From Pedobacter riviphilus (GTDB lineage Bacteria; Bacteroidota; Bacteroidia; Sphingobacteriales; Sphingobacteriaceae), in NCBI RefSeq assembly GCF_014692875.1, contig NZ_CP061171.1, positions 2,604,001 through 2,668,000 of the forward strand: a DNA stretch of 64,000 bases, given 5' to 3'. The notes beneath the pieces are model-generated. The model did no database searches. It saw only the letters and a program-made list of their open reading frames with translations, and had not been told where the DNA came from. This document shows positions 1-64,000 of the stretch, piece by piece (within the stretch, counting starts at the first letter, position 1; every line of letters begins with the position of its first letter). Made by a program: the position numbers and the translations under genes.

Positions 1-2103
1 TGGATGAGCCTGTCGACTGCATTAATAGGCATTCTTACCTGGTCATTTTTACGGCGGGGAGCCGTTTTTAATATATTGTACAGGTTTTTTCCTTCTGTAG
101 AAAATTTGCTTTCACAAATCGATTTGCTCAAAGCCTCAAAAGTAAACTGGTGGAGACCATTGTTTACTGCCCTGCTGACTGAAATTGTCGGGATTGCCCA
201 TGTATATATTGCCATGTTGGCGCTAGGTATTGAGCCAAACCTGAGTATATGCATCTGGGCATATACTATAGCAACACTTTTATATTGCTTCTCGCCGGTA
301 TTAAAAGGTATCGGGACGGTCGAAATATCAATGGTTATGGTCTTTATGGGAGCCGGAATCAAAGAGTCGCAAGCAATATCAATTACCCTGTTGTACCGTG
401 CCTTTGAGTTTTGGTTGCCGCTTATTGCCAGCATCTTTCCTTTCATTTTTAAAAAGATGGCATTTTGGGCCCGGCTTTTACCAGCATTATTCGTTTTAAT
501 ACTGGGTTTGGTGAATATTATTTCCGTAATGAGTCCTGCTCTTACCGAACGTATTGAAGTGTTAGATAGGTTTATTCCCCTCATTACTGTAGACCTGTCC
601 AATGGCATGGTTTTGTTACTGGGTGTGTTACTTACTATCAGCACTTACTATTTATTTCTCGGTGTTAAAAGCGCCTGGTACATGGCTTTTATCATGGTCG
701 CCTTATCATTTTTCGGCAACCTAACAAAGGGTTTTGATTATGAGGAGTCATTGCTCGCCCTTATTGTAATGATATTTCTACTGATATCTTACCCATATTA
801 CGATGTCAAGAGTAATATTAACCTAAAAAACAGCAAGTTGGCTATTTGGACCTCTATTTTTCTGGCAATCATTTGCTACGGAACCCTGGGATTTTATTTC
901 CTGCAAGGCAGACATATTGATGGTGAGTTTACTTTAGCTACCGCACTGACAAATAGTATAAAGCATTTTCTACTGCTGAACAATGAAAACATACAGCCAT
1001 GGAGCATCCTTGGTACATCATTTTTATCTTCGTTAAATATACTCGGGATTATATTCCTGGTCCTACTGGTTTACAGATGGTTGAAGCCCCAAACGCCAAG
1101 TCTTGAACGTTTGGCAAAAAACACGAGGGAAGCAAAAAATATTGTGAACAGACATGGCCTGTCTCCGGTAGACTACTTCAAATTGTCGGATGATAAGCAT
1201 TATTATTTTTGTAAGCAGGTTGAAGGTTTCTTTGCTTTTGGTATATCTTCCGGATACGCAATTGTACTGGAAGGACCGGTCTGTGAAAAACAACCTGATA
1301 ATATCCGTAAGGCTATCGTCGAATTCGAAAACTTCTGTAAAACCAAAGGCATCCGTCCGGCTTACTACCAGGTAAATCCTTCTTTGCAGGCTGTACTGGT
1401 AGAGATGGGGAAAAAGTCATTCCACATTGGCCAGGAAGCTTTGATTGACATTGGAAAATTTACCCTGGAAGGGAAAAAGCGCAAAGCATTGAGGAACACG
1501 GTTAATAAACTGAAGCGGGAAGGTTACGAACCTAAAATATATCATGCACCAATTTCGGATGCTATACTCGATGAATTGAAGACTATTTCGGATAATTGGC
1601 TGGCCACCACAGGTAGAAGAGAGCGCGGATTTTCGCAGGGAACATTTATAGCCAGCCAATTAAAGCTTCAGGACATAATCGTCTTAGAAAACGCCAAAGG
1701 TAAAATTGTTGCATTCCTTAATGTAATTCCCGATTATGTTCCTGGCGAGACCACCTACGACCTGATCAGGAAACTCACTCCGGAAGAGGGTGGCAATATT
1801 GATATATTGATCCTGAAATTTATAGAATACTGTAGAGAACAAGGTTATAGCCACTTAAATATGGGGCTAGCTCCCTTCTCTGGAGCACTCCGTACAAATA
1901 ACCTCAAAGGAAAACTCATGGAGCTGCTTCGGAAAAACGCGCCACAGATTAGGGCTTGGCAGGGACTTAGAGAGTTTAAAGACAAATTTGATCCACTATG
2001 GGAGGACAGATTTTTAGTGTATGAAAATGCATGCGACCTGATTCTTTTGCCTAAGGCGATAAAAAAGGTGATGGAGGTACCAGCCGACCGTCACCCTTAT
2101 TGA
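1..2103 (+). CDS. mprF: MprF-like lysylphosphatidylglycerol synthase/flippase, 5'-truncated by window edge
   Basis: At least 700 residues are visible and the frame is open at base 1, so the true start lies upstream; the family is usually about 850 residues. The first 360 or so residues are strongly hydrophobic with many membrane segments, as in the flippase half. From about residue 380 a soluble domain of the DUF2156 (GNAT-like) type follows, with the family-like stretches FKLSDDKHYYF, GFSQGTFI and HLNMGLAPFSGA. The family transfers lysine (or another amino acid) from aminoacyl-tRNA to phosphatidylglycerol and flips the product, which lowers negative surface charge and gives resistance to cationic peptides. 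The amino acid used here cannot be told from sequence. It stands alone, with no co-directional partner in the window. Confidence 0.85.
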   Translation, partial: WMSLSTALIGILTWSFLRRGAVFNILYRFFPSVENLLSQIDLLKASKVNWWRPLFTALLTEIVGIAHVYIAMLALGIEPNLSICIWAYTIATLLYCFSPVLKGIGTVEISMVMVFMGAGIKESQAISITLLYRAFEFWLPLIASIFPFIFKKMAFWARLLPALFVLILGLVNIISVMSPALTERIEVLDRFIPLITVDLSNGMVLLLGVLLTISTYYLFLGVKSAWYMAFIMVALSFFGNLTKGFDYEESLLALIVMIFLLISYPYYDVKSNINLKNSKLAIWTSIFLAIICYGTLGFYFLQGRHIDGEFTLATALTNSIKHFLLLNNENIQPWSILGTSFLSSLNILGIIFLVLLVYRWLKPQTPSLERLAKNTREAKNIVNRHGLSPVDYFKLSDDKHYYFCKQVEGFFAFGISSGYAIVLEGPVCEKQPDNIRKAIVEFENFCKTKGIRPAYYQVNPSLQAVLVEMGKKSFHIGQEALIDIGKFTLEGKKRKALRNTVNKLKREGYEPKIYHAPISDAILDELKTISDNWLATTGRRERGFSQGTFIASQLKLQDIIVLENAKGKIVAFLNVIPDYVPGETTYDLIRKLTPEEGGNIDILILKFIEYCREQGYSHLNMGLAPFSGALRTNNLKGKLMELLRKNAPQIRAWQGLREFKDKFDPLWEDRFLVYENACDLILLPKAIKKVMEVPADRHPY

Positions 2104-2392
2104 GGAACACAGGATTTCCGACGATATATTCAAGACTTGCAAATGGGAAATAATCACTACCCTTGCACAGTGCCATATAAACATATAAAGCTGCAAGCGA
2201 TAGAGGCTTCATTACCGTTTTCCAGTGATTGATAATCTTAACCAACCGTGTATAAGGCTTTAGCCTTCCCCGATTTTCGAGAAAGTAATCCTTATAATAT
2301 AGGTCGCTGCCAGCATGAATGATTGCTTTCCTGAGGGGGTCGGACAGGCTGTTGTTTCTCTCCGCAATTGATGACGATTTTGCTAAAGTCTG
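2051..2392 (-). pseudogene. Unrecognised open reading frame remnant overlapping the mprF 3' end
   Basis: Reading leftward from a TAA at 2393-2395 the frame stays open for about 113 codons into the end of mprF. It has a protein-like composition, with stretches such as LRKAIIHAGSDLYYKDYF and VKIINHWKTVMKPLSLAA. The first ATG is at 2245, in mid-frame. I do not recognise a family. It may be the tail of a lost gene that once converged on mprF, or chance. Confidence 0.3.
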
Positions 2393-2439
2393 TTAATGTT
2401 AGCGATTAAAATTTTTCAAATACATCGGATGGATGATGA

Positions 2440-2640
2440 CAGGTATAGAAGGATTGTTCCGTCCGTAGTGGAGAACTGGAATCTCTGCGAAGCAAGATCC
2501 GCCTGGATAGATCTTTACCGGATATCATCACCCTGAACCCGTATCAGGGTCCTTCACACAGGATAGGTCTCTCCCCGCCTGTACGGACAGGTATTCCACA
2601 GTATTTCTGTCAAGATGATGACCATTTTTTTAAAATATGT
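2440..2640. repeat. Gene-free stretch with a dispersed-repeat-like palindrome
   Basis: This non-coding stretch contains ACCCTGA (2530-2536) and TCAGGGT (2544-2550) as an inverted repeat, next to a GAAGCAAGATC stretch. It resembles short intergenic repeats of the 'CATCCTGAACTTG..TCAGGAT' kind that are frequent in Bacteroidota genomes. Resemblance is from memory; no other copy was seen in this window. Confidence 0.35.
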
Positions 2641-2786
2641 CATTGATTATTTACCATCATGCACGAATGTTCCTAAAAAGATGTGCCCTGCATGGCAGCT
2701 AGCCTAGTTACAATTGCATAAGAGTTGGTACATTTATTACGTGGTCATGCAACCCCTATTCCCTCATCATATGAGCTCTTAAAAAT

Positions 2787-2813
2787 CCAGCTGGTAAAAA
2801 GTCTACCAGCTGG
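2787..2813 (-). terminator. Intrinsic terminator of the DUF5686 gene
   Basis: A perfect 10-bp stem (CCAGCTGGTA at 2787-2796 with TACCAGCTGG at 2804-2813, 7-nt loop) lies 47 bases past the DUF5686 stop codon. Read leftward it is followed by ATTTTT, the expected U-tract. Confidence 0.8.
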
Positions 2814-2859
2814 AAGATAAAATCAAAAAACGTTGTATTAAATATTTAACCTGAAGGGG

Positions 2860-5388
2860 TTAAAAATCAAAAGAAAGCTTCGCCCTGATTCCCCACGGCG
2901 AGACGTTCGGATTGTTCAGATAATTTAATCTGCGCACATAATCCACGCGAAGTACTTTAAAAATATTCCCCAATCCTATGCTCGCTTCCATGTATGGCGC
3001 ATTTCCCAATCTTCCTGAAAACTGACCATTCGAATTGTGGGCAGGGAATCTAAATAAATCCTGATGAACAGAAGGATCGCTGGAGCTGTCCAAAAAACCC
3101 TTCAGCACTTTAAACGATACTACTTCTCTTAACTGAAGTTTTTTAAGCAAAGGAATCTTATTCAGAAAAAAACCATTAAACTGGTGTTGTATGTTAATTC
3201 CAACATATTTATTACTCGTGAATTCCATAAAATTCATTAAGTTATAGGAGGAAAATTGATACATAAATGATTGATTGGCCCGGTGTATATTTAAAAGTGG
3301 GTAAGGAACCTTACCAAAAGTTACACCACCTTCAAGCTGCACATCCGAATAACCCAATTGGGAGAGAAAAAAGCGTTTAGAGGTATTGAATGTAAAACGC
3401 TGATAGTTATATGAACTACCGAAAACACCCTTAAATCCAATGTCGGCTTTCAACGAGAAAATCGGATACCCATTGTTGATGATGCGACGGTAGCGTTTCC
3501 CCTGAAAAAATGTTTCATTTGGCGCCCATCTAACCTCACCCGTTACCTCTGAGGTGGTTAAAGAACGGTAAGATTGTGTGGGCGAATCAAAATTGAGACT
3601 TCCCATAGGTGTTAATGTCTGTCTGTTAACACCAATCTTGAAAGAAAGATGATTTTCAAACTCGTGCAGGTATTCAGCGGAGAACTTGCCTTTATACCAC
3701 ATTTTATTGTTGACTCCCCTTCTTATAGAAAGCAATACGTTGTCATCAGATACGTTGCTGAGTTGTTGTCCCGGAATTTCAGTATCAAATGCATATTGAA
3801 TGTTTAATGACCTTACAGGAAAGGTATAAATGGAGTGATCGGTTAATGAAAATGTTGTTCCGAACTTGTATTTAAACCGCTTATCGGTGGTACCATAGGC
3901 GGCGTAGGCATCAAAAACAATTTTCCTGCTAAAAGCGTCCGTCGTCCGTCCCCCTATCCGAAAACGGCTTCCTTCCAAACTATTGAAGCTATACAGCGAA
4001 TTTAGAGGCCCTAATTCAACTTTACCACAATTAATAAAACCCGAAAAAAGAAGTGAAGCGATATCCATAGTCCTATTGAAGGCAGCATTGTTTTTTAGGC
4101 TGTCGACATTATTAAAACTTGTCTGTTCAAGGGCAGATAGTTTCTCGGGTCTTAAGGCATCGAAAGAAGGAACATTCATTTGAGGCAAAGTTCTTTTATT
4201 GGCCTTTACTGTGCTCGTTGGTAGATCTCCATGTTTATAACTGAAATCACTCATCATCAAGGTCCTCATTCCGAAAACATTCATTCCCTCTTTAAATACG
4301 CCCAGGTTCAAAGACATGGTACTTTTCGATAGGTAGTACCGTCCGTCTGTGTACTGCTGGTAAAGGATATCAAATTTTACATTATCAACCCAATTTATAT
4401 TCGCCTTTTCGTTTATTTTCAATTCCGCTCGTTGAACGGCATCTTTACCATCCAAATCAATAAACAATAAACCTGTTGCCAAAGCGTCTTCTTTGTTTCT
4501 TGGAGAAACGAGGACTTGTACCTGCCAAGGTTTCGTGTTTTTTATCGTATCGATAATAAAGTATTTATAAAATGTTGGTGCTTCTGCAGCTATCGGGCTC
4601 AAAATCTGCCTATTTCCAAGCTGAATATCATGATCATAGAGATCAGGCTTACTGTATATCTTGTCCATAAACTCATCAAAACCGTCTTCATCAAACTTTT
4701 GGTCAATTCTATTTTCCTGCATGGCAACAACTTTACTCGCTACCGGCTTCCCATTGCTGTAATTTTCTTTCAGCGAAACTTCCTTTAAAAAAACAGGTAC
4801 CAAAGTCCTTCCCGGAAGTAGTGCTGTGTCCATATTATTTTTCAGAAACGAAAACTTTTTCAGTAACCTGGATTTTTCAACAGCATCATTTTTTAACGCC
4901 AATGACATGGAAAGCTTATCATACACCGCTTGCGTATACATTGGGCTAACCCGCGCATTATTTTTTTCCCTGGCATTGATGACGCGCTGAATCAATTCCA
5001 CAGCCGGATTATCTCTGTTGCGGTATTTGATGCGTGTTGCTTTAACCGTTACTTCGTCCATCTTATTATTTGGTTCAAGTTCAATGGTTAAAAGATTAAT
5101 TGGAGTGCTGATGGAGCGCACTTCCGATCTGAATCCGATTGCACTTATCCTGATACTTTTTACCTGGCCAGAAAAACCAATACCGAAACGGCCGGCACTA
5201 TCACACCTGGCACCCCGGTTAACTTCATCAACAATATTGATTGTTGCGTATGGAACGGGCTCTTTTGTAGATTTATCGATAACTATACCTGATAACTGTT
5301 TTTGCTGTGCCCTTGTATTTTCAGCCGAGAGGATCAATAGCATAACCGCTATTATTAAAAGCCCTGTTTGTTTTATTTTTTTATTCAT
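2860..5388 (-). CDS. DUF5686 outer-membrane protein with carboxypeptidase-regulatory-like domain
   Basis: 842 residues. A signal peptide (about residues 1-27, ending ENTRAQQ) is followed by a CarboxypepD_reg-like beta-sandwich (about 30-110, with SGIVIDKSTKEPVPYATI and a FRSEVRSI strand), then the long DUF5686 body, which is rich in alternating beta strands and ends in Phe (LSFDF) as outer-membrane barrels do. Such proteins are widespread in Bacteroidota and are thought to sit in the outer membrane; their substrate is unknown. The gene is monocistronic: a terminator follows it and the upstream DNA is gene-poor. Length and ends are as expected and no damage is seen. Confidence 0.85.
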   Translation of the reverse strand: MNKKIKQTGLLIIAVMLLILSAENTRAQQKQLSGIVIDKSTKEPVPYATINIVDEVNRGARCDSAGRFGIGFSGQVKSIRISAIGFRSEVRSISTPINLLTIELEPNNKMDEVTVKATRIKYRNRDNPAVELIQRVINAREKNNARVSPMYTQAVYDKLSMSLALKNDAVEKSRLLKKFSFLKNNMDTALLPGRTLVPVFLKEVSLKENYSNGKPVASKVVAMQENRIDQKFDEDGFDEFMDKIYSKPDLYDHDIQLGNRQILSPIAAEAPTFYKYFIIDTIKNTKPWQVQVLVSPRNKEDALATGLLFIDLDGKDAVQRAELKINEKANINWVDNVKFDILYQQYTDGRYYLSKSTMSLNLGVFKEGMNVFGMRTLMMSDFSYKHGDLPTSTVKANKRTLPQMNVPSFDALRPEKLSALEQTSFNNVDSLKNNAAFNRTMDIASLLFSGFINCGKVELGPLNSLYSFNSLEGSRFRIGGRTTDAFSRKIVFDAYAAYGTTDKRFKYKFGTTFSLTDHSIYTFPVRSLNIQYAFDTEIPGQQLSNVSDDNVLLSIRRGVNNKMWYKGKFSAEYLHEFENHLSFKIGVNRQTLTPMGSLNFDSPTQSYRSLTTSEVTGEVRWAPNETFFQGKRYRRIINNGYPIFSLKADIGFKGVFGSSYNYQRFTFNTSKRFFLSQLGYSDVQLEGGVTFGKVPYPLLNIHRANQSFMYQFSSYNLMNFMEFTSNKYVGINIQHQFNGFFLNKIPLLKKLQLREVVSFKVLKGFLDSSSDPSVHQDLFRFPAHNSNGQFSGRLGNAPYMEASIGLGNIFKVLRVDYVRRLNYLNNPNVSPWGIRAKLSFDF

Positions 5389-5873
5389 CTATAATCTCCT
5401 GTACAAATGACAAGAAGTAACCCAAAAAGTCCAATTCCAGGCTGACGAAAAAATTGGCTGGATTAGAAAATCCGTGTAGCCAATAAATTGGCATGAAGAT
5501 TTTTTTTTACATTCGATACTAAAATCAACATGAATGATTGTAGCATTTAACGGCTATTGATCTCCTCGGAAAATCGTCAGTAATGACGACATTGTTTAGG
5601 CAGTTGTAAATGGCAGGGTCAATTATTGAATAAAAATCTACTCCCCTTGTTCGCATCACGCGCACCACCAGGTTATTCAACGACTCCATAACACAAACCT
5701 TAAACCTCTGATTTACATCACATTGAGCTAACACACAGAAATAAGATATACCATGGTTGCCTTTCCATATCATAAAAAGGCTTAACTACAGAGCGTACAC
5801 AGCGTTGAATACCATAAGCCGCCAATTGGTCTTAGAGATGATTATCAATCAAGATCAAGACAGCATTGATAAA
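5389..5873. other. Gene-poor interval, nothing convincing
   Basis: An 82-codon frame on the minus strand (5525-5773) has no recognisable domain, no preceding regulatory signal and an odd, Cys-rich composition; I do not consider it a gene. The bases nearest 5388 should hold the promoter of the DUF5686 gene, but no clear -33/-7 pair stands out. Confidence 0.5.
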
Positions 5874-6878
5874 CTACCATAGAAAAGCAGATAATCCCAA
5901 TCCTACGGACAGTCGGTCGCTGGTTAAGGCGACTTTTTCAGTTTTACCATCCAAAGATATTGGTTGGCCCGGAGTTCCACGCTCAATCAGAAGTTTATGA
6001 TTTGATATAGCGTAGGTCACTTGTGCTTTTAAAGCTACATTCTTAGCAATCATTTTATGAGCCCCTACTCCAAAAGTCCAATTTACAGCAACATTTGATG
6101 GGTATCGCACAACCATTTTTGGGGATTGAAATACGTGGTTGTCAGTTTTCTCGTCTACAAGAAATCGTTGCCTGGTCATTGAGGAAATACCCGTTAATAG
6201 TTTACCTGTAATAAACCAGTTCTGTGGTAAAGGAAAACTAAAATACTGGCCAACTTCAGCAGAAAACATCTCGAGCTGCTGACCATAGGTGTTCTGGTTT
6301 AAATCGGATATGGTGGCAACATTAGAAAACATGGCTGAATTTAATCCTCCTCCAAAGCCATAGTTTTTGATCGGAAACCAGGCTCCTTCCATGCCCCAGC
6401 CGATACTTGTACAAGCAACCGCACCTTCAGCAGAAGTATTGGCCAATGGCCTGTTGGTAAGCAATACCGCATTCATATCAAGAGAAAGGAAACTTGGTCT
6501 TTGTTGGACGGGGCCAGCACTTTTCCATCGCCTTAAGATTGGCTTTTTATCACTATAACCATTCTTAGCGAAATACTCTCGCACTTCTTCAGAAGCGATA
6601 ACGATTCCTTTTCCCAGTTGGGCATCTGTAGCCCATTGCTTATTGGTGCCGCTATGGGTCGGGTAGCTCACGGTCTCCAAAGGCAGCTGTTTCCAACAAG
6701 ACCAGGGTATTGTTAAAGAATTTACGAGCTCCGGGGGAATATTGAGATTGGATTGTGCATTATGGGCTTGAATTTTTTCACTTTTCAAATTGATATTTAA
6801 CATATTGATATTTTGAGCAATGCACTGCGTATGTATAACAAATATGAAAAAGATCAATGTTATTTCTGATCTGCGCAT
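5874..6878 (-). CDS. Unknown exported protein, probable outer-membrane beta-barrel
   Basis: I choose the start at 6878, 15 codons inside the longest frame, because it puts a clean signal peptide first (MRRSEITLIFFIFVIHTQCIAQ) and gives 334 residues. The second half alternates polar and hydrophobic residues in strand-like stretches (GWGMEGAWFPIKNYGFGGG, KLLTGISSM, VALKAQVTYAIS), and the last residues are LSAFLW, an aromatic end typical of barrels inserted by BamA. No family name is known to me. There are no co-directional neighbours, so context gives no role. A surface or porin-like function is inference only. Confidence 0.6.
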   Translation of the reverse strand: MRRSEITLIFFIFVIHTQCIAQNINMLNINLKSEKIQAHNAQSNLNIPPELVNSLTIPWSCWKQLPLETVSYPTHSGTNKQWATDAQLGKGIVIASEEVREYFAKNGYSDKKPILRRWKSAGPVQQRPSFLSLDMNAVLLTNRPLANTSAEGAVACTSIGWGMEGAWFPIKNYGFGGGLNSAMFSNVATISDLNQNTYGQQLEMFSAEVGQYFSFPLPQNWFITGKLLTGISSMTRQRFLVDEKTDNHVFQSPKMVVRYPSNVAVNWTFGVGAHKMIAKNVALKAQVTYAISNHKLLIERGTPGQPISLDGKTEKVALTSDRLSVGLGLSAFLW

Positions 6879-6923
6879 AAGTACAGCTTTGGAATATTGG
6901 ACTATCTGGCTCAAATCGTGCAT

Positions 6924-7566
6924 ATTATCCGGTGGTATAAAGAAATCTTGAATAGTAATAAATATTATTTACTCAAAAGAATGACTTGTCATAAAAAGCG
7001 GCAGGGCGGCGATATGCAGCCTAATAACTTGATAAGAGGCTAACATATCAAAATTCCGCACCACCGCACTTTGCAGTCAGGACAGCTTAACCTGGTTAAA
7101 TGGTACTAAAAAGGTATCCATATCGCCGACAATCAAATCCTATTGCCATTCTTCAATCTCATGACAAGGCATCTCCGAAAAAGTCCTATTATTTTTTTCA
7201 ATTGGTGTTTTATTGCTTTAAACCAAAAAAAAAACGACCATAATACCGAGCAATCGTCCCACCTCTTTTCTATACCTGAAAAATAAACGGATTTCTTTTT
7301 TTTCAGAAAAAGCTAGGACTTTTTAAAGACCAAGTTGTCATTCAGATGAACTTAAAGAGAAACTATTTTAAATATTAGATTAATACAGTTAAAACATCCT
7401 ATTGAAGTTTTGGTACCATCAGTTTTTTATCTGGTCTTACCAAAATCTCATCAATAATCCTGTTTGTTTGGAATGGTAGTACCGAAAGGTCTACCATTTT
7501 TAATTCTAAATGGTTTAAGCCGAAAGCAGTTCCGTGAAACAACTTAAGTGAATATATAACGCACGC
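6924..7566. other. Non-coding interval with several inverted repeats
   Basis: No gene is seen. It holds an 11-bp inverted repeat, AAAAAGTCCTA at 7178-7188 and TAGGACTTTTT at 7314-7324, bounding 147 bp. Nearer the next gene there is a cluster of TGGTA/TACCA motifs: TTTTGGTA (7408-7415) with TACCAAAA (7438-7445), and AATGGTAG (7472-7479) with CTACCATT (7491-7498). The cluster could be a regulator site for the gene at 7567; the outer repeat could be a relic of a small non-autonomous element. Confidence 0.45.
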
Positions 7567-8136
7567 ATGATCAGAAACCTCTTACTAAGCGCACTGTTAA
7601 TCTTCTCAGCCACTTATGGCCAGTCGCAACAGATCAATTCAAACAGAACAAAGCACTTTTACATTACACCAGGCATTGAAATACTAAAATCTACACATCG
7701 GAATTATTTTTACGGCGGGTCCATCAAGGTTAATTATCTGTTTCAAAACGGCCTTGAGCCCGGTGTCGGGATTGAATTTGCGGGTACTTCTCTTCACAAG
7801 AGCAACCATTACACGTTAAGAAATCTTCGCTTCTTTCCTATATATGCTAACTTAAAGTATAATATTAAACCGCTGGGAAAAATCTGCCCATTTGCCGAAA
7901 CATCATTAGGAATTTCTATAAATAGATATAAAAGTTCTTATGATTTTGGTCCGCCAGAAATAATACAGGTTCGGGAATCAGGTTTTTATACCTATTTGGG
8001 TTTGGGGGCAAAATTTAGTTTAACACCTAAAATAAAAGCCTTATTGGGTGCCGGTTTTAAAGGATACAAGATGAGTTTAAATGATTTAGATATAAATCCA
8101 CATGGGGTATCGCTAAATCTTGGAGTTACTTTCTAA
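7567..8136 (+). CDS. Small outer-membrane beta-barrel (porin-family-like) protein
   Basis: 189 residues with a signal peptide (MIRNLLLSALLIFSATYGQS). The mature part looks like an eight-stranded OmpA/OmpW-like barrel: repeated amphipathic strands (FYITPGIEIL, LFQNGLEPGVGIEFAG, TYLGLGAKFSL, ALLGAGFKGYKM) and a terminal LNLGVTF ending in Phe. Proteins of this outer membrane beta-barrel class are common in Bacteroidota and mostly uncharacterised. It stands alone and is convergent with the response regulator gene to its right. Repeats upstream (7408-7498) hint at specific regulation. Confidence 0.7.
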   Translation: MIRNLLLSALLIFSATYGQSQQINSNRTKHFYITPGIEILKSTHRNYFYGGSIKVNYLFQNGLEPGVGIEFAGTSLHKSNHYTLRNLRFFPIYANLKYNIKPLGKICPFAETSLGISINRYKSSYDFGPPEIIQVRESGFYTYLGLGAKFSLTPKIKALLGAGFKGYKMSLNDLDINPHGVSLNLGVTF

Positions 8137-8311
8137 AATGGATCAGCATTCCCGAATAGCTGCTGGACCATTTATCTTGATTAATCTATTTTTACCTGAG
8201 GATCCTGCATTCTTTGAAATAGATTATCCTTATACCAGTTTTGCCTATATAAACGGCCTCATAGTCTGTACATTGCTAAAAGCCAGGCCCTATTGCTTAA
8301 CAAATTAACTA

Positions 8312-9070
8312 TCATTGGTCTAACCAAGCTTTAAACAGCGGCACTCGTTCCCGGCTTACAAATGCTTCTAGCAAGGGGTAATGATGAAAACTAACTTTCA
8401 GCTTTGAATTGAAGTGATTGTAGACCTTATTTATTGCATTTATATTGACGATATACTGTCTGTTGAGCCTAAAAAAAAGTGTCGGATCCAATTGCTCTTC
8501 AAGTTCTCCCATATTTTGTGGTACAACTTCGTTCCAGCCACTAGGCAAATGTGCATAAGTAATTTTGTGCTCAGAATGAAAGAAGCTGACATCGTTAGCG
8601 GCAAGTATTTTATAGCTGTCTTTATGGGGGATTAAAAAGCGTGTTCTGATCTTTTTGTTTTCAAGCGCATCAATTACACCCTGCAGCCGATCGGTTATAA
8701 TTGCAGATACATCTTCTGTTCGCCGACCGGTTTTTTCAAGCGCAGTACGTAGTTCCTCTTCTTCAATCGGTTTAAGCAGGTAATCCACACTGTTAAACTT
8801 GAATGCCCTTACAGCGTACTCATCGTAAGCTGTAGTAAAAACAATAGGGCTCTTCACTTCTACATGATTAAAAATCTCGAAACTGATGCCATCAGCCAAC
8901 CTGATGTCCATCAGTATCAGATCAGGAACAGGGTTTGATTTAAGCCACTCAACACTGCTGGAAACTGTATCTAATACATCCAGGATTACAGCCTGCGGTT
9001 TTATTGCCAGAACCAGCCTTTTAAGGCGTTCGGCATTAGGATGCTCATCTTCTATAATTAATATATTCAT
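8312..9070 (-). CDS. LytTR-type response regulator
   Basis: 252 residues. The receiver domain (about 1-115) shows the acidic pair at E7/D8, the phospho-acceptor D55 in PDLILMDIRLADG and the conserved Lys in DYLLKPIEE. The LytTR DNA-binding domain (about 145-250) is recognised by FLIPHKDSYKI, FFRLNRQYIVNINAI and a basic end. Its ATG overlaps the stop of the kinase gene by 4 bases, so the two form a coupled pair. They are the last genes of the RND efflux operon, which suggests that they sense a compound or membrane state linked to the pump; direct control of the pump is inference. Confidence 0.9.
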   Translation of the reverse strand: MNILIIEDEHPNAERLKRLVLAIKPQAVILDVLDTVSSSVEWLKSNPVPDLILMDIRLADGISFEIFNHVEVKSPIVFTTAYDEYAVRAFKFNSVDYLLKPIEEEELRTALEKTGRRTEDVSAIITDRLQGVIDALENKKIRTRFLIPHKDSYKILAANDVSFFHSEHKITYAHLPSGWNEVVPQNMGELEEQLDPTLFFRLNRQYIVNINAINKVYNHFNSKLKVSFHHYPLLEAFVSRERVPLFKAWLDQ

Positions 9071-10164
9071 TTAAGTAAAGGTAAGATTACGGTAAAATGC
9101 TTTTCAGTTTTAGTAATTACGACTTCTGGCGCATGGAGCAAACGATAACGATCCCTGATATTACCAAGGCCGATACCGGTACCATTCAAATGGGTCAACA
9201 ACGGTTTCAATTCATTGGAAACTAAGATTTCGTTTCCCTTTGGTGACTTAATTTCGATCATCAAGGGGTCTGATTTTACTGTTCGGTTATGCTTGATGGC
9301 ATTTTCTACCAAAAGTTGTAATGACATGGGCGGTATCATCGCATCTTTACTGATCTGCGCAAGATTGATGTCAAATGAGATACCCGAACCGATCCGTACC
9401 CTGGTCAAAAATAAATATGACTCTAAAAACTTAAGTTCTTCCGCAACCGAAATCTTATCTTTTTTTGAATTGACCAATAAATAACGGTATACCTTAGCGA
9501 AATTCTCTGCATATTCAAAGCCTTTTTGCTGATCCTGTAAGATCTGCTCTGCCAGAACACTCAGGTTGTTGAATACAAAATGTGGGTCGATCTGTAGCCT
9601 CAAAGCGTAAAGTTCGGCTTCACTGGCAGCCTGTTTGTGCTGGGCTGCATTTACTTCAAGTTCGAGTGCCAACGTTGCTGTTTTCTTCCAGTTCGTCAGG
9701 AAATAATAACCAATATTGCCCGCCATGATCAACAATGAAAGAATAACTGCTGAAGTTAGAAACTGCGAGAAAAGCCGGAGTTCTTCTCTTGAATAACTTG
9801 GTTCTTTTTCCAAAAAAATGACAACATAAACCAGGTGCATGAGGTGAACCGAAATAATAGCAATAATGGTCTGTAAAAGCGTTTGGACAAATAGCCGTAT
9901 TCCTGATTTTTTTTCCCAGGTTAACCAGCCATCAAGTTTACGGTCTATCCAGAAACTGATCACCGTGAGCAGCAAAACATATATGTAAGTGTATAGGGTA
10001 TCGCGAAGTGCAATCCAGCCCGGGCTAGCGTAATAATCTTTCCAGTAGGGGTCGTATGGATCTACCAGGTATGAAAGCAAGGTCAGAATCACCAGCGCGA
10101 CCAGACTTACTATGATCATATGGTGTACTGGTATTTTCTCCCTTGTATATTTTGTTTTTCCCAT
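9067..10164 (-). CDS. LytS-family membrane sensor histidine kinase
   Basis: A longer frame begins inside the preceding efflux gene, but the Met at 10164 lies in the gap after it and directly before MGKTKYTREK, so 365 residues are proposed. Four hydrophobic segments (about 14-34, 56-73, 91-119 and 132-156) precede a short coiled coil. Then comes the His_kinase domain with the phospho-acceptor H195 in QIDPHFVFNNL, followed by an HATPase with the N-box LLVENAIKHN and GTGIGLGNI. The arrangement is that of LytS-type kinases, which phosphorylate LytTR regulators such as the one encoded next. It starts 46 bases after the OMF gene, so it is probably co-transcribed with the pump. Confidence 0.88.
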   Translation of the reverse strand: MGKTKYTREKIPVHHMIIVSLVALVILTLLSYLVDPYDPYWKDYYASPGWIALRDTLYTYIYVLLLTVISFWIDRKLDGWLTWEKKSGIRLFVQTLLQTIIAIISVHLMHLVYVVIFLEKEPSYSREELRLFSQFLTSAVILSLLIMAGNIGYYFLTNWKKTATLALELEVNAAQHKQAASEAELYALRLQIDPHFVFNNLSVLAEQILQDQQKGFEYAENFAKVYRYLLVNSKKDKISVAEELKFLESYLFLTRVRIGSGISFDINLAQISKDAMIPPMSLQLLVENAIKHNRTVKSDPLMIEIKSPKGNEILVSNELKPLLTHLNGTGIGLGNIRDRYRLLHAPEVVITKTEKHFTVILPLLK

Positions 10165-10210
10165 GGTGTAAAAATAAGCTTTGCCAGCCTCAGTGGCAAA
10201 GCTATTCGTA

Positions 10211-11620
10211 TTATTGCAGTCCTCCGCCCAGGCTTCGGTATAAATCAACAGCAGACTGGAGTTTTTCCAGGCGTATATTGGTTCGCTCAAGTTCAGTCTG
10301 CAGCAGATTATTCTGTGCCGTGATGATTTCCAGATAGGTTGCCATTCCATTTTGGTAAAGTAGCGAAGCATCTTTCGCTGCCTTTTGCAAAGCCACCAGC
10401 TTTTCATCAATCAATATCAACCGTTCTGCGGTACGTTTCTGTTTTTCCAATGCATCGCTAACCTCACCTACCGCGGCCAGTACGCGCTGTTTAAACTGAA
10501 GTACAGCCTTTTCCTGCTCCAGGGAGGCACGCTCATAAGCTGTCTTAAGCGATCTCTTCTGAAATATGGGCTGGGTGAGATTAACTGCCAGATTTTTTGC
10601 CAACGATCCAGGGAGATTGAACCAGGAGTTCAGTTTAAATGAATTGGCGCCAATAGATGGGGTTAGGCTAAATGAAGGATACATCGCCACTTTTGACAGA
10701 CCTAGTTTGGCCTGTGCATTCATTACGGCCCATTCCGCTGCTTTTACATCGGGCCTTCTGCTGAGCAGCCTTACAGGTAGTGAACTACCGAAGCCTTCGT
10801 TAAACACAGTAACACTAAAATCTGGTTTTCTGTAAATAGGAGACGGAAATTCACCGCATAAAATGCTCAGTGCATTTTCCTGTATAGCGACATTTTGTTT
10901 TACAAGAGGAACCAATAATTCAGCAGTTTTCAGCTGTGCCTTTGCCTGCTGAATGGCCAATGAATTTACCTGTCCGGCCTTGTACTGCAGGATAGTCATC
11001 TTTAACGTACTGTCGCTCAAAACCTTATTTCGATCTGCAATTCTTAACTGTTCATCAAGAGATAGCAAATTATAGTATGCCTGGGCTACCTGAGCAATAA
11101 TCCTGGTTTGCAAAGCCCTCGCACTTTCCTTGTTTGCCATTAAATCAGCATACGCACCATCTTGCTGCATTGCCGCCTTGCCCCAAATATCAGCCTCCCA
11201 GGATACCCTCAACTGCGCATTGTAATCATCGATATAGCTCGTTTTGGTAAACTGCTCGCTCAGCGAACCGTTTAATGAGTTTTTAGACATCCAGTTTCTT
11301 GCCCCCGTTACATTCAGATCAAGGGTTGGCAGGAGTGCTTGTTTGGCTTCCTTTAATCCAGCCTCTAGCTGTTTTATGGTGAGCTGGGCAACTGCCAGAT
11401 CATTATTGCGTTTTAAGGACATCGAGATCAAGTGCTGTAATTTTTCATCACTGAAAAAAGATTTCCAAGGAAGGCTCAGGGAATCACCGGTAAGCGATGA
11501 AGATTCCCTATAGCTTTTGGGCATTTGTATAGATGGCTTAACCTGAGGCTTCCTCAGCAAACAAGATGAAAAAAACATGATGCCAAATGCCAACAATATT
11601 AAATTCTGTACTCGAATCAT
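10211..11620 (-). CDS. RND efflux outer-membrane channel, OprM/NodT-like lipoprotein
   Basis: 469 residues. An N-terminal lipoprotein signal ends FFSSC with the lipid-bearing Cys at residue 20. The rest is a duplicated OEP (TolC-like) helical repeat with the usual features: LPWKSFFSDEKLQHLI near the start, long heptad-rich helices, SLLYQNGMATYLEI in the second repeat and a terminal AVDLYRSLGGG. The protein forms the trimeric exit duct of a tripartite pump together with the adaptor and permease encoded just upstream. Only 5 bases separate it from the permease gene. The exported compound cannot be predicted. Confidence 0.92.
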   Translation of the reverse strand: MIRVQNLILLAFGIMFFSSCLLRKPQVKPSIQMPKSYRESSSLTGDSLSLPWKSFFSDEKLQHLISMSLKRNNDLAVAQLTIKQLEAGLKEAKQALLPTLDLNVTGARNWMSKNSLNGSLSEQFTKTSYIDDYNAQLRVSWEADIWGKAAMQQDGAYADLMANKESARALQTRIIAQVAQAYYNLLSLDEQLRIADRNKVLSDSTLKMTILQYKAGQVNSLAIQQAKAQLKTAELLVPLVKQNVAIQENALSILCGEFPSPIYRKPDFSVTVFNEGFGSSLPVRLLSRRPDVKAAEWAVMNAQAKLGLSKVAMYPSFSLTPSIGANSFKLNSWFNLPGSLAKNLAVNLTQPIFQKRSLKTAYERASLEQEKAVLQFKQRVLAAVGEVSDALEKQKRTAERLILIDEKLVALQKAAKDASLLYQNGMATYLEIITAQNNLLQTELERTNIRLEKLQSAVDLYRSLGGGLQ

Positions 11621-11625
11621 TTTAT

Positions 11626-14600
11626 CTAATCTTTAATTTTTTGAACAGAAATTTTTTCCTGCAGATATTGAAATACTATAAATAGCAGCGGAATAACTAT
11701 TACGCCTAACATTACGCCAGAAAGCATGCCCATGGCAGAGCTTACACTGATGGAACGGTTGCCTACTGCGGTTCCTCCAGTGGCAGTCATCAGTGGAATC
11801 ATTCCAACAATAAAAGCAAGTGATGTCATGATGATTGGTCTGAGCCTCGAACGTGCGCCTTCAATGGCCGATTCTATAATCGTTAAACCAGATTGGCGTT
11901 TCTGAATGGCAAATTCCACGATCAGAATAGCATTTTTCGCCAGCAAACCTACCAGCATAATCAGGCCGATCTGTACATAGATGTTATTGTCCAATCCAAT
12001 TGCCTTGATGCCTAGGAAAGCACCTATAACACCCGTAGGAATGGATAACAAAACCGAAAGTGGTAAGAGATAGCTTTCATATTTTGCGGCAAGAATAAAA
12101 AATACGAACAGCAAGCAAACTCCCAAAATTATGACTGTTTGATTGCCACTGGCTTTTTCTTCCAGGCTTAAGCCCGTCCACTCATAGCTATAATCAGCAG
12201 GCAGTTTGGATAGCGTTTCTTCAACCCTTTGCATAACTATCCCATTACTTACTCCTGGTGCCCCGGTAACATTTATATTCAATGAATTGTACAGATTATA
12301 GCGTCCTACCGATTCTGGTCCATATACTTTGTGCAGGGTTACCAGTGTAGATGCAGGGACCATCTGTCCATCTTCGCTTTTTACAAAGATCTCCTGAAAG
12401 GCGTGAGCATCCATTCTGAATATTCCGTCTGCCTTAATATTTACCCGGTAAAATTTACCAAACCTGGAGAAGTTCAGCGACTGGTCTCCTGAAAAATAAT
12501 TTTGGACAACGCTCAGCAGATTGCTTACACCAACTCCCATTTGTTTTGCCTTATCTTCATTCACTTCCAGTTCAAGTTGAGGATAATCGGCCCTAAAGGT
12601 GGTATATGCCATGGCTATGCCGGGCTTTTTTGAAAGTTCTCCGATAATCTGATCGGCCTTTTGTTTAAGTTGCTGCGAATTACGCCCCATACGATCCTGC
12701 AAGGCAAATTCGGCACCACCGGTTACACCATAACCCTCTACAGGCGGCATCCGGAAAGCCATCACTGTACCACCCTTAACGGTGGCAATGGCCTGGTTAA
12801 CCTGGCCCATAATCTCATTAATGTCTTTTACCTTACCCCGTTCTTTAATAGGTTTTACCGTAACAAAACCCATTGCATAAGAAGGACCTGCTGCATTGCT
12901 CAATAAATTAAATCCGGTAATGGAGGTATTTTCGCCCACCGCCTCGATTTTTGCCAGTTTTTCGCCAATTTCTTTGGTTATCTGGGTAGTTCTATTAAGG
13001 CCGGTTCCTGGCGGCATAGTCAGCGAAAACATAAACATTCCATCATCTTCCTCTGGCACAAAACTTTTTGGAGTGATTACCATCAACCAGACAGCTATTC
13101 CAATAGTTAATGTGATAAGCCCTGCTGAAATCCATTTTTTTGAAATTAAAAACCGCAACCCACTAATATATCTGTTCGTTAAATGATTAAAACCAGCATT
13201 GAAAGCTTTAAAAAAGCGACCTTTTACTCCAGTGGGCTTGGTCTGTGCTGCACCACTATGATGATTGTTTTTTAACAGAATTGCACATAATGCGGGCGTG
13301 AGTGTAAGGGCGTTAACAGCTGATATTACAATAGCAATGGCCAATGTATAGGCAAACTGTTTGTAAAAAAGCCCAGCCGATCCAGACATGAATCCAATTG
13401 GAATAAAAACTGCTGCCATTACCAGGGTTATTGATATTACTGCCGCGGTAATCTCGCTCATTGCCGATTTTGTGGCCGCACGGCCGCTTAAATCCGAAGT
13501 TTCCATCTTACTGTGAACGGCTTCAACTACTACAATGGCATCATCCACTACGATTCCAATGGCCAGTACCAGCGCAAAAAGTGTCAGTACATTTATAGTA
13601 AACCCTAAAAGCAATAAAAAGAAAAAAGTTCCAACAATAGCTACAGGCACTGCAATAGCAGGAATAATGGTTGATCTGATGTCCTGAAGAAACAGGAAAA
13701 CAACGATAAACACCAGGATAAATGCTTCTATCAAAGTAGTTTTAACCTGGCTGATAGAAAGATCGAGCTTTTCTTTTGTACTCAAAATCTTTGAAAAATG
13801 AATCCCGGCGGGAAAGTCTTTTCCAGTTTTTTAATTTCAACATCTACTCCCTTTTCAATTTCATTTGCATTGGATCCCGTTGTTTGGTTAATGGCAATAG
13901 TAACCGCGTTACGGTTATTCGATTTATTAGCACCCGAATAACTTGTTGAACCAAATTCCACACGTGCCACATCTTTCAGGCGGATCACACTGCCTCCATT
14001 TCGTTTAACAACCATACGTTCGTAATCCTGAACAAGGTTTTTCTTTCCTTTGTAACGAATTACATATTCCAAGGCGGCATTAGAATCCTCGCCCAGTTTT
14101 CCCGGAGCAGCCTCAAGGCTTTGATCTGCAATAGCATTTGATACATCAGCAGGAACAAGCCCCAAAGAAGCCATTTTACGTGGGTTCAACCAAACACGCA
14201 TAGAATAATCTTTTGTACCAAATACCTGGGCCTGGCCTACCCCTGGCACACGTTTAATCTGCGGAATTAAATTGATGTTTGCATAGTTTTGCAGAAAAAG
14301 CTCATCATACTTTTTATTGTCATCAGTATACAGATTAAAGATCATAATCATACTGTTCTGCTGTTTTGAAGTGGTAAGCCCCGTGCGGATTACTTCCTGT
14401 GGCAGGATAGATGTAGCCTGTTGTACCCTATTCTGCACATTTACGGCCGCCTGGTCTGCATTTACACCTTGCTTAAAAATAATGGATATAGAAAATGAGC
14501 CATCGTTTGATGCCGTAGATTTAATGTACTGCATGTTCTCAACACCATTAATCTGTTCTTCTAACGGCGTGACTACCGAACGGATAACAGCCTCACTGTT

Positions 14601-14756
14601 CCCTCCGGGATAGGAGCCCGAAACCATTACTGTGGGTGGAGAAATATCCGGAAATCTCGTTAGCGAAAGGCGGCTTAATCCGATTATGCCCAGAATCACA
14701 ATGATAATGGAAATAACGGTTGCAAATACCGGCCTGTCTATTATTTTTTGTAACAT
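11626..14756 (-). CDS. RND (HAE1/AcrB-type) efflux permease, interrupted by a one-base frameshift
   Basis: Two frames, 14756-13782 (324 residues) and 13785-11626 (719 residues, nominal TTG start), together give the normal AcrB-type length; adding one G at 13804-13806 yields 1043 residues in one frame. The first part has TM1 (VFATVISIIIVILGIIGL) and the porter subdomains. The second starts at TM2 and contains GIVVDDAIVVVEAV with the proton-relay Asp pair, LLAKNAILIVEFA and the remaining membrane helices. The proton-driven pump exports drugs or other amphiphiles with the neighbouring adaptor and channel. The break falls between the porter domain and TM2. As the frame is otherwise perfect, I judge it a sequencing error or a very recent mutation. 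Confidence 0.88.
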
Positions 14757-14775
14757 AAAATTTCGATGAAAAAGT

Positions 14776-15909
14776 TTAAGATTTTGTTTTGATCTTTGGT
14801 TTTACCTGAATGCCATCATATAGCACATCAATCCGGTTAATGGCAATCTGTTCGCCATTTTTCAAGCCCGATCTGACTATATAGTTATCACCACTCTCCG
14901 CTTTTATTTCGATTGGGATCAATCTCACCTTACTGCTATCGGCCAGGCGGTAAACAAAAAACTTATCCTGTATGTCTTTAACAGCAGCTTTAGGTACCAA
15001 GAGGATATTCGATAGCGATTCTTCTATTACCACATTGGCTGAGCCGCCAGAGCGCAAAATTCTTTTCGGATTATTGAACACGGCTTTTATACTAACTGTT
15101 CCGGTAACCCGGTCAACGTTTCCACTAGCTACCTGTAGCTTACCATTTTCAGGGTATTGCTGCCCGTCGGCAGTAACCAGGCCAATGTTTATTTTGGCAG
15201 TTCTATCTGCACTTCCCGAATTCAGGCGCATAAATTCTGCCTCACTAAGCGAGAAATATACATATACGGTACTAATATCTGAAAGCGTGGTTAGTGGAGT
15301 CGCATCAGTTGCAGAGATCAAGTTTCCCACGCGGTTTGGAATCCTGCCAATATAGCCGCTTACCGGCGCTTTGATCAGTGCAAAACCGGCGTTTATTTTT
15401 GACGCTCCAAAAGTAGCCTTCGCCTGGGCTACCTGTGCGGTAGCAGCTTGCAGGTTAGCTTCAGCCGTCTTCAGTTGTACTGGCGACACAACGCTTCCGC
15501 CAACAAGCGATTTCATTTTTTCTACTTCGATCCGGACGCTAGCATGCGTGGCAATTGCAGCCTGCAAAGCGGCAGAACTGTTACTAACCTGCTCCTGAAA
15601 AACTTCTGACTTGATTTTAAAAAGCAACTGTCCTTTCTGCACATAATCGCCCTCTTTAACGAATATTTTCTCCAGGTAACCGCTCACCTGGGCTTTGATA
15701 TCAACATTCACGAGCCCTTCAATATTCCCCGGATAGGTTTGTTTAACTGTTGCAGTATCTGGGTTTAAGGTAATAAAGTCAGTTTCCAAAGCCTGCGGCT
15801 GTTCTGTAGAAGTATTTTGAGGCCTTTGGCTACATCCCACCCATAATAAAGAAAAGCAGAGCCAGCTTAAGGATTTTTTTGTTATACTCATTTTCATGAT
15901 AATCTTCAA
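14776..15909 (-). CDS. RND efflux periplasmic adaptor (membrane fusion protein)
   Basis: 377 residues with a lipoprotein signal ending LLWVGCSQ (Cys26); the start may be one of the next two Met codons at residues 5 or 7. Domain order is as in AcrA/MexA: a biotinyl-lipoyl half (VDIKAQVSGYLEKIFVKEGD), an alpha-helical hairpin (about 100-170), the second lipoyl half (ALIKAPVSGYIGRI), a beta-barrel and a membrane-proximal domain. It is the first gene of the operon, 19 bases before the permease, which fits the usual adaptor-permease-channel order. Its role is to connect permease and outer-membrane channel. Confidence 0.92.
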   Translation of the reverse strand: MKIIMKMSITKKSLSWLCFSLLWVGCSQRPQNTSTEQPQALETDFITLNPDTATVKQTYPGNIEGLVNVDIKAQVSGYLEKIFVKEGDYVQKGQLLFKIKSEVFQEQVSNSSAALQAAIATHASVRIEVEKMKSLVGGSVVSPVQLKTAEANLQAATAQVAQAKATFGASKINAGFALIKAPVSGYIGRIPNRVGNLISATDATPLTTLSDISTVYVYFSLSEAEFMRLNSGSADRTAKINIGLVTADGQQYPENGKLQVASGNVDRVTGTVSIKAVFNNPKRILRSGGSANVVIEESLSNILLVPKAAVKDIQDKFFVYRLADSSKVRLIPIEIKAESGDNYIVRSGLKNGEQIAINRIDVLYDGIQVKPKIKTKS

Positions 15910-16095
15910 AAGTAGAAACAGGCCCTATTACCTGTTTGGCTACAAAATAAAGACGCATTGGGACGATTCTTATCCGAAATCATACCCAAGCGTAGAAAAT
16001 AGCTACCTAAACGTGATATATCTACACTGGGCCGAACATCTGCAAAAGAACTTTTTACCTAGCCGCTACAACCATTTACCGACGCTTTGTTGGAT

Positions 16096-16410
16096 TTAAT
16101 CGTGAGTATTGAAAACGAAGATTATTTCAAAATTATAGGCGTGAGCGATAGCTTCTGCCTTGTCTGTGTAATAGACTGCCTTTTTCTGCTTTTTAACGGA
16201 TCTACCCTTAGTATCCTGTATTTTTTCCCTATACCTGCGGTCAAGTTTTTCGCCATGGTGACCAATTAAAATCGGTTGCCCCATGGGAATGCCCGAGGCC
16301 ATCTCTGCGGCCGAGTTGTAAAGCTGGTCGGATTCTTTTTCGTTTTTAGCAGCCTTGGTTTTCGCATAGTTAATGCGGCGATCCCTGCGCTCATTAAAAT
16401 CGTGTTTCAT
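16096..16410 (-). pseudogene. DUF3560 protein, 3'-truncated
   Basis: The first 85 or so residues match the DUF3560 pattern found on Bacteroidota integrative elements: NERRDRRINYAKTKAAKNE, then MASGIPMGQPILIGHHGEKL and YTDKAEAI. After that the sequence runs into unrelated residues (AHAYNFEIIFVFNTHD) and stops at 104, whereas members known to me are more than twice as long. The downstream part has been deleted. Function of the family is unknown; it usually sits in accessory regions of conjugative elements, which fits the two genes upstream. This is a remnant rather than a working gene. Confidence 0.7.
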
Positions 16411-16472
16411 CTCTCAAAAATTAGATCAAAAAATAAATGCCCCTTGGTTTCATGCCAAAGGGCATCAACATT

Positions 16473-17054
16473 TTAAGCAGGGATAATGATTTCGCTTTCA
16501 ATCTCCGCCAATTTATCTACGCAAAGACGGTTAACATCAGCCGCCACCGCTTTAATGATAAAAGGATTTTTGGTTGAAAACTCCCTGCCATTATCATCTT
16601 CAATGGTCAGCGTACAACTCTGAAAGAAATTAACATGTGTTTCCTCCGCATCATCCTGCTGCGCCACCTCGAAAGCCGCTAAGGTGTCGATGGTTTCCAA
16701 CAACTTGCCCCTTTGATTGATGCGGCGTGTCAGATCCAAAGCCAGTTTAATGGTAGAATCCAGATTTCTAACAGGCTTAAGCTCCACCGCAGGTGTTTTA
16801 CCCTCTGTTTTATCCACAGACTCCGTTTTCCCGTTTTCGGTATCCAATTTAGCCTGCAGGGTTTCTACCTTAGCTACATCGCCCGCTTTCACTACTGCTT
16901 TTCCACCATTCGAGGATTTATCAAAATCCTTGTTCGGTTCAATCGCACCGCTGCCTTTAGCAGCGACAGCATCACCACTAGCTAAGCTATTAGCTTTATG
17001 ATCAACCGGACTATTATTTGCAATTGCACTAGAATTAATTACTGTCGTTTTCAT
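16473..17054 (-). CDS. Hypothetical protein of a mobile-element accessory region
   Basis: 193 residues with no signal peptide. The first 95 residues are low-complexity, rich in Ala, Lys, Asn and Ser, and probably disordered. The second half (from LKPVRNLDSTIKLALDLT) looks folded, with a conserved-looking helix INQRGKLLETIDTLAAFE and a strand segment FFQSCTLTIEDDNGREFS. I recall similar proteins next to DUF3560 genes on Bacteroidota integrative elements, but know no function. It is intact and lies 62 bases upstream of the DUF3560 remnant in the same direction. Confidence 0.65.
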   Translation of the reverse strand: MKTTVINSSAIANNSPVDHKANSLASGDAVAAKGSGAIEPNKDFDKSSNGGKAVVKAGDVAKVETLQAKLDTENGKTESVDKTEGKTPAVELKPVRNLDSTIKLALDLTRRINQRGKLLETIDTLAAFEVAQQDDAEETHVNFFQSCTLTIEDDNGREFSTKNPFIIKAVAADVNRLCVDKLAEIESEIIIPA

Positions 17055-17513
17055 AATTTTTAAAATTTAACTGTGAAGAAAAAATTGAAACAGCCGCCAT
17101 CAGCAGCCAATCTCCTGAACGCCTATGGCGCTAGCAAGATCAAAAAACTAGGATCGGTGGGCTTCTGCATTTTTCCGTGTTCATGATACTATGGGTTTAA
17201 AAATATCAGTCGGCAGGAGCCTCCTGCCTTTTTGATAGTCACCCTCACCTGAACACAATCCATTTTTCAAGACAAGACTTTGCGAAAAAAAAACCTCGCG
17301 AGCGCAGCGAAGCAGGGAAGATTTTTTTCCGCAAACCCGCAGGGCACCGGTCTTGACGGAAAATGGATGGTTCAGAAATTTGTGCTCAAAAAGGTAGAAG
17401 CAAAATTTTGAGCACTTAAAGTGCATTAACAGCATTTACCCCCACCTATTCTCCCAGCCTAGAAGAAAAAAACAAAAAAAGCCCCGACCAGAGGCCATGG
17501 CAAAACAACTTCA
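17055..17513. other. Non-coding island DNA with a strong hairpin
   Basis: No credible gene. An 84-codon minus-strand frame (17181-17435) is Cys/Phe-rich and reads like translated non-coding DNA. The stretch contains several A- or T-rich runs and the palindrome at 17212-17228. Similar GC-rich stretches with the words CGCGAGCGCAGCGAAG occur near DUF3560 genes in related elements as I remember them, so it may be a conserved non-coding part of the element. Confidence 0.5.
17212..17233 (+). terminator. Hairpin followed by T-tract
   Basis: GGCAGGAG (17212-17219) and CTCCTGCC (17221-17228) pair almost without loop; rightward the sequence continues TTTTTG. It has the form of an intrinsic terminator for rightward transcription, although no rightward gene precedes it. 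Confidence 0.5.
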
Positions 17514-17770
17514 TCACAAAACAGCCCGGTTCAATCTCCTGGCCAGTTCCATCGCCGCAATAACCAAGGATGATTTAGCAATCCCCATCCGGTGAAACGG
17601 CAAAGCCCGGAAACATCCAGCGCTGCCAAATTCCATAAATCCCCACCCACACTCTCCAATATCCGACAGGATAAATCAATTGCCGATTCATTGGGCGTTC
17701 CAGAACCGATCAACATCGCCAGCAGCTCGCCATCCCTCATTGCAAAGAACCCAATCTGTCTTAAGAAAAG
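17514..17770 (-). pseudogene. RadC-like N-terminal fragment, frameshifted and lacking the JAB domain
   Basis: The translation starts without a Met (a TAA at 17771-17773 precedes it) and reads LLAMLIGSGTPNESAIDLS and LCRFTG, the helix-hairpin-helix part of the RadC family. At 17588-17590 one base is missing; in the shifted frame it continues MGIAKSSLVIAAMELARR and stops at 17514. About 85 residues remain. The C-terminal JAB/MPN metalloprotease-like domain that defines the family is absent. RadC-like genes are frequent passengers of Bacteroidota mobile elements, so this belongs with the DUF3560 remnant. Confidence 0.75.
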
Positions 17771-17940
17771 TTAAGATTTTTTATAGCAAAATAGTTATTG
17801 CATGTGCAAAGAATCTCGCTGGTAACAGCAGATCTAAATATCATCAACTTAAAAAATATTTGATGCTGTTCCTTCAGTTCATACCACTAAATATTCATAT
17901 CACGGAACAACATGATATGACTCGGGACATTCACCCTAGA

Positions 17941-17965
17941 GTTTGCGCCTGTGACGGGCGCAAAC
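17941..17965. repeat. Perfect 9-bp inverted repeat
   Basis: GTTTGCGCC (17941-17949) and GGCGCAAAC (17957-17965) flank a 7-base loop. It lies directly beyond the terminator of the H1-like gene. Neither strand has a T-tract after it, so it is not a simple terminator; it could be a protein site or a relic. Confidence 0.6.
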
Positions 17966-17994
17966 AAAAAAAGCCACTGGTCTCTACCAGTGGC
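17966..17994 (-). terminator. Intrinsic terminator of the H1-like gene
   Basis: GCCACTGG (17973-17980) pairs with CCAGTGGC (17987-17994) around a 6-base loop. Read leftward it is followed by seven T, 25 bases past the stop codon at 18020. Confidence 0.85.
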
Positions 17995-18019
17995 CTTATT
18001 TCGCAAAACAGTTTCCTGT

Positions 18020-18199
18020 TTATTTTGCGTTGTTTTTTTTCTGAGTAACCTCGGCCCTGATCTCCTGAGCCAAAGTTTTAAGGGCCTGCATTGCTTTACG
18101 CACACGTGTACCTGCTGCCCCATTTCCACCACCATAAAATTTCGCTACATCAGCCTCAACTGAAGCGATTACTTCCTGTACCTGTTTGAATTTGTCCAT
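18020..18199 (-). CDS. Histone H1-like small DNA-binding protein
   Basis: 59 residues: begins MDKFKQVQEVIASVEADV, has a middle segment AKFYGGGNGAAGTRVRKAM and a helix-rich basic end (KTLAQEIRAE, then a Lys/Asn tail). This is the pattern of the short Bacteroidota proteins annotated as histone H1 or Hc1-like, thought to bind and condense DNA. ATG and TAA are both clear, the gene has its own terminator, and it follows the SusD gene by 78 bases in the same direction but is probably expressed separately. Role as a nucleoid protein is by family, not shown here. Confidence 0.8.
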   Translation of the reverse strand: MDKFKQVQEVIASVEADVAKFYGGGNGAAGTRVRKAMQALKTLAQEIRAEVTQKKNNAK

Positions 18200-18277
18200 T
18201 TTTTGATTTTTTTTTGGGACTAAACGGTCCCTGGTTAATATTTATTATCTACCTTAATAATTAAAACAAATGATCTT

Positions 18278-19870
18278 TTACCAGCCTGCATTTTGTTTTA
18301 ATGTTCCATTAGAAAGCCCGATCTGGGTGTATGGTATTTGCTGCAAACCTTTTGTAGCCATGATATTTGCAGCAGATATTTTTTTCTCTGTACTTACCCC
18401 ACCATTTAATACGGTTGAAGTTTCGGCAATTTCCTGGGCTGCTTTATCTATTCCCTGGCGCAATAAATCATAATAGCGTATTCCTTCGAAAGCAAATTCC
18501 AGCCTGCGTTCTTTAATGATGTTATCATGGCTTATTGCAAGCGGTGTAAATGCATCTTTATATGCACGCTGCCTAACAGCATCAAAATAGGTTTGGGCAT
18601 TTCCACTTCCCAACTCTGCTGCCATCAATAATACATCAGCATAACGGATAGATACATAATCCTGGAACTGACCAATCTGGAAGTTGGGATTACCATTTGC
18701 CTCTGGCAGGGGCTTGCCATCTAAACCGATCATTGGGCTGTATTTTTTTACATAGTAGCCAGTATATTCTCTTTGACCTTTTTGATTTGTGAAGGGGAGT
18801 TTTTCGTCGACAATAGAAATGATGGAACCTGCTCTTCTTGTATCAGTTGGCAGATATGCATTCCATAGTTTAGGGTTTACAGTTTCAGCACCCCATCCGT
18901 TTCCATACGGGTAAAGTGCCTGCTCACGGATACCTATCATTACCATCCAATGGTTGCCATCGGTATTGCCAGCATAATCACTTGTATACGTATATTTTAT
19001 TGCAAAAATGGTTTCCTTATTATCTTCACCTGCATAAGACGTTAGTGATGCAGCAGGCCATAAGTTGGCAAAATTCTCAATTAAACCATACCCGCCTTTT
19101 GTAATTACATCTTCAAGATATGCAAGGGCTTCTGATTTAGATACAACACCAACTAAATCTGCCTTTGCATAGTAACCTGTGTAAAACAGGAATACGCGAC
19201 CCATCAGGGCTTCTGCAGCATATCTGGTAACCCTACCATGATTGGCTACCGCCTGAGCCGGGTAAGCAACTTCCGGTAAATTTGCTGCAGCGAATTTAAG
19301 ATCGTTGGCAATTACCTTATAAACTTCATCTGGATTACTTTGTGGTATATTTTCGGTAGATGGAGCCGTTAACAATGGAATGTTTCCCCAAAGCCTAACC
19401 ATATCAAATAGCAGGTAAGCACGCAAAAAGCGAGTCTCAGATTCGTATGTTTTTCTTAACTGGGTATCGCTACCCCATTCTATCTGATCTAGTTTACTCA
19501 GTAGCATGTTGCAGCGAAACAACGCCCTATAATACAAAACCCAGTTTCGATTATATAAATTTTGATCTGATGGCGAACGCGACTTATCAAATTCATCAAT
19601 CATCTGGTAACCAAAACCATCAGAATTTCCGGTTGCACCGAAAGTATTGTCAGACATTACTTCAGCTGCGACGGGCAAAGCAATCCCCTCAGACCACACC
19701 ACCTGTAACCCGTCATAACAACCAACAAGTGCAGTAAATGCATCTTTTGGTGTTTTGTAAAAATTTTGATCTGTTACTGCTGTCACTTGCTTAGTATCCA
19801 GAAAACTTTTTTTGCAGGCGCCTAAAGATAAAAGGCTCAGTGCTACAGCATATATTTTTATAGTTTTCAT
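18278..19870 (-). CDS. SusD/RagB-family surface glycan-binding lipoprotein (PUL1)
   Basis: 530 residues with a lipoprotein signal MKTIKIYAVALSLLSLGAC (Cys19) followed by KKSFLDTKQ. The body has SusD features: TPR-like helices (FLRAYLLFDMVRLWGNIPLL), IKERRLEFAFEGIRYYDLLR near the end, and the terminal pattern PYTQIGLSNG..LKQNAGW. SusD proteins cap the SusC transporter and bind oligosaccharides at the cell surface. The gene follows the SusC gene by 18 bases. It is intact although the SusC frame is broken and the enzyme genes around it are decayed, which supports the idea that the SusC break is an assembly artefact. Confidence 0.93.
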   Translation of the reverse strand: MKTIKIYAVALSLLSLGACKKSFLDTKQVTAVTDQNFYKTPKDAFTALVGCYDGLQVVWSEGIALPVAAEVMSDNTFGATGNSDGFGYQMIDEFDKSRSPSDQNLYNRNWVLYYRALFRCNMLLSKLDQIEWGSDTQLRKTYESETRFLRAYLLFDMVRLWGNIPLLTAPSTENIPQSNPDEVYKVIANDLKFAAANLPEVAYPAQAVANHGRVTRYAAEALMGRVFLFYTGYYAKADLVGVVSKSEALAYLEDVITKGGYGLIENFANLWPAASLTSYAGEDNKETIFAIKYTYTSDYAGNTDGNHWMVMIGIREQALYPYGNGWGAETVNPKLWNAYLPTDTRRAGSIISIVDEKLPFTNQKGQREYTGYYVKKYSPMIGLDGKPLPEANGNPNFQIGQFQDYVSIRYADVLLMAAELGSGNAQTYFDAVRQRAYKDAFTPLAISHDNIIKERRLEFAFEGIRYYDLLRQGIDKAAQEIAETSTVLNGGVSTEKKISAANIMATKGLQQIPYTQIGLSNGTLKQNAGW

Positions 19871-19888
19871 ATTTTTATGATCTTGTAG

Positions 19889-22800
19889 TTAAAACTTAAG
19901 ATTGGCTCCTATCATGAACGTTCTTGGTCTTGGATAATAACCCAAATCGATACCAGACGCGAATCCCTGAGTACCATAACCTATCTCCGGGTCCATTCCA
20001 TCGTATTTTGTAAAGGTGTAAACGTTTAATGCAGCAGCATATAACCTTACCTGTTTCAGGTAGCTCTTTTTAAATACTTTGCCAAGATTATAACCTACAG
20101 TGATGTTGCTGATCCTTAAAAAATCACCTTTTTGAATATACAGATCAGAGAAATTACTCCAATTCCGGTTGTCTTCAGTTACGCGAGGAATGGTGTTCGA
20201 TGTGCCCTCTCCGTGCCATCTATCGAGTATTCGGGAGGTATAATTACCAAACTGACTAGACGGATTTCTGTAGGATTGAACAATATCATTTCCGGCCACG
20301 CCAGAAGCTACAACAGAAAAATCGAAGCCTTTGTAATCGCCCGAAAGTGTGATACCAAATGTATAATTCGGATTCGGATTACCAATCATGCCCCTATCCA
20401 GGTTATCTATCATACCATCTCCGTTAACATCCACGTACTTAACGTCTCCGGGAGCAGCGGTTGGTTGTATTACCTTACCACTGGCAGATCTGTAATTTTG
20501 AACCTCGGCTTCGTTCTGAAAAATACCCGCTGTTTTTAACCCCCAGAAATAGCCAATTGGGAAACCGGTTTGAGCACGATAGAACTCAAGTGCATTGTTG
20601 AACAGTTCATTCTCACCACCATGAATAATTCCATCGGAAGTAGGAATATTTTCAACTTTGTTCTTGTTATAAGCGCCATTAACACCAACAGAATAATTAA
20701 ATTCGCCCACCTTGTTTTTATAAGTAAGGGCCAGTTCTATACCTGTATTTCTCACGTTACCACCATTAATAAAAGGAGGATTGGCGCCAGCTGTGGCCAG
20801 AATCGGTACGGCTATTAACCAATCTTTAGTCGTTTTATTATACCAGTCAAAATTCAACGCAAATTTGCCTTGCAAAAAATTAGCATCAAATCCGATATTC
20901 GTCTGTTCGGAGGTTTCCCATTTCACTGCAGGATTACTAATTCTTTCTTGGTAGCCGCCAGGAGTAAGCACACCCTCAGTAGGACCAAAAATATAATTGG
21001 TATTATTTAGCTTAATTGGTGCCAGATATTGAAACGCATCTATATTTTGACTTCCAACCTGCCCCCAGCTGGCACGGACCTTAAGAAAGTCTAACCAATC
21101 CTTTTGTCCCTGCATAAAACTCTCGTTGGTTACTACCCAGCCTACAGAAACAGAAGGGAAATACCCCCAGCGGTTTGCCGGGCCAAAACGTGAAGAACCA
21201 TCTGCCCTAAAAGTGGTATTTAATAAAAATTTTTCTTTGTAATTATAATTTAACCTACCAAAATAAGATAACCTGCGATCAGGATCGTTAGGTCTGCCTC
21301 CAATAGTGATACCCGCTATGTTTTTACCTGTTGCATTACTTAGCCAGGCATAATCAAAACCATCTGCAATCAAATTTGTATTAGTTCCAAAAATACTGGA
21401 ACCATCTGCACGGTATGCAGAACTTCCTACCATAGCTTCAAAAGTATGGTCATTACCTAACTTAAATTTATAGCTCAACAAATTATCCCAGATTAGTGAT
21501 TTACCTTTATTCATCGACTGGCTGGCTTTGTTAACAAGGTTATAACTGTAAACCGAAAGGCTGTAAACAGGGGTATAAGAACGGCTTTCACTTGCACTAT
21601 AATCTATACCTAAACTGGTTCTGAATTTCAGATTTTTAATCGGTTCAATTACCATATAAATATCGCCAAGTATACGCTGAGTATTATTTTTGTTCTGGCT
21701 GTTATATACCATCAATGCATAAGGATTTGCCTCTCCATTATTCCATGTAGATTTGCTGTTATCGAAGAAGTTTCCATTCTCATCATACATCTTCAAAAAT
21801 GGGCTGGCACTAAATGCACCACGTAACGTATTATTATACTGATTACCAACCAGTATACCGTTATTGTTAATATCTGTATAGGTAAGGTGCTGACCAATTT
21901 TGATGATATCTTTATAAAAATTATGCTCTGAATTGATTTTAAAGCTGTAGCGTTCGTAATTAGACAAGCCTTTACCCCCTACAATACCCTCCTGCCCGGT
22001 ATAAGACAAACCCAATGAATAAACTGAAGTTTCAGATGCGCCCGATGCACCAAGTGCATAGTTTTGTGTGAGTGCATTGTCTACAAACATCTCGTCCATC
22101 CAGCTTGTACCTTTGCCAAAGGCTTTTATTTGATCATTGGTAAACAATGGTTGTTTGCCGCTGTTTACAGCAGCTTCGCTCATTAAAGCTGCGTATTGCG
22201 AAGCATCAAGCAACTCTATTTTTTTGCAACGTTTTGTACGCCTGCGTAAGCATCAAAAGTAATCTGCCCTTTCTGCCCGCGTTTACCTTGCCGTGTAGTA
22301 ACCAACACAACACCATTAGCCGCCTGTGAACCATAAATAGCCGCAGATGCAGCATCTTTTAGAACATCGATCGATTCGATATCTGATGAGTTTAAATAAG
22401 TGATATCACCTGTAAGCACGCCATCTACAACATATAGCGGCGATGCATTGCCAATGGTACCTAAACCCCTTATGGTTACCTTGATGTTTTCGCCGGGCTG
22501 ACCGGAAGTAGAGGTGATTTGTACACCGGGAGTTTGCCCCTGTAAGCCTTGCAGTGCGTTAGTAGTACTTTGCTTTTGCAGCGTTTCTCCTTTAACCTGA
22601 ACGGTGGCACCGGTTACCAGTTTCTTTTGCTGAACACCGTAGCCCACCACCACTACTTCATCGAGTTGCTGTTTATCTTCAGCTAAACTAATGTTAATCG
22701 TAGCACTTTGTCCAACCGGTACTTCTTTACTTACAAAACCAACAGAGCTAATCTGGAGTATATCTCCTGCCTGGGCACTAATGGTATACGTACCCTCGCT

Positions 22801-22989
22801 ACTCGTTCCGGTTCCACCGGTTTTTCCTTTAACTTTTACTACTGCACCCGGTATAGGGAGCCCATCCGCTGAAGTCACTTTTCCGCCGATCTGGCGCTGC
22901 TGCGCAAACAAAGATTCGCTGAAAACAAGCAGTGAAAGAAACATCAACAGAAAAATATGTTCTCCTTTAATTATAGAATTCTTTTTCAT
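19889..22989 (-). CDS. SusC/RagA TonB-linked outer-membrane transporter (PUL1), one-base frameshift
   Basis: 22989-22216 encodes 257 residues and 22213-19889 encodes 774. They join perfectly if the run of seven A (T7 at 22219-22225 on the plus strand) had eight, giving 1033 residues. Order: signal peptide ending SESLFAQQ, CarboxypepD_reg-like domain (RQIGGKVTSADGLPIPGAVV), TonB box region DEVVVVGYG, plug with TPGVQITSTSGQPGENIKV and LYVVDGVL, then the 22-stranded barrel ending MIGANLKF. SusC imports oligosaccharides with energy from TonB/ExbBD. The SusD partner follows. The nominal TTG start at 22213 is an artefact of the frameshift. Confidence 0.9.
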
Positions 22990-23042
22990 GCTGTTCTTAA
23001 AAATTTAATAAATAATTGATTCATTTTATATTGGTTTTCTAG

Positions 23043-23632
23043 TTAGCGCTTGATTGTAGTTGCATTACCGTTGTAGGTAAGACTGTAGTTTGCCTTTTGC
23101 TTAAATGCTAATACCTTGGCTGATTTAGGGGTAATCACTACGACCTTAAATGTGCTACTTCCTGCTGGTGCTGTCCCAAACCGTAAGGTGTTTCATTCTT
23201 CTGCGCATCGAATGGCTGAAAAACCCGATAGGACGGCTCTCCGTTAAATACTTTATGGATAAGTGAAAGTCTCTCGGTTTTTGTTTGGGCCAGTAATACT
23301 TTACCCTTGGTAACAGAATAAGTAATTAAACCAGCTTTTGTGGATACTTCCACTGTTAACAATGAAGCACTTAAGGCCACCTCGGGTGTGTTGGTTGTTG
23401 TAAATTTAACAGCTGCATCTGATAGCTTTACAGCCATTAAACTTCTGTCGTCAGGAATGATCTGATCAGATACCTGTTGAGGTTTTGTTTTCTTAATTCT
23501 GGAGGCAGAATTTTGAATCGGGATTTCTACTCCTGAAGTTGTTTGCACATCATCTTTTACCTGTCCGTTTACATTTATCTGAAGTAGAACACTACCTATA
23601 AATATTACGGTGCCCACCCTAATTTTTTGCAT
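23043..23632 (-). pseudogene. GH31 (alpha-xylosidase-like) gene with large internal deletion
   Basis: The start is placed at 23632, just before a signal peptide (MQKIRVGTVIFIGSVLLQIN). About 160 residues of the N-terminal beta domain follow, up to the family hallmark YGLGQHQQ. Then the sequence jumps: in the next frame it reads GSSTFKVVVITPKSAKVLAF and ends TTIKR, which looks like the C-terminal beta domain of the same enzyme. The catalytic barrel, expected to be several hundred residues, is gone and the frame is lost at the joint near 23160. It sits 54 bases upstream of SusC. GH31 with GH2, GH43 and SusC/D would fit a xyloglucan-like substrate, but this is inference. Confidence 0.7.
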
Positions 23633-23732
23633 AGAAATAGATACAGTTTTATACCTGGTTAAATTATTTCTAAAGGTATCTGTACAAAAAAAAGCGAGGG
23701 TGCTCAAATGTTAACAATCACCTATACATATG

Positions 23733-24400
23733 TTAACAGATTAGACTAATAAATGTCAAATGGGCTACATCAAGTTTAATAATGCGTATTCTGGGGTCTA
23801 CGGTATAGATGGAATCTGACAAATATTTTTCAATATGAAAAGACAACTGTCTGATGAACTTATCATCAACAGATTCAATTTCTGTTTCCAGTGGTTTAAA
23901 CGTTACCTGCTTTTGGTAGTTTTTTTTTGAAAGTGCCTGCTGCTGCAGTAAGTTCTTTATTTTCGATAAAAGAATCTCAAAGTTAAAAGGTTTGGCATGT
24001 AATCATTGGCACCGGTTTCAAGGCCCATCAATTGTTCATTTTCACTAGTTAATGCAGTAAGTAATATCACAGGTAAATGAGCCGTACGCTTATCCGCTTT
24101 AATTTTCCGGCAAAGATCAATACCGTTCATTTCGGGCATATTCACATCACTAACAATCAAATCAGGGTGTATAGAAAGTGTTTTTTGCCAGCCTTCTTTA
24201 CCATTTACTTTCACTTTACCACCCTGTGGTGTAAATTTAAAAGCATTCGAAAGGAGATTAAACAGTATCCTTTCAATTTTATCATGGTCAAAAAAGGTAA
24301 CCAGGCTCTTTCTATCGGTTTGAAAACTAAAACTGATTTTCTCTCTGTCGGCTATATCGCTAAAGGAAAGTGACAGCTCCTGAATGAAAGAAATGATATC
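23733..24400 (-). pseudogene. Hybrid two-component (HTCS) regulator fragments
   Basis: In transcription order there is a piece of the histidine kinase ATPase domain (DHDKIERILFNLLSNAFKF, then TPQGGKV) joined directly to the middle of a receiver domain (DLIVSDVNMPEMNG with the phospho-acceptor Asp, HLPVILLTALTSENEQLMG, TGANDYMPK). The G boxes of the kinase and the start of the receiver are missing. One base is lost at 23991-23993; in the restored frame the linker to the AraC domain follows (KFIRQLSFHIEKYLSDS) and then ends abruptly without the helix-turn-helix. The sensor half is also absent. It would have been the activator of PUL1. Confidence 0.75.
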
Positions 24401-24640
24401 TCCTGTTTTAGGGTAGGTTTTTGCGCTGTATTTTTCCTCAATGCTCCAATCGAATGACAGAGCTATAATGCATCACCCGGTATCATTAAATCCTCTACTT
24501 TTGGCTGAGGCTCTATAGCCAATTAAAAAAATTTCCAATTATAATCAATAACTGTTTCCTTTCGTTGTGATACTTATTTTGAGCAAATACGACGCTACAA
24601 CTCGACATAAGTAAAATACCACCATTAAACTTCCCGATGG
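24400..24640 (-). pseudogene. GH2 (beta-galactosidase-like) N-terminal fragment
   Basis: Leftward from about 24640 the reading gives a signal-like segment (ILLMSSCSVVFAQNKYHNERK), one lost base within an A run near 24556, then VIDYNWKFFLIGYRASAKS and GFNDTG, an in-frame TGA where Trp is expected, and ALSFDWSIEEKYSAKTYP. The order of W-K-F, F-N-D and D-W-S-I-E is that of the sugar-binding start of secreted GH2 enzymes. It fuses near 24400 with the kinase fragment. Only about 80 residues survive of an enzyme that would be about 800 or more. Confidence 0.6.
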
Positions 24641-24774
24641 TGATATTGAACTTACACGAATGGTGTTTTGACCCGTAAAAATTATATATAAATGTGATAC
24701 TAATTTCTTTTGACGGCTTAAAAGCTAATCTGGATAAATTAGGCTCCCTGATATTATCGGCAAATAAACTATAA
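24641..24774. other. Short non-coding stretch after GH43
   Basis: AT-rich, no gene and no hairpin with a T-tract that would terminate the GH43 transcript. Confidence 0.4.
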
Positions 24775-26286
24775 TTATTTTATGGCTTTATAGTTAAAGT
24801 TCTTAAACGTTACCTTCCCCTCTCCTATGGCACAAAGTCCTATCCGTAAGCTCAAAAATCCACTAAATACATTATGGTGCATGGCCGAAACCTCAAAAGA
24901 GTTTTCAATTTTATTCCAGTTCACACCATCCTTGCTATAATACATATCCACCGTGTTATTTATATTTTTCAGACGAAGGAATACATGATTTTTGACTATA
25001 TCTTTTTCTGCGGCAAACTGCCAGCCACGCAAATTAGCGAGTACATCATCTTTGTTAGCCAACATGCCTGAAGACGCACCGCTATTGTAAAAAAGAACCA
25101 GACCTCCGGTTGCTTTTCCTTCGATTAACATTTCTACATCTACGGTATAAGAGTGGTCTTCAGGAATACACAACAACGGAGAACTATTGCCTACGCCATT
25201 TCCCTTTGCTTTAATGGTTAAGCTGTTATTGGCTAATTTAAACCGATTGGTATCCAGTTCCTCGAAAAATGACCATTGTGGCTTCAATTTATTTCCTGCG
25301 AAGTTATCGTTCAGCGTAAAGTTAGATGTAGAGGTGGCCAAATTTGGTTTTTTAATCGGTCCGCTATCATTTACGTCCTTCTTTACCTTGTACCAACCAT
25401 CTTTTGTCCATTCTATTGGCAGTAATAAAGTTTGGCGGCCTTTGTTGTAAAAGTCTTTTTCATAAGCGTGGAATATCATCCACCAGTTGCCCTTTACATC
25501 GTCAATGATGGTACCATGCCCTTTTGAAGCCCATTTCTCAGTATTGTCTTTTGTTCTGATAATCGGATTATATGGCGAATTTTCCCATGGTCCCAGCAAT
25601 GATTTTGAACGTGCAGAAACAACCATATGCCCAGTTACTGGACCTGCTGTTCCCCCTTCGGCCGCAGTAATATAATAGTATTCTCCTCTTTTAATTAATT
25701 TTGGGCCTTCCAGACAAAAACACTCAATTGACCAGTTTCTTGGGATAGGCCAGCCTTTGTAAGAAGGCTTTTGCTCACCTATTATTGATAGTCCGTCATC
25801 AGACAAGGGTACAAATCCGCCATTACTAAAGAATAAATATCTTTTGCCTTGCTCATCTGTGATATGTCCAGGATCGATGTTGCTAATTTTCAGATCGACC
25901 GGATCACTCCATTTGCCATTGATTGAATCTGCCCAAACCACATAGTTGGTGCCATTAGCGGGGAAATAGATGTAAAACTTGTTTTTATATTTCACCAGAT
26001 CGGGAGCCCATACATTGCCTATATGCTTGTGCAAAGCATGGGTTACAGGCTTCCAGTTGATCAGGTCTTTTGAATGCCAGATTAACAAACCCGGATAATA
26101 TTCAAAAGACGAATGAACCATGTAATAATTATCGCCATCGCGCAGTATACTCGGATCAGGATAATCCCCAGAAAAAATTGGATTCGTGTAGAAACCCGGG
26201 GTATTCGGTTTCTGGGCTGACTGAGATTGTGCTATTGCACAAATACTAAATTGCAGGAAAAAAATTGTGATTATAAATTTATTCAT
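24775..26286 (-). CDS. Glycoside hydrolase family 43 enzyme, exported (PUL1)
   Basis: 503 residues, signal peptide MNKFIITIFFLQFSICAIAQ. The five-bladed propeller (about 33-310) shows the three acidic residues expected of GH43: base D44 in DYPDPSILRDG, pKa modulator D138 in SNIDPGHI and acid E193 in CFCLEGPKL. A C-terminal jelly-roll (about 320-500, with TGGLVLFYNSG and FLRLKNINNTVDMYY) resembles the accessory domain of beta-xylosidase/arabinofuranosidase members. Specificity is not decided by sequence; beta-xyloside or alpha-arabinoside cleavage is most likely. It is the only intact enzyme of PUL1 and lies upstream of the fragment array. Confidence 0.9.
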   Translation of the reverse strand: MNKFIITIFFLQFSICAIAQSQSAQKPNTPGFYTNPIFSGDYPDPSILRDGDNYYMVHSSFEYYPGLLIWHSKDLINWKPVTHALHKHIGNVWAPDLVKYKNKFYIYFPANGTNYVVWADSINGKWSDPVDLKISNIDPGHITDEQGKRYLFFSNGGFVPLSDDGLSIIGEQKPSYKGWPIPRNWSIECFCLEGPKLIKRGEYYYITAAEGGTAGPVTGHMVVSARSKSLLGPWENSPYNPIIRTKDNTEKWASKGHGTIIDDVKGNWWMIFHAYEKDFYNKGRQTLLLPIEWTKDGWYKVKKDVNDSGPIKKPNLATSTSNFTLNDNFAGNKLKPQWSFFEELDTNRFKLANNSLTIKAKGNGVGNSSPLLCIPEDHSYTVDVEMLIEGKATGGLVLFYNSGASSGMLANKDDVLANLRGWQFAAEKDIVKNHVFLRLKNINNTVDMYYSKDGVNWNKIENSFEVSAMHHNVFSGFLSLRIGLCAIGEGKVTFKNFNYKAIK

Positions 26287-26340
26287 ATTATTATGGGGTA
26301 AAAAGTATTGCTAACCTATAATTATAGGCCTGATTATTTA

Positions 26341-26489
26341 TTATTTCTGTGTAATTCCATTCCAATTGTTTATTCTGAAGAGGTATGGCGGTAAGCCTGC
26401 TGAATTCATCAGGTTATATTCAGTGCTATTCATATCTGTCTGATCAGGTGCTTTTTTTGAGGGGGGAGTAATATAAAGGGAACAAATTA
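26341..26489 (-). pseudogene. C-terminal fragment resembling sialate O-acetylesterase
   Basis: The last 40 or so residues before the stop at 26341 read MNSTEYNLMNSAGLPPYLF, RINNWNGITQK. Secreted sialate O-acetylesterase (SASA) proteins of Bacteroidota end in a similar 'NL.N..GLPA.PFRTD.W' pattern. Nothing of the catalytic SGNH domain is left. Resemblance is short, so the call is tentative. Confidence 0.4.
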
Positions 26490-26718
26490 CTAGTCTGTGA
26501 GCGTAAGCCGTCTGGCTTTGCCATCGTCTGCAATAACAATTATTACCGCAGAACAAAGACCAGCACTGTTAGGTACCGTAGTAAACTTCGATTCTGTAGT
26601 CCCCTCATTTCCGGTCATCTGGTTTAACTGTGATCAGAAGTCTGCAGGTTTTTTAAGACTCCATTTAGCATTACTCGTCACTGTTATAATGGAGATTCCC
26701 CCTTCTGGTTGAAAACCA
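26490..26718 (-). pseudogene. BACON-domain fragment
   Basis: Translation leftward gives ISIITVTSNAKWSLKKPADF, then an in-frame TGA where Trp is usual, then LNQMTGNEGTTESKFTTV, NSAGLCSAVIIVIADDGKA and a stop at 26490-26492. This is the strand and motif order of a BACON domain (Bacteroidetes-associated carbohydrate-binding often N-terminal). Such domains sit at the start of surface glycan-binding proteins and enzymes. No complete gene remains around it. Confidence 0.55.
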
Positions 26719-27437
26719 CTTCAGATAAGCAAACCTTAAGTTGTGGTGTATCTCTTTCCTCTTTTTAAAAAATGAAGTAGATAATATAAGAAACGCATTT
26801 AGGATGACGGGGAATCGGCTCTCATTTTGAGTCATTTTTAAATGAGTCATTAGTGTATGTTTTAGTTAATTTGAAATGATGGAAGATTTGCTGAACATTA
26901 TTGATTGATAGGCTTGCCAATTGCACACCTATTGATGGATTACTTTATTTTCACAAGCCTGTATAATCTATAGTAGCTTCAATAAGCCTCTGATTTGGAC
27001 GGACATGCCACCATCTGGTTGACCCTAGATTCATTGCGTTACTACTTTATGAACTTGCCCATGTAATGCATGATCTATAGTTGCTGGTTCTGATTTAACA
27101 ATATCTGCCATTAATAAAGAAAACTACCATAAATATGAGAGCAGGCAATTTCCTGATAAAAGTTGTTCGGTTCATCTGAGTTTATATATGGTTTCTTAAA
27201 CAAGTAAGAGTAGTCTAAAATGATTAGCTGTTATATCTAGTGAACATTTATCTTACTAAAATAACAAGTCAATAGCCTAAGGTTACTGGATTTAATGTCA
27301 AAAATAGTTTTAGCTCAGACCTGGGGATGCTTCAAATGATAAAAACAAGGGGAATTTTGTTAACTGCGAGGTTTTAATTAGAAAATCGCAAGATTTAAAG
27401 CGACGGATAAAGGCACAAAACACTAATAATAAACACA
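26719..27437. other. Long gene-free stretch
   Basis: About 720 AT-rich bases with stops in all frames. I see no gene, RNA or repeat. Position between fragments of carbohydrate genes suggests fully decayed coding DNA. Confidence 0.5.
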
Positions 27438-27578
27438 TTAAAACAACACAAACTTTAGCGCAGCTACGGCCATATGTTTTCCAGACAAACTGCCGTCTGA
27501 ATTTACCGGATCTTCAGCAACGCTTGGCTTACTACACCCACAAAAGATGGTTAAAGCGCAAAGCATGAGTTTATTCAT
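27438..27578 (-). pseudogene. Lipoprotein signal with short remnant tail
   Basis: 46 codons from a clear ATG: MNKLMLCALTIFCGCSKP is a typical lipoprotein signal with a CGC-type lipobox, followed by Ser/Asp-rich linker residues (SVAEDPVNSDGS) and an unrelated end. It looks like the first codons of an exported enzyme or binding protein whose body has been deleted. It could also be a tiny functional lipoprotein. Confidence 0.4.
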
Positions 27579-27713
27579 TTTTGTTTTTATCGGCATAGGA
27601 TATGTATAAATGGGTTAAGCTAATTTGGTAATAACAATATATTTTCAAAGATTAACTGCTTGTATTTAAAGCAACTCCAATGAGGCATTTATTTCTGAAG
27701 TCTCTAGGTGTTT

Positions 27714-27750
27714 TAACACAAAAAGGTTGCTTTAGCAACCTTTTGTGTTA
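27714..27750 (-). terminator. Strong hairpin terminator after the giant secreted protein
   Basis: TAACACAAAAAGGTTGC and GCAACCTTTTGTGTTA form a stem of about 16 bp with a single bulge around a 4-base loop. It begins 13 bases past the stop at 27763. The T-rich half of the stem serves as the U-tract. Confidence 0.8.
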
Positions 27751-27762
27751 TGGAATTCTTAT

Positions 27763-30700
27763 TTATTTATCGACGATCAGCCTGATCGGTGTCAGGTTAT
27801 TTAGGTACACGAAATAAACACCTAAACGGTAATTTCCGGAAAGGCCTACCTGCAGGTCGCGGTCTGCGGCACGGTGGCTTCCGCTCTGCATTATCCTACC
27901 CACAACATCCCTAACCGTTACTTTAATGGTTTGATCCCTCAGGTTAGGCGTAAGCCTCACTTTGAAAGACTGCTCTTTAACCGGGTTAGGATAGATGATA
28001 TTGCTGCTTGAAGATTCTGGAGCAAGGGCTTGTGCCGGGATTATACCTGATCGGGATTGTATACCTGAAAGATTACCCGATTGGCTGAAGCCAGCGCTTG
28101 TACCTTCGTTGGCAATCTCCGTATCACTTAGTGCCCTGCTGTAAATCTTAAACTCATCAATTGAGCCCTTAAAAAGGGGGTCATTGAACTGTGATTTACC
28201 CAGGTAATTCAACGTAGTGCCTGTGGTTGTACCTGAAGCGGTAAGCTGCGAAGGTTTAATGTTCAGGTTGGTATTGGTGGCTGCCAAAGTACCGTTAATG
28301 TACAGCTTTGCTGTATTTCCTGATTGGGTAACGGCCAAATGTGTCCAGGTATCCAAGGGGAAAGCAAAGTTCGCACTTACGTTTAACTCTGTCCCGCCGT
28401 TTTTAGCGGCATAACGAACAGTTGATAGTTTTACCCCATTTACAGTAGGCGTTCCCTGCTGAACGGTAAGGAACATATATTGTGCAGTACTGTTCCCAAA
28501 GTCAAATACACGCATCCAGTTAGACAGTGCATCCATCCTTACCCAACTCGAAACGGTGAAATCGGATAAAGTTTTTACAATTCCTGTTGGCAGGGTAGCA
28601 TAAGAAGTACTTGTTCCGTCTAATTTAATCGAAGTTCCATCTTGCCCGGTTGCACGGGTTGCGGTTGCGGCCAATGTTCCGTGGGTAGCTCCCAGTTGTC
28701 AATAGCGCGGGTGCCACCAGTCTCATTAAACTTTAGGTAAACCAGCTGGCCGGCAGCAGGTTTTGCGGTTACTGCTGCGCTGGGAGAACCTTCACCCTGA
28801 CTATCAACTGCTGTAACCACATAATAATAAGTAGTTCCATTGCTCACACCGGTATCGGTAAACATATTGGTCGTTACATTTGATAAAGTTGCATAAGGAC
28901 CACCCATTGCAGTTGAACGTTTCACATTAAAGCTAAAACCCGGAAGAGCATCCCATTCGACCACATTTTTGGCATCTCCCGAAGCAACAATAGCGTTGCT
29001 GACCATCTTCTCTACCGTTAAGGTAATGGTCTGTTTTCCAGGGATACTATCATTAACAGCGCCGATCACCAGCGGGAATACACCGTACTCGGTTGGGGTA
29101 CCGGATATGATCCCGTTTGAGGCACTCACGCTTAAACCGGCAGGTAAACCTGTTGCCGTATAATCGCTCAGTGCATTAGTGCTAATAGTATAGCTAAATG
29201 GCCTGCCTATCACAGCAGTTGGTTGGGTATTATTCGTAATGGCAACCGACAATACTTTTGATTGCGGAATTGCAGGCCAGTAAATTGAATTTCCTACCTG
29301 CGAAGCAGTAATCGCGCTTGTCCCCGTACTAAGAACACGGACTTTGTTATTTACAATTTTTGCAACTGTGGTATCTGAACTGGTATAGGTCACCGGAAGC
29401 CCGGATGTTGTAGTAGCCGCAGGATCAAAATCAGCATCCCCCATGAGTTTAGGCGCAATGGCATTCATCGTGATCGACTGGCTGGTAAATGCCGAAGCGA
29501 TCTCCGTTGTACTTAAGGCCCTACTATAAATCTTAAACTCATCAATTGAGCCTTTGAACATAGGATCAGCAAACTGCGATTTCCCCAGGTAATTCAGCGT
29601 GGTACCGGTAGTGGTGCCGGCAGCGTTCAGCTGAGAAGGCTTAATCGTAACTCCGGTGTTGCTGGCTACCAAAGTCCCGTTGATATACAGGCGAGCCGTA
29701 TTTCCCGATTGGGTAACAGCAAGATGTGTCCAGGCATTCAGCTGCAAAGGATAATTAAAACTGACTATTTGCTCGGCTCCTCCATTTTTAATCCTGTAAC
29801 TAATGGTCCGTGTGGTCACGCCATCTACTGTAGGCGTTCCTGACTGGACGGTCAGGAACATATATTGTGTAACCGGTGTAGCACCAATACCAAAATCAAA
29901 TACCCGCATCCAGGTAGAAAGTGCATCCATCTTCACCCAGGCAGATACCGTGAAATCATTTAAGCTACCTACAATACCTGCAGGTAAACTAGCATAGGCA
30001 TTCCCCGAACCGTCCAGTTTAAGGGCATTTCCGGATTTCCCGGTATCCCGGCTTGCCGAAGATGCTAAAGTTGCATGTTTAGCACCCCAACTATCAACGG
30101 CACGTCCGCTTGTTTCGTCAAATTTGAGGTAAGTAAGCTGGCCAACATTTGGCGAGGCCGTAACTACAGGGCTGGAAGCCGAGCCATCTGGCGAAGCAAC
30201 CTGGTAGTAATAAGTATTCCCATTACTCACACCAATACTATCGGTATATTTGGAGGTACTGATCGTAGCGAGTGTAGTATAAGGACCAGCTGATGCCATT
30301 GCCCGTTTTACGATATACGTTTTGTTCGGGATAGAGTCCCAGTCCAGGATGTTTTTACCATCGTTACCAGCCGCTTTCAGGTTGATCGGGATAGGTCCTA
30401 CCGGTTCAAAACGGAATGGGAAGCTATAAGGAATGGGGTCGTTATCGCTTCCACCTATAGTAAGTATTTTATTACCACTTGGATACCAGTAGCCGTTTCC
30501 ACCATTTTGTGCCCGCTGAATGGCATACGAGGTTCCGTCAAAGTAAAAATTCATTGAATTCCAGACCAGCGAAAAGGGCGTAACATTACGGCCAAATTGT
30601 GCACCCTCGCTCAAATAATTGCTAAAAGCTGCAGGGGGTGTACTCAGGCAGGAAATTTTGTACCTGCCGTTACTCTGCTTTCTGACATCCCAGATCTGAA

Positions 30701-33509
30701 GATATGGATCGGTGCTTGCCAGCTCAAATAAAGGTGTATTGGTTTCGTTTCTGGTAAATAAAGAATCGCTTGTAGTAGGTTTAATATAATAATATCCATC
30801 GGCCAGCATATTCGTCTGATAATATTTAGCCGCTAAGTACCGTTTCATGGCATTGTCCAGTATGGTAATATAACCGCTTATCTGTACAGCCATAGATTGT
30901 GTATTATATTGAGACTGTACATAGGTAATGCTGTCATTTAATTGCGCATTGGCTGTTACCGGAAATTTACCCGGCACATTGGTGGTACTCGTTGCTGTGG
31001 TATCGCGTAACTTGATGGCTTCAGCAAGTTTTTTCAGGTAAGCCGTACTCAATTCCTGTGCAGAAACCAACTCCAGTCTAAAAATTTGGTTTGTGCCATC
31101 AAGCCACCTGTTAATGTTCATTGTAGTTCCGTCTGAAGTACTTGAACCTGGAACTTCCAATGCTTTCTGGCTTTGTTTACCTACGATGTTAAAAGTTCCG
31201 TTCTCCCGGTCCTTAATCGACCAAACCTGGGCCTGATCAGTATTTGAATAGGTACGTTGTTCAATAGCAGCGCCATTAGTTATAGCGTTGTTTACTACAT
31301 CCAATACCTTTCCGCTAAGCAAATTGATTATTTTGTAATCGGTACCCGATAGCTGGCTTATCGTCCAATGCTGGCCGCTTGTAGCATCGTAAGTTTTTTG
31401 CCCTATCAATGCACCCTCTGCAGTAGAATTATTTTTTACCCCAACTGCTTTATTACTATTGGTTGCTATAATACGATAAATACCTCCTTGTATGCCAACA
31501 ATTTGCGGAACAGGCGGTGCCTCAGGCATATCTGAATCTGCTGGTGAATCAGGACTTGTACCTGCTGTATTTACTGCACAAACTTTGTAATAATAGGTCT
31601 GGCCGTTATATGCACCTGTATCCTTGAAACTGTTCCCCGTAAGGCCAGAGGCAATGGTGGTATAAGTCCCATTTACTGAAGACGACCGTTTAACGGTATA
31701 GCTATCTGCACCGAAAGAAGAAAGCCAACGGAGATGCATCTGGTTATTTCCGGCATAAGCATATACAGAATGGGGTGCTTCGGGCAAGGTAACTACTCCA
31801 CCTTGCCCGCCGGTAACACTTACATTTTTGAATACAGCGGTATTTAAAACACCGTTTGCGTTCGAACAAACCGCCAATCCGATATAAGCCGTGCCGGTAA
31901 AACCTTCATACCTGCCTTGTACTTCAGTAGCCCAGCTGGTACCATCAGGTGAGTAATACGTGTTAATCACATCACCTATGCGTTCAATTTTCACCCAATA
32001 AGCATCCTGCGGGATTGGTCTTTCCGCTTTTTCCCAGTTGGAGCCTCCCCTAACCTCGGTCCATCCATGCATAAATGATTCGGCACGCTTGCCAGATTTA
32101 ACAGCAATCCATATCCTTTGCGCAGAATTAGGGCTAAGATCTGAACGCAGCATTACCCCTGCCCGTGCATTCAGGGCACCACCTCCGGCCGTTTCCACTT
32201 TGGCAATGATAGAACAGTTCCCCGTTACTTCTTTATATACGAAGTGAAATCCGTCAGCTCCATGGGTCAATATTTCTGTCCCGCTTCCCCTTACCGTCCA
32301 TACATTATTGTTGTAGGTACTGCTACCTGCTGGTGAAGCTGTGCCGATATCAAGATCGGTTAAACCGCCTGTTCCCACTTTTGTAGGTGGAGGGACAGTT
32401 TGGGTTTGCGCCGGGACCGTAGCAGTAGAATTATCCTCAGATTTATAAAACCAGGTATAAACGGGATCAAACCGACCTGGGATGGTATTAAGTCTTTTAG
32501 TGATGTAAGGGGTAGGAATGTTTTTACGTACCTTATAGGCACTTTGCAGTAAGGTTAAGCCCCATCTTCCTCCATCCCATCCATAGGGTGCAGCATTAAA
32601 ATAGTACCAGTCTGTAGTACCAAAAGGCACAAAGCCGATGGTTTTTCCCGTGTTGGTTTTTGCAAAATATTCTCCTAATGCAAGCAGCCGGTTATCCAGT
32701 TCAGAATAAAGGTCTATCCCTTGCTTCCAGAAAACTTCTGCGGTAAAGGCCATCCCGCTCCACATACCATGAGAATGGCCCTGGTCTCTTCCGCTTTCCC
32801 CATGTTCTCCACTCGGCAGCGTATTTTTAAATCCGGTAGAACCGATGTACCGCATCAGGTGAACGATATGCGCCATTTTTATCGGATCATCAGAAAAAGC
32901 GGCGATAGCGGCTCCTCCGGCTATACTCAATGTGCCTTTATTGGCTGGTCCTAAAGCATAACCGGCACAACCGGTACGCGGCCAGTATACGTTGTTAAAC
33001 AGGTTTTTTACAGCTGTGGTATTTTCGGCTGTCCAGCCGCTCCAGCTTCCGCGAAGAATAGAGGCCGCACCGCCATAGGCATAAGCGTAATCACCCAAAT
33101 CGAGGTTAGATTCAATTCCGTTAAATTCCGTTTGGGTAGTTGCCCATGCCATTAGAATGTCCCTCGATTTTTTAGCATGCTCCTCATTGCCCGTTAAGCT
33201 CCACATCATGGCCTGAAAAAATGCAGCAACCATATCCCCTCTCCACGGGTTAAGATTTACATTCGGGTTGCGGCTAACCGTGGCAAAAGGGTGTGGCGTG
33301 TAAGTCAGTTGCGACTTGCCATCAGCAGCCAGGATATCATAAGCCTGTTTCCAGGGATAGTCTCCGGCCTGCACATGCGCTTTCAGGGTACTCAGATCGG
33401 AAGCTGATAGCGGAATACCTGGATGCACGAAAGTCTGGGATCGTGCAGAGAAGCAGGCGCTCAAAATGAATAAAAGCAGGATAAAAAAGTAATTGTTTTT
33501 CATAGTCAA
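27763..33509 (-). CDS. Giant secreted alginate-lyase-like multidomain protein with T9SS tail, one-base frameshift
   Basis: Two frames (33509-28620, 1629 residues; 28674-27763, 303) join if one G is added at 28691-28693, giving 1915 residues. Order: signal peptide ending FSARSQ; alginate-lyase-type (alpha/alpha) domain (about 30-350) with SGEHGESGRDQGHSHGMWSG and KQGIDLYSELDNR; a DUF1349-like lectin fold (about 380-560); FN3; ricin-type beta-trefoil (about 660-810); an unnamed helical/trefoil part; FN3; LamG; Ig-like He-PIG repeat (SGTPTEYGVFPLV); FN3; second LamG; and a type IX secretion type A sorting domain (NIIYPNPVKEQSFKVRL to the end). It should be secreted across the outer membrane and attached or released. 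The LamG near 29.5-30.1 kb and the one near 28.1-28.7 kb are recent duplicates. Substrate may be alginate or another uronic polymer. Confidence 0.85.
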
Positions 33510-34936
33510 TAGTTTAGTTTATCAATTAGTTATTTAAGTATTGCAAAAATTGAGATAGCACCTATGGTCTTTAACGGGTTCTTCACTAAAAAAGAGTGTC
33601 TGACCCATTGAATGGTGCCAAAAGCAGCAGAATGGCATATTACCTTCCGCTATGCGTTCAGGAAGATGCTTACAGCCAATAGCCTGGGCATGGTGCGTTT
33701 TAAATGAGACCATTTGTTAATTTATTCTGATAAGATTTTAGCATAGTGCGTTGGGGATGAGGCAACGCAGATTCATTTGTTAAATAGACAAATGAATAGA
33801 GAAAACATACTCTTCTTATAAAATATATTATACAAATTAAAAATTATTAATAAACTATATTTGCATGATATAGAATACATTGTTTGGTTAGCCAAATATA
33901 CACCACGTAAATTATAATCATATTACATATTTGTTAATCTAGTGATTTAAACTGTGTATTTTGGGAATAATATCCATACCTGTACGTTTCAAACTGTTCA
34001 GTAGTCACTATGGATTTGTAGCCTGATGCTTATCGCTCGGAGAATATCAGATTCTTGTTGTGCCCCTCTATTCCCCCCTTGTCAATAATCTTTTAGAATG
34101 CTCCTTTTGCTTTGCAAAAGCCCTTACGAGTTACCAGAAGCACTTAAAGAATAGCAGTCTGAACAGGCCTGTAGAAGGTTGCATCCGGATGTGACCGTAG
34201 AAAAGTTAACTTCATTTCTTTCTGTAATACAAGAAAGATACTAGTAAGGCATGTAAGAAACATGATATAACCTTCACGATTTGCTCAATGCAATACTAAA
34301 ACTTGCAGATAATACCGGGCTTGCAGTGTAGTCAATATTGTTTATTTCCTTGGATATTTATTCCAAAGCCATTTTCAAGCAACCTATATAGCCATCCTAT
34401 ATATTTATTTTAAAAGCAGTGTATAAAATAATGACGACCGTTTCAATCATGATCTTAGTTTTGACGAAACCTCCAACATTCTGAAATATTCATTTCGCCC
34501 AATAACAGTCCTTAAATGGAACAAGAATCGGCAAGTTATCAACAACACTGGCGAGGTAACTACCGATGTTATTTTAGTTTTTGCATTGTATCATTTTCAA
34601 CACAAATCATTGATATACAGCTATATATATTTCCTGTATCGGCAAATAATCCCCCAAAACAACCACTAATTACGAAAATTAACACGCTGATTGTTAATAA
34701 GTTATGTTAATATTTCTCCACCAATTTCTTGGAGGTTTAACACTATTTTTCACATTTTTGTTGCTCATTTGTTGCTCGAGCGACTGAAATTTTTCCCAAA
34801 AAAATCATGGGTGAAATGATGTCGCTTATCGATACTTAACGACACTAAAAAACATTAAACGACGCTAATAAGCCACTATTTGAGGGGAAATTACCACTGA
34901 TGTTCAGGGGCTAAAAGTCCCGTCGACTTGTAGCAA
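33510..34936. other. Large gene-free interval
   Basis: About 1.4 kb of AT-rich DNA with no convincing gene on either strand. The promoter of the giant gene should lie near 33510-33600. Around 34750-34780 the words TTGTTGCTC occur twice in tandem. The far end may belong to a decayed mobile element, given the excisionase-like pieces that follow. Confidence 0.5.
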
Positions 34937-35107
34937 ATGCAACAAAATTATCAGCAGATCAATAATGGCAGGATTAAAGCAATTCAGCTTAGCGAACGGA
35001 AAATACTGATCAAAAGAAAGCATTTGGATAAGGCCTTTAAACAGGTCGATTTTCAGCCAGGTACAATCGTCTGCCCGGCTTGCTTACAGGTATTTCTATT
35101 CTACTGA
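34937..35107 (+). pseudogene. Excisionase-like C-terminal fragment
   Basis: 56 codons, of which the part INNGRIKAIQLSERKILIKR followed by KHLDKAF is like the recognition helix and wing of MerR/excisionase (HTH_17) proteins, in which a short sequence of the type 'I..G.I.A.......LI...DLD..F' is usual. The first half of such a domain is missing. The last 20 codons lie antisense to the tail of the minus-strand HTH gene and are probably not native. A relic of an integrative element is the likely source. Confidence 0.4.
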
Positions 35108-35288
35108 CTTTAGAGTATAGGGATTGCACGGAAACCTTTAGGTAATCAGCAGCTTCCTTTACCGTTAAAAGGTCACTTGATCCGTCATCCGCCGGATTAA
35201 GGTCTGATACCATTTCTTCGATCCGTTCTACTTTTTCAAATAACTGACAGATGATTTCGGGAAGTTTCTCAAAGCCAAATGGTTCCAT
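35037..35288 (-). CDS. Helix-turn-helix (HTH_17, excisionase-like) protein, probably 3'-truncated
   Basis: 83 residues. A coiled-coil start (FEKLPEIICQLFEKVERIEE) is followed by an HTH_17 domain with LLTVKEAADYLKVSVQSLYS and SKPGRRLYLAE. Proteins of this build are usually a little longer and end with a helix that reads like 'ILAWI.SG'; here the sequence turns into NRPV and stops, so the tail was probably lost at the joint with the plus-strand fragment. The family acts in excision or control of Bacteroidota integrative elements. No integrase is left nearby. Confidence 0.65.
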   Translation of the reverse strand: MEPFGFEKLPEIICQLFEKVERIEEMVSDLNPADDGSSDLLTVKEAADYLKVSVQSLYSKVSRIEIPVSKPGRRLYLAENRPV

Positions 35289-35412
35289 AGCGCAGTCTAA
35301 TTTACCGCAATTTTGGGCATTATTTTGCTGCTATTATCCAATATTGGACGGATTGGACTTTTGATGTATTGCCTGCAAATTCCGATCCGCCCTTCTGCGC
35401 ATTTACGTTGAT

Positions 35413-35802
35413 CTAAGCCGGGAAGCAATTGATCATTGCCTTGATTTTCTCTCGGTGTCTCAATCCCCATTCTACAAGGGTTTCTGTTACAGGAAGTACA
35501 GTATAACCATACTCGGTGATCGAATAGGCTACAGTTACAGGTTTAGAATCGATCACTTCTCTCGAAACCAGGAGATTCAGTTCCAAGTCATGGAGTTCTT
35601 TAGAAAGCATTTTAGCCGAAATCCCCTCAATTTCGCGTTGTATTTTCTTAAAGGTATTTCGCTGATCAATACGGTTTACCAAGTAGCGCATAATCCTAAG
35701 TTTCCATTTTCCACCTAAAATTTCAAGACTATCGCGAATAGCCGATAGCTCTTGTTCGCAGGTAGCTTCTTTTAATTCTCCGTTAATATTCGTTGAGGCC
35801 AT
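35413..35802 (-). CDS. HxlR-family winged-helix transcriptional regulator
   Basis: 129 residues with the HxlR domain (about 15-110): ATCEQELSAIRDSLEILGGK, WKLRIMRYLV, EGISAKMLSKELHDLE in the recognition region and YSITEYGYTVLPV. Regulators of this type respond to redox state or small electrophiles and often control a divergent gene. That fits here: the phzF-like gene starts 206 bases away in the opposite direction, and a 34-bp palindrome lies 11 bases upstream of this start codon. Confidence 0.9.
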   Translation of the reverse strand: MASTNINGELKEATCEQELSAIRDSLEILGGKWKLRIMRYLVNRIDQRNTFKKIQREIEGISAKMLSKELHDLELNLLVSREVIDSKPVTVAYSITEYGYTVLPVTETLVEWGLRHREKIKAMINCFPA

Positions 35803-35812
35803 GTCTATAATA

Positions 35813-35846
35813 GTTAACCCAGGGTAACCGGTTACCTTGGGTTAAC
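35813..35846. promoter_or_regulatory. Palindromic operator of the HxlR regulator
   Basis: Two 17-bp arms, GTTAACCCAGGGTAACC and GGTTACCTTGGGTTAAC, pair with a single mismatch around the centre ACCGGT. The site abuts the HxlR start, so it probably mediates autoregulation and control of the divergent gene. Confidence 0.75.
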
Positions 35847-36007
35847 CCATAGCAAAAATAAACTATTGCGGTTTAATTTTGAGATGAATTCTAAACAAAA
35901 GATCATGGTTACAAAATTTATCTATTATTGTTCCCGTATTAGAAAGTTATACGGAAGGATTGAAAACTATACCATAATTATAGGTTTAAACAATTAAATC
36001 GCAAAAA

Positions 36008-36892
36008 ATGAGAAAACTAGATTATTACATACTGGATGTTTTTACCACCCAGCGCTACACAGGCAACCAGCTTTCTGTTGTTCATACTCCTGATGCACTC
36101 AGCCTTGATGAATACCATAAAATTTCCAGAGAATTTGGTTACTCGGAAACCTCGTTTATCCATTATAGCGAAACTACCGGAGCCCTTGAGGTGAGGTCAT
36201 TTACACCTGCCGGCTTCGAAGTTAATGGAGCAGGACACAATTTGCTTGGCGCAGTTATCCTTGCGCTTTTAAAACAATGGGATATTTTTAAAACACAGAC
36301 TACAGCAACTTGGGTCTCCATTAATGGGACACCGATCGGTGTAAATGTAACTCAAAAAGATGATCACCTATTTGTTACAATGAAACAACATCCTGCAGAG
36401 ATTATTGGAAGTGTGCCTTCTGCAAAAATTTCAGCCGCTGTGGGGCTTGATGCTGAAATGCTTGGTAGCAATGGCTGGGAAAATAAGATCGTAAAAACTG
36501 AAGTAGCCCATTTGATGGTCCCCGTTAAAGACCTTAATGTACTAGCGCTTGCAATTCCCAATAAAACACGCTTAAAAGCAATTAGCGAGGAATATGGTTT
36601 TGAAGGATTTTATCTTTTCTCGACGGCACCTTCAGCAAAAGGGTACCTTGCCAGCGCAAGGTTTTTCAATCCAGGTATTGGCATTGATGAAGATCCCGCT
36701 ACAGGTACCGCCGCCGGACCACTAACAGGTTATCTTGAAAAACTGGGGCATATCCAAAAACAGAGTGACCATATCATTTTCCAGGGAGAACAGACTGGTC
36801 ATCCTTCAGAAATACATACGCGCGTAGAAGACGATGGAATAGTGGTTAGCGGCTCCTCGGTAATTGTAATGGAAGGCAGTCTTTATCTATAG
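36008..36892 (+). CDS. PhzF-family isomerase/epimerase
   Basis: 294 residues in the two-fold pseudo-symmetric diaminopimelate-epimerase-like fold. The family motif DVFTTQRYTGNQLSVV is at the start, the putative catalytic Glu is E47 in GYSETSFI, and the second-half signature is FNPGIGIDEDPATGTAAGPL. Here the usual 'CGHAT' of the first half reads GAGHNLLGA. PhzF enzymes isomerise or epimerise small cyclic acids; most genomic copies, like this one, lie outside phenazine clusters and have no known substrate. Pairing with an HxlR regulator suggests an inducible detoxification or metabolite-repair role. Confidence 0.88.
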   Translation: MRKLDYYILDVFTTQRYTGNQLSVVHTPDALSLDEYHKISREFGYSETSFIHYSETTGALEVRSFTPAGFEVNGAGHNLLGAVILALLKQWDIFKTQTTATWVSINGTPIGVNVTQKDDHLFVTMKQHPAEIIGSVPSAKISAAVGLDAEMLGSNGWENKIVKTEVAHLMVPVKDLNVLALAIPNKTRLKAISEEYGFEGFYLFSTAPSAKGYLASARFFNPGIGIDEDPATGTAAGPLTGYLEKLGHIQKQSDHIIFQGEQTGHPSEIHTRVEDDGIVVSGSSVIVMEGSLYL

Positions 36893-36900
36893 GCAAAGCA

Positions 36901-36933
36901 AAACCAGTAACAGCTAATGTCCGTTACTGGTTT
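36901..36933 (+). terminator. Hairpin after the PhzF gene
   Basis: AAACCAGTAAC (36901-36911) pairs with GTTACTGGTTT (36923-36933), 11 bp. The T's in the second arm may serve as the release tract; the following sequence is not a pure T-run. Confidence 0.6.
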
Positions 36934-36979
36934 CATGTTATAGAATTAGGGTATTTAAGGTTTAAACACATTAGCGCTA

Positions 36980-37179
36980 TTATTCATTAACGGACTTTAC
37001 CAGCTCTTCAAGCATATTGCAGAAATCGCAACGGAGTTCCGGACCTGGCTCTGCACCTTCAGCCTCGTTTCCGGTTGGAGGTTCATTGTCATAAACCGCC
37101 CATGCGTCAGGCATTTTCTCTGGTTCAGATATTTTTCAAACTCTTCCCTTGAGCCGAAGGTTCCCAGCCATATATGCAT
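36980..37179 (-). pseudogene. Short Imm22-like immunity gene copy, one-base frameshift
   Basis: It starts MHIWLGTFGSREEFEKYL, the same as the full gene at 39063-39818. One A is missing in the run at 37114-37117; with it the frame reads PDAWAVYDNEPPTGNEAE, PGPELRCDFCNMLEELV and stops at 36980 after 66 residues. The N-terminal quarter is very close to the larger copy, the end is different. It may be a genuine short immunity protein in the corrected sequence. It is accompanied upstream by a copy of the end of the gene at 39830, so a two-gene unit was duplicated. Confidence 0.6.
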
Positions 37180-37262
37180 TTTGATATCGTTTATATTTTA
37201 TTATAATCTTTTTCCCAACAGCCACAGTCCAGAAATATTGTGACTTTTCCAGATCTTCAACT
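37180..37262 (-). pseudogene. Duplicated 3' end of the gene at 39830
   Basis: The translation contains LEKSQYFWTVAVGKK, matching the last 20 residues of the gene at 39830-40078 (LEKSKYFWTVAVGKTDYYKI) and lying at the same distance before the Imm22-like start. Only the tail is present. Confidence 0.6.
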
Positions 37263-37269
37263 AAAAAAG

Positions 37270-37731
37270 TCAAATCCTTAATTTAATGATTCTTTCATAA
37301 TAGAGATTATAGGCCTTCTTATTTTTCAGGTCTATCAGCGAATACCCACCTGCTTCTGAACTGACAGCACCTTTGATTTTCAATATACTGTAAATGGCGA
37401 TTGATATATTTTCAATACTCTTACCCTTTAGCTGATCCTTGTAGTAAGCGTTCATCGACTCAATTGCATCTTTACCCCTGCCTACAACAATAACATGCTC
37501 CTCGATATCGGTACCTAGTCCGTTTGTTAAGGCATCGTTACCATACACCTGCAAAATCAAATTTCTGATAAACTTTGCTCCTTCTCTTTTCTCTTTCTCC
37601 GTTTTTGCATTATCAACCACTAAACTATAACCACTCTTTTTGAATTTAACATAGCCGGTATATACACTTTGTGCTGATGCATGAATACTGGACAGCGCGA
37701 TGAGGATCGCTAGTAATAATTTATTTTTCAT
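37270..37731 (-). CDS. Small exported protein of unknown function
   Basis: I place the start at 37731, where a signal peptide begins (MKNKLLLAILIALSSIHASA), rather than at the far end of the open frame; this gives 153 residues. The mature part is basic with a helix-rich middle (KTEKEKREGAKFIRNLIL) and no known domain. It lies inside the run of immunity-like genes on the same strand. It may be part of a toxin-immunity array or an unrelated secreted protein. Confidence 0.55.
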   Translation of the reverse strand: MKNKLLLAILIALSSIHASAQSVYTGYVKFKKSGYSLVVDNAKTEKEKREGAKFIRNLILQVYGNDALTNGLGTDIEEHVIVVGRGKDAIESMNAYYKDQLKGKSIENISIAIYSILKIKGAVSSEAGGYSLIDLKNKKAYNLYYERIIKLRI

Positions 37732-37858
37732 TTTAAAAAGTATTTTTAATTGCAGATCAGAAGAACGCAATAACATCATACTTGAAATGGCCAAATGCGA
37801 TGTTATTTTAAAGACTGTCCTTACCAAACGGTATTAGGTTGCTGAACACCCTGCCTAT

Positions 37859-38260
37859 CTATCTGATCAAATAAAGCTTTTGTTCATTATTGGTGAACAG
37901 CCCATACTGTAAATTATCATTTGTATAAAACATATACCCGTCTATATTTTTAATAGGCTGCACCTTGTTCTTGGACAGCGCACCAATATTTTTGCCATCG
38001 ATTTCCACAGCAGAAGTGTGCCATTCTTCATCGAGGTACATAAATTCCTTTAACCTAAGTGTATCATTTTTAAAAAGTACATCGGTAAACAGATATCCGG
38101 GATACAACGACTTCGAAAAACCAGGCGCATTGCCTCCCCCACCCGAAAAGCGGACTTTTTCCAGTTTTAACCTTTGAAAATATTGGTACCTGATGTTCGC
38201 TGTCCTGATGATCTCGCTATCAGAACCAGTTTTCTTACCTGTCCGCTTGAAAGGGTTGTT
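37859..38260 (-). pseudogene. In-frame continuation of the upstream gene after an amber stop
   Basis: Directly after the TAG of the preceding gene the same frame stays open for 133 codons: FKRTGKKTGSDSEIIRTANI, YPGYLFTDVLFKNDTLRL and YTNDNLQYGLFTNNEQKLYL. There is no Met near its start (first candidate a TTG at 38107). The composition matches the upstream part, and it is most simply the second half of one 362-residue protein cut by a point mutation. Confidence 0.5.
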
Positions 38261-38947
38261 CTACAACATTTCCTGCAAGTAAGAAAGGGAAAAATATTTA
38301 TGTACATCTAAAGAAGTATACAGTTGAAAACATTCATCACCGATAATATAGGTGACAATGGCATAGCTGGAAACCGCTTGAATAGTATGCAGACCATCTC
38401 CGACTTTTTTTTGTGGCACAGGACGATCAAAGTTATAATCAACGCAAACAGCTTTTGAATGTCTGGCTATATCGACAAGTTGTTTACCCTGACGCTCTCC
38501 ATCCCAATTAAAATCTACATTTTGAGCAGTAATTTTGATAGGCGTTCCAATACCATCAAAACTCCATCTGTAGTATTGCTGTGTTTGTTTATCTATAATA
38601 AAACCCTTTAGAAATATAATATCCTCAGGTCTTGTTATCAGCTTTAGCGTATCGTTCACATTCCCGTCAGCACCGATCTTGATGAAGGAATTTTCCCTTT
38701 CTCCCTGAAAGCTGGAGACAATAATATTGTTCTCTGATGTTATGAAAAGTTCGATGTTTCTTTTGCTTTCCAACAACAGGCTCAATTGCACTTTTCTACT
38801 TTTGATGGTATTTAAGCTGTCAATTGAATTATACTGCGCAAACCTTTTGGGTAATTGATTTCCAACATCTGTCTGACGCTTTTTGGAGATCAGGAAGTAT
38901 AAAAATACAAGCAGTACGATGATCGGAACTATATAAAGAATTTTCAT
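38261..38947 (-). CDS. Membrane-anchored protein of unknown function, possibly truncated by an amber codon
   Basis: 228 residues starting with one membrane helix (MKILYIVPIIVLLVFLYFLI), then a soluble domain outside the cytoplasm with strand-like repeats (IELFITSENNIIVSS, GFIIDKQTQQYYRWSF, FNWDGERQGKQLVDI). No family is known to me. The coding frame continues past the TAG at 38261-38263 for another 133 codons (see adjacent entry). It is surrounded by immunity-like genes and may belong to that array. Confidence 0.55.
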   Translation of the reverse strand: MKILYIVPIIVLLVFLYFLISKKRQTDVGNQLPKRFAQYNSIDSLNTIKSRKVQLSLLLESKRNIELFITSENNIIVSSFQGERENSFIKIGADGNVNDTLKLITRPEDIIFLKGFIIDKQTQQYYRWSFDGIGTPIKITAQNVDFNWDGERQGKQLVDIARHSKAVCVDYNFDRPVPQKKVGDGLHTIQAVSSYAIVTYIIGDECFQLYTSLDVHKYFSLSYLQEML

Positions 38948-39062
38948 TTTTAATGGATATGTTCTTTAAATTACCTGTCGTTTATACCAAAGCGGCTTTT
39001 AGCAAGTACTGGTAAATTTCATCTTTTTCCAACTCCCTCTGCTCCATAATTATCATCGTGTC

Positions 39063-39818
39063 TTAGTGGGAAACAAACTTTCCGATATACTTCATTCCCA
39101 AAGCATCTGCAACACTTTCCACATCTATTTCAAGCTCACCCTTTACAAGCAGGTCAAGCATTGAATTGGCAGTAAGGATATTCATTTCATCTGCTCTCAG
39201 GATCATTTTTTCGGCAACATTATAGTCCTTAACCTGAAGGATCAGTATATTGTCCAGCTTGTCGCTTTTGGCAGTATGGTAATAATTGGTCTTTACAACT
39301 TTGCTTTTATCAATCCCGGCATGCCCCAGGATATTTTTCTTATCCAGTTTATTTTTGCCTACCCATAAATAATGGAAGGAAGAATCGCCAGATAAATCTT
39401 CATCAGAGGCCGACGGTAATTTTCCGATATATTTTACCGTCCGGGAACCTAAGGCTGCTTTTTCATTTAAGCCATTGTCATCGTAGGCAATAACTGAATT
39501 AAAACTACCTGCCTTAATTTTTTTACATAAAGATTCAAATTCTTTTTCGTCAGCAAGAATATCATGGGCAACTGTTTTATGGTCAACAGGTATCTTATAA
39601 TACTTCATGACCATAAGATCTTCATCATAGGTATCTAAGCCGAGTTCCTTGCAGAAATCACAACGGAGTTCCGGACCAGGCTCCGCATCTTCTGCTTCGT
39701 TTCCAGTAGGCGGTTCATTGTCATAAACCGTCCATGCTTCCAGGTACTTTCTCTGGTCCAGATATTTTTCAAACTCTTCCTTCGACCCAAAGGTTCCCAG
39801 CCATATATGCATTTTCAT
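39063..39818 (-). CDS. Imm22-like immunity protein
   Basis: 251 residues, no signal peptide. The start MKMHIWLGTFGSKEEFEKYL is characteristic of the Imm22 (DUF4289-like) immunity family; the middle has a Cys pair (LRCDFCKELGLDTYDEDLMV) and a second alpha/beta part (SSFHYLWVGKNKLDKKNI). Immunity proteins of this class neutralise polymorphic toxins delivered by contact-dependent or type VI-like systems. No toxin gene is next to it, so it may be an orphan protecting against neighbours. The gene follows the 39830 gene by 11 bases. A partial copy is at 36980. Confidence 0.7.
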   Translation of the reverse strand: MKMHIWLGTFGSKEEFEKYLDQRKYLEAWTVYDNEPPTGNEAEDAEPGPELRCDFCKELGLDTYDEDLMVMKYYKIPVDHKTVAHDILADEKEFESLCKKIKAGSFNSVIAYDDNGLNEKAALGSRTVKYIGKLPSASDEDLSGDSSFHYLWVGKNKLDKKNILGHAGIDKSKVVKTNYYHTAKSDKLDNILILQVKDYNVAEKMILRADEMNILTANSMLDLLVKGELEIDVESVADALGMKYIGKFVSH

Positions 39819-39829
39819 ATCTTTTTATA

Positions 39830-40078
39830 TTATATTTTATAATAATCTGTTTTTCCAACAGCCACAGTCCAGAAATATTTTGACTTTTCCAGATCCAAAT
39901 CCACCATTTCTTTGGATTCTTTATAGGTCCCAGCTTCTTTCAGCCCGGCAATGGTAGATTCGATATCGGCTGGAACGGATGCTCTCCAGATACCAACAGA
40001 AATTTCTAAAAAAGAATAACAATGTGGTGCTTCAAAGCCATCGGCTTCTCCGTTATTTTTATCTGTCGGTAAATCCAC
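39830..40078 (-). CDS. Small protein upstream of Imm22, start unclear
   Basis: From a GTG at 40078 82 residues are read, ending YFWTVAVGKTDYYKI. The frame stays open upstream to about 40165 and encodes a signal-peptide-like stretch (CAIASLFLIFNIYGINPF), but has no ATG there. Either an unusual start is used, or a small error hides the start. Function unknown. It pairs with the Imm22 gene, 11 bases away, and the end of this unit is duplicated at 37180-37262. Confidence 0.5.
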   Translation of the reverse strand: MDLPTDKNNGEADGFEAPHCYSFLEISVGIWRASVPADIESTIAGLKEAGTYKESKEMVDLDLEKSKYFWTVAVGKTDYYKI

Positions 40079-40160
40079 AAGTTCGCTATCCTGAAGTTCA
40101 AAGGGGTTTATACCATAAATATTGAATATTAAAAATAAACTTGCTATCGCACAATAAGAC

Positions 40161-40691
40161 TTACATATAATACTTCTTATTTATTTCAATAGTGGGTGCT
40201 TTATCGTTATGAAAATCTGTTTTAAATACTTTTTTTCCCACATATTCTTTTTGATAAAAATAATCGTCATGAAGCTTTGAACTGCTTTTCACTCCCATTC
40301 CAATTTCATTATCTTTTTTCAGTTTATTTTTAATTGCATTGAAAATTTTGGTTGTGGTCTTATTTGTTTTTTTTGAAAGTATTCTTAATGATATACGTTC
40401 AAGGCTTTCATCAGTTTTTCTACCTCCTTCCCCATCTATTATGACAGGCTCCAGTTCATCAAAAATTTCAGTTTGGAAAATAGTGTCCAGATTCTCCGAT
40501 ACTATATAAAATCTAAGATTTTTTTCTCTGTTGTCTTTAATTTTATCTGCCTCTCCGTGATTAATTTTCTGTAAGGAAATTTCATCATCATCTTTTGTCT
40601 CAATAAAAAAACTACCATTCTCTTTCTCTATAATATCTTCAACATATTGAAAAAAATCTTTTAAAGACATCACTAAATTTATATGCGACAT
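40161..40691 (-). CDS. Hypothetical protein of the immunity cluster
   Basis: 176 residues, no signal peptide or membrane segment; acidic first half (FQYVEDIIEKENGSFFIETK) and a Lys-rich second half (KTTTKIFNAIKNKLKKDNE, EYVGKKVFKTDF). No domain is recognised. The start could also be Met8 (MSLKDFF). Position, size and charge are those of immunity proteins next to polymorphic toxins. The base composition is more AT-rich than that of neighbours, which suggests transfer. Confidence 0.55.
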   Translation of the reverse strand: MSHINLVMSLKDFFQYVEDIIEKENGSFFIETKDDDEISLQKINHGEADKIKDNREKNLRFYIVSENLDTIFQTEIFDELEPVIIDGEGGRKTDESLERISLRILSKKTNKTTTKIFNAIKNKLKKDNEIGMGVKSSSKLHDDYFYQKEYVGKKVFKTDFHNDKAPTIEINKKYYM

Positions 40692-40708
40692 ATATTTTGT
40701 TTCTTATT

Positions 40709-40804
40709 TTATTTGTAATCGGCTGCTTTTCCATAACCTTCGAAAATGGCTTCATGTCCTTTGCTTTTCACATCATCAATCGCAAGACGCTTTCTGGGAT
40801 TCAT
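40709..40804 (-). CDS. 31-codon open frame, possible toxin C-terminal scrap
   Basis: ATG to TAA: MNPRKRLAIDDVKSKGHEAI and FEGYGKAADYK. It precedes the 176-residue gene by 17 bases in the same direction. Short conserved-looking tails like this occur at the end of polymorphic toxins just before their immunity gene, so it may be the remnant of a deleted toxin. It could be chance. Confidence 0.3.
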   Translation of the reverse strand: MNPRKRLAIDDVKSKGHEAIFEGYGKAADYK

Positions 40805-41023
40805 TTTAATATTTTTTACGCTCTTCTTAAATTATAAAAAACATATTAGTAATATCATTAGTCGTACCCCGCGTTTAAAGGTTTTATAAGTTTAGCGCTT
40901 CATCGTATCTACCAATATAACCGAATCCGCTCTATCTTCTTGAGCAGGAATAAACCTAAAAGCAATTTAAAATAAATCTCGAATATGTGATAAAATTATT
41001 ATAATTGATCTGAAACTCTACAT
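40805..41023. other. Divergent intergenic region
   Basis: 219 AT-rich bases between leftward and rightward genes. No clear -33/-7 pair or palindrome seen. Confidence 0.4.
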
Positions 41024-41998
41024 ATGAATAGAAAAACTATAATAATTTTAGGATTGCTTTTGACAACAATGAGCGTTTATTCACAGATAGAAAAACCACT
41101 AAGGCGCTCGTATCCAGCCAAAAAAACAGGTGAGAACGATTCACCCTATCAAAAGGAAGGAATGCTTTTTAGATTAAAATACGAACATGCAGATTGTTCT
41201 TATGAAATTTTAATTAACGACATGCCCGTTACAAGTCATTTCGGATTGGGAGAACGCTCAGGATTGACGGTAAATCTCAATCAGTATATTCTTCAGCCTG
41301 GCAAACAAGAGGTTACCATTCGTCTTTACCCCGCTAAAAAGGATGAAACCGTGTTCGCTCCTTCCCTTTCCCCGAATTCATCTGTCAAGGTCGAAATTTC
41401 GAAAAATAAAGAGCCAATGTCAATCTTAGATCAGATGAATGCCAAAGATAAAGGTCAGCAATATCAGTGGCAGGTTCTTAGTTATCAGACTCCAAAATTA
41501 GATAATAAACCACAAAACTTTACTGAGTACAAAACATCTTTTATTCTTGATAATAAAGACATTAACTGGAAAATAGCCGGCTGGGACAAAAGCCAGAATC
41601 TTCAAAATTCTGCCAAAATCCGAAAAGAAGTGGATGCGTTTTATTCAGATTTCAAAAAAACACTTGAAGAAGGAAATCAGCAAAAATATTTATCAATGCT
41701 GAAGCAAAGCATCCACGAAGAAGCGGCTTCTACCCCTTGGAATAAAGATGCAGAAAAAGATCTTACCAAATCGATGGCGGATTATGCTGTTGAAAAGAGA
41801 AGTTTCATCTATCCCTGCCCAGATGCAGAACTGAAATTTTATGGCGGAGGAAAAGTGGTTACATTAGTCTGTAAGGATCCCCAAACCTATGGTTATTCTC
41901 CCCTTATTTCTAAAACAGCAAAAAATATGATGCCAAAAGCCCATACTTTTTATCTGCATAAACCTGAAGGCTCAGACAAACTGGAAATTCTCCGATAA
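41024..41998 (+). CDS. Exported protein of unknown function
   Basis: 324 residues with a signal peptide (MNRKTIIILGLLLTTMSVYS). A beta-rich first domain (about 45-130: CSYEILINDMPVTSHFG, GKQEVTIRLYPA) and an alpha-helical second part (ADAFYSDFKKTL-like helix near residue 205, KSMADYAVEKRSFIYP) are visible, ending in a beta strand. I recall similar proteins near Bacteroidota toxin-immunity loci, but no function. It runs opposite to its left neighbours and directly abuts a serine recombinase remnant. Confidence 0.6.
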   Translation: MNRKTIIILGLLLTTMSVYSQIEKPLRRSYPAKKTGENDSPYQKEGMLFRLKYEHADCSYEILINDMPVTSHFGLGERSGLTVNLNQYILQPGKQEVTIRLYPAKKDETVFAPSLSPNSSVKVEISKNKEPMSILDQMNAKDKGQQYQWQVLSYQTPKLDNKPQNFTEYKTSFILDNKDINWKIAGWDKSQNLQNSAKIRKEVDAFYSDFKKTLEEGNQQKYLSMLKQSIHEEAASTPWNKDAEKDLTKSMADYAVEKRSFIYPCPDAELKFYGGGKVVTLVCKDPQTYGYSPLISKTAKNMMPKAHTFYLHKPEGSDKLEILR

Positions 41999-42000
41999 AT

Positions 42001-42327
42001 AAAGATGATAATGACATAGATGCTGTAGATTTTAGAGCAATCAAAAACGAGTGTAGCGAGAAAATCACTATAGCAGAATCTAAATTATCCGAGCTCACCA
42101 CAAAAAACAAGGCAGCATTGAACATCAGACCAATTGCAGAGCGCGCTATTAATTTAACAGATCTTGATTTATTTTATGAAAATTCTAGCGTTGAAGGTAA
42201 AAGATACCTAGTTAGCCGCCTTTTTCCTGAAAAAATGGAATGTGATTGAGACCGATATCGAACACTTTTAGTCAACGAAATCGCCGAGCATATACACCTA
42301 AAAAAACAAAGAGTTATAAAAAAATGA
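42001..42327 (+). pseudogene. Serine recombinase C-terminal remnant
   Basis: The frame reads DAVDFRAIKNECSEKI, SELTTKNKAALNIRP, TDLDLFYENSSVEGKRYL and SRLFPEKMECD, then a TGA at 42247-42249, then on in the same frame DRYRTLLVNEIAEHI to a TGA at 42325. This is the coiled-coil and tail of large serine recombinases of Bacteroidota (usual tail 'PEKL.FDG..YRT...NEA'). The catalytic and zinc-ribbon domains are missing. It marks a former mobile element or inversion system at the edge of the immunity cluster. Confidence 0.7.
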
Positions 42328-42535
42328 GGCAAAAATATTCGAAAAAATCTTTGCCCCACTGTGGGTCAATGATCGTGCGGATAAGCAATAAATTTATAGC
42401 TAATTTAAAGCGGACCGCAGAACTAGACACCAAGATGACAGAATACAATGAGCTTGGGAGACTGATGAAAATGAGAAAGGAAAGAGAAATGTAATTGCCA
42501 AATAACATTATTGAAGGAGATTGAAATCACAAAAA

Positions 42536-43459
42536 TCAGTTTTTGGAAACCTTTATAACCTTATTGGCAACCTCAAGCAGATAACTTTTAAAATCATCTG
42601 AAACAGATGCGGGTTTAAATCCTATTTTTTTCGGGGAATCTTTAAAAAGTATCCCGTACCAAATCAAACCGCCTAAATATTTCCCCGCATCATTCGCATG
42701 GTTTGGATCAAAGGCCAATTCTTGTTTGTTCCAAAAATAGCCTACATTGATAGAATGAGTTTGATCAGGTAAATTGGATGCAACAGGATGTTCAAAATCG
42801 AAAGCCGTATCCTTTTTATAGCCATATTTTTTATTGGTCGCCACTTCTTCAAACGCATCGCCAACAGGTAAAAGCCTGGCATTAAACTGTTTTGCTAGTT
42901 TGTGGTATGCTTCACGAGATTTTTGCCACATTTCCAACTGGTTTTTAGCCAATTGCTCTGGCCCAACTTTCCCAAATTTCTTTGCATCAGCACGGTAAGC
43001 CCAAGTTTGGTGAATCACGATTTCTGCATTTGGTTGAAGCTTTTTAATATAGTCTACAAGTTTTTTCGCGTATGGATTGTAGCTTGATGAATCGCTGGAA
43101 AGGTATGAATATTGCTGAATGGTCACTACATCCCAAGTACCTTGCGACAATAACATTTTCAACGATTTGCCTCCATATGGCTTTCCTTTAACATCGGTTG
43201 AATCCTTTTCAAATTTTTCTACATAACCCCAATGTTGCTCCAAAGAATGACCGCCAAGTTCTGCCCTGCCAATAACTAAATTTTTACCCGTTTCTTTGGC
43301 CATTTGAGGTAGAAAAGTGGTCGCATTTTGCGAGAAACTGTTTCCAATTACAAATAAGTGTAATGTATTGTTATTGGTTTGGCTGAAAGCATTAAGATTA
43401 AAAACAAGCGAAAAAATGAATAATCTGCTGCCTTTGTACTTTAAAAAGAATCGTATCAT
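42536..43459 (-). CDS. DUF4886 SGNH-type hydrolase, exported (PUL2)
   Basis: 307 residues, hydrophobic signal at about 11-26 (SRLFIFSLVFNLNAFSQ). The SGNH-like start FVIGNSFSQNA carries the probable nucleophile S41; further marks are GGHSLEQHWG, DVVTIQQYSYLSSDS and a late DPNHANDAGKYLGGL with the Asp/His pair. Proteins of this group are found in polysaccharide loci and are presumed esterases. It is the last gene of PUL2, 111 bases after the symporter, so it may remove acetyl or methyl groups from the substrate. Confidence 0.8.
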   Translation of the reverse strand: MIRFFLKYKGSRLFIFSLVFNLNAFSQTNNNTLHLFVIGNSFSQNATTFLPQMAKETGKNLVIGRAELGGHSLEQHWGYVEKFEKDSTDVKGKPYGGKSLKMLLSQGTWDVVTIQQYSYLSSDSSSYNPYAKKLVDYIKKLQPNAEIVIHQTWAYRADAKKFGKVGPEQLAKNQLEMWQKSREAYHKLAKQFNARLLPVGDAFEEVATNKKYGYKKDTAFDFEHPVASNLPDQTHSINVGYFWNKQELAFDPNHANDAGKYLGGLIWYGILFKDSPKKIGFKPASVSDDFKSYLLEVANKVIKVSKN

Positions 43460-43570
43460 ATTTATATATTTTTGTTTTTACCTCGCCTTTGGATGGGTTT
43501 TCCTGTATTTATAGCGTTCTGCTCCTGATCGTAAAAAAGCACCCACCCAAAAACTTCTGTACTGTTTACA

Positions 43571-45249
43571 TTAAACAACCAACTTTTTACTGGCTACCCG
43601 CCATATTAACCCTGCCGAAATCAGGATTAAACCGCCAACTGCCATTACGGTTATTGAAAAATCCTTTGCGATATACCCAAGTATTCCGATGCCTATCCCC
43701 ACAATGCCCATTGAAAGTGCAATAACACCTATCCCGAATTTATTTTGCTTTGCAGCCTCTATATGTAGGGCCGGATCTACAACCCGGACCGCGGTAACTC
43801 TTTTTTCCTGCTCCATTTCTTCTACTTTAATAGAAATACGCCCCTTGGCAGTATAATATATTTCAAAAAACAAAAGAACCGCTATCGGAATGCCCATCCC
43901 CATGCACGTTTCCATGGTACGGTCGAGCTTTAAACCCCATATACTGGGCATAATCACCTTAAAGAACAGGTTGATCAGCAATGATGTTACTGTGGCGGTA
44001 ACTACTGAAAATCCGCTTTGACGTTTAGAAAAAAGTGTCCAGATGATCGGTGCAAACAATGCTCCACCTGCAATAGAGGCAGTACTTAAAACCACTTCAA
44101 CAATTCCCCCGGCGCTTGGAATCCAAATGGCAACAACAATTGTTAGAACACCAAAACCAGGGTAAAGAATCGGGCCATCCAGATCACTTCTTTTTCTGAC
44201 GCTTTTGGTCTTAGCAGGTTTTTATAAATATCCTGCGCAAAGACAGTCGAGGCCATATTGATCGTTGTATTGGCTTTACTGGATGTGGCAGAAACCATTC
44301 CGGCCAGCACAAGCCCTATCAAACCTGCCGGCATTACTTTTTGGATCAACATCATGTATGCATCTTCACTTTCCAGTCCCTGAAGATTTGGATTGATCAC
44401 CCGGTAGATCATTGGCGGGATCATCCAGATAAAAGGACTTACAAAATACAAGATGGTAAATATACCTGCTACCTTTTTTGAGTTTTTTTGGTTAGACACA
44501 CTGGTATAACGTTGCACATATGACCAGTTTCCGCCGATATAAAACGTCTGATAAACAATAAAAGCCAGCATAAACCCAAAGGTATAGTCCTGGTTAAAGG
44601 GCTCAAAAAAATGGGGCGGCGCTTTTGCCACAAGGTTGGCTGGTCCACCGATCTGGGAAAAAGCTATGGGGATCACAATCAGTACCGCAGCTGTAAGTAT
44701 TACAAACTGAACTACATCAGTCACTAAAACTGCCCATAATCCGCCAGCAGCGGTATATACCACAATGATCAACCCGATCACAATAATGCAGGTTTCTAGG
44801 GAGTATGGGGTGGCTACATGCACCATTTTACCAACCGGATACAATACTGCAGCAGTGGTGAACAGGCTCAGCAGCAAGGTCATATAGGTATAAAACTGTT
44901 TTTCGGCCGCACCGAAACGTTTGCCGATGTATTCAGCTGCAGTTGCAACGCCTGTTTTTTTCCATCTTCCGGCAATAAAAAAGGTGACAATTAAGCCACT
45001 GATGGCCATTGTTAACTGTATTGCATTGGCAACCAGCCCATGTTTATAAGCGATAGATCCCCAAACCACAAAGGTTCCGGCCGAAAAATAGCTGATAAAC
45101 AAGGATAAGCCATTGATCCACCAGGGTGTTTCTCCTCCTGCTTCGAAAAAAGCCTGCCCGCTTTTACTACCCACACGAGTAAATGTAAGTCCGATACCGA
45201 ATATAAGTAAGGCAAAAACCGCCATTACCACAAAATCTAATTTTCCCAT
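43571..45249 (-). CDS. Sodium:solute symporter (SSS family, PUL2), one-base frameshift
   Basis: 45249-44143 (368 residues) and 44095-43571 (174) join when one base is added to the A4 run at 44153-44156; the result is 559 residues, normal for the family. The missing junction reads TLVFGVLTIVVAIWIPSAGG. At least 13 membrane helices are seen, with SSS hallmarks SLFISYFSAGTFVVWG, AAEYIGKRFGA and GLVLAGMVSATSSKANTTI. The family imports sugars, sialic acids, uronates or amino acids with Na+. In PUL2 it should bring the final monomer or dimer into the cytosol, where the oxidoreductase encoded just upstream could act on it. Confidence 0.88.
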
Positions 45250-45271
45250 TTAATTTATCTGCTATTTAGTA

Positions 45272-47551
45272 TTATTGATAACAACGCACGGAGAACAAAG
45301 CCGCAGGTACCTCGTCTGAAGGATGTTCCAAATATATCGTTAGGCTCCTGGTATTTAAAGGCTCAGTTAGCTCAATGATGTTCCTGGTTTGATAATTACC
45401 GGTTTTAGTAAAAACAACGTTCTCTTTATCATCTTTAATTACATAATTCCTTACGCAAAACGGCATCACATTTTCCGGATGCCCCATCAGGACAGACTCC
45501 ATTGGATGATCAAAATCAGTATCAAATAACAACTCGATCCGTTTAATGCTCTTGATTTCTTTCCAGCTGATGGTTAGTGCCGGATTCTTATCTTTCCAGT
45601 CGGCCACCCATGCATTTGGTGCAGAAACTGGCCTGTCTATGCCATTGCTAACATTTGCAGCACCAAAAGCATCAATACCAGATGTGTAGTTAAATGCAAT
45701 ATTGTGCCCTTCGGGCCTGCGCTTGGGGCACCAGAATTCAAACTCATCTACCCCAATATCCTCTGGCGGACTTTGTTTTCCATAATTGGATACGTCTTTA
45801 TTAATAGCATTGAACACGGATAATAGTCCCGTAACCCGCTTCGCTGAGAACTGCAGTTTTACATCAGGATTCTTCATAAAGGTAAGAAACGCATAACTTT
45901 CCTCAGGCATTACCGCATCAAAGCTGATCTGCAGGCAATTGCGCCCGACATTTATTGGCAGTGAAACTTTATCTATGGTCAAATCTGGCGTATGGTTGCT
46001 CTTTTTACTGCTGATCCTAAGTTCTACTTCCAACTCCGTTGCCACATCTCCTTCTGCATGTACAACAAAGGTACCGATTGCCCCTGCTTTTAAGGGGATC
46101 ATCTGGGCAACAGAAAACTCGAGTGGTTTAAACAACCTAGTTTCGGGAAGGCCGGTCAGCAACAGTTCTGAGGATGCGGTAACCTGCGCACTGCGTACAA
46201 GGTCGATCGCATCATGAAGTACAAGATCTGGAATGTGATGCCCACTGCGCAGCAGCTCAGTCTGCAGTTCTGGTATAAATCCTTTATGATAGACCTCCGC
46301 TGGCAACAGATTTTTGTCTTTACAGATCTTCGCTGCCATGGCAACCGCCTGTGCCGCATGGGCAGCAGTAGCCATAACCCTGGTAGAGCCAAAGGCAACA
46401 TGCGTTGCACTGATAATCCTTCCTGCCAGAAAAAGATTTTTGATGTTTCGGCTATATAAAGAGCGATAGGGAATCTGATAGATGCCCTTGCTATGCCATT
46501 GATTGCAACCAGGTTTCTCGCTGAACACCCCATCTGCAGGATGCAGATCTATGCTCCAGCCACCAAATGCGACAGCGTCATCATGCAATTGCTGATTAAC
46601 GATATCCTGTTGTTTGATGATGTATTCGCCTTCGAAACGGCGGCTCTCTCTTTTACCCGGTATGGTACCTACCCATTCTAGCGCAAGGTTTTCGGCTTCA
46701 GGAAAATTGCCCGAGTTTTTTACATAGTTCCATGCACTGTAGGCAACTTTCCAGAGTTCCCATTTTATTTTTTCGGTATCATGTACCGTATCCAATCTTC
46801 CTCCATACTCCAGCCACCAAAGTTTACATCCGTACTCCCTGGCATTAAAATTTTTAAACCTGGGGATCTTTGTAATATCATCCAGTGCATAAGAAGGGGC
46901 TACAAACTTTACAGGCTTGCCGGTATCTTTACTGTAAAAATACAGGCTATGGCCAAGCAGTTCCCCATATTCTTTTGTAGGCGCAAACTGTTCTCCAAAT
47001 TCTTCTTTGGCCTCTGCTCCCATCCTAAACGCCGCACCAGCCAAAAAGGCCACAATGCCATCTCCTGATGCATCGCAAAAAAGCGGTGCGTGTATGATAT
47101 ATTCGGTAGAATTCTGACTGCAAAAGGCTTTTACGGCGCTCAGTTGATCTGCGGCTGATTTCTCTACATCATACACCCCGGTATTAAGCAATAAGGTAAT
47201 ATTAGGTTCTGAAACAACCTTATCAAGCAAAACCGTATCAAAAATCAACGGATTGCCTTCGGGGTTCCTGTACATATTTTCAACCATCAGCTCATCCACC
47301 ACACCACCTTCTCTTGCCCAACGGTTATTATTTCCCATATGTGATGTGGCGCCCAGCATCCATAACCTTACCTCACTGCTCGCATTTCCGCCAAGCACGG
47401 GCCTGTCCTGCACCAGTACAATCTTTAACCCTTGCCTTGCAGCGGTAATTGCGGCACAGGTTCCTGATACCCCGCCCCCTATAATGGCAAGATCTGCCGC
47501 GAGTTCGTCAGATCGCAGCTGCCTCTTTTCGCCTCCTTGATTTGTGATCAT
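45272..47551 (-). CDS. FAD-dependent oxidoreductase (FAD_oxidored family, PUL2)
   Basis: 759 residues without signal peptide. An FAD-binding Rossmann motif is at residues 20-50 (LAIIGGGVSGTCAAITAARQ), followed by PVLGGNASSEVRLWMLGA, which is typical of the FAD_oxidored (PF12831-like) group, and a second cofactor segment NLFLAGRIISATHVAFGS. From about residue 500 a long C-terminal region of beta-sandwich type follows (SLTIYLEHPSDEVPAAL at the end), which might bind carbohydrate. Members occur in many Bacteroidota polysaccharide loci with unknown substrate. Cytosolic location and the symporter 22 bases downstream suggest oxidation of the imported sugar. Confidence 0.85.
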   Translation of the reverse strand: MITNQGGEKRQLRSDELAADLAIIGGGVSGTCAAITAARQGLKIVLVQDRPVLGGNASSEVRLWMLGATSHMGNNNRWAREGGVVDELMVENMYRNPEGNPLIFDTVLLDKVVSEPNITLLLNTGVYDVEKSAADQLSAVKAFCSQNSTEYIIHAPLFCDASGDGIVAFLAGAAFRMGAEAKEEFGEQFAPTKEYGELLGHSLYFYSKDTGKPVKFVAPSYALDDITKIPRFKNFNAREYGCKLWWLEYGGRLDTVHDTEKIKWELWKVAYSAWNYVKNSGNFPEAENLALEWVGTIPGKRESRRFEGEYIIKQQDIVNQQLHDDAVAFGGWSIDLHPADGVFSEKPGCNQWHSKGIYQIPYRSLYSRNIKNLFLAGRIISATHVAFGSTRVMATAAHAAQAVAMAAKICKDKNLLPAEVYHKGFIPELQTELLRSGHHIPDLVLHDAIDLVRSAQVTASSELLLTGLPETRLFKPLEFSVAQMIPLKAGAIGTFVVHAEGDVATELEVELRISSKKSNHTPDLTIDKVSLPINVGRNCLQISFDAVMPEESYAFLTFMKNPDVKLQFSAKRVTGLLSVFNAINKDVSNYGKQSPPEDIGVDEFEFWCPKRRPEGHNIAFNYTSGIDAFGAANVSNGIDRPVSAPNAWVADWKDKNPALTISWKEIKSIKRIELLFDTDFDHPMESVLMGHPENVMPFCVRNYVIKDDKENVVFTKTGNYQTRNIIELTEPLNTRSLTIYLEHPSDEVPAALFSVRCYQ

Positions 47552-47769
47552 AAAAATATTCTGTATTATTTCTTTCTGTTATACTTTTCCAACCGTCTGT
47601 TCTGAATGGCGACAAGGGAAATCCTTTTGCATTAAAAACATTGGCACCATTACTTTCTACCGGACTGCCGTGCCTTACTGCAACCGATTTTACTTTCCAT
47701 AGCTACATAAACAGCGCGCAGCCGAAAAGCAGAAGAATTTAATATGCTTTTTTAATTTAAAAATCTGTT

Positions 47770-49179
47770 TCATTTCAGTAATGTCCCTCTTAGTAAAATC
47801 CGACCTAAATAGATCACTGTCTGATCATATTTTTCAGGATGTTGAACAATATCCTCCCTCTTGTCCTCAGGCAAGATCATGAGTTTATCGGCTTTCTGGC
47901 CAGACAGGGTTACCTTTACCAAATGGTTCCCTTGAGGCACTTTAATTACATCAAACTGCCCGCGGTAACGGTTATAACAATAGTTGTTGAACCTATTCAA
48001 TACATCAGCAGCAGTTGTGTCTTTTGCCTGGTAATAAATAAAATTCCCTTCCTTTTCTTTGCTTAATTTCACAGGCTTTCCATCTATAATCCACTCCAGT
48101 TGCCCAACCTCAGGTCCGCCAATATCAAATACACCCAGCATATCACCCTTAAAACGGAAACTAAATGTGGCCCCGGGCTTATTAGCAGAAAGTACATTAG
48201 AAAACCAGGGACTGAATTTTTTAAGGTTTGGATCAGTATCAGTTGGCAACACCCTCCAGCCTTGATCAGGAACTGGCAAAATTGATGGATCTACCATTGT
48301 TGCCTCCTCCCATGCGGCACTAATTAATGGCTTTGGCAGCTCCTTCTTTTTTAAGGGCTTTGCTGTCTCAATTTTTTTGAAAGCACGGGCTATGGCCGCA
48401 GCGTAGAAATTTCCCCCTACCGTAGTCGGGTGGATTCCATCCTCAGAAAACAAAATTCTCATCTGCTCAGCTGGGTTTCCTTTCCAGATTAGCTTTCCTG
48501 CTGCTTCCAGGCTTGCTGGCTCCATTCCTAAATTCACAGAAGGTAGGTCGTAGTGTGCTGCAACCTGCTCCAATCCTTTAATATTTGGTGGCAACTCATT
48601 TTTTTGATAAAAGGCAGTTTGTCCAGTTAAAATGGTATACAGCAAACAAATAGCTGTATTGGGGTTCTTTTTGATTGTTTGACGGATCATCCCTTCCATC
48701 CCGGCGGCATAAGCGCCGTTAACGGCAAATTCTATAAAAATAAGATCGGGCTGGTGGCTAAGTACCTGTTCATTGATCCTAAATGCACCCAGCTCCGTTC
48801 CCGTGCCAGATACACCTGCATTGATCCATTGAAAGCTGACCTGAGGATAGGTTTGCTCCAGGTACTTGGCCGTTTGAAGGCGATAACCAAAATTTGCTTG
48901 TGTAATGCTCCCTCCAATAAAAGCAACTACCACCTTTTTACCCGCATTTACTTTTTCAAAGAAGCCCGGAAGACCTGCCCTAACATTGCATTCCAGCTCA
49001 TTGTTAAAGTCACCCGCTTCAATTACAGGGATATTAGGGACAGAAACATCAAAATAAAGAGGAGAAGCCCCTGCCTGTGAAGCTGCAATCTTATCACTAT
49101 CTGGCCTGGTTTGAGAAAATGCAGTAGCAGATATCAATAAATAAGCAAGCAATGCAGTTTTCACACCTTTTTTATTCAT
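47770..49179 (-). CDS. Exported SGNH/GDSL esterase (PUL2)
   Basis: The start at 49179 is preferred because the signal peptide begins there (MNKKGVKTALLAYLLISATA) and it overlaps the stop of the preceding enzyme gene by 8 bases, a sign of coupled translation; 469 residues result. SGNH blocks are clear: GGSITQ with nucleophile S91, INAGVSGTG, FAVNGA and DGIHPTTVGG with the Asp and His. A C-terminal beta domain (about 300-469) may be a carbohydrate-binding or jelly-roll part. The likely task is removal of acetyl groups from the polysaccharide in the periplasm. Confidence 0.88.
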   Translation of the reverse strand: MNKKGVKTALLAYLLISATAFSQTRPDSDKIAASQAGASPLYFDVSVPNIPVIEAGDFNNELECNVRAGLPGFFEKVNAGKKVVVAFIGGSITQANFGYRLQTAKYLEQTYPQVSFQWINAGVSGTGTELGAFRINEQVLSHQPDLIFIEFAVNGAYAAGMEGMIRQTIKKNPNTAICLLYTILTGQTAFYQKNELPPNIKGLEQVAAHYDLPSVNLGMEPASLEAAGKLIWKGNPAEQMRILFSEDGIHPTTVGGNFYAAAIARAFKKIETAKPLKKKELPKPLISAAWEEATMVDPSILPVPDQGWRVLPTDTDPNLKKFSPWFSNVLSANKPGATFSFRFKGDMLGVFDIGGPEVGQLEWIIDGKPVKLSKEKEGNFIYYQAKDTTAADVLNRFNNYCYNRYRGQFDVIKVPQGNHLVKVTLSGQKADKLMILPEDKREDIVQHPEKYDQTVIYLGRILLRGTLLK

Positions 49180-52100
49180 TACCATTGAGTACAATCTTTT
49201 TTGATTTTGTTTTCCCATCATTACTTTTAAAAATGAGCTCCAGTTTTGCGTCCTCGCCCATCCCCAGTTTATTAAAACTCCATTCGTAAGGGTACTGCTT
49301 TATTTCCTTCATTTGATTGTTACAATTAACGGTTACGGAATATCCATTTAACGGAGCGGTTTCTGCAAATCCATAACAGGTATCCCAACCAAAGGGAGAA
49401 CGGATACGGAACAAGAATACACGCCCCAGGGAGCCCCCAAATCAATCACCTTCATTCCATCTTTTACCGGCTGATATTTCTTTGCTACCCGGTTCGCCTT
49501 TAATGGAATAGCAATTGCTTTGAATCCTTTTGCAGGGACAACAACATCAATCTTGGCCGCTTTAAAATCCTTGGAAACTGACTGATCGCTTTGCGCATAA
49601 ACCAGGGCTTTCCCATCCTTTAGCGCAGCCGTAGCATCAGTCCATTGTACAGCTACTTTTTCCTCAGACTCAGCTTCTGAGGAAAGCAGGATCCAGAAAT
49701 TCTTATCTGAAACTGCAGTAACATAATTGATGCCTGCATTCTGAATATTTACCAAGCCTTTATGCATCCATAGTGTGGCCTGCTGATCTCCAAAGACCGT
49801 TCCTTTTCCGCCTCCATATACCCGATTGTTAAACCAGACAAATCCCTCCTGTTTGCTATAAGGAAACGCTACATTTCCATTTGAACGCTGTATGCTTTCT
49901 GAGATCAGGTAATCGAGGCTAAAAGCGATATGTGGTGGGATATGATGATAATAAATGGAACTCACATCCGGCCCTTTATAAGGAAAATCAACCGACATGG
50001 GTATATCTGTAAAACCCGTAGCGTAATATCCAGGATAGTTTGCATAACGACCGATTACGGCATTGCGGGCATAGGTTTCGTAGATAGGGTTGTTTTCATA
50101 TTGGAACAAGCGCAGCAAATGGGGTGCCCAGCTACTCATAAATACCGGACGGACTGTCTGATCTTTTACACGGGTAAAATAGGTACTAGGCTGCTCCAGC
50201 CCCAGGCCTACCGGCGATACCAGCCATTCGGGTACTTTCTTTTCCTGTACATCACCATTTTTCCGTGGAAAACCTAAACGATAAGGCTCGTTGCCTTTCC
50301 ACCAGATGTGTGTAACGCCATCATAATGATTATTCTTGTGAATGGTTTGCAGGCTATCTTCCACTTTCGGATAGCTGCGTATTCCCGCAATGGTAAAATG
50401 TGCACCATATTCTGCGGCTTTCAGATACTTTTTATCTTTTGTTGTTTCATAGAGATCCAGCAAATCCCACCAGGGTGCATAAAAACTGGCATTGTAAAAA
50501 GGTACATGACTCAATACTTTATTGGTATTGTTATATATTTTTTGCTGAATAAAAAGATCTGCATCTTTTTTTGCCTGCTGCAGCCATTTTGCCTGGCCTG
50601 TGAGCTGGTATGCCCAAAGCGCCTGGTTCCATGAATGGAAATCTGTTGAGTAGCCTTTTGCCATCCTAAGGCTATCTCCTGGTAGTGCTATATTTTTCAG
50701 CCAGGGATTCAATCCGCCCAATAAGCGATCCAATCCTACATAATAAGACGTGGTGAACTGAGAAGTAAGCGGGTTGAACTCCAGTGTTTTTCGTGTAGCA
50801 TTATACGCTGTAGGAACAATATCTGTTGCCCATCGGTACCCGCTTCTGGAAAGCGTAAATTCTATTGTTGGCAAAGACCGGCTGATGTAAAACTCTTCAT
50901 CATTCTGCAATACAGAAAGTGCAATATTGGCCAATGGTGTGGCATTTACAACTGTAGGTGCTGTTTTAGGATCGCCTTCAATATCAAAAAAACCCTTTAG
51001 CTTAGTCGACCATCCCGCAGCATTGTCATTTTTCACCAGCTCAATCATGTTGAATACCGCATCGGTAAGCGAAGCTTGTTCTTGTTTCCGGTAGTCCTTT
51101 ACCTCAAACACTTCCTTCGATACATAATCCATGGCCGAATCCCAGTTGCCCGACTTTACACCAATAATAAATCGCCTGTCAATCAACTCCCCTGCACGGT
51201 ATTTAGAATCATTCATTCCCAGAACGGGAGAAAACATAACCGGCTGTATCTGGTTATTGTGGTTCTTTAGTGTAAAACCTGCAGGCGCATAGTCTACAGA
51301 ACCCCAGTCCTTTTTAAATAATTCAGGACTTGTTGCCACATAACTAGAAACAATACCTTGCCCTGTTTTTGAAGAAACAATAGCCAAGGGTTGCTGCATC
51401 ATTGAAGTAATCATCATTTGCGGGCCGTCAGAAAGCCGTTTATACTGAAACATGGGTGCCATCGATACGCTTTCCAGCTCCTGATCGGAAACAGGCTGGA
51501 AGGCTTCGATCCCCATGCTATAATACCCTGGCTGGGCAATCTTGCAGATCAACCGCAGATCAATATGTTGCTGACCTGGGTGTAATGTCCATAAACCGGT
51601 TATTGTAGAACCATTCCTGGTTACATATTGAACTTTTATGGTTTGTTTGTCTACCGCTTCTGCAGTTATGGGAATGGCCTCGCTGAGGTTCCCTGCCTCA
51701 AAAGGATTGAGATCAGCTCCAGGCTGGTAAACTGCATATCTATGACTCTTAAAAACAAAATATGCATTTGGTTTTTGGCTGTCCCAGGTTGGATAATATT
51801 TATTAAACTGGATGGCGGTAGCATTAGTACTGATTAAGAAAACCCGGTGGTCTTCCATGTTTGCAGTGCTTACCTGTTGCCAAGCCCCATCTTTTTTTAT
51901 TTCTGTTTTACAAGCGATAGCCTTATGGTCAGCTCCCGTCCTTACAAACTGCACACGTACAGCCTCGTTTTCAATTCCTGCAATTACCTTATCCGTCTTG
52001 CTCAGTTGAAGTGCGGGGCTCGTGTTTTTCTTTTCCGCTGTAAGTGTTTCCTGCATAACAGGAAGCTTTTTCCAGGATAAAAGGGTTTTCTTATCCATAT

Positions 52101-52581
52101 CATTTGGATTGATTGTGCTATCCTGCGTAAAAAGAATAGCATCGCAGCGGCCAAAATTAAAATTATGGAGGCGCAACAGCACATCTGCCTCCATTAGGTC
52201 AGCACTTCCGAGACGCTCCCAGGCATATCCTGGTTTTCCATGTCCTCCTGCTTTTTTTAACCTGGCATTTCCAACCGAAAGCTGGAATAACCGGGTACGG
52301 GGACGTATATCAAAATCGGGGGTCCTTATCCAAATGGCATAACGACCTGCTTTTCCGATATTCATCACGGTTAATGCATCAGATGTACTATCCTGTTCTC
52401 CTTCTAAAAACCTTAAAATGCTGCCACTGATGCCATCTTTATTGACTTCATTAAACCATTTGCCTTTAAACTGAAAATCAGTCCCCAGCAGTAGGCTTTT
52501 TTCTTGCTGGGCAATCACAGTTCCCGTTGTTAAAAACAAGAATGCTGTTAATAATAAACATAGCCTGGTTTTCTGGTACAT
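49172..52581 (-). CDS. Large exported (alpha/alpha)-toroid-like enzyme, PUL2, one-base frameshift
   Basis: 1077 residues are read from 52581, and an 80-residue frame with nominal TTG at 49414 follows; adding one A at 49416-49417 unites them into 1136 residues. Signal peptide MYQKTRLCLLLTAFLFLTTG. The first 170 residues look like a beta-sandwich (GKAGRYAIWIRTPDF). A larger beta domain is followed by helical repeats (about 640-930: FHSWNQALWAYQLTGQAKWL, PWWDLLDLYETTKDKKYL) as in six-hairpin glycosidases and polysaccharide lyases, then a C-terminal beta part. I cannot assign a CAZy family. It resembles the next upstream protein in overall plan. Confidence 0.75.
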
Positions 52582-52589
52582 ATCTTAAT

Positions 52590-55178
52590 TTATTTGTAGG
52601 TAAATGCATAAACCTGGAGACCATAAGGTGCTATTTTTATAGGATCTCCTGTAGAAAAAGGAATTTTTGAACCTGATGCAGAAAAACATCTGGCAGTTTT
52701 CAAATCCAGGCTGTGACCTGGAATAAAACGGGACATGTCTAGCTTGAAGGTACTTTCCTGTATTTCGTCATCGTTATTCAATACAAACAGGTAAAACACT
52801 TTATCCTGCTTATTCAGGGCGCATACATAGTCCATATTGGGATTGTTCAATGAAACCAGTTTCTCCATCAATGTCAGGTCTCCCTGCTTATCAAATATTT
52901 TTCCCTGCCTGAAGCCAAAGGTTTTGTGAGGGCCAACCTTAGGCGTAAGAAAGCCTGAAGGAAAATCAATCCGCCCCTGTGAACGCAAGGAAAGTTCTGC
53001 CATCAGGTAATCGGTGATCCAACCCACCTGCCACCAGGCATGATGAGGAAAAGGCCCGGCTCCTTTGTTCATGGCGCTCCAATAATACGAAGCAACTCCT
53101 GTGGCTGGGTCTACAAAAGCATCTTTACTTAAAGCTGCTGTTCTTGCCATTTTGAGGTATAGCGAATCTTTTGTCAGTTGAAATAGCCTTACAAACATAC
53201 CGGCATGGCTGGCGAGCATGATGGGGCCGCTGTTATTGGCGGAACCTAAAATCCCTCCATGTTCAAAGCTTAGCCCCACCTGGCTTATTTGCCAGTCTTC
53301 CAATTGTATCGACCCAACTTTTTTGCTTTCTTTATTCGGAATCGGATGAGAATAGATGGAGGTTGTATAGAATTGTGCAGTTTTAATAGCAGCCTGTTTA
53401 AATCGTACGTCCTTTGTAATTTCAAACAGATCGAGCAAAGCCTGGGCACTTTGTCCGGTTGCAAAATCAGGTGCAAACCTGGCATCTCCGCAAACACCTA
53501 AAAAGTATCCTTTATCTACTGCATTTTTGATATACCAGTCTGCAGCTTTTACCGCCGCCTCCAGGTATTTTTTATCCCGGAGCGTCTGGTATGCAACCAA
53601 CAGTCCGTAAAAAGTAGGTCTGTAATCTTTCAGATCTTCAAACATAGGTTTTTGCGTGTCGTTATGATAAGCCACTTCCCAATAACCTTCTGGCTTCATT
53701 TTAGTCAAAAGCCAGTCGGCCGCCATACGCATACCCGATTTAAGCTGCTGATTATCTGGCTCAAACAAAGACACGTTGCCCATATCAAGCAAAATATAAT
53801 AAGTGGTTGCGATTGGCTCGGTATAAGGCCCCCACTCTTCGGTAAACCGTTTTGAATGGTAGAGGTAATATTGACCAGCTGCAGCTCCGTGAAAGAACCC
53901 ATCAGCGGTATTTTGCTGCGCCAATTTAAAGTTCAATGCATCTTTAAGACGTTTCTGAACCAGAATCGGGTCTTGAGTGATATTCGCCAACATCCACATG
54001 GCCCCATAATCAGCATTTTTTACAGCATCTTTTTCCGAGCCATACACCCCACCCAAATATTCCTGGGCACCAATAGTCCGGCCGTGATAATCGAAAGTCC
54101 GCCACCGTGAAGTACTGTCCTTTTTCACATAATCTAAAAGCTGTTCCATGCGACCAGATAAGGAAAGCTTGGTTTGCTTTAAATGCAGTAGCTCATCAAA
54201 GCGATAAACATCGTTTACGACATGCTGATATGCCTGATACCAGCTTGAAGTATTAATGGTGTACCTGAAATCAAAAGAGATGCTTTCCCCCTTTTTTAAA
54301 TACGACTTGTTCTGCCCCAGTACCGGATGATATAAGGTTGGGCTCAGTTGTTCCTGCCTGTTGATCAGTGACAGGCCAAGCAGCCAGTTCGACTGGGTAG
54401 ATTTATCATATTCCCATGGATGTCTGGCTGTTCCTGGCTCGGCCGTTACGGCAAGTGTAATTCCATCTCTATTCGTGAGCATAGCCGTAAGTGCAGCCGC
54501 TGTTCTTTCTCTTACCACAACCGGTCTATCTGGAATTCCGTGTCCATAAGCATAGGCATCTGTAAAGTTATTGTTGATGGTGCTGCCTTGAAACACACCG
54601 GGGATACAGCCCCATTCAAAACTTTTTTTGTCGTTTGTACTCAATGCCGGACTCGCTATGGAATAATATCCATCCTTATTTGCTGTTAAATGAATGGAAA
54701 CACATAGATCATTTTTGTAAACAGGATCTAGCTTCCAGATTGCCTCCACAATAGAGACATCTGTTTTTTGCTGAAAAACAAGTGTATGGCCAACCTGCTT
54801 ATACTGTTGCGGATAAAATAAAATGGCACGCCCTTCCTTATTTAAGGAAACCGCAGAGGTATTCGCCTTCCAGGTAGGAATGATATAGCGGTATTCAGGT
54901 TCAGGAAATTGAATTTCTTTCCCGTTTTTGTCCTTAGCCTCCGAATCCATCCTGGGTTGATCTGCACTGTAAAGCAGGGTATATTGACCCAATGTACCAG
55001 ACAAGGAATGCCATCCGTTTTGTCCTTTTACAGATAGTTGTTTTATTTTATATCCCATACCAGTGTCTTCCCAGTTCAGGCGAAGTGCATCATTTGTTAA
55101 TCTGGCTTGGGGCGCTAACTGGGCATAACTGCTGTTTGCAAAAGCAAGCAGCAGTAAGATTACAGGGTTTAATCTCAT
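52590..55178 (-). CDS. Large exported (alpha/alpha)-toroid-like enzyme, PUL2
   Basis: 862 residues, signal peptide MRLNPVILLLLAFANSSYA. A beta-rich N-terminal half (about 20-330, with YRYIIPTWKANTSAVSLN and PVLGQNKSYLKKGESISF) is followed by hairpin helices (about 345-720) with AMWMLANITQDPILVQKRL, AAVKAADWYIKNAVDKGYF and HHAWWQVGWITDYLMAELSL. The closing residues form a beta domain. This is the plan of six-hairpin glycosidases or unsaturated glucuronyl hydrolases, but I do not see a family-defining catalytic motif. It overlaps the DUF5017 gene by 4 bases (ATGA) and precedes its relative by 8, so the pair is co-translated. Confidence 0.75.
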   Translation of the reverse strand: MRLNPVILLLLAFANSSYAQLAPQARLTNDALRLNWEDTGMGYKIKQLSVKGQNGWHSLSGTLGQYTLLYSADQPRMDSEAKDKNGKEIQFPEPEYRYIIPTWKANTSAVSLNKEGRAILFYPQQYKQVGHTLVFQQKTDVSIVEAIWKLDPVYKNDLCVSIHLTANKDGYYSIASPALSTNDKKSFEWGCIPGVFQGSTINNNFTDAYAYGHGIPDRPVVVRERTAAALTAMLTNRDGITLAVTAEPGTARHPWEYDKSTQSNWLLGLSLINRQEQLSPTLYHPVLGQNKSYLKKGESISFDFRYTINTSSWYQAYQHVVNDVYRFDELLHLKQTKLSLSGRMEQLLDYVKKDSTSRWRTFDYHGRTIGAQEYLGGVYGSEKDAVKNADYGAMWMLANITQDPILVQKRLKDALNFKLAQQNTADGFFHGAAAGQYYLYHSKRFTEEWGPYTEPIATTYYILLDMGNVSLFEPDNQQLKSGMRMAADWLLTKMKPEGYWEVAYHNDTQKPMFEDLKDYRPTFYGLLVAYQTLRDKKYLEAAVKAADWYIKNAVDKGYFLGVCGDARFAPDFATGQSAQALLDLFEITKDVRFKQAAIKTAQFYTTSIYSHPIPNKESKKVGSIQLEDWQISQVGLSFEHGGILGSANNSGPIMLASHAGMFVRLFQLTKDSLYLKMARTAALSKDAFVDPATGVASYYWSAMNKGAGPFPHHAWWQVGWITDYLMAELSLRSQGRIDFPSGFLTPKVGPHKTFGFRQGKIFDKQGDLTLMEKLVSLNNPNMDYVCALNKQDKVFYLFVLNNDDEIQESTFKLDMSRFIPGHSLDLKTARCFSASGSKIPFSTGDPIKIAPYGLQVYAFTYK

Positions 55179-56074
55179 TGGGTAATAGTTAAATCTATTT
55201 CTTTTACAACTGTAAGTGATCGTTCTAAATTGGCGTTGGTTGCCACAAATGACACTTTATATACACCAGCTTTAGTATAAACCCTGGTATAATCTTTTAG
55301 ATTCTGGGAAATATTCTTAATAGGTTCCCCTACATCAGGTAAAATACTATTGGGGTTGAACTGCTTGCTTACTACCCAGTCATCATCCAAATCCGTGCTA
55401 TTCCTTACCGTAAGCAACTGTGCTGAGGTAATACTCCAATTGGTTGCAGGGCCACTAAAATTAAAAGCAGTCCAGCCCGCAGTAGCCATAGTGGCCAGTA
55501 CAGTTTCTTCTCCCTGCTGGTTGGTGCTCTTAAGATCGAAAGAACGGATTACCCAACGGTTTTGCTGTGCTTCTGGTTTTATAACTGTGGTTTTATAAAC
55601 CAAAGCCAAGGCCATGTTTTTATTACGCTCTGCAAAAGTATTCAGACTGATATTTCCCGAGGGGGTCTGATCCAGACCAGCAGATAAAACAGCTTTATCT
55701 GTAATATCTTCCCAGTTAGCAGCCCTTACATTTGTAGCATCATATATTCCATTGAAATTGGTAGATACATACAGTTTTATCACCGATTGATCGATGGGCA
55801 TTACCCCGAACTGGGCATAAGTTTTAAAATTTAGGGAAACCGTATTTCCTTCCACAACCGTTCTTTTCCGGTACTCATATTTGCGCCCAGCTTCCCCCGA
55901 CCAAAATACAATGTTCTCGGGTTTACCATTAATCATAAACCTAACGGGCTCTCCAACCTTATAACTGTTTTTTTCCAACTCAACAGAAAAATCATCCTGA
56001 GGAGCCAGCTCATAGGTCTTCTGGCAGGAAGCCAGGGAAAATAATATAACAGATGCAATTAATAGCTTATTCAT
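55175..56074 (-). CDS. DUF5017-type surface lipoprotein (PUL2)
   Basis: Start set at 56074, where a lipoprotein signal begins (MNKLLIASVILFSLASC, Cys17); 299 residues. An N-terminal Ig-like or PKD-like domain (FSVELEKNSYKVGEPVRFMI, NIVFWSGEAGRKYEYR) is followed by a beta-sandwich rich in Asn and aromatic residues. The pattern is that of DUF5017, found behind SusD genes and thought to act like SusE/SusF as additional glycan binder at the cell surface. It lies 17 bases after the SusD stop. Confidence 0.8.
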   Translation of the reverse strand: MNKLLIASVILFSLASCQKTYELAPQDDFSVELEKNSYKVGEPVRFMINGKPENIVFWSGEAGRKYEYRKRTVVEGNTVSLNFKTYAQFGVMPIDQSVIKLYVSTNFNGIYDATNVRAANWEDITDKAVLSAGLDQTPSGNISLNTFAERNKNMALALVYKTTVIKPEAQQNRWVIRSFDLKSTNQQGEETVLATMATAGWTAFNFSGPATNWSITSAQLLTVRNSTDLDDDWVVSKQFNPNSILPDVGEPIKNISQNLKDYTRVYTKAGVYKVSFVATNANLERSLTVVKEIDLTITQ

Positions 56075-56091
56075 CTTATATAATTTTGTAG

Positions 56092-57663
56092 TTACCATCC
56101 TGTATTTTGTTTGATATTAGGGTTAACGGCCAGTTCACTGTTAGGGATCGGGAATAAAACAGCACGATCTGTTACGCGCTGTGCCTGTGCAATAGCTGCG
56201 TCTTTTAAAGCAGTTGGCATATTGGCCTGGTATTCTCTTGCCTGTGTTTGCATAACGGATGGATAAATACCCCATCGTACAAGATCGTGCTTCCGGATGC
56301 CCTCGAAAGCAAGCTCACGTAACCGTTCATTCCTGATCAGATCAAGGAAGTCCTGCTGAGACAGGTTAGCGGCCGCATCGGCCGTTACATCGGGAACAAG
56401 CACATCTTTCCCATAACCCCTTCGCCTTACCATATTTATTGCTTTATATGCATTTAAAGAGGGTCCATTATTGGTATAATTATCAGCTTCTGCAAACATC
56501 AGTAATACATCGGCATACCTTAACAGTGGCCAGTTTGTACCGGTATAGTTTTGATTTCTTGGCAAAAGAAGTTCATACTCACGCCTCCATTTCCCATTAC
56601 TACGATCGTATATCTGATCTGCTGGCCAGTTGGTCCGTACAGCCGTTTGTCCACTTGTCACATACCGGTAAGGAGCAACTGTCCAGTCCCTTCTCTGATC
56701 GCCATTCGCATAAGCATTGTAAAGCTTCGCTGTAGCATGAACATAATCATAGCCATACCCAATTTCAATATTTCCACAGGTAATGCCGTTATAACTGCCA
56801 ATCATGCCACCCTCTTGTATTTCGCCCTGGTTTACGCCTTTAAATTCTACTTCCCACAAACTTTCCCTTGTATCGAAAAGCTCCTGAACATGGTTGATAT
56901 AGATTTGCTTGAAATCGGGATTAAGACTGTGCAATCCTGACAGCATTACTTTTTCTGCATAAGTCCTGGCATCGGCATACTTTGCAACATCATTTAGCGG
57001 GGCGCCTGCCATGGTCAGATATACCCTCGCGAGTATACCTTGTACAGTAGTTTTTGTGATACGGGTATTATAGCCATAATCAGAAACAGATTTCACCAGA
57101 CCTTCTGCCTGTTTCATATCAGTAACAATACGTTCGTAAAGGTCCTTTACCGGAGTAGCAGGCAGAGGCGGTTCTTCAGGTGATTTGCTGGATTGAAGCT
57201 TTAAAGGCACACCTCCAAACTCATCCGTTAACAAAAAATAATAGTAAGCCCTTAAAAATAGCGCCTGCCCTTTTATTTCGTTGCGTTTTTCCGCAGTCAC
57301 CTTAACGGCCTTATCTATGTTTTCGAGTAACATGTTCGCTCGCTCAATACCCGTGTAAAGCGTTTCCCAATGTCTGTTTAATTCCAGGGTCGAAGCATCT
57401 ACAATATTGGCATTCATTCCCGATGTCTGGTTTTTCATAAAAAATTCGTCACTAAAAACCATATAGCAAGACATCCCTTGTGAATAAACCCTATTATCGC
57501 CCAAACGGTCGTATACTCCGGCCAATGCAGATTGCAGTTCACTTTCTGTATTGTAATAATTTACTGGCGATACAAAATCCTGTGGGGTTGTGTCCAGGAT
57601 CTTCGAACATGAGCTCACAACCAGTGCCAGCATCATCGCGATATATAATAAAGTCGTTTTCAT
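56092..57663 (-). CDS. SusD/RagB-family lipoprotein (PUL2)
   Basis: Start placed at 57663, giving MKTTLLYIAMMLALVVSSC (Cys19) and 523 residues. SusD marks: ILDTTPQDFVSPVNYYNTES, the TPR helix ALFLRAYYYFLLTDEFGGVP, YADVLLMFAEADNYTNNG, IRNERLRELAFEGIRKHDL and the closing FPIPNSELAVNPNIKQNTGW. It caps the SusC transporter encoded 18 bases upstream and binds the polymer or oligomer at the surface. Intact. Confidence 0.95.
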   Translation of the reverse strand: MKTTLLYIAMMLALVVSSCSKILDTTPQDFVSPVNYYNTESELQSALAGVYDRLGDNRVYSQGMSCYMVFSDEFFMKNQTSGMNANIVDASTLELNRHWETLYTGIERANMLLENIDKAVKVTAEKRNEIKGQALFLRAYYYFLLTDEFGGVPLKLQSSKSPEEPPLPATPVKDLYERIVTDMKQAEGLVKSVSDYGYNTRITKTTVQGILARVYLTMAGAPLNDVAKYADARTYAEKVMLSGLHSLNPDFKQIYINHVQELFDTRESLWEVEFKGVNQGEIQEGGMIGSYNGITCGNIEIGYGYDYVHATAKLYNAYANGDQRRDWTVAPYRYVTSGQTAVRTNWPADQIYDRSNGKWRREYELLLPRNQNYTGTNWPLLRYADVLLMFAEADNYTNNGPSLNAYKAINMVRRRGYGKDVLVPDVTADAAANLSQQDFLDLIRNERLRELAFEGIRKHDLVRWGIYPSVMQTQAREYQANMPTALKDAAIAQAQRVTDRAVLFPIPNSELAVNPNIKQNTGW

Positions 57664-57681
57664 TTGTAAAAACATTTATCG

Positions 57682-60600
57682 TTAAAAAGTTAGGTTCATA
57701 CCAAAGGTGATGGTGCGCGCCCTTGGATATGGGCTCCAGTCGAAACCCGGTGTGAGCGCAGAATGGCGCACCGAAACTTCAGGGTCCAAACCGGAATAGT
57801 TGGTCCAGGTTATTAGGTTTTGTGCCGAAACATTAAAGCGGGCTGATTGTATTTTAAGCTTTTTCGTTACTGCAGAAGAAAGGTTATAGCCCAACGAGAC
57901 CGTCTTTAACCGAAGGAAGGAGCCATCTTCGATATTCCTGTCGGAGAACACATTAGGACCATAACCACCGGCAATAGGCAAATCGCTGTTCTGATTTTCC
58001 AGAGACCACCTGTTTTCGTAGGTTTTAAACATATTCAGACTTGGTCTGGCTTCTGCGCCTTCAAATACAATCCGGTTCGCATTTAAAATGTCATTTCCGT
58101 AAGACCATTGTAAGAAAATATTGAGGTCAAACGGACCATAATTGAAATTGTTGGAAAAGCCTCCAATGTGTTTCGGATTAGGATTACCAACAATCGTCTG
58201 ATCATTTGCATCTACCACCCCATCTCCGTTAATGTCTTTGTATTTGATAAAACCTGGCTTAATGAGCGAGCGGGCGCTCCCATTATTCGGTACGTCAGGT
58301 TTCAGTTCATAGCTACCGTTAGACAATACATTGAAATCACTTAAAGGATACACCCCATCAAAAACATAGCCGTAAAACAATGCCACAGGGCGTCCTGGCA
58401 AGGCTATATAGGGTAAAGAGTTATTGAAATTGGCGTTCCAGTTCGAAACACGTGTAATTAAACTAGGCTGATCACCATTTAACTCTTCGATCTTGTTGGT
58501 ATTAAAGGCAATGTTAAAATTGGATGTCCAGCTGAATTTCTTTGTACTCAGGTTTATGGTATTTAAGGTAAACTCCAAACCCCTGTTTACCACAACACCA
58601 ATATTTTTAAATGCGGTAAGGTACCCGGTTGAAGTAGGCAAGGAAGCATTCAGCAATAAGTCTGTAGTTCTTTTATAATAATAATCGGTAGTTAAACTGA
58701 TGCGTTGCTTAAAGAAACTTAAGTCTATTCCAAGGTCAAGGTTTCCCGTTCGTTCCCATTTAAGGTTCTCATTTCCCAGCCCAACAGGTACAGTTCCTTT
58801 AATGTATTGTCCGTTAAAGTAATAACCACTTCTGGTATTTCCAGTGTTGGCCCCTACTTCCTGATCCAAAACGCTCAGGTACGCAAAGTCCGATACCCGG
58901 TTGTTTCCGGTAATTCCATAAGAAGCCCTTAGTTTTGCAGAAGAGATGGCCTTAACTGATTTCAGGAAATTTTCTTCCCCAATATTCCAGGCAAAGGCCC
59001 CGGAAGGGAAATAGCCCACTCTGTTATCCCTGGCAAATTTTGAAGATCCATCACTACGGACAGAAGCCGTGAACAGGTAACGGGAGTTAAAGGTATAGTT
59101 CACACGACCCAGGAAAGACACCAGCGTTGAATAACTACCTGAGGTTGTTTTTACCAGTACAGTCCCCTGGTCAAGCCCCCTGACACCCAATGACTCATTT
59201 GGCAATAAAATAGATACGAATCCATCCCCCTCCATACTATTTCTCTGCATTGTAAATCCAACTACTGCATCTAAACGGTGCTTCTTGTTAAATGTCCTGT
59301 TAAATGTGAGCAGATTTTCGTTCAGTAAACTGCGGATATTTTGATTTTCGATGGAACCATTAATGCCATAGCTTTGCCCGTAAACGGTTCTCGGATTTCC
59401 GGCTGCCGTATTAGCATTGTTAAAACGCTCAAAAATCAAACGGGTATCCGTCATCCCGCCACTCAGCTTGAACTTAAAATACTTCAGGAAAGAATACTCC
59501 GCAAAAGCATTGGCAGTAAGTGATTTGTTAAAAGCATACTGATACAAGTTGTTGGAGTTTACTACCGGATTTATCCTTAAATCTGTATTACCCGCCACAT
59601 CGTCGTCAAAAGGCTGATCAAGGAAATTTTCGTCATCCGCATTGCCTGTAACAGGCCTGTATCCCCAGGTACTGTACATCAAATATGAGCTGGCATTTCC
59701 GGCCGAGCTGCTGTTTAGGTTATCACTGGTTAGATTTGCTATCTGACCTTTTTTGATTCCGTATGTATAATTGGTATTAATGCCAATTCTCATATTTTTT
59801 CCTAAACGCTGATCGATCTGAAACCGTCCCTGGTACCGCTTATACCCACCATTAATCACAATTCCATTCTGATCTAAATAAGAGCTGCTTACCGAATATT
59901 TTGTAGCCGCAGTGCCACCCCTCATAGAGAAGCTATGATTTTGCATAAATGCATTCTGTAATACATTATCCTGCCAGTTTATCCCACGTTCATTGCGGTA
60001 AGCATCTAAAGTTTTGCCGTCTTTAAGATACAAAGCGGTAGCGGAAGTCTTATTCAAGTCCAGCTGGTATTTCACAAACTCATAAGGGCTCATCACTTCT
60101 ATCTGCGTTGACGGATATTGATAGCCCAGCCAGTTGTTATAGTTAACTACCGGCGCGCCTACCTTACCTTCCTTGGTCTTGATCATGATCACACCATTGG
60201 CTCCTCTCGCTCCATAAATTGCCGTAGAAGATGCGTCTTTCAATATATCTATTGATTCAATATCATCCGGATTAATGGTATTGTTGTCGGGATTTTCCAA
60301 AGGAAAACCATCAATTACATAAAGTGGTGAGTTTGACTGGGTAATGGAATTCCCTCCGCGAATGGTGATGTTGCTAATACTGCCTGGCTGTCCATCACCA
60401 GAACCAACCTGCACTCCTGCCACCCTTCCTGCCAAGGCATCTTCAAAGGAAACTACCGGTGCCTTTTCCATATCTTTCATCACTACAGAACCGACCGAAC
60501 CAGTCAGGTCCTTTCGTTTTACCTGGCCATAACCAACAATTACCACGTCATCTAAAGCGGTGTTGTTAGGTACCAGTTGAATTTTATAGTGACTTTGACT

Positions 60601-60867
60601 GGTGATAACCACGGTTTTGCTGATATAGCCAACCATGGAAACCATCAATAGTTCACTTTCTTTTGTATTAGAAAGACTAAAGCGGCCCTGATCATCTGTT
60701 ACGCGGGAAACTGTTTTCCCCTGGATGACTACTTTCGCACCCGGCAAGGGTTTCCCGGTTTCTTCTGTAACAGTTCCACTAATGGTTTTTACCGCTTGGG
60801 CCAGACTGGAAAGCGGAATACCCAGAACCAATAGCACTGTTAAGAGTAAGTTTGGTTTCATATTCAT
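57682..60867 (-). CDS. SusC/RagA TonB-linked outer-membrane transporter (PUL2)
   Basis: 1061 residues. Signal peptide ending LSSLAQAV; CarboxypepD_reg-like domain (about 27-110, SGTVTEETGKPLPGAKVVI); TonB-box region DDVVIVGYGQ; plug with AGVQVGSGDGQPGSISNITI, PLYVIDGFPLENPDNN and ILKDASSTAIYGARGANGV; then the large barrel ending ITFGMNLTF. Start may also be Met3. It is the first gene of PUL2; its promoter region contains a -7 like element and TCTGG repeats (61026-61061), suggesting repression by the divergent GntR protein. Confidence 0.95.
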   Translation of the reverse strand: MNMKPNLLLTVLLVLGIPLSSLAQAVKTISGTVTEETGKPLPGAKVVIQGKTVSRVTDDQGRFSLSNTKESELLMVSMVGYISKTVVITSQSHYKIQLVPNNTALDDVVIVGYGQVKRKDLTGSVGSVVMKDMEKAPVVSFEDALAGRVAGVQVGSGDGQPGSISNITIRGGNSITQSNSPLYVIDGFPLENPDNNTINPDDIESIDILKDASSTAIYGARGANGVIMIKTKEGKVGAPVVNYNNWLGYQYPSTQIEVMSPYEFVKYQLDLNKTSATALYLKDGKTLDAYRNERGINWQDNVLQNAFMQNHSFSMRGGTAATKYSVSSSYLDQNGIVINGGYKRYQGRFQIDQRLGKNMRIGINTNYTYGIKKGQIANLTSDNLNSSSAGNASSYLMYSTWGYRPVTGNADDENFLDQPFDDDVAGNTDLRINPVVNSNNLYQYAFNKSLTANAFAEYSFLKYFKFKLSGGMTDTRLIFERFNNANTAAGNPRTVYGQSYGINGSIENQNIRSLLNENLLTFNRTFNKKHRLDAVVGFTMQRNSMEGDGFVSILLPNESLGVRGLDQGTVLVKTTSGSYSTLVSFLGRVNYTFNSRYLFTASVRSDGSSKFARDNRVGYFPSGAFAWNIGEENFLKSVKAISSAKLRASYGITGNNRVSDFAYLSVLDQEVGANTGNTRSGYYFNGQYIKGTVPVGLGNENLKWERTGNLDLGIDLSFFKQRISLTTDYYYKRTTDLLLNASLPTSTGYLTAFKNIGVVVNRGLEFTLNTINLSTKKFSWTSNFNIAFNTNKIEELNGDQPSLITRVSNWNANFNNSLPYIALPGRPVALFYGYVFDGVYPLSDFNVLSNGSYELKPDVPNNGSARSLIKPGFIKYKDINGDGVVDANDQTIVGNPNPKHIGGFSNNFNYGPFDLNIFLQWSYGNDILNANRIVFEGAEARPSLNMFKTYENRWSLENQNSDLPIAGGYGPNVFSDRNIEDGSFLRLKTVSLGYNLSSAVTKKLKIQSARFNVSAQNLITWTNYSGLDPEVSVRHSALTPGFDWSPYPRARTITFGMNLTF

Positions 60868-61198
60868 TGTTTATATTTGGTTATATTGTTACCACAACAT
60901 TTACATATCTGCAGTATATTTTTAAATGACTCGCTAAAGCATTTAAAACCTCATCCAGATCCGGGGAATAGCAATTAGAGCTTAATAACAATAATTACTA
61001 CGTATATAAAAAATGATCAACATTACTAGTCTGGTCTGGACTGGTTAGGTCAACAAATATAATATAATATATTTTATTTCTTTACAAAAAATAAAAAAAG
61101 CTCTTCACACCCAAAATGGGGTGATTATTGAATAATTGTTAGGTGGGCTGGTTTGGTTTGTATGGTGTATTAATTACATTTGCCTAAATAATATACCT
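60868..61198. other. Divergent control region of PUL2
   Basis: 331 bases between SusC and the regulator. It holds the -7 element and repeat cluster listed separately, and a long leader of about 180 bases before the SusC start codon in which I see no riboswitch or strong hairpin. Confidence 0.5.
61026..61061 (-). promoter_or_regulatory. Probable PUL2 promoter and GntR operator
   Basis: Read leftward, TATATTTG (61061-61054) matches the Bacteroidota -7 consensus TAnnTTTG. Immediately downstream, where the transcript would begin, lie three 5-base repeats TCTGG, TCTGG, ACTGG (within 61030-61044 on the plus strand) followed by TTAGG. A repressor bound there would block initiation. No convincing -33 element at the usual spacing was found. 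Confidence 0.55.
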
Positions 61199-62215
61199 AT
61201 GATCTCTGAAAACACACTCCAGAAAGGCAATCAAGGCAAAATGAAATACCAACAGCTTGCCGATCACATTATGTCACTGATTGAAATTGATCAGCTACAT
61301 ATTGGAGATCAGCTGCCTTCTCTCAAGCAGCTGCAGTTACAATTAAAAATGAGTAAGGAAACTTTACTCAAAGGCCTAAATGAACTTGTTGAAAAAGGCA
61401 TCGTTGAATCTGTATACAGGAAAGGATATTATGTACGCAAAAAGGCCATTCACCATTCCTTCCGCGTGTTTTTGCTGCTTGATAAAATGAATATTCTGCG
61501 TGAACAGTTTTATAGGACGCTTTTTAACCAACTGGAAAACCGCGCCGATATAGATATCTACTTTCACCATCATAATTATCAGGTATTCGAAAAATTGATC
61601 AAAGAAAATCTGGGTTCATATACACATTACGTCATTGCAACTTTTTTAAAAGAAAATGTAGCCCCGCTCCTGAACCTGATTCCAGACAAGAAAAGAATAA
61701 TTATTGATTTAAACGAGCAAGGTTTATCAGGCAATTACAGTAGTATATACCAGGATTACGGCTTTGACATTTATAATAGCCTTCATAAATTAAAGGCTGA
61801 GTTAAAAAAATACGATCGGCTGATATTGGTTGCCCATCCCGAAGCTGTTCATGCCAGGCTAGTAATTGAAGGTTTTTTACATTATTGCACTGAAACTGAA
61901 TACCCCTACCTGATACAATCTGAGATTGATGAAAAGACTTTTCAAAAAGGTAATGCTTATGTAACCTTCAGCAGGTACGACACCGATGATGTCATGTTAA
62001 TTAAGCTTGCGCGAAAAAAGAAACTTAAGTTAGGGAAGGATATAGGTCTCATCTCTTACAATGATACACTTGTGAAAGAAGTGCTTGAAGATGGTATTAC
62101 GGTCATCTCAACTGATTTTGAGGCAATGGGTAAAACTGTTGCACAAGCCATCCTGGAAGAAAAAATCGTGATTAAGAGAAACCCGACAAAAGTTATTAAA
62201 AGACATTCGCTCTAA
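61199..62215 (+). CDS. GntR-type regulator with LacI-like sugar sensor domain
   Basis: The start at 61199 (MISENTLQKGNQGKMKYQQL) is preferred to 61136, which would add a hydrophobic, unlikely leader; 338 residues. Winged helix of GntR type at about 14-80: LHIGDQLPSLKQLQLQLKMS, KETLLKGLNELVEKGIVE and the wing SVYRKGYYV. From about 88 a periplasmic-binding-protein-like domain follows, with DRLILVAHPEAVHARLVIEG and DIGLISYNDTLVKEVLEDGI. Such fusions are common in Bacteroidota as sugar-responsive regulators. It faces PUL2 and is probably its regulator; the inducer is likely a monosaccharide or its derivative. Confidence 0.88.
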   Translation: MISENTLQKGNQGKMKYQQLADHIMSLIEIDQLHIGDQLPSLKQLQLQLKMSKETLLKGLNELVEKGIVESVYRKGYYVRKKAIHHSFRVFLLLDKMNILREQFYRTLFNQLENRADIDIYFHHHNYQVFEKLIKENLGSYTHYVIATFLKENVAPLLNLIPDKKRIIIDLNEQGLSGNYSSIYQDYGFDIYNSLHKLKAELKKYDRLILVAHPEAVHARLVIEGFLHYCTETEYPYLIQSEIDEKTFQKGNAYVTFSRYDTDDVMLIKLARKKKLKLGKDIGLISYNDTLVKEVLEDGITVISTDFEAMGKTVAQAILEEKIVIKRNPTKVIKRHSL

Positions 62216-62219
62216 AGAA

Positions 62220-62257
62220 CCTGTTGATACACAAAACATATTGTGCATATCAACAGG
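62220..62257 (+). terminator. Hairpin between convergent genes
   Basis: CCTGTTGATA (62220-62229) and TATCAACAGG (62248-62257) form a perfect 10-bp stem, and the interior CACAA/TTGTG can extend it. It starts 5 bases past the regulator stop and is followed by a T-rich stretch. Confidence 0.7.
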
Positions 62258-62376
62258 GCAGCAGATTTTCTTATTTAATCAGTTTATTGGCATTGGTTTC
62301 CGTTTTTAGGATCGGCCATAAATATCCTTTACATCTAATGGATATTCTATGCTAAAAAAACTTTTAAAATCGAATG

Positions 62377-62988
62377 TTATTTCCGCACGCACCAGGTCGT
62401 CATGGCCCTCATGTTCTGTACATTGGTAGTCTTGATGGGTTCGTGAAGCTGTCCCCCAAGTTTTTTGGTGAGCCTGGCCAGCATTTCCTGGTTGACTAAA
62501 AAACGCTCTGATCCGTCTGGAAGAATGTACCTGCCATTCCCGATAAAACGGACCAGTGATTCAATACCGATTTCCGAGGCCAGCCGACAGAAGAAATATC
62601 CACCGGGTTTAAGTACGCGCCACATGGAGCTTAACATCGCTTCAAAATGTTCCTGGTTTTCCGCAAAGTGGAGTACAGCAGAACTGATGACCAGATCAAA
62701 ACTTTCATTTTCAAACGGCAATTGCTCTACAGCCGCTATCCTGAAATTTTCTTCGGGATTGATATGGGGAAAGGCACCGGCCAGATCTTTAAGCTGTGCT
62801 ATCGCTTCAGGATTCTGATCTACCCCATAAACCTGTACACCACTTCTTAAAAAGTAAAGCAGGTTTCTTCCTGTTCCACATCCAGCATCCAAAACAGTCT
62901 TGCACCCATCATAGGTGCCTTTTAGTAATTGGTCGAATAAATAAATATCAATGTTTCCGAAGGTTTCCCGTATATGCTCGCTTTTCAT
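62377..62988 (-). CDS. Class I SAM-dependent methyltransferase
   Basis: 203 residues, soluble. Motif I TVLDAGCGTGRNLLYFL (about 31-47), acidic residue after strand 2 in VQVYGVDQNPEAI, motif IV FDLVISSAVLHFAEN and motif VI LKPGGYFFCRLAS place it among methyltransferase domain 11/25 proteins. The first 20 residues (MKSEHIRETFGNIDIYLFDQ) are of a type seen in small Bacteroidota members with unknown substrate. It is convergent with the regulator and appears independent of PUL2. Confidence 0.85.
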   Translation of the reverse strand: MKSEHIRETFGNIDIYLFDQLLKGTYDGCKTVLDAGCGTGRNLLYFLRSGVQVYGVDQNPEAIAQLKDLAGAFPHINPEENFRIAAVEQLPFENESFDLVISSAVLHFAENQEHFEAMLSSMWRVLKPGGYFFCRLASEIGIESLVRFIGNGRYILPDGSERFLVNQEMLARLTKKLGGQLHEPIKTTNVQNMRAMTTWCVRK

Positions 62989-63140
62989 CTCTGGCGCAAA
63001 GATATTACAAATAGTCCGGGATGAAAATCATTGCCTTGACAAATCGCATCGTTAGACCAGGTTTTGTAATTAGAGCATCTCCCCTATCCCATTTACTTAA
63101 GCAGCCAGGTTCCGTTTTCCGAACAGTCATACTAATTTTG

Positions 63141-64000
63141 ATGTGGTTATTTTATAAAAGCTTATATTTAAGCTCTAAAACTAAACTGATGCTCACGATT
63201 ATTGTTCATATCGCTCTCGCAATTTTGCTCTTCTTTTTGGTCAATTGGATAGGCAAACATTCTATTTCTATCGGTTATATTGAGATCACTATCTTTAGCC
63301 AAAATGAAGACAGCCCTGCTTTCAACTTTCTAATAAGGGTATTGTCCCCTCAAGTTTTTTTAATTGTCGTTGCTAGTATTTTATATGGCTTTAATGCTGA
63401 CTATTTAGTCAAAGACATTTATCTTGTAAACGTGTATTATATTGCATTTAGGCTACTTGCCAGTATTGCTCTAGGAAGGCTATTATTGCTCAATTGGTAT
63501 AAACAAATTCTTTATTGGATTGCTATCATTTCGTTATCGTATGTACTCTACATTAATGTAATTCAATATAAAAAGAATATACTACCAGATTTATCGACTT
63601 TATCTAACGAACTTTGGATTGTGATTTTGGTATTCATTTACCAAGTTATGAACAACTTGGATTTTTCTTCTGCAAAACCGGCAGAACGTCGGGAGAAATA
63701 CATCCACAAAAATTACGATTTTCTCAAAAAAAAATATGGCAGTATAATCCATAGTATTACTCAAAACGAAGCTTTGGATATTATCGTTTACGCCATTTTA
63801 ATTTATGAGGACTTCAACCGTCCCCGTATTGTGCGATGGATTGAATATGTTGCTTTCTTTCTCAGCACAAAACCAAAAACACTCGGGATCATGCAATTCA
63901 GGACAAATAACTATATTGGAGATTCAGAGAGCGTTCGTTTAGGAACACAAAAGATCTTTAATAAATTTCAATCCTTAAAGCAATCTGCACAATGGTCTTT
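63141..64000 (+). CDS. Membrane protein with lysozyme/transglycosylase-like motif, cut by window end
   Basis: From ATG 63141 the frame is open to the last base (286 codons and 2 bases) without a stop. About five hydrophobic segments occupy residues 15-175 (MLTIIVHIALAILLFFLVNW, VFLIVVASILYGF, ILYWIAIISLSYVLYI, IVILVFIYQVM). A soluble part then begins with a basic segment (AERREKYIHKNYDFLKKKY). In it, IYEDFNRPRIVR with E223 and TLGIMQ at about 248-252 copy the spacing of the catalytic Glu and 'GLMQ' of SLT-type transglycosylases. I know no named family with this build. A membrane-tethered peptidoglycan-active protein is a hypothesis. Confidence 0.6.
   Translation, partial: MWLFYKSLYLSSKTKLMLTIIVHIALAILLFFLVNWIGKHSISIGYIEITIFSQNEDSPAFNFLIRVLSPQVFLIVVASILYGFNADYLVKDIYLVNVYYIAFRLLASIALGRLLLLNWYKQILYWIAIISLSYVLYINVIQYKKNILPDLSTLSNELWIVILVFIYQVMNNLDFSSAKPAERREKYIHKNYDFLKKKYGSIIHSITQNEALDIIVYAILIYEDFNRPRIVRWIEYVAFFLSTKPKTLGIMQFRTNNYIGDSESVRLGTQKIFNKFQSLKQSAQWS

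Follow-up and report, generated by a model that had tools for sequence, protein, structure and literature searches.

Which glycan could be used by a SusC/SusD locus whose presumed cutting enzymes match no family over their whole domain, and what would a flavin enzyme contribute beside its symporter? The question arises from a gene cluster in the window, i.e. the whole 64,000-nucleotide stretch of Pedobacter riviphilus DNA analysed here (contig NZ_CP061171.1, positions 2,604,001 to 2,668,000). Our best explanation, which we hold tentatively and at slightly less than an even chance, is that the cluster is a conserved Bacteroidota polysaccharide utilization locus (PUL), carried here by a soil-type Pedobacter, through which an esterified oligosaccharide would be imported, de-esterified, cut by toroid enzymes and redox-converted by an FAD enzyme.

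Organization of the locus

According to the open reading frame list and Pfam, nine genes lie on the minus strand at 42536-60867, and a GntR regulator diverges from them on the plus strand:

57682..60867, minus: SusC/RagA TonB-dependent outer-membrane transporter (TIGR04056, 893 bits, cut-off 368; PF07715 TonB plug)
56092..57675, minus: SusD protein (PF07980 and PF14322, above cut-off)
55175..56098, minus: DUF5017 protein (PF16409, 213.6 bits)
52590..55178, minus: toroid 2, 862 aa (signal peptide by eye; hhalign to GH127/GH88; symporter fusions)
49348..52581, minus: toroid 1, 1077 aa here and about 1136 aa (1135-1137) in close orthologs (hhalign to toroid 2)
47770..49221, minus: GDSL/SGNH esterase (PF13472 Lipase_GDSL_2, 43.2 bits, cut-off 32.9)
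45272..47551, minus: FAD_oxidored (PF12831) protein, 759 aa (321.1 bits, cut-off 27)
44143..45249, minus: SSS symporter, N-terminal part (TIGR00813, 189.9 bits, cut-off 184)
43571..44095, minus: SSS symporter, C-terminal part, read in another frame (alignment to the corresponding part of the intact L019 gene)
42536..43459, minus: DUF4886 SGNH-type protein, a second putative esterase (PF16227, 137.9 bits, cut-off 26.7; motifs by eye)
61136..62215, plus: GntR regulator with a LacI-like sugar-binding domain (PF00392, 38.7 bits, cut-off 27; PF13377 Peripla_BP_3, 28.3 bits, cut-off 26.5)

This is the layout that an earlier note on this DNA had described, except that the symporter is split and toroid 1 ends early. 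The several gaps of 4-18 bases that it reported are found at two junctions, SusC-SusD (6 bp) and toroid 2-toroid 1 (8 bp). The others are overlaps (7 at SusD-DUF5017, 4 at DUF5017-toroid 2) or wider gaps: 126 bp for toroid 1-GDSL in the broken frame, 218 bp for GDSL-FAD, 22 bp for FAD-SSS and 111 bp for SSS-DUF4886. Adjacent SusC and SusD homologs, the defining feature of a SusC/SusD PUL, were identified with Pfam and TIGR profiles, and the DUF5017 protein, by its position, is perhaps a surface glycan-binding protein. The symporter also matches the Pfam SSF profile (140.7 bits, cut-off 22.8), and its L019 ortholog reaches 206.3 bits with TIGR00813. In the Pfam scan, the candidate carbohydrate-active enzymes of the window locus are esterase-type proteins and the toroids, with GH3, GH97 and GH2 occurring in relatives.

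Both SGNH proteins keep the catalytic motifs, as read by eye, consistent with the two esterases proposed earlier. Residues 87-309 of the GDSL protein match PDB entry 6hfz (E 1.8e-18), presumably the acetyl-mannan esterase RiCEX of family CE17, while the rest of the protein is unmatched. The GDSL/SGNH protein is probably a carbohydrate deacetylase.

Alignment to L019 places one absent base near 44158 in the symporter gene, and alignment to L016, L018 and L019 places another near 49423-49427 in toroid 1, whose C-terminus is lost. A third toroid gene follows the GDSL gene in these three relatives; it is absent from the genome of the window strain, where toroid 3 as query matched only toroids 1 and 2. 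The breaks and the absence of toroid 3 could mean that this strain keeps no more than a decaying remnant of the locus, a reading that we consider improbable. Another SusC gene of the window (19889-22989) is likewise split into two successive frames of one family, and so, probably, is an RND pump gene (11626-14756), pointing to sequencing error. The genome completeness of 97.7%, compared with 99-100% in 21 of 24 same-genus genomes, suggests the same. Since other genes of the window are split in this way, the missing bases are probably sequencing faults of an error-prone assembly.

Relationship of the toroid proteins to known enzyme families

The two large proteins look toroid-like in profile comparison, and the term toroid is used here in that sense. 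The earlier note could not place them in a CAZy family; here, Pfam, TIGR and PDB sequence searches gave no family match over the whole domain, and the PDB matches were at chance level (best E 0.2 and 0.37). The profiles of toroids 1 and 2 align at 100% in hhalign; by such profile kinship, the two and toroid 3 of the relatives form one superfamily. Many public records label toroid 2 a glycerophosphoryl diester phosphodiesterase, which we reject because such a Pfam domain is absent.

The nearest families are the six-hairpin enzymes GH127 (PF07944) and GH88 (PF07470). Toroid 2 reached 97.1% with GH127 and 92.2% with GH88, against 0.1-1.6% for unrelated proteins, when the family sets still held weak members (GH127 matches below cut-off and a gene shared by the two sets). 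After these were removed, the values for GH127 and GH88 were 87.9% and 67.4% for toroid 2, 34.2% and 67.2% for toroid 1, and 27.7% and 78.9% for toroid 3; the unrelated control pair GH127-GH3 reached 19.8%. This drop lowered our confidence in the best explanation, and a relationship of toroid 2 to GH127/GH88-type enzymes has moderate support from the profiles. The core alignments span only about 80-180 columns, with the catalytic part of GH127 outside them, and the toroids, unlike the GH127/GH88 enzymes, have several hundred additional residues on the N-terminal side. In the alignment, the invariant D571 of toroid 2 corresponds to the first of the two Asp residues that the GH88-type set conserves; the second lies outside the aligned part.

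Membership in either family is not indicated by the Pfam cut-offs and full domains. With PF07944, toroid 1 scores 22.8 bits as a protein (cut-off 24.9; 94 of 376 positions) and 26.0 bits in a genome-frame search, and toroid 2 scores 16.4 bits. With PF07470, toroid 2 scores 21.2 bits (cut-off 26.6; 74 of 352 positions) and 22.9 bits in the genome search; a relative, G011, reaches 26.7 bits with neighbours in frame. Heparinase-type lyase profiles gave 1.4-10.2% with the toroids before cleaning and 0.4-1.3% afterwards, but GH88 and GH127 themselves gave 1.6-13.3% with heparinases, so that the test is blind at such distance. The residues conserved across all three toroids would fit a lyase or a hydrolase alike. 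Toroid 2 may be divided into an N-terminal region, a GH127/GH88-like toroid core and a small C-terminal region; toroid 1 consists of an extra N-terminal domain, common to the secreted FAD enzymes of relatives, and a core homologous to toroid 2.

Among 120 listed toroid 2 homologs, eight are fusions in which the SSS symporter precedes toroid 2 (P0060, P0061, P0064, P0067, P0080, P0085, P0088 and P0109). Between symporter and toroid 2, the three fusions inspected carry an extra hydrophobic segment, which is absent from the four stand-alone symporters inspected and looks like an added membrane segment. Because toroid 2 is joined to the symporter through it, toroid 2 is probably periplasmic and acts at the importer.

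Conservation and partner genes

The cluster occurs in many Bacteroidota genera, including gut and oral ones, and the order SusC-SusD-DUF5017-toroid 2-toroid 1-GDSL is repeated in several genera, which is more than chance. In 56 mapped loci, each with an intact toroid 2 and short flanks, the same run contains SusC in 54, SusD in 54, FAD_oxidored in 43, SSS in 40, toroid 1 or 3 in 37, DUF5017 in 27 and GDSL in 26; GntR homologs are found at the cluster in many relatives too. The FAD enzyme and the symporter thus belong to a conserved set, although 13 runs show no FAD_oxidored and 16 no SSS within these flanks, and two of the 43 (L096 and L098) have a secreted FAD paralog alone.

The GH97, GH3 and GH2 partners vary between loci, and the substrates may therefore differ. 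The GH97 partner matches alpha-galactosidases best (E 1.1e-43 and 9.4e-43; alpha-glucosidases 8.8e-38 and weaker), and the GH3 partner scores best with beta-glucosidases. In Sphingobacterium tabacisoli (L025), GalT begins 8 bp after the symporter gene and is followed by galactokinase (GalK) in the same run; of the 10 GalT-GalK pairs found in 81 genomes of the family to which the window belongs, none has an SSS gene within 1.5 kb of its GalT side. This one species gives a hint of galactose. With GalT and GalK in the run, phosphorylation can come afterwards, and the earlier suggestion that the sugar is oxidised after import and not phosphorylated is a conjecture. Galactolipid degradation was considered as a role of the locus and dropped for want of evidence.

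The GH97 and GH3 partners, the GalT and GalK genes of one species and the resemblance of the esterase to 6hfz would also suit a locus of the ordinary hydrolytic kind that serves an acetylated plant glycan containing galactose, with the FAD enzyme acting on a minor or unrelated metabolite outside the main route. We judge this unlikely, since the association of the FAD gene with toroid 2 and SSS holds across families, and relatives encode an additional, secreted FAD enzyme, which in 14 of 15 cases matches toroid 1 in its N-terminal domain.

An equally unlikely alternative is that cutting by the toroids yields a uronic acid or unsaturated uronate, which is taken up by the symporter and then oxidised by the FAD enzyme to a product such as an aldarate. 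Weak Pfam matches (E up to 0.1) in toroid 2 members, namely GH88 (25 of 27), GH127 (22 of 27), C5-epimerase (16 of 27) and pectic acid lyase (7 of 27), are in line with it. Beta-glucuronidases stand near the top of the PDB matches of the relatives' GH2 partner, beneath an unnamed GH2 entry, and in L142 the FAD gene adjoins an MFS transporter nearest to the D-galactonate family (215 bits against a cut-off of 395). However, the cluster genes scanned included no recognisable gene of a uronate pathway, another GH2 partner, in L143, is nearest to plain GH2/beta-galactosidase entries, and the genes in S. tabacisoli point to galactose. Of the esterified acidic or unusual sugar polymer in the earlier note, the acidic part rests on weak hints.

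FAD enzymes and probable redox chemistry

The FAD_oxidored protein belongs to PF12831, and the glycines of its FAD-binding motif are invariant in 22 aligned sequences. It is probably cytosolic, because no signal peptide was seen by eye. No characterised enzyme near it was found with TIGR profiles or in the PDB, where the matches span the flavin-binding segment only. Its family is very large, with 7891 of the 8000 candidates scored falling below 1e-100, and the gene occurs without toroids in L142 and L143, so the enzyme may serve many sugars.

Relatives add the secreted FAD enzyme with the N-terminal domain of toroid 1, a putative flavinylated carrier (motif D-x-x-[STA]-G-A-T in 17 of 17 carriers; no Pfam domain was called in the one scanned) and sometimes ApbE (9 of 56 runs), which makes redox chemistry on the locus glycan likely. 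Among the window's cluster genes, Pfam detected neither ApbE nor a target with the flavinylation motif. The likely role of the FAD enzyme is to oxidise or reduce the sugar once imported.

A more elaborate scheme seems rather improbable to us: an FAD enzyme oxidises a sugar unit, the toroids cut the oxidised or activated glycan, toroid 2 and the symporter import the product, and the cytosolic FAD enzyme restores a normal sugar such as galactose. In a Chitinophaga-like version of this scheme, the oxidising enzyme would be secreted and pass electrons to an ApbE-flavinylated carrier; the window strain, with just the cytosolic enzyme, would follow a reduced form of it.

Proposed route and relation to known systems

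In the best explanation, an esterified oligosaccharide, perhaps containing galactose, would enter through SusC/SusD. The two SGNH proteins would take off its esters in the periplasm, where the toroids, as distant relatives of GH127/GH88, would cut the glycan, assisted in relatives by the third toroid and GH3, GH97 or GH2 enzymes. Toroid 2 would make the final small product beside the symporter, which would import it, and the cytosolic FAD enzyme would oxidise or reduce it to a sugar that central metabolism can use. The GntR protein would sense a sugar. We infer the localisation, the de-esterification and the order of these steps.

The locus resembles other Bacteroidota SusC/SusD PULs in its SusC/SusD pair, extra lipoprotein candidate, secreted enzymes, esterases, inner-membrane symporter and sugar-sensing regulator. 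It differs in that a canonical endo-acting CAZyme family is absent from the window, the presumed cutters are unclassified toroids and an FAD enzyme is conserved. The NAD-dependent 3-keto-glycoside pathway of Bacteroides is a redox-assisted form of glycan breakdown and may share this logic, but DUF1080 and Gfo/Idh domains are absent among the proteins scanned, and flavin takes the place of NAD. The secreted FAD enzyme, flavinylation-type carrier and occasional ApbE of relatives resemble extracytosolic flavin electron transfer (PMC8238504, PMC11334425), on which term searches of the two papers gave no match for 'polysaccharide', 'SusC' or 'sugar'; unlike that system, the module of the relatives sits inside SusC/SusD loci, and it is absent among the window's cluster genes. 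Text searches of the open-licence literature found no description of the present system, in keeping with the earlier view of it as a candidate undescribed system, and no link between extracytosolic electron transfer and glycan feeding.

The locus brings three unclassified toroid proteins of environmental, gut and oral Bacteroidota together with a symporter and a conserved flavin enzyme. If carbohydrate-active, the toroids would found new enzyme families, the fusion of an enzyme to the importer would be a direct clue to the coupling of periplasmic cutting with uptake, and the flavin-carrier version of the relatives would tie extracytosolic electron transfer to glycan feeding. The flavin redox scheme, if true, would parallel the NAD-dependent keto-sugar route, with flavin in place of NAD.

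Gene cluster and its conservation

The gene listing and family searches bore out the layout proposed in the earlier note, i.e. nine co-directional genes and a divergent regulator:

42536-60867, minus strand: cluster of nine genes, the split symporter counted once

Conservation of gene order across Bacteroidota, suggested there as a check, demonstrates that the cluster is real and conserved. We mapped 60 loci and counted 56, dropping four that lack an intact toroid 2 gene (L038, L044, L045, L049); L001-L014 and L108 had already been set aside for redundancy or shortness before counting. SusC and SusD are each present in 54 of the 56 loci, FAD_oxidored in 43, the sodium-solute-type (SSS) symporter in 40, toroid 1 or 3 in 37, DUF5017 in 27, GDSL in 26, GH2 in 19, a flavin-carrier candidate in 15, GH3 in 14, DUF4886 in 13, ApbE in nine and GH97 in seven; these counts are approximate, since the FAD_oxidored label also takes in secreted paralogs, the loci, selected through toroid 1 or toroid 2, are not independent of one another, L043 comes from an assembly with severe frame breakage, and a spurious antisense ORF cuts the runs in L096 and L098, so that members are lost.

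A toroid 1 scan of named genomes gave 38 loci, with hosts in Pedobacter, Niabella, Sphingobacterium, Dysgonomonas, Bacteroides and Hoylesella, as well as bins from metagenomes that carry names such as Alistipes, Prevotella and Muribaculaceae. Toroid 2 was found in 4 of 395 sampled phylum genomes, own genome counted, and in 92 of 200 genomes of the family of G229, which the names of the listed toroid 2 homologs suggest to be Chitinophagaceae. In one Pedobacter-like group (L029, L031, L042, L052), the region downstream of the symporter (about 18000-23600) encodes secreted proteins with lengths near 354, 531 and 538 aa; the three in L029 had no Pfam match.

Compared with the close relative's locus L019, the symporter gene is one base short near 44158. 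Toroid 1 is likewise one base short near 49423-49427 compared with L016, L018 and L019, and therefore reads 1077 aa versus 1135-1137 aa in close orthologs. Both frame breaks are probably sequencing errors. A second SusC gene in the window (19889-22989) is also split, its larger piece alone covering TIGR04056 positions 230-981, and the two ORFs of an RND pump gene (11626-14756) correspond to positions 1-314 and 326-1020 of a single Pfam model. These splits, like that of the symporter, suggest an error-prone assembly; completeness is 97.7% for this genome versus 99-100% in 21 of 24 same-genus genomes. The split SusC belongs to a further SusC/SusD pair at 18278-26286, with a GH43 gene close by.

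Family placement of the toroid proteins

Toroid 1 and toroid 2 are indeed unclassified, as the earlier note had held: neither matched an NCBIfam model, no Pfam model spans the whole length of either, and the PDB sequence search returned no solved relative. In the genome-frame search, toroid 1 matched PF07944 over 94 of 376 positions (26.0 bits, cut-off 24.9). A third member, toroid 3, is encoded past the GDSL gene in L016, L018 and L019 (14810-17653); it is absent from the window, and as a query against the own genome it matched toroids 1 and 2 only. Profile alignments join toroids 1 and 2 over 750 columns, 1 and 3 over 867, and 2 and 3 over 743, each at 100% probability. In the C-terminal half, E639, Y698, H713 and D723 (toroid 2 numbering) are invariant polar residues of all three families and R664 and R685 are nearly so (88-100%), toroid 3 being represented by just 10 sequences. 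Toroid 1 in its gut versions (L033, L039-L041, L046) has 964-972 aa and no N-terminal domain.

Profile matches of the toroids (first sets, built from relatives' proteins and containing weak members; cleaned sets of 21 GH88-type and 16 GH127-type sequences)
Toroid 1: first GH127 68.1%, GH88 83.1%; cleaned GH127 34.2%, GH88 67.2%
Toroid 2: first GH127 97.1%, GH88 92.2%; cleaned GH127 87.9%, GH88 67.4%
Toroid 3: first GH127 51.8%, GH88 72.7%; cleaned GH127 27.7%, GH88 78.9%

Controls with the first sets (GH3, GH97, GH2, FAD enzyme) gave 0.1-5.7%. The cleaned GH88 and GH127 profiles matched each other at 85.2%; among unrelated pairs, GH127-GH3 reached 19.8% and the remaining seven at most 1.1%. 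The cleaned heparinase-type profile (14 sequences) gave 0.4-1.3% with the toroids, a comparison that is uninformative on their fold because heparinases score low with GH88/GH127 too (1.6-2.6%). These profiles give moderate support to what we consider the best reading, namely that the toroids are a branch of their own within the GH127/GH88-like toroid group. D571 of toroid 2 aligns with an Asp conserved in the uncleaned GH88-type set. In many public records (P0001-P0120) toroid 2 carries the name "glycerophosphoryl diester phosphodiesterase", apparently a misannotation that has spread from record to record.

Eight of the 120 listed toroid 2 homologs are SSS-then-toroid 2 fusions of 1420-1447 aa in which the toroid 2 signal peptide is absent. 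A simple hydropathy scan found an extra hydrophobic segment between SSS and toroid 2 in the three fusions covered, and none in four stand-alone SSS proteins. In the simplest reading, this segment would be a signal-anchor and toroid 2 would be periplasmic, tied to the importer.

Putative redox enzymes

The cluster FAD enzyme belongs to the PF12831 family, lacks a signal peptide by eye, and is a frequent partner of the toroid locus. The FAD_oxidored family is huge; matches at E 1e-60 occur in 10 of 395 phylum genomes, and orthologs of at least 57% identity in six, own included, four of which are toroid 2 genomes. Two toroid 2-free contexts were read. L142 holds SASA esterase, GH16, GH29 and GH43 genes and an MFS transporter whose nearest family is the D-galactonate one, at a score below cut-off; L143 holds GntR, SusC, SusD, SSS, GH97, GH2 and sulfatase genes. 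The FAD enzyme therefore accompanies sugar import more widely. Another full-length FAD_oxidored match (363 bits) lies elsewhere in the own genome (G000:C1:578247-579707).

Many loci of the G229 family carry a further module, present among the mapped loci as follows:

Between SusD and toroid 2: secreted FAD_oxidored paralog and putative flavinylated carrier, some with ApbE (L059, L091-L093, L095-L098, L100-L103, L105-L107)

The one carrier candidate scanned had no Pfam match. The motif D-x-x-[STA]-G-A-T, which we take to be of the ApbE flavinylation-site type, is present in all 17 candidates and in two of three more distant relatives, being absent from L146. Among 15 secreted FAD paralogs, 14 have an N-terminal domain that matches the one of toroid 1 (E 2e-8 to 8e-14). 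From this shared domain, it seems that the redox chemistry of these relatives acts on the substrate that is also cut as a glycan. Secreted paralog, carrier and ApbE are all absent from the window's cluster genes. Toroids are missing from L144, L146 and L148, which do carry a related FAD enzyme and a carrier-like gene; the neighbours there resemble sulfatase, CoA-transferase or M14 peptidase genes (most named by eye).

Substrate and proposed pathway

Both SGNH proteins, predicted earlier to be esterases, have the catalytic motifs, and one is similar to PDB entry 6hfz, which hints at an esterified substrate. Galactose is hinted at in Sphingobacterium tabacisoli:

L025:21276-23481, after the symporter: GalT and galactokinase

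The gap from the symporter gene to GalT (TIGR00209, 466 bits, cut-off 102) is 8 bp, and GalK (TIGR00131, 310 bits, cut-off 227) is next. For 10 other GalT-GalK pairs in 81 family genomes, the 1.5 kb flank next to GalT contained no SSS gene; beyond GalK just about 0.3 kb was covered. The GH97 of L017 is nearest to alpha-galactosidases, with alpha-glucosidases close. Hints of an acid sugar are the weak toroid matches and the beta-glucuronidases among the top matches of one GH2 partner, but not of another. The ester, galactose and acid hints do not agree on a single polymer.

We suppose that esters would be removed from the glycan first, that the glycan would then be cut and the product passed to the symporter, and that a redox step in the cytosol would come last. 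In outline this route is plausible; its details are unproven.
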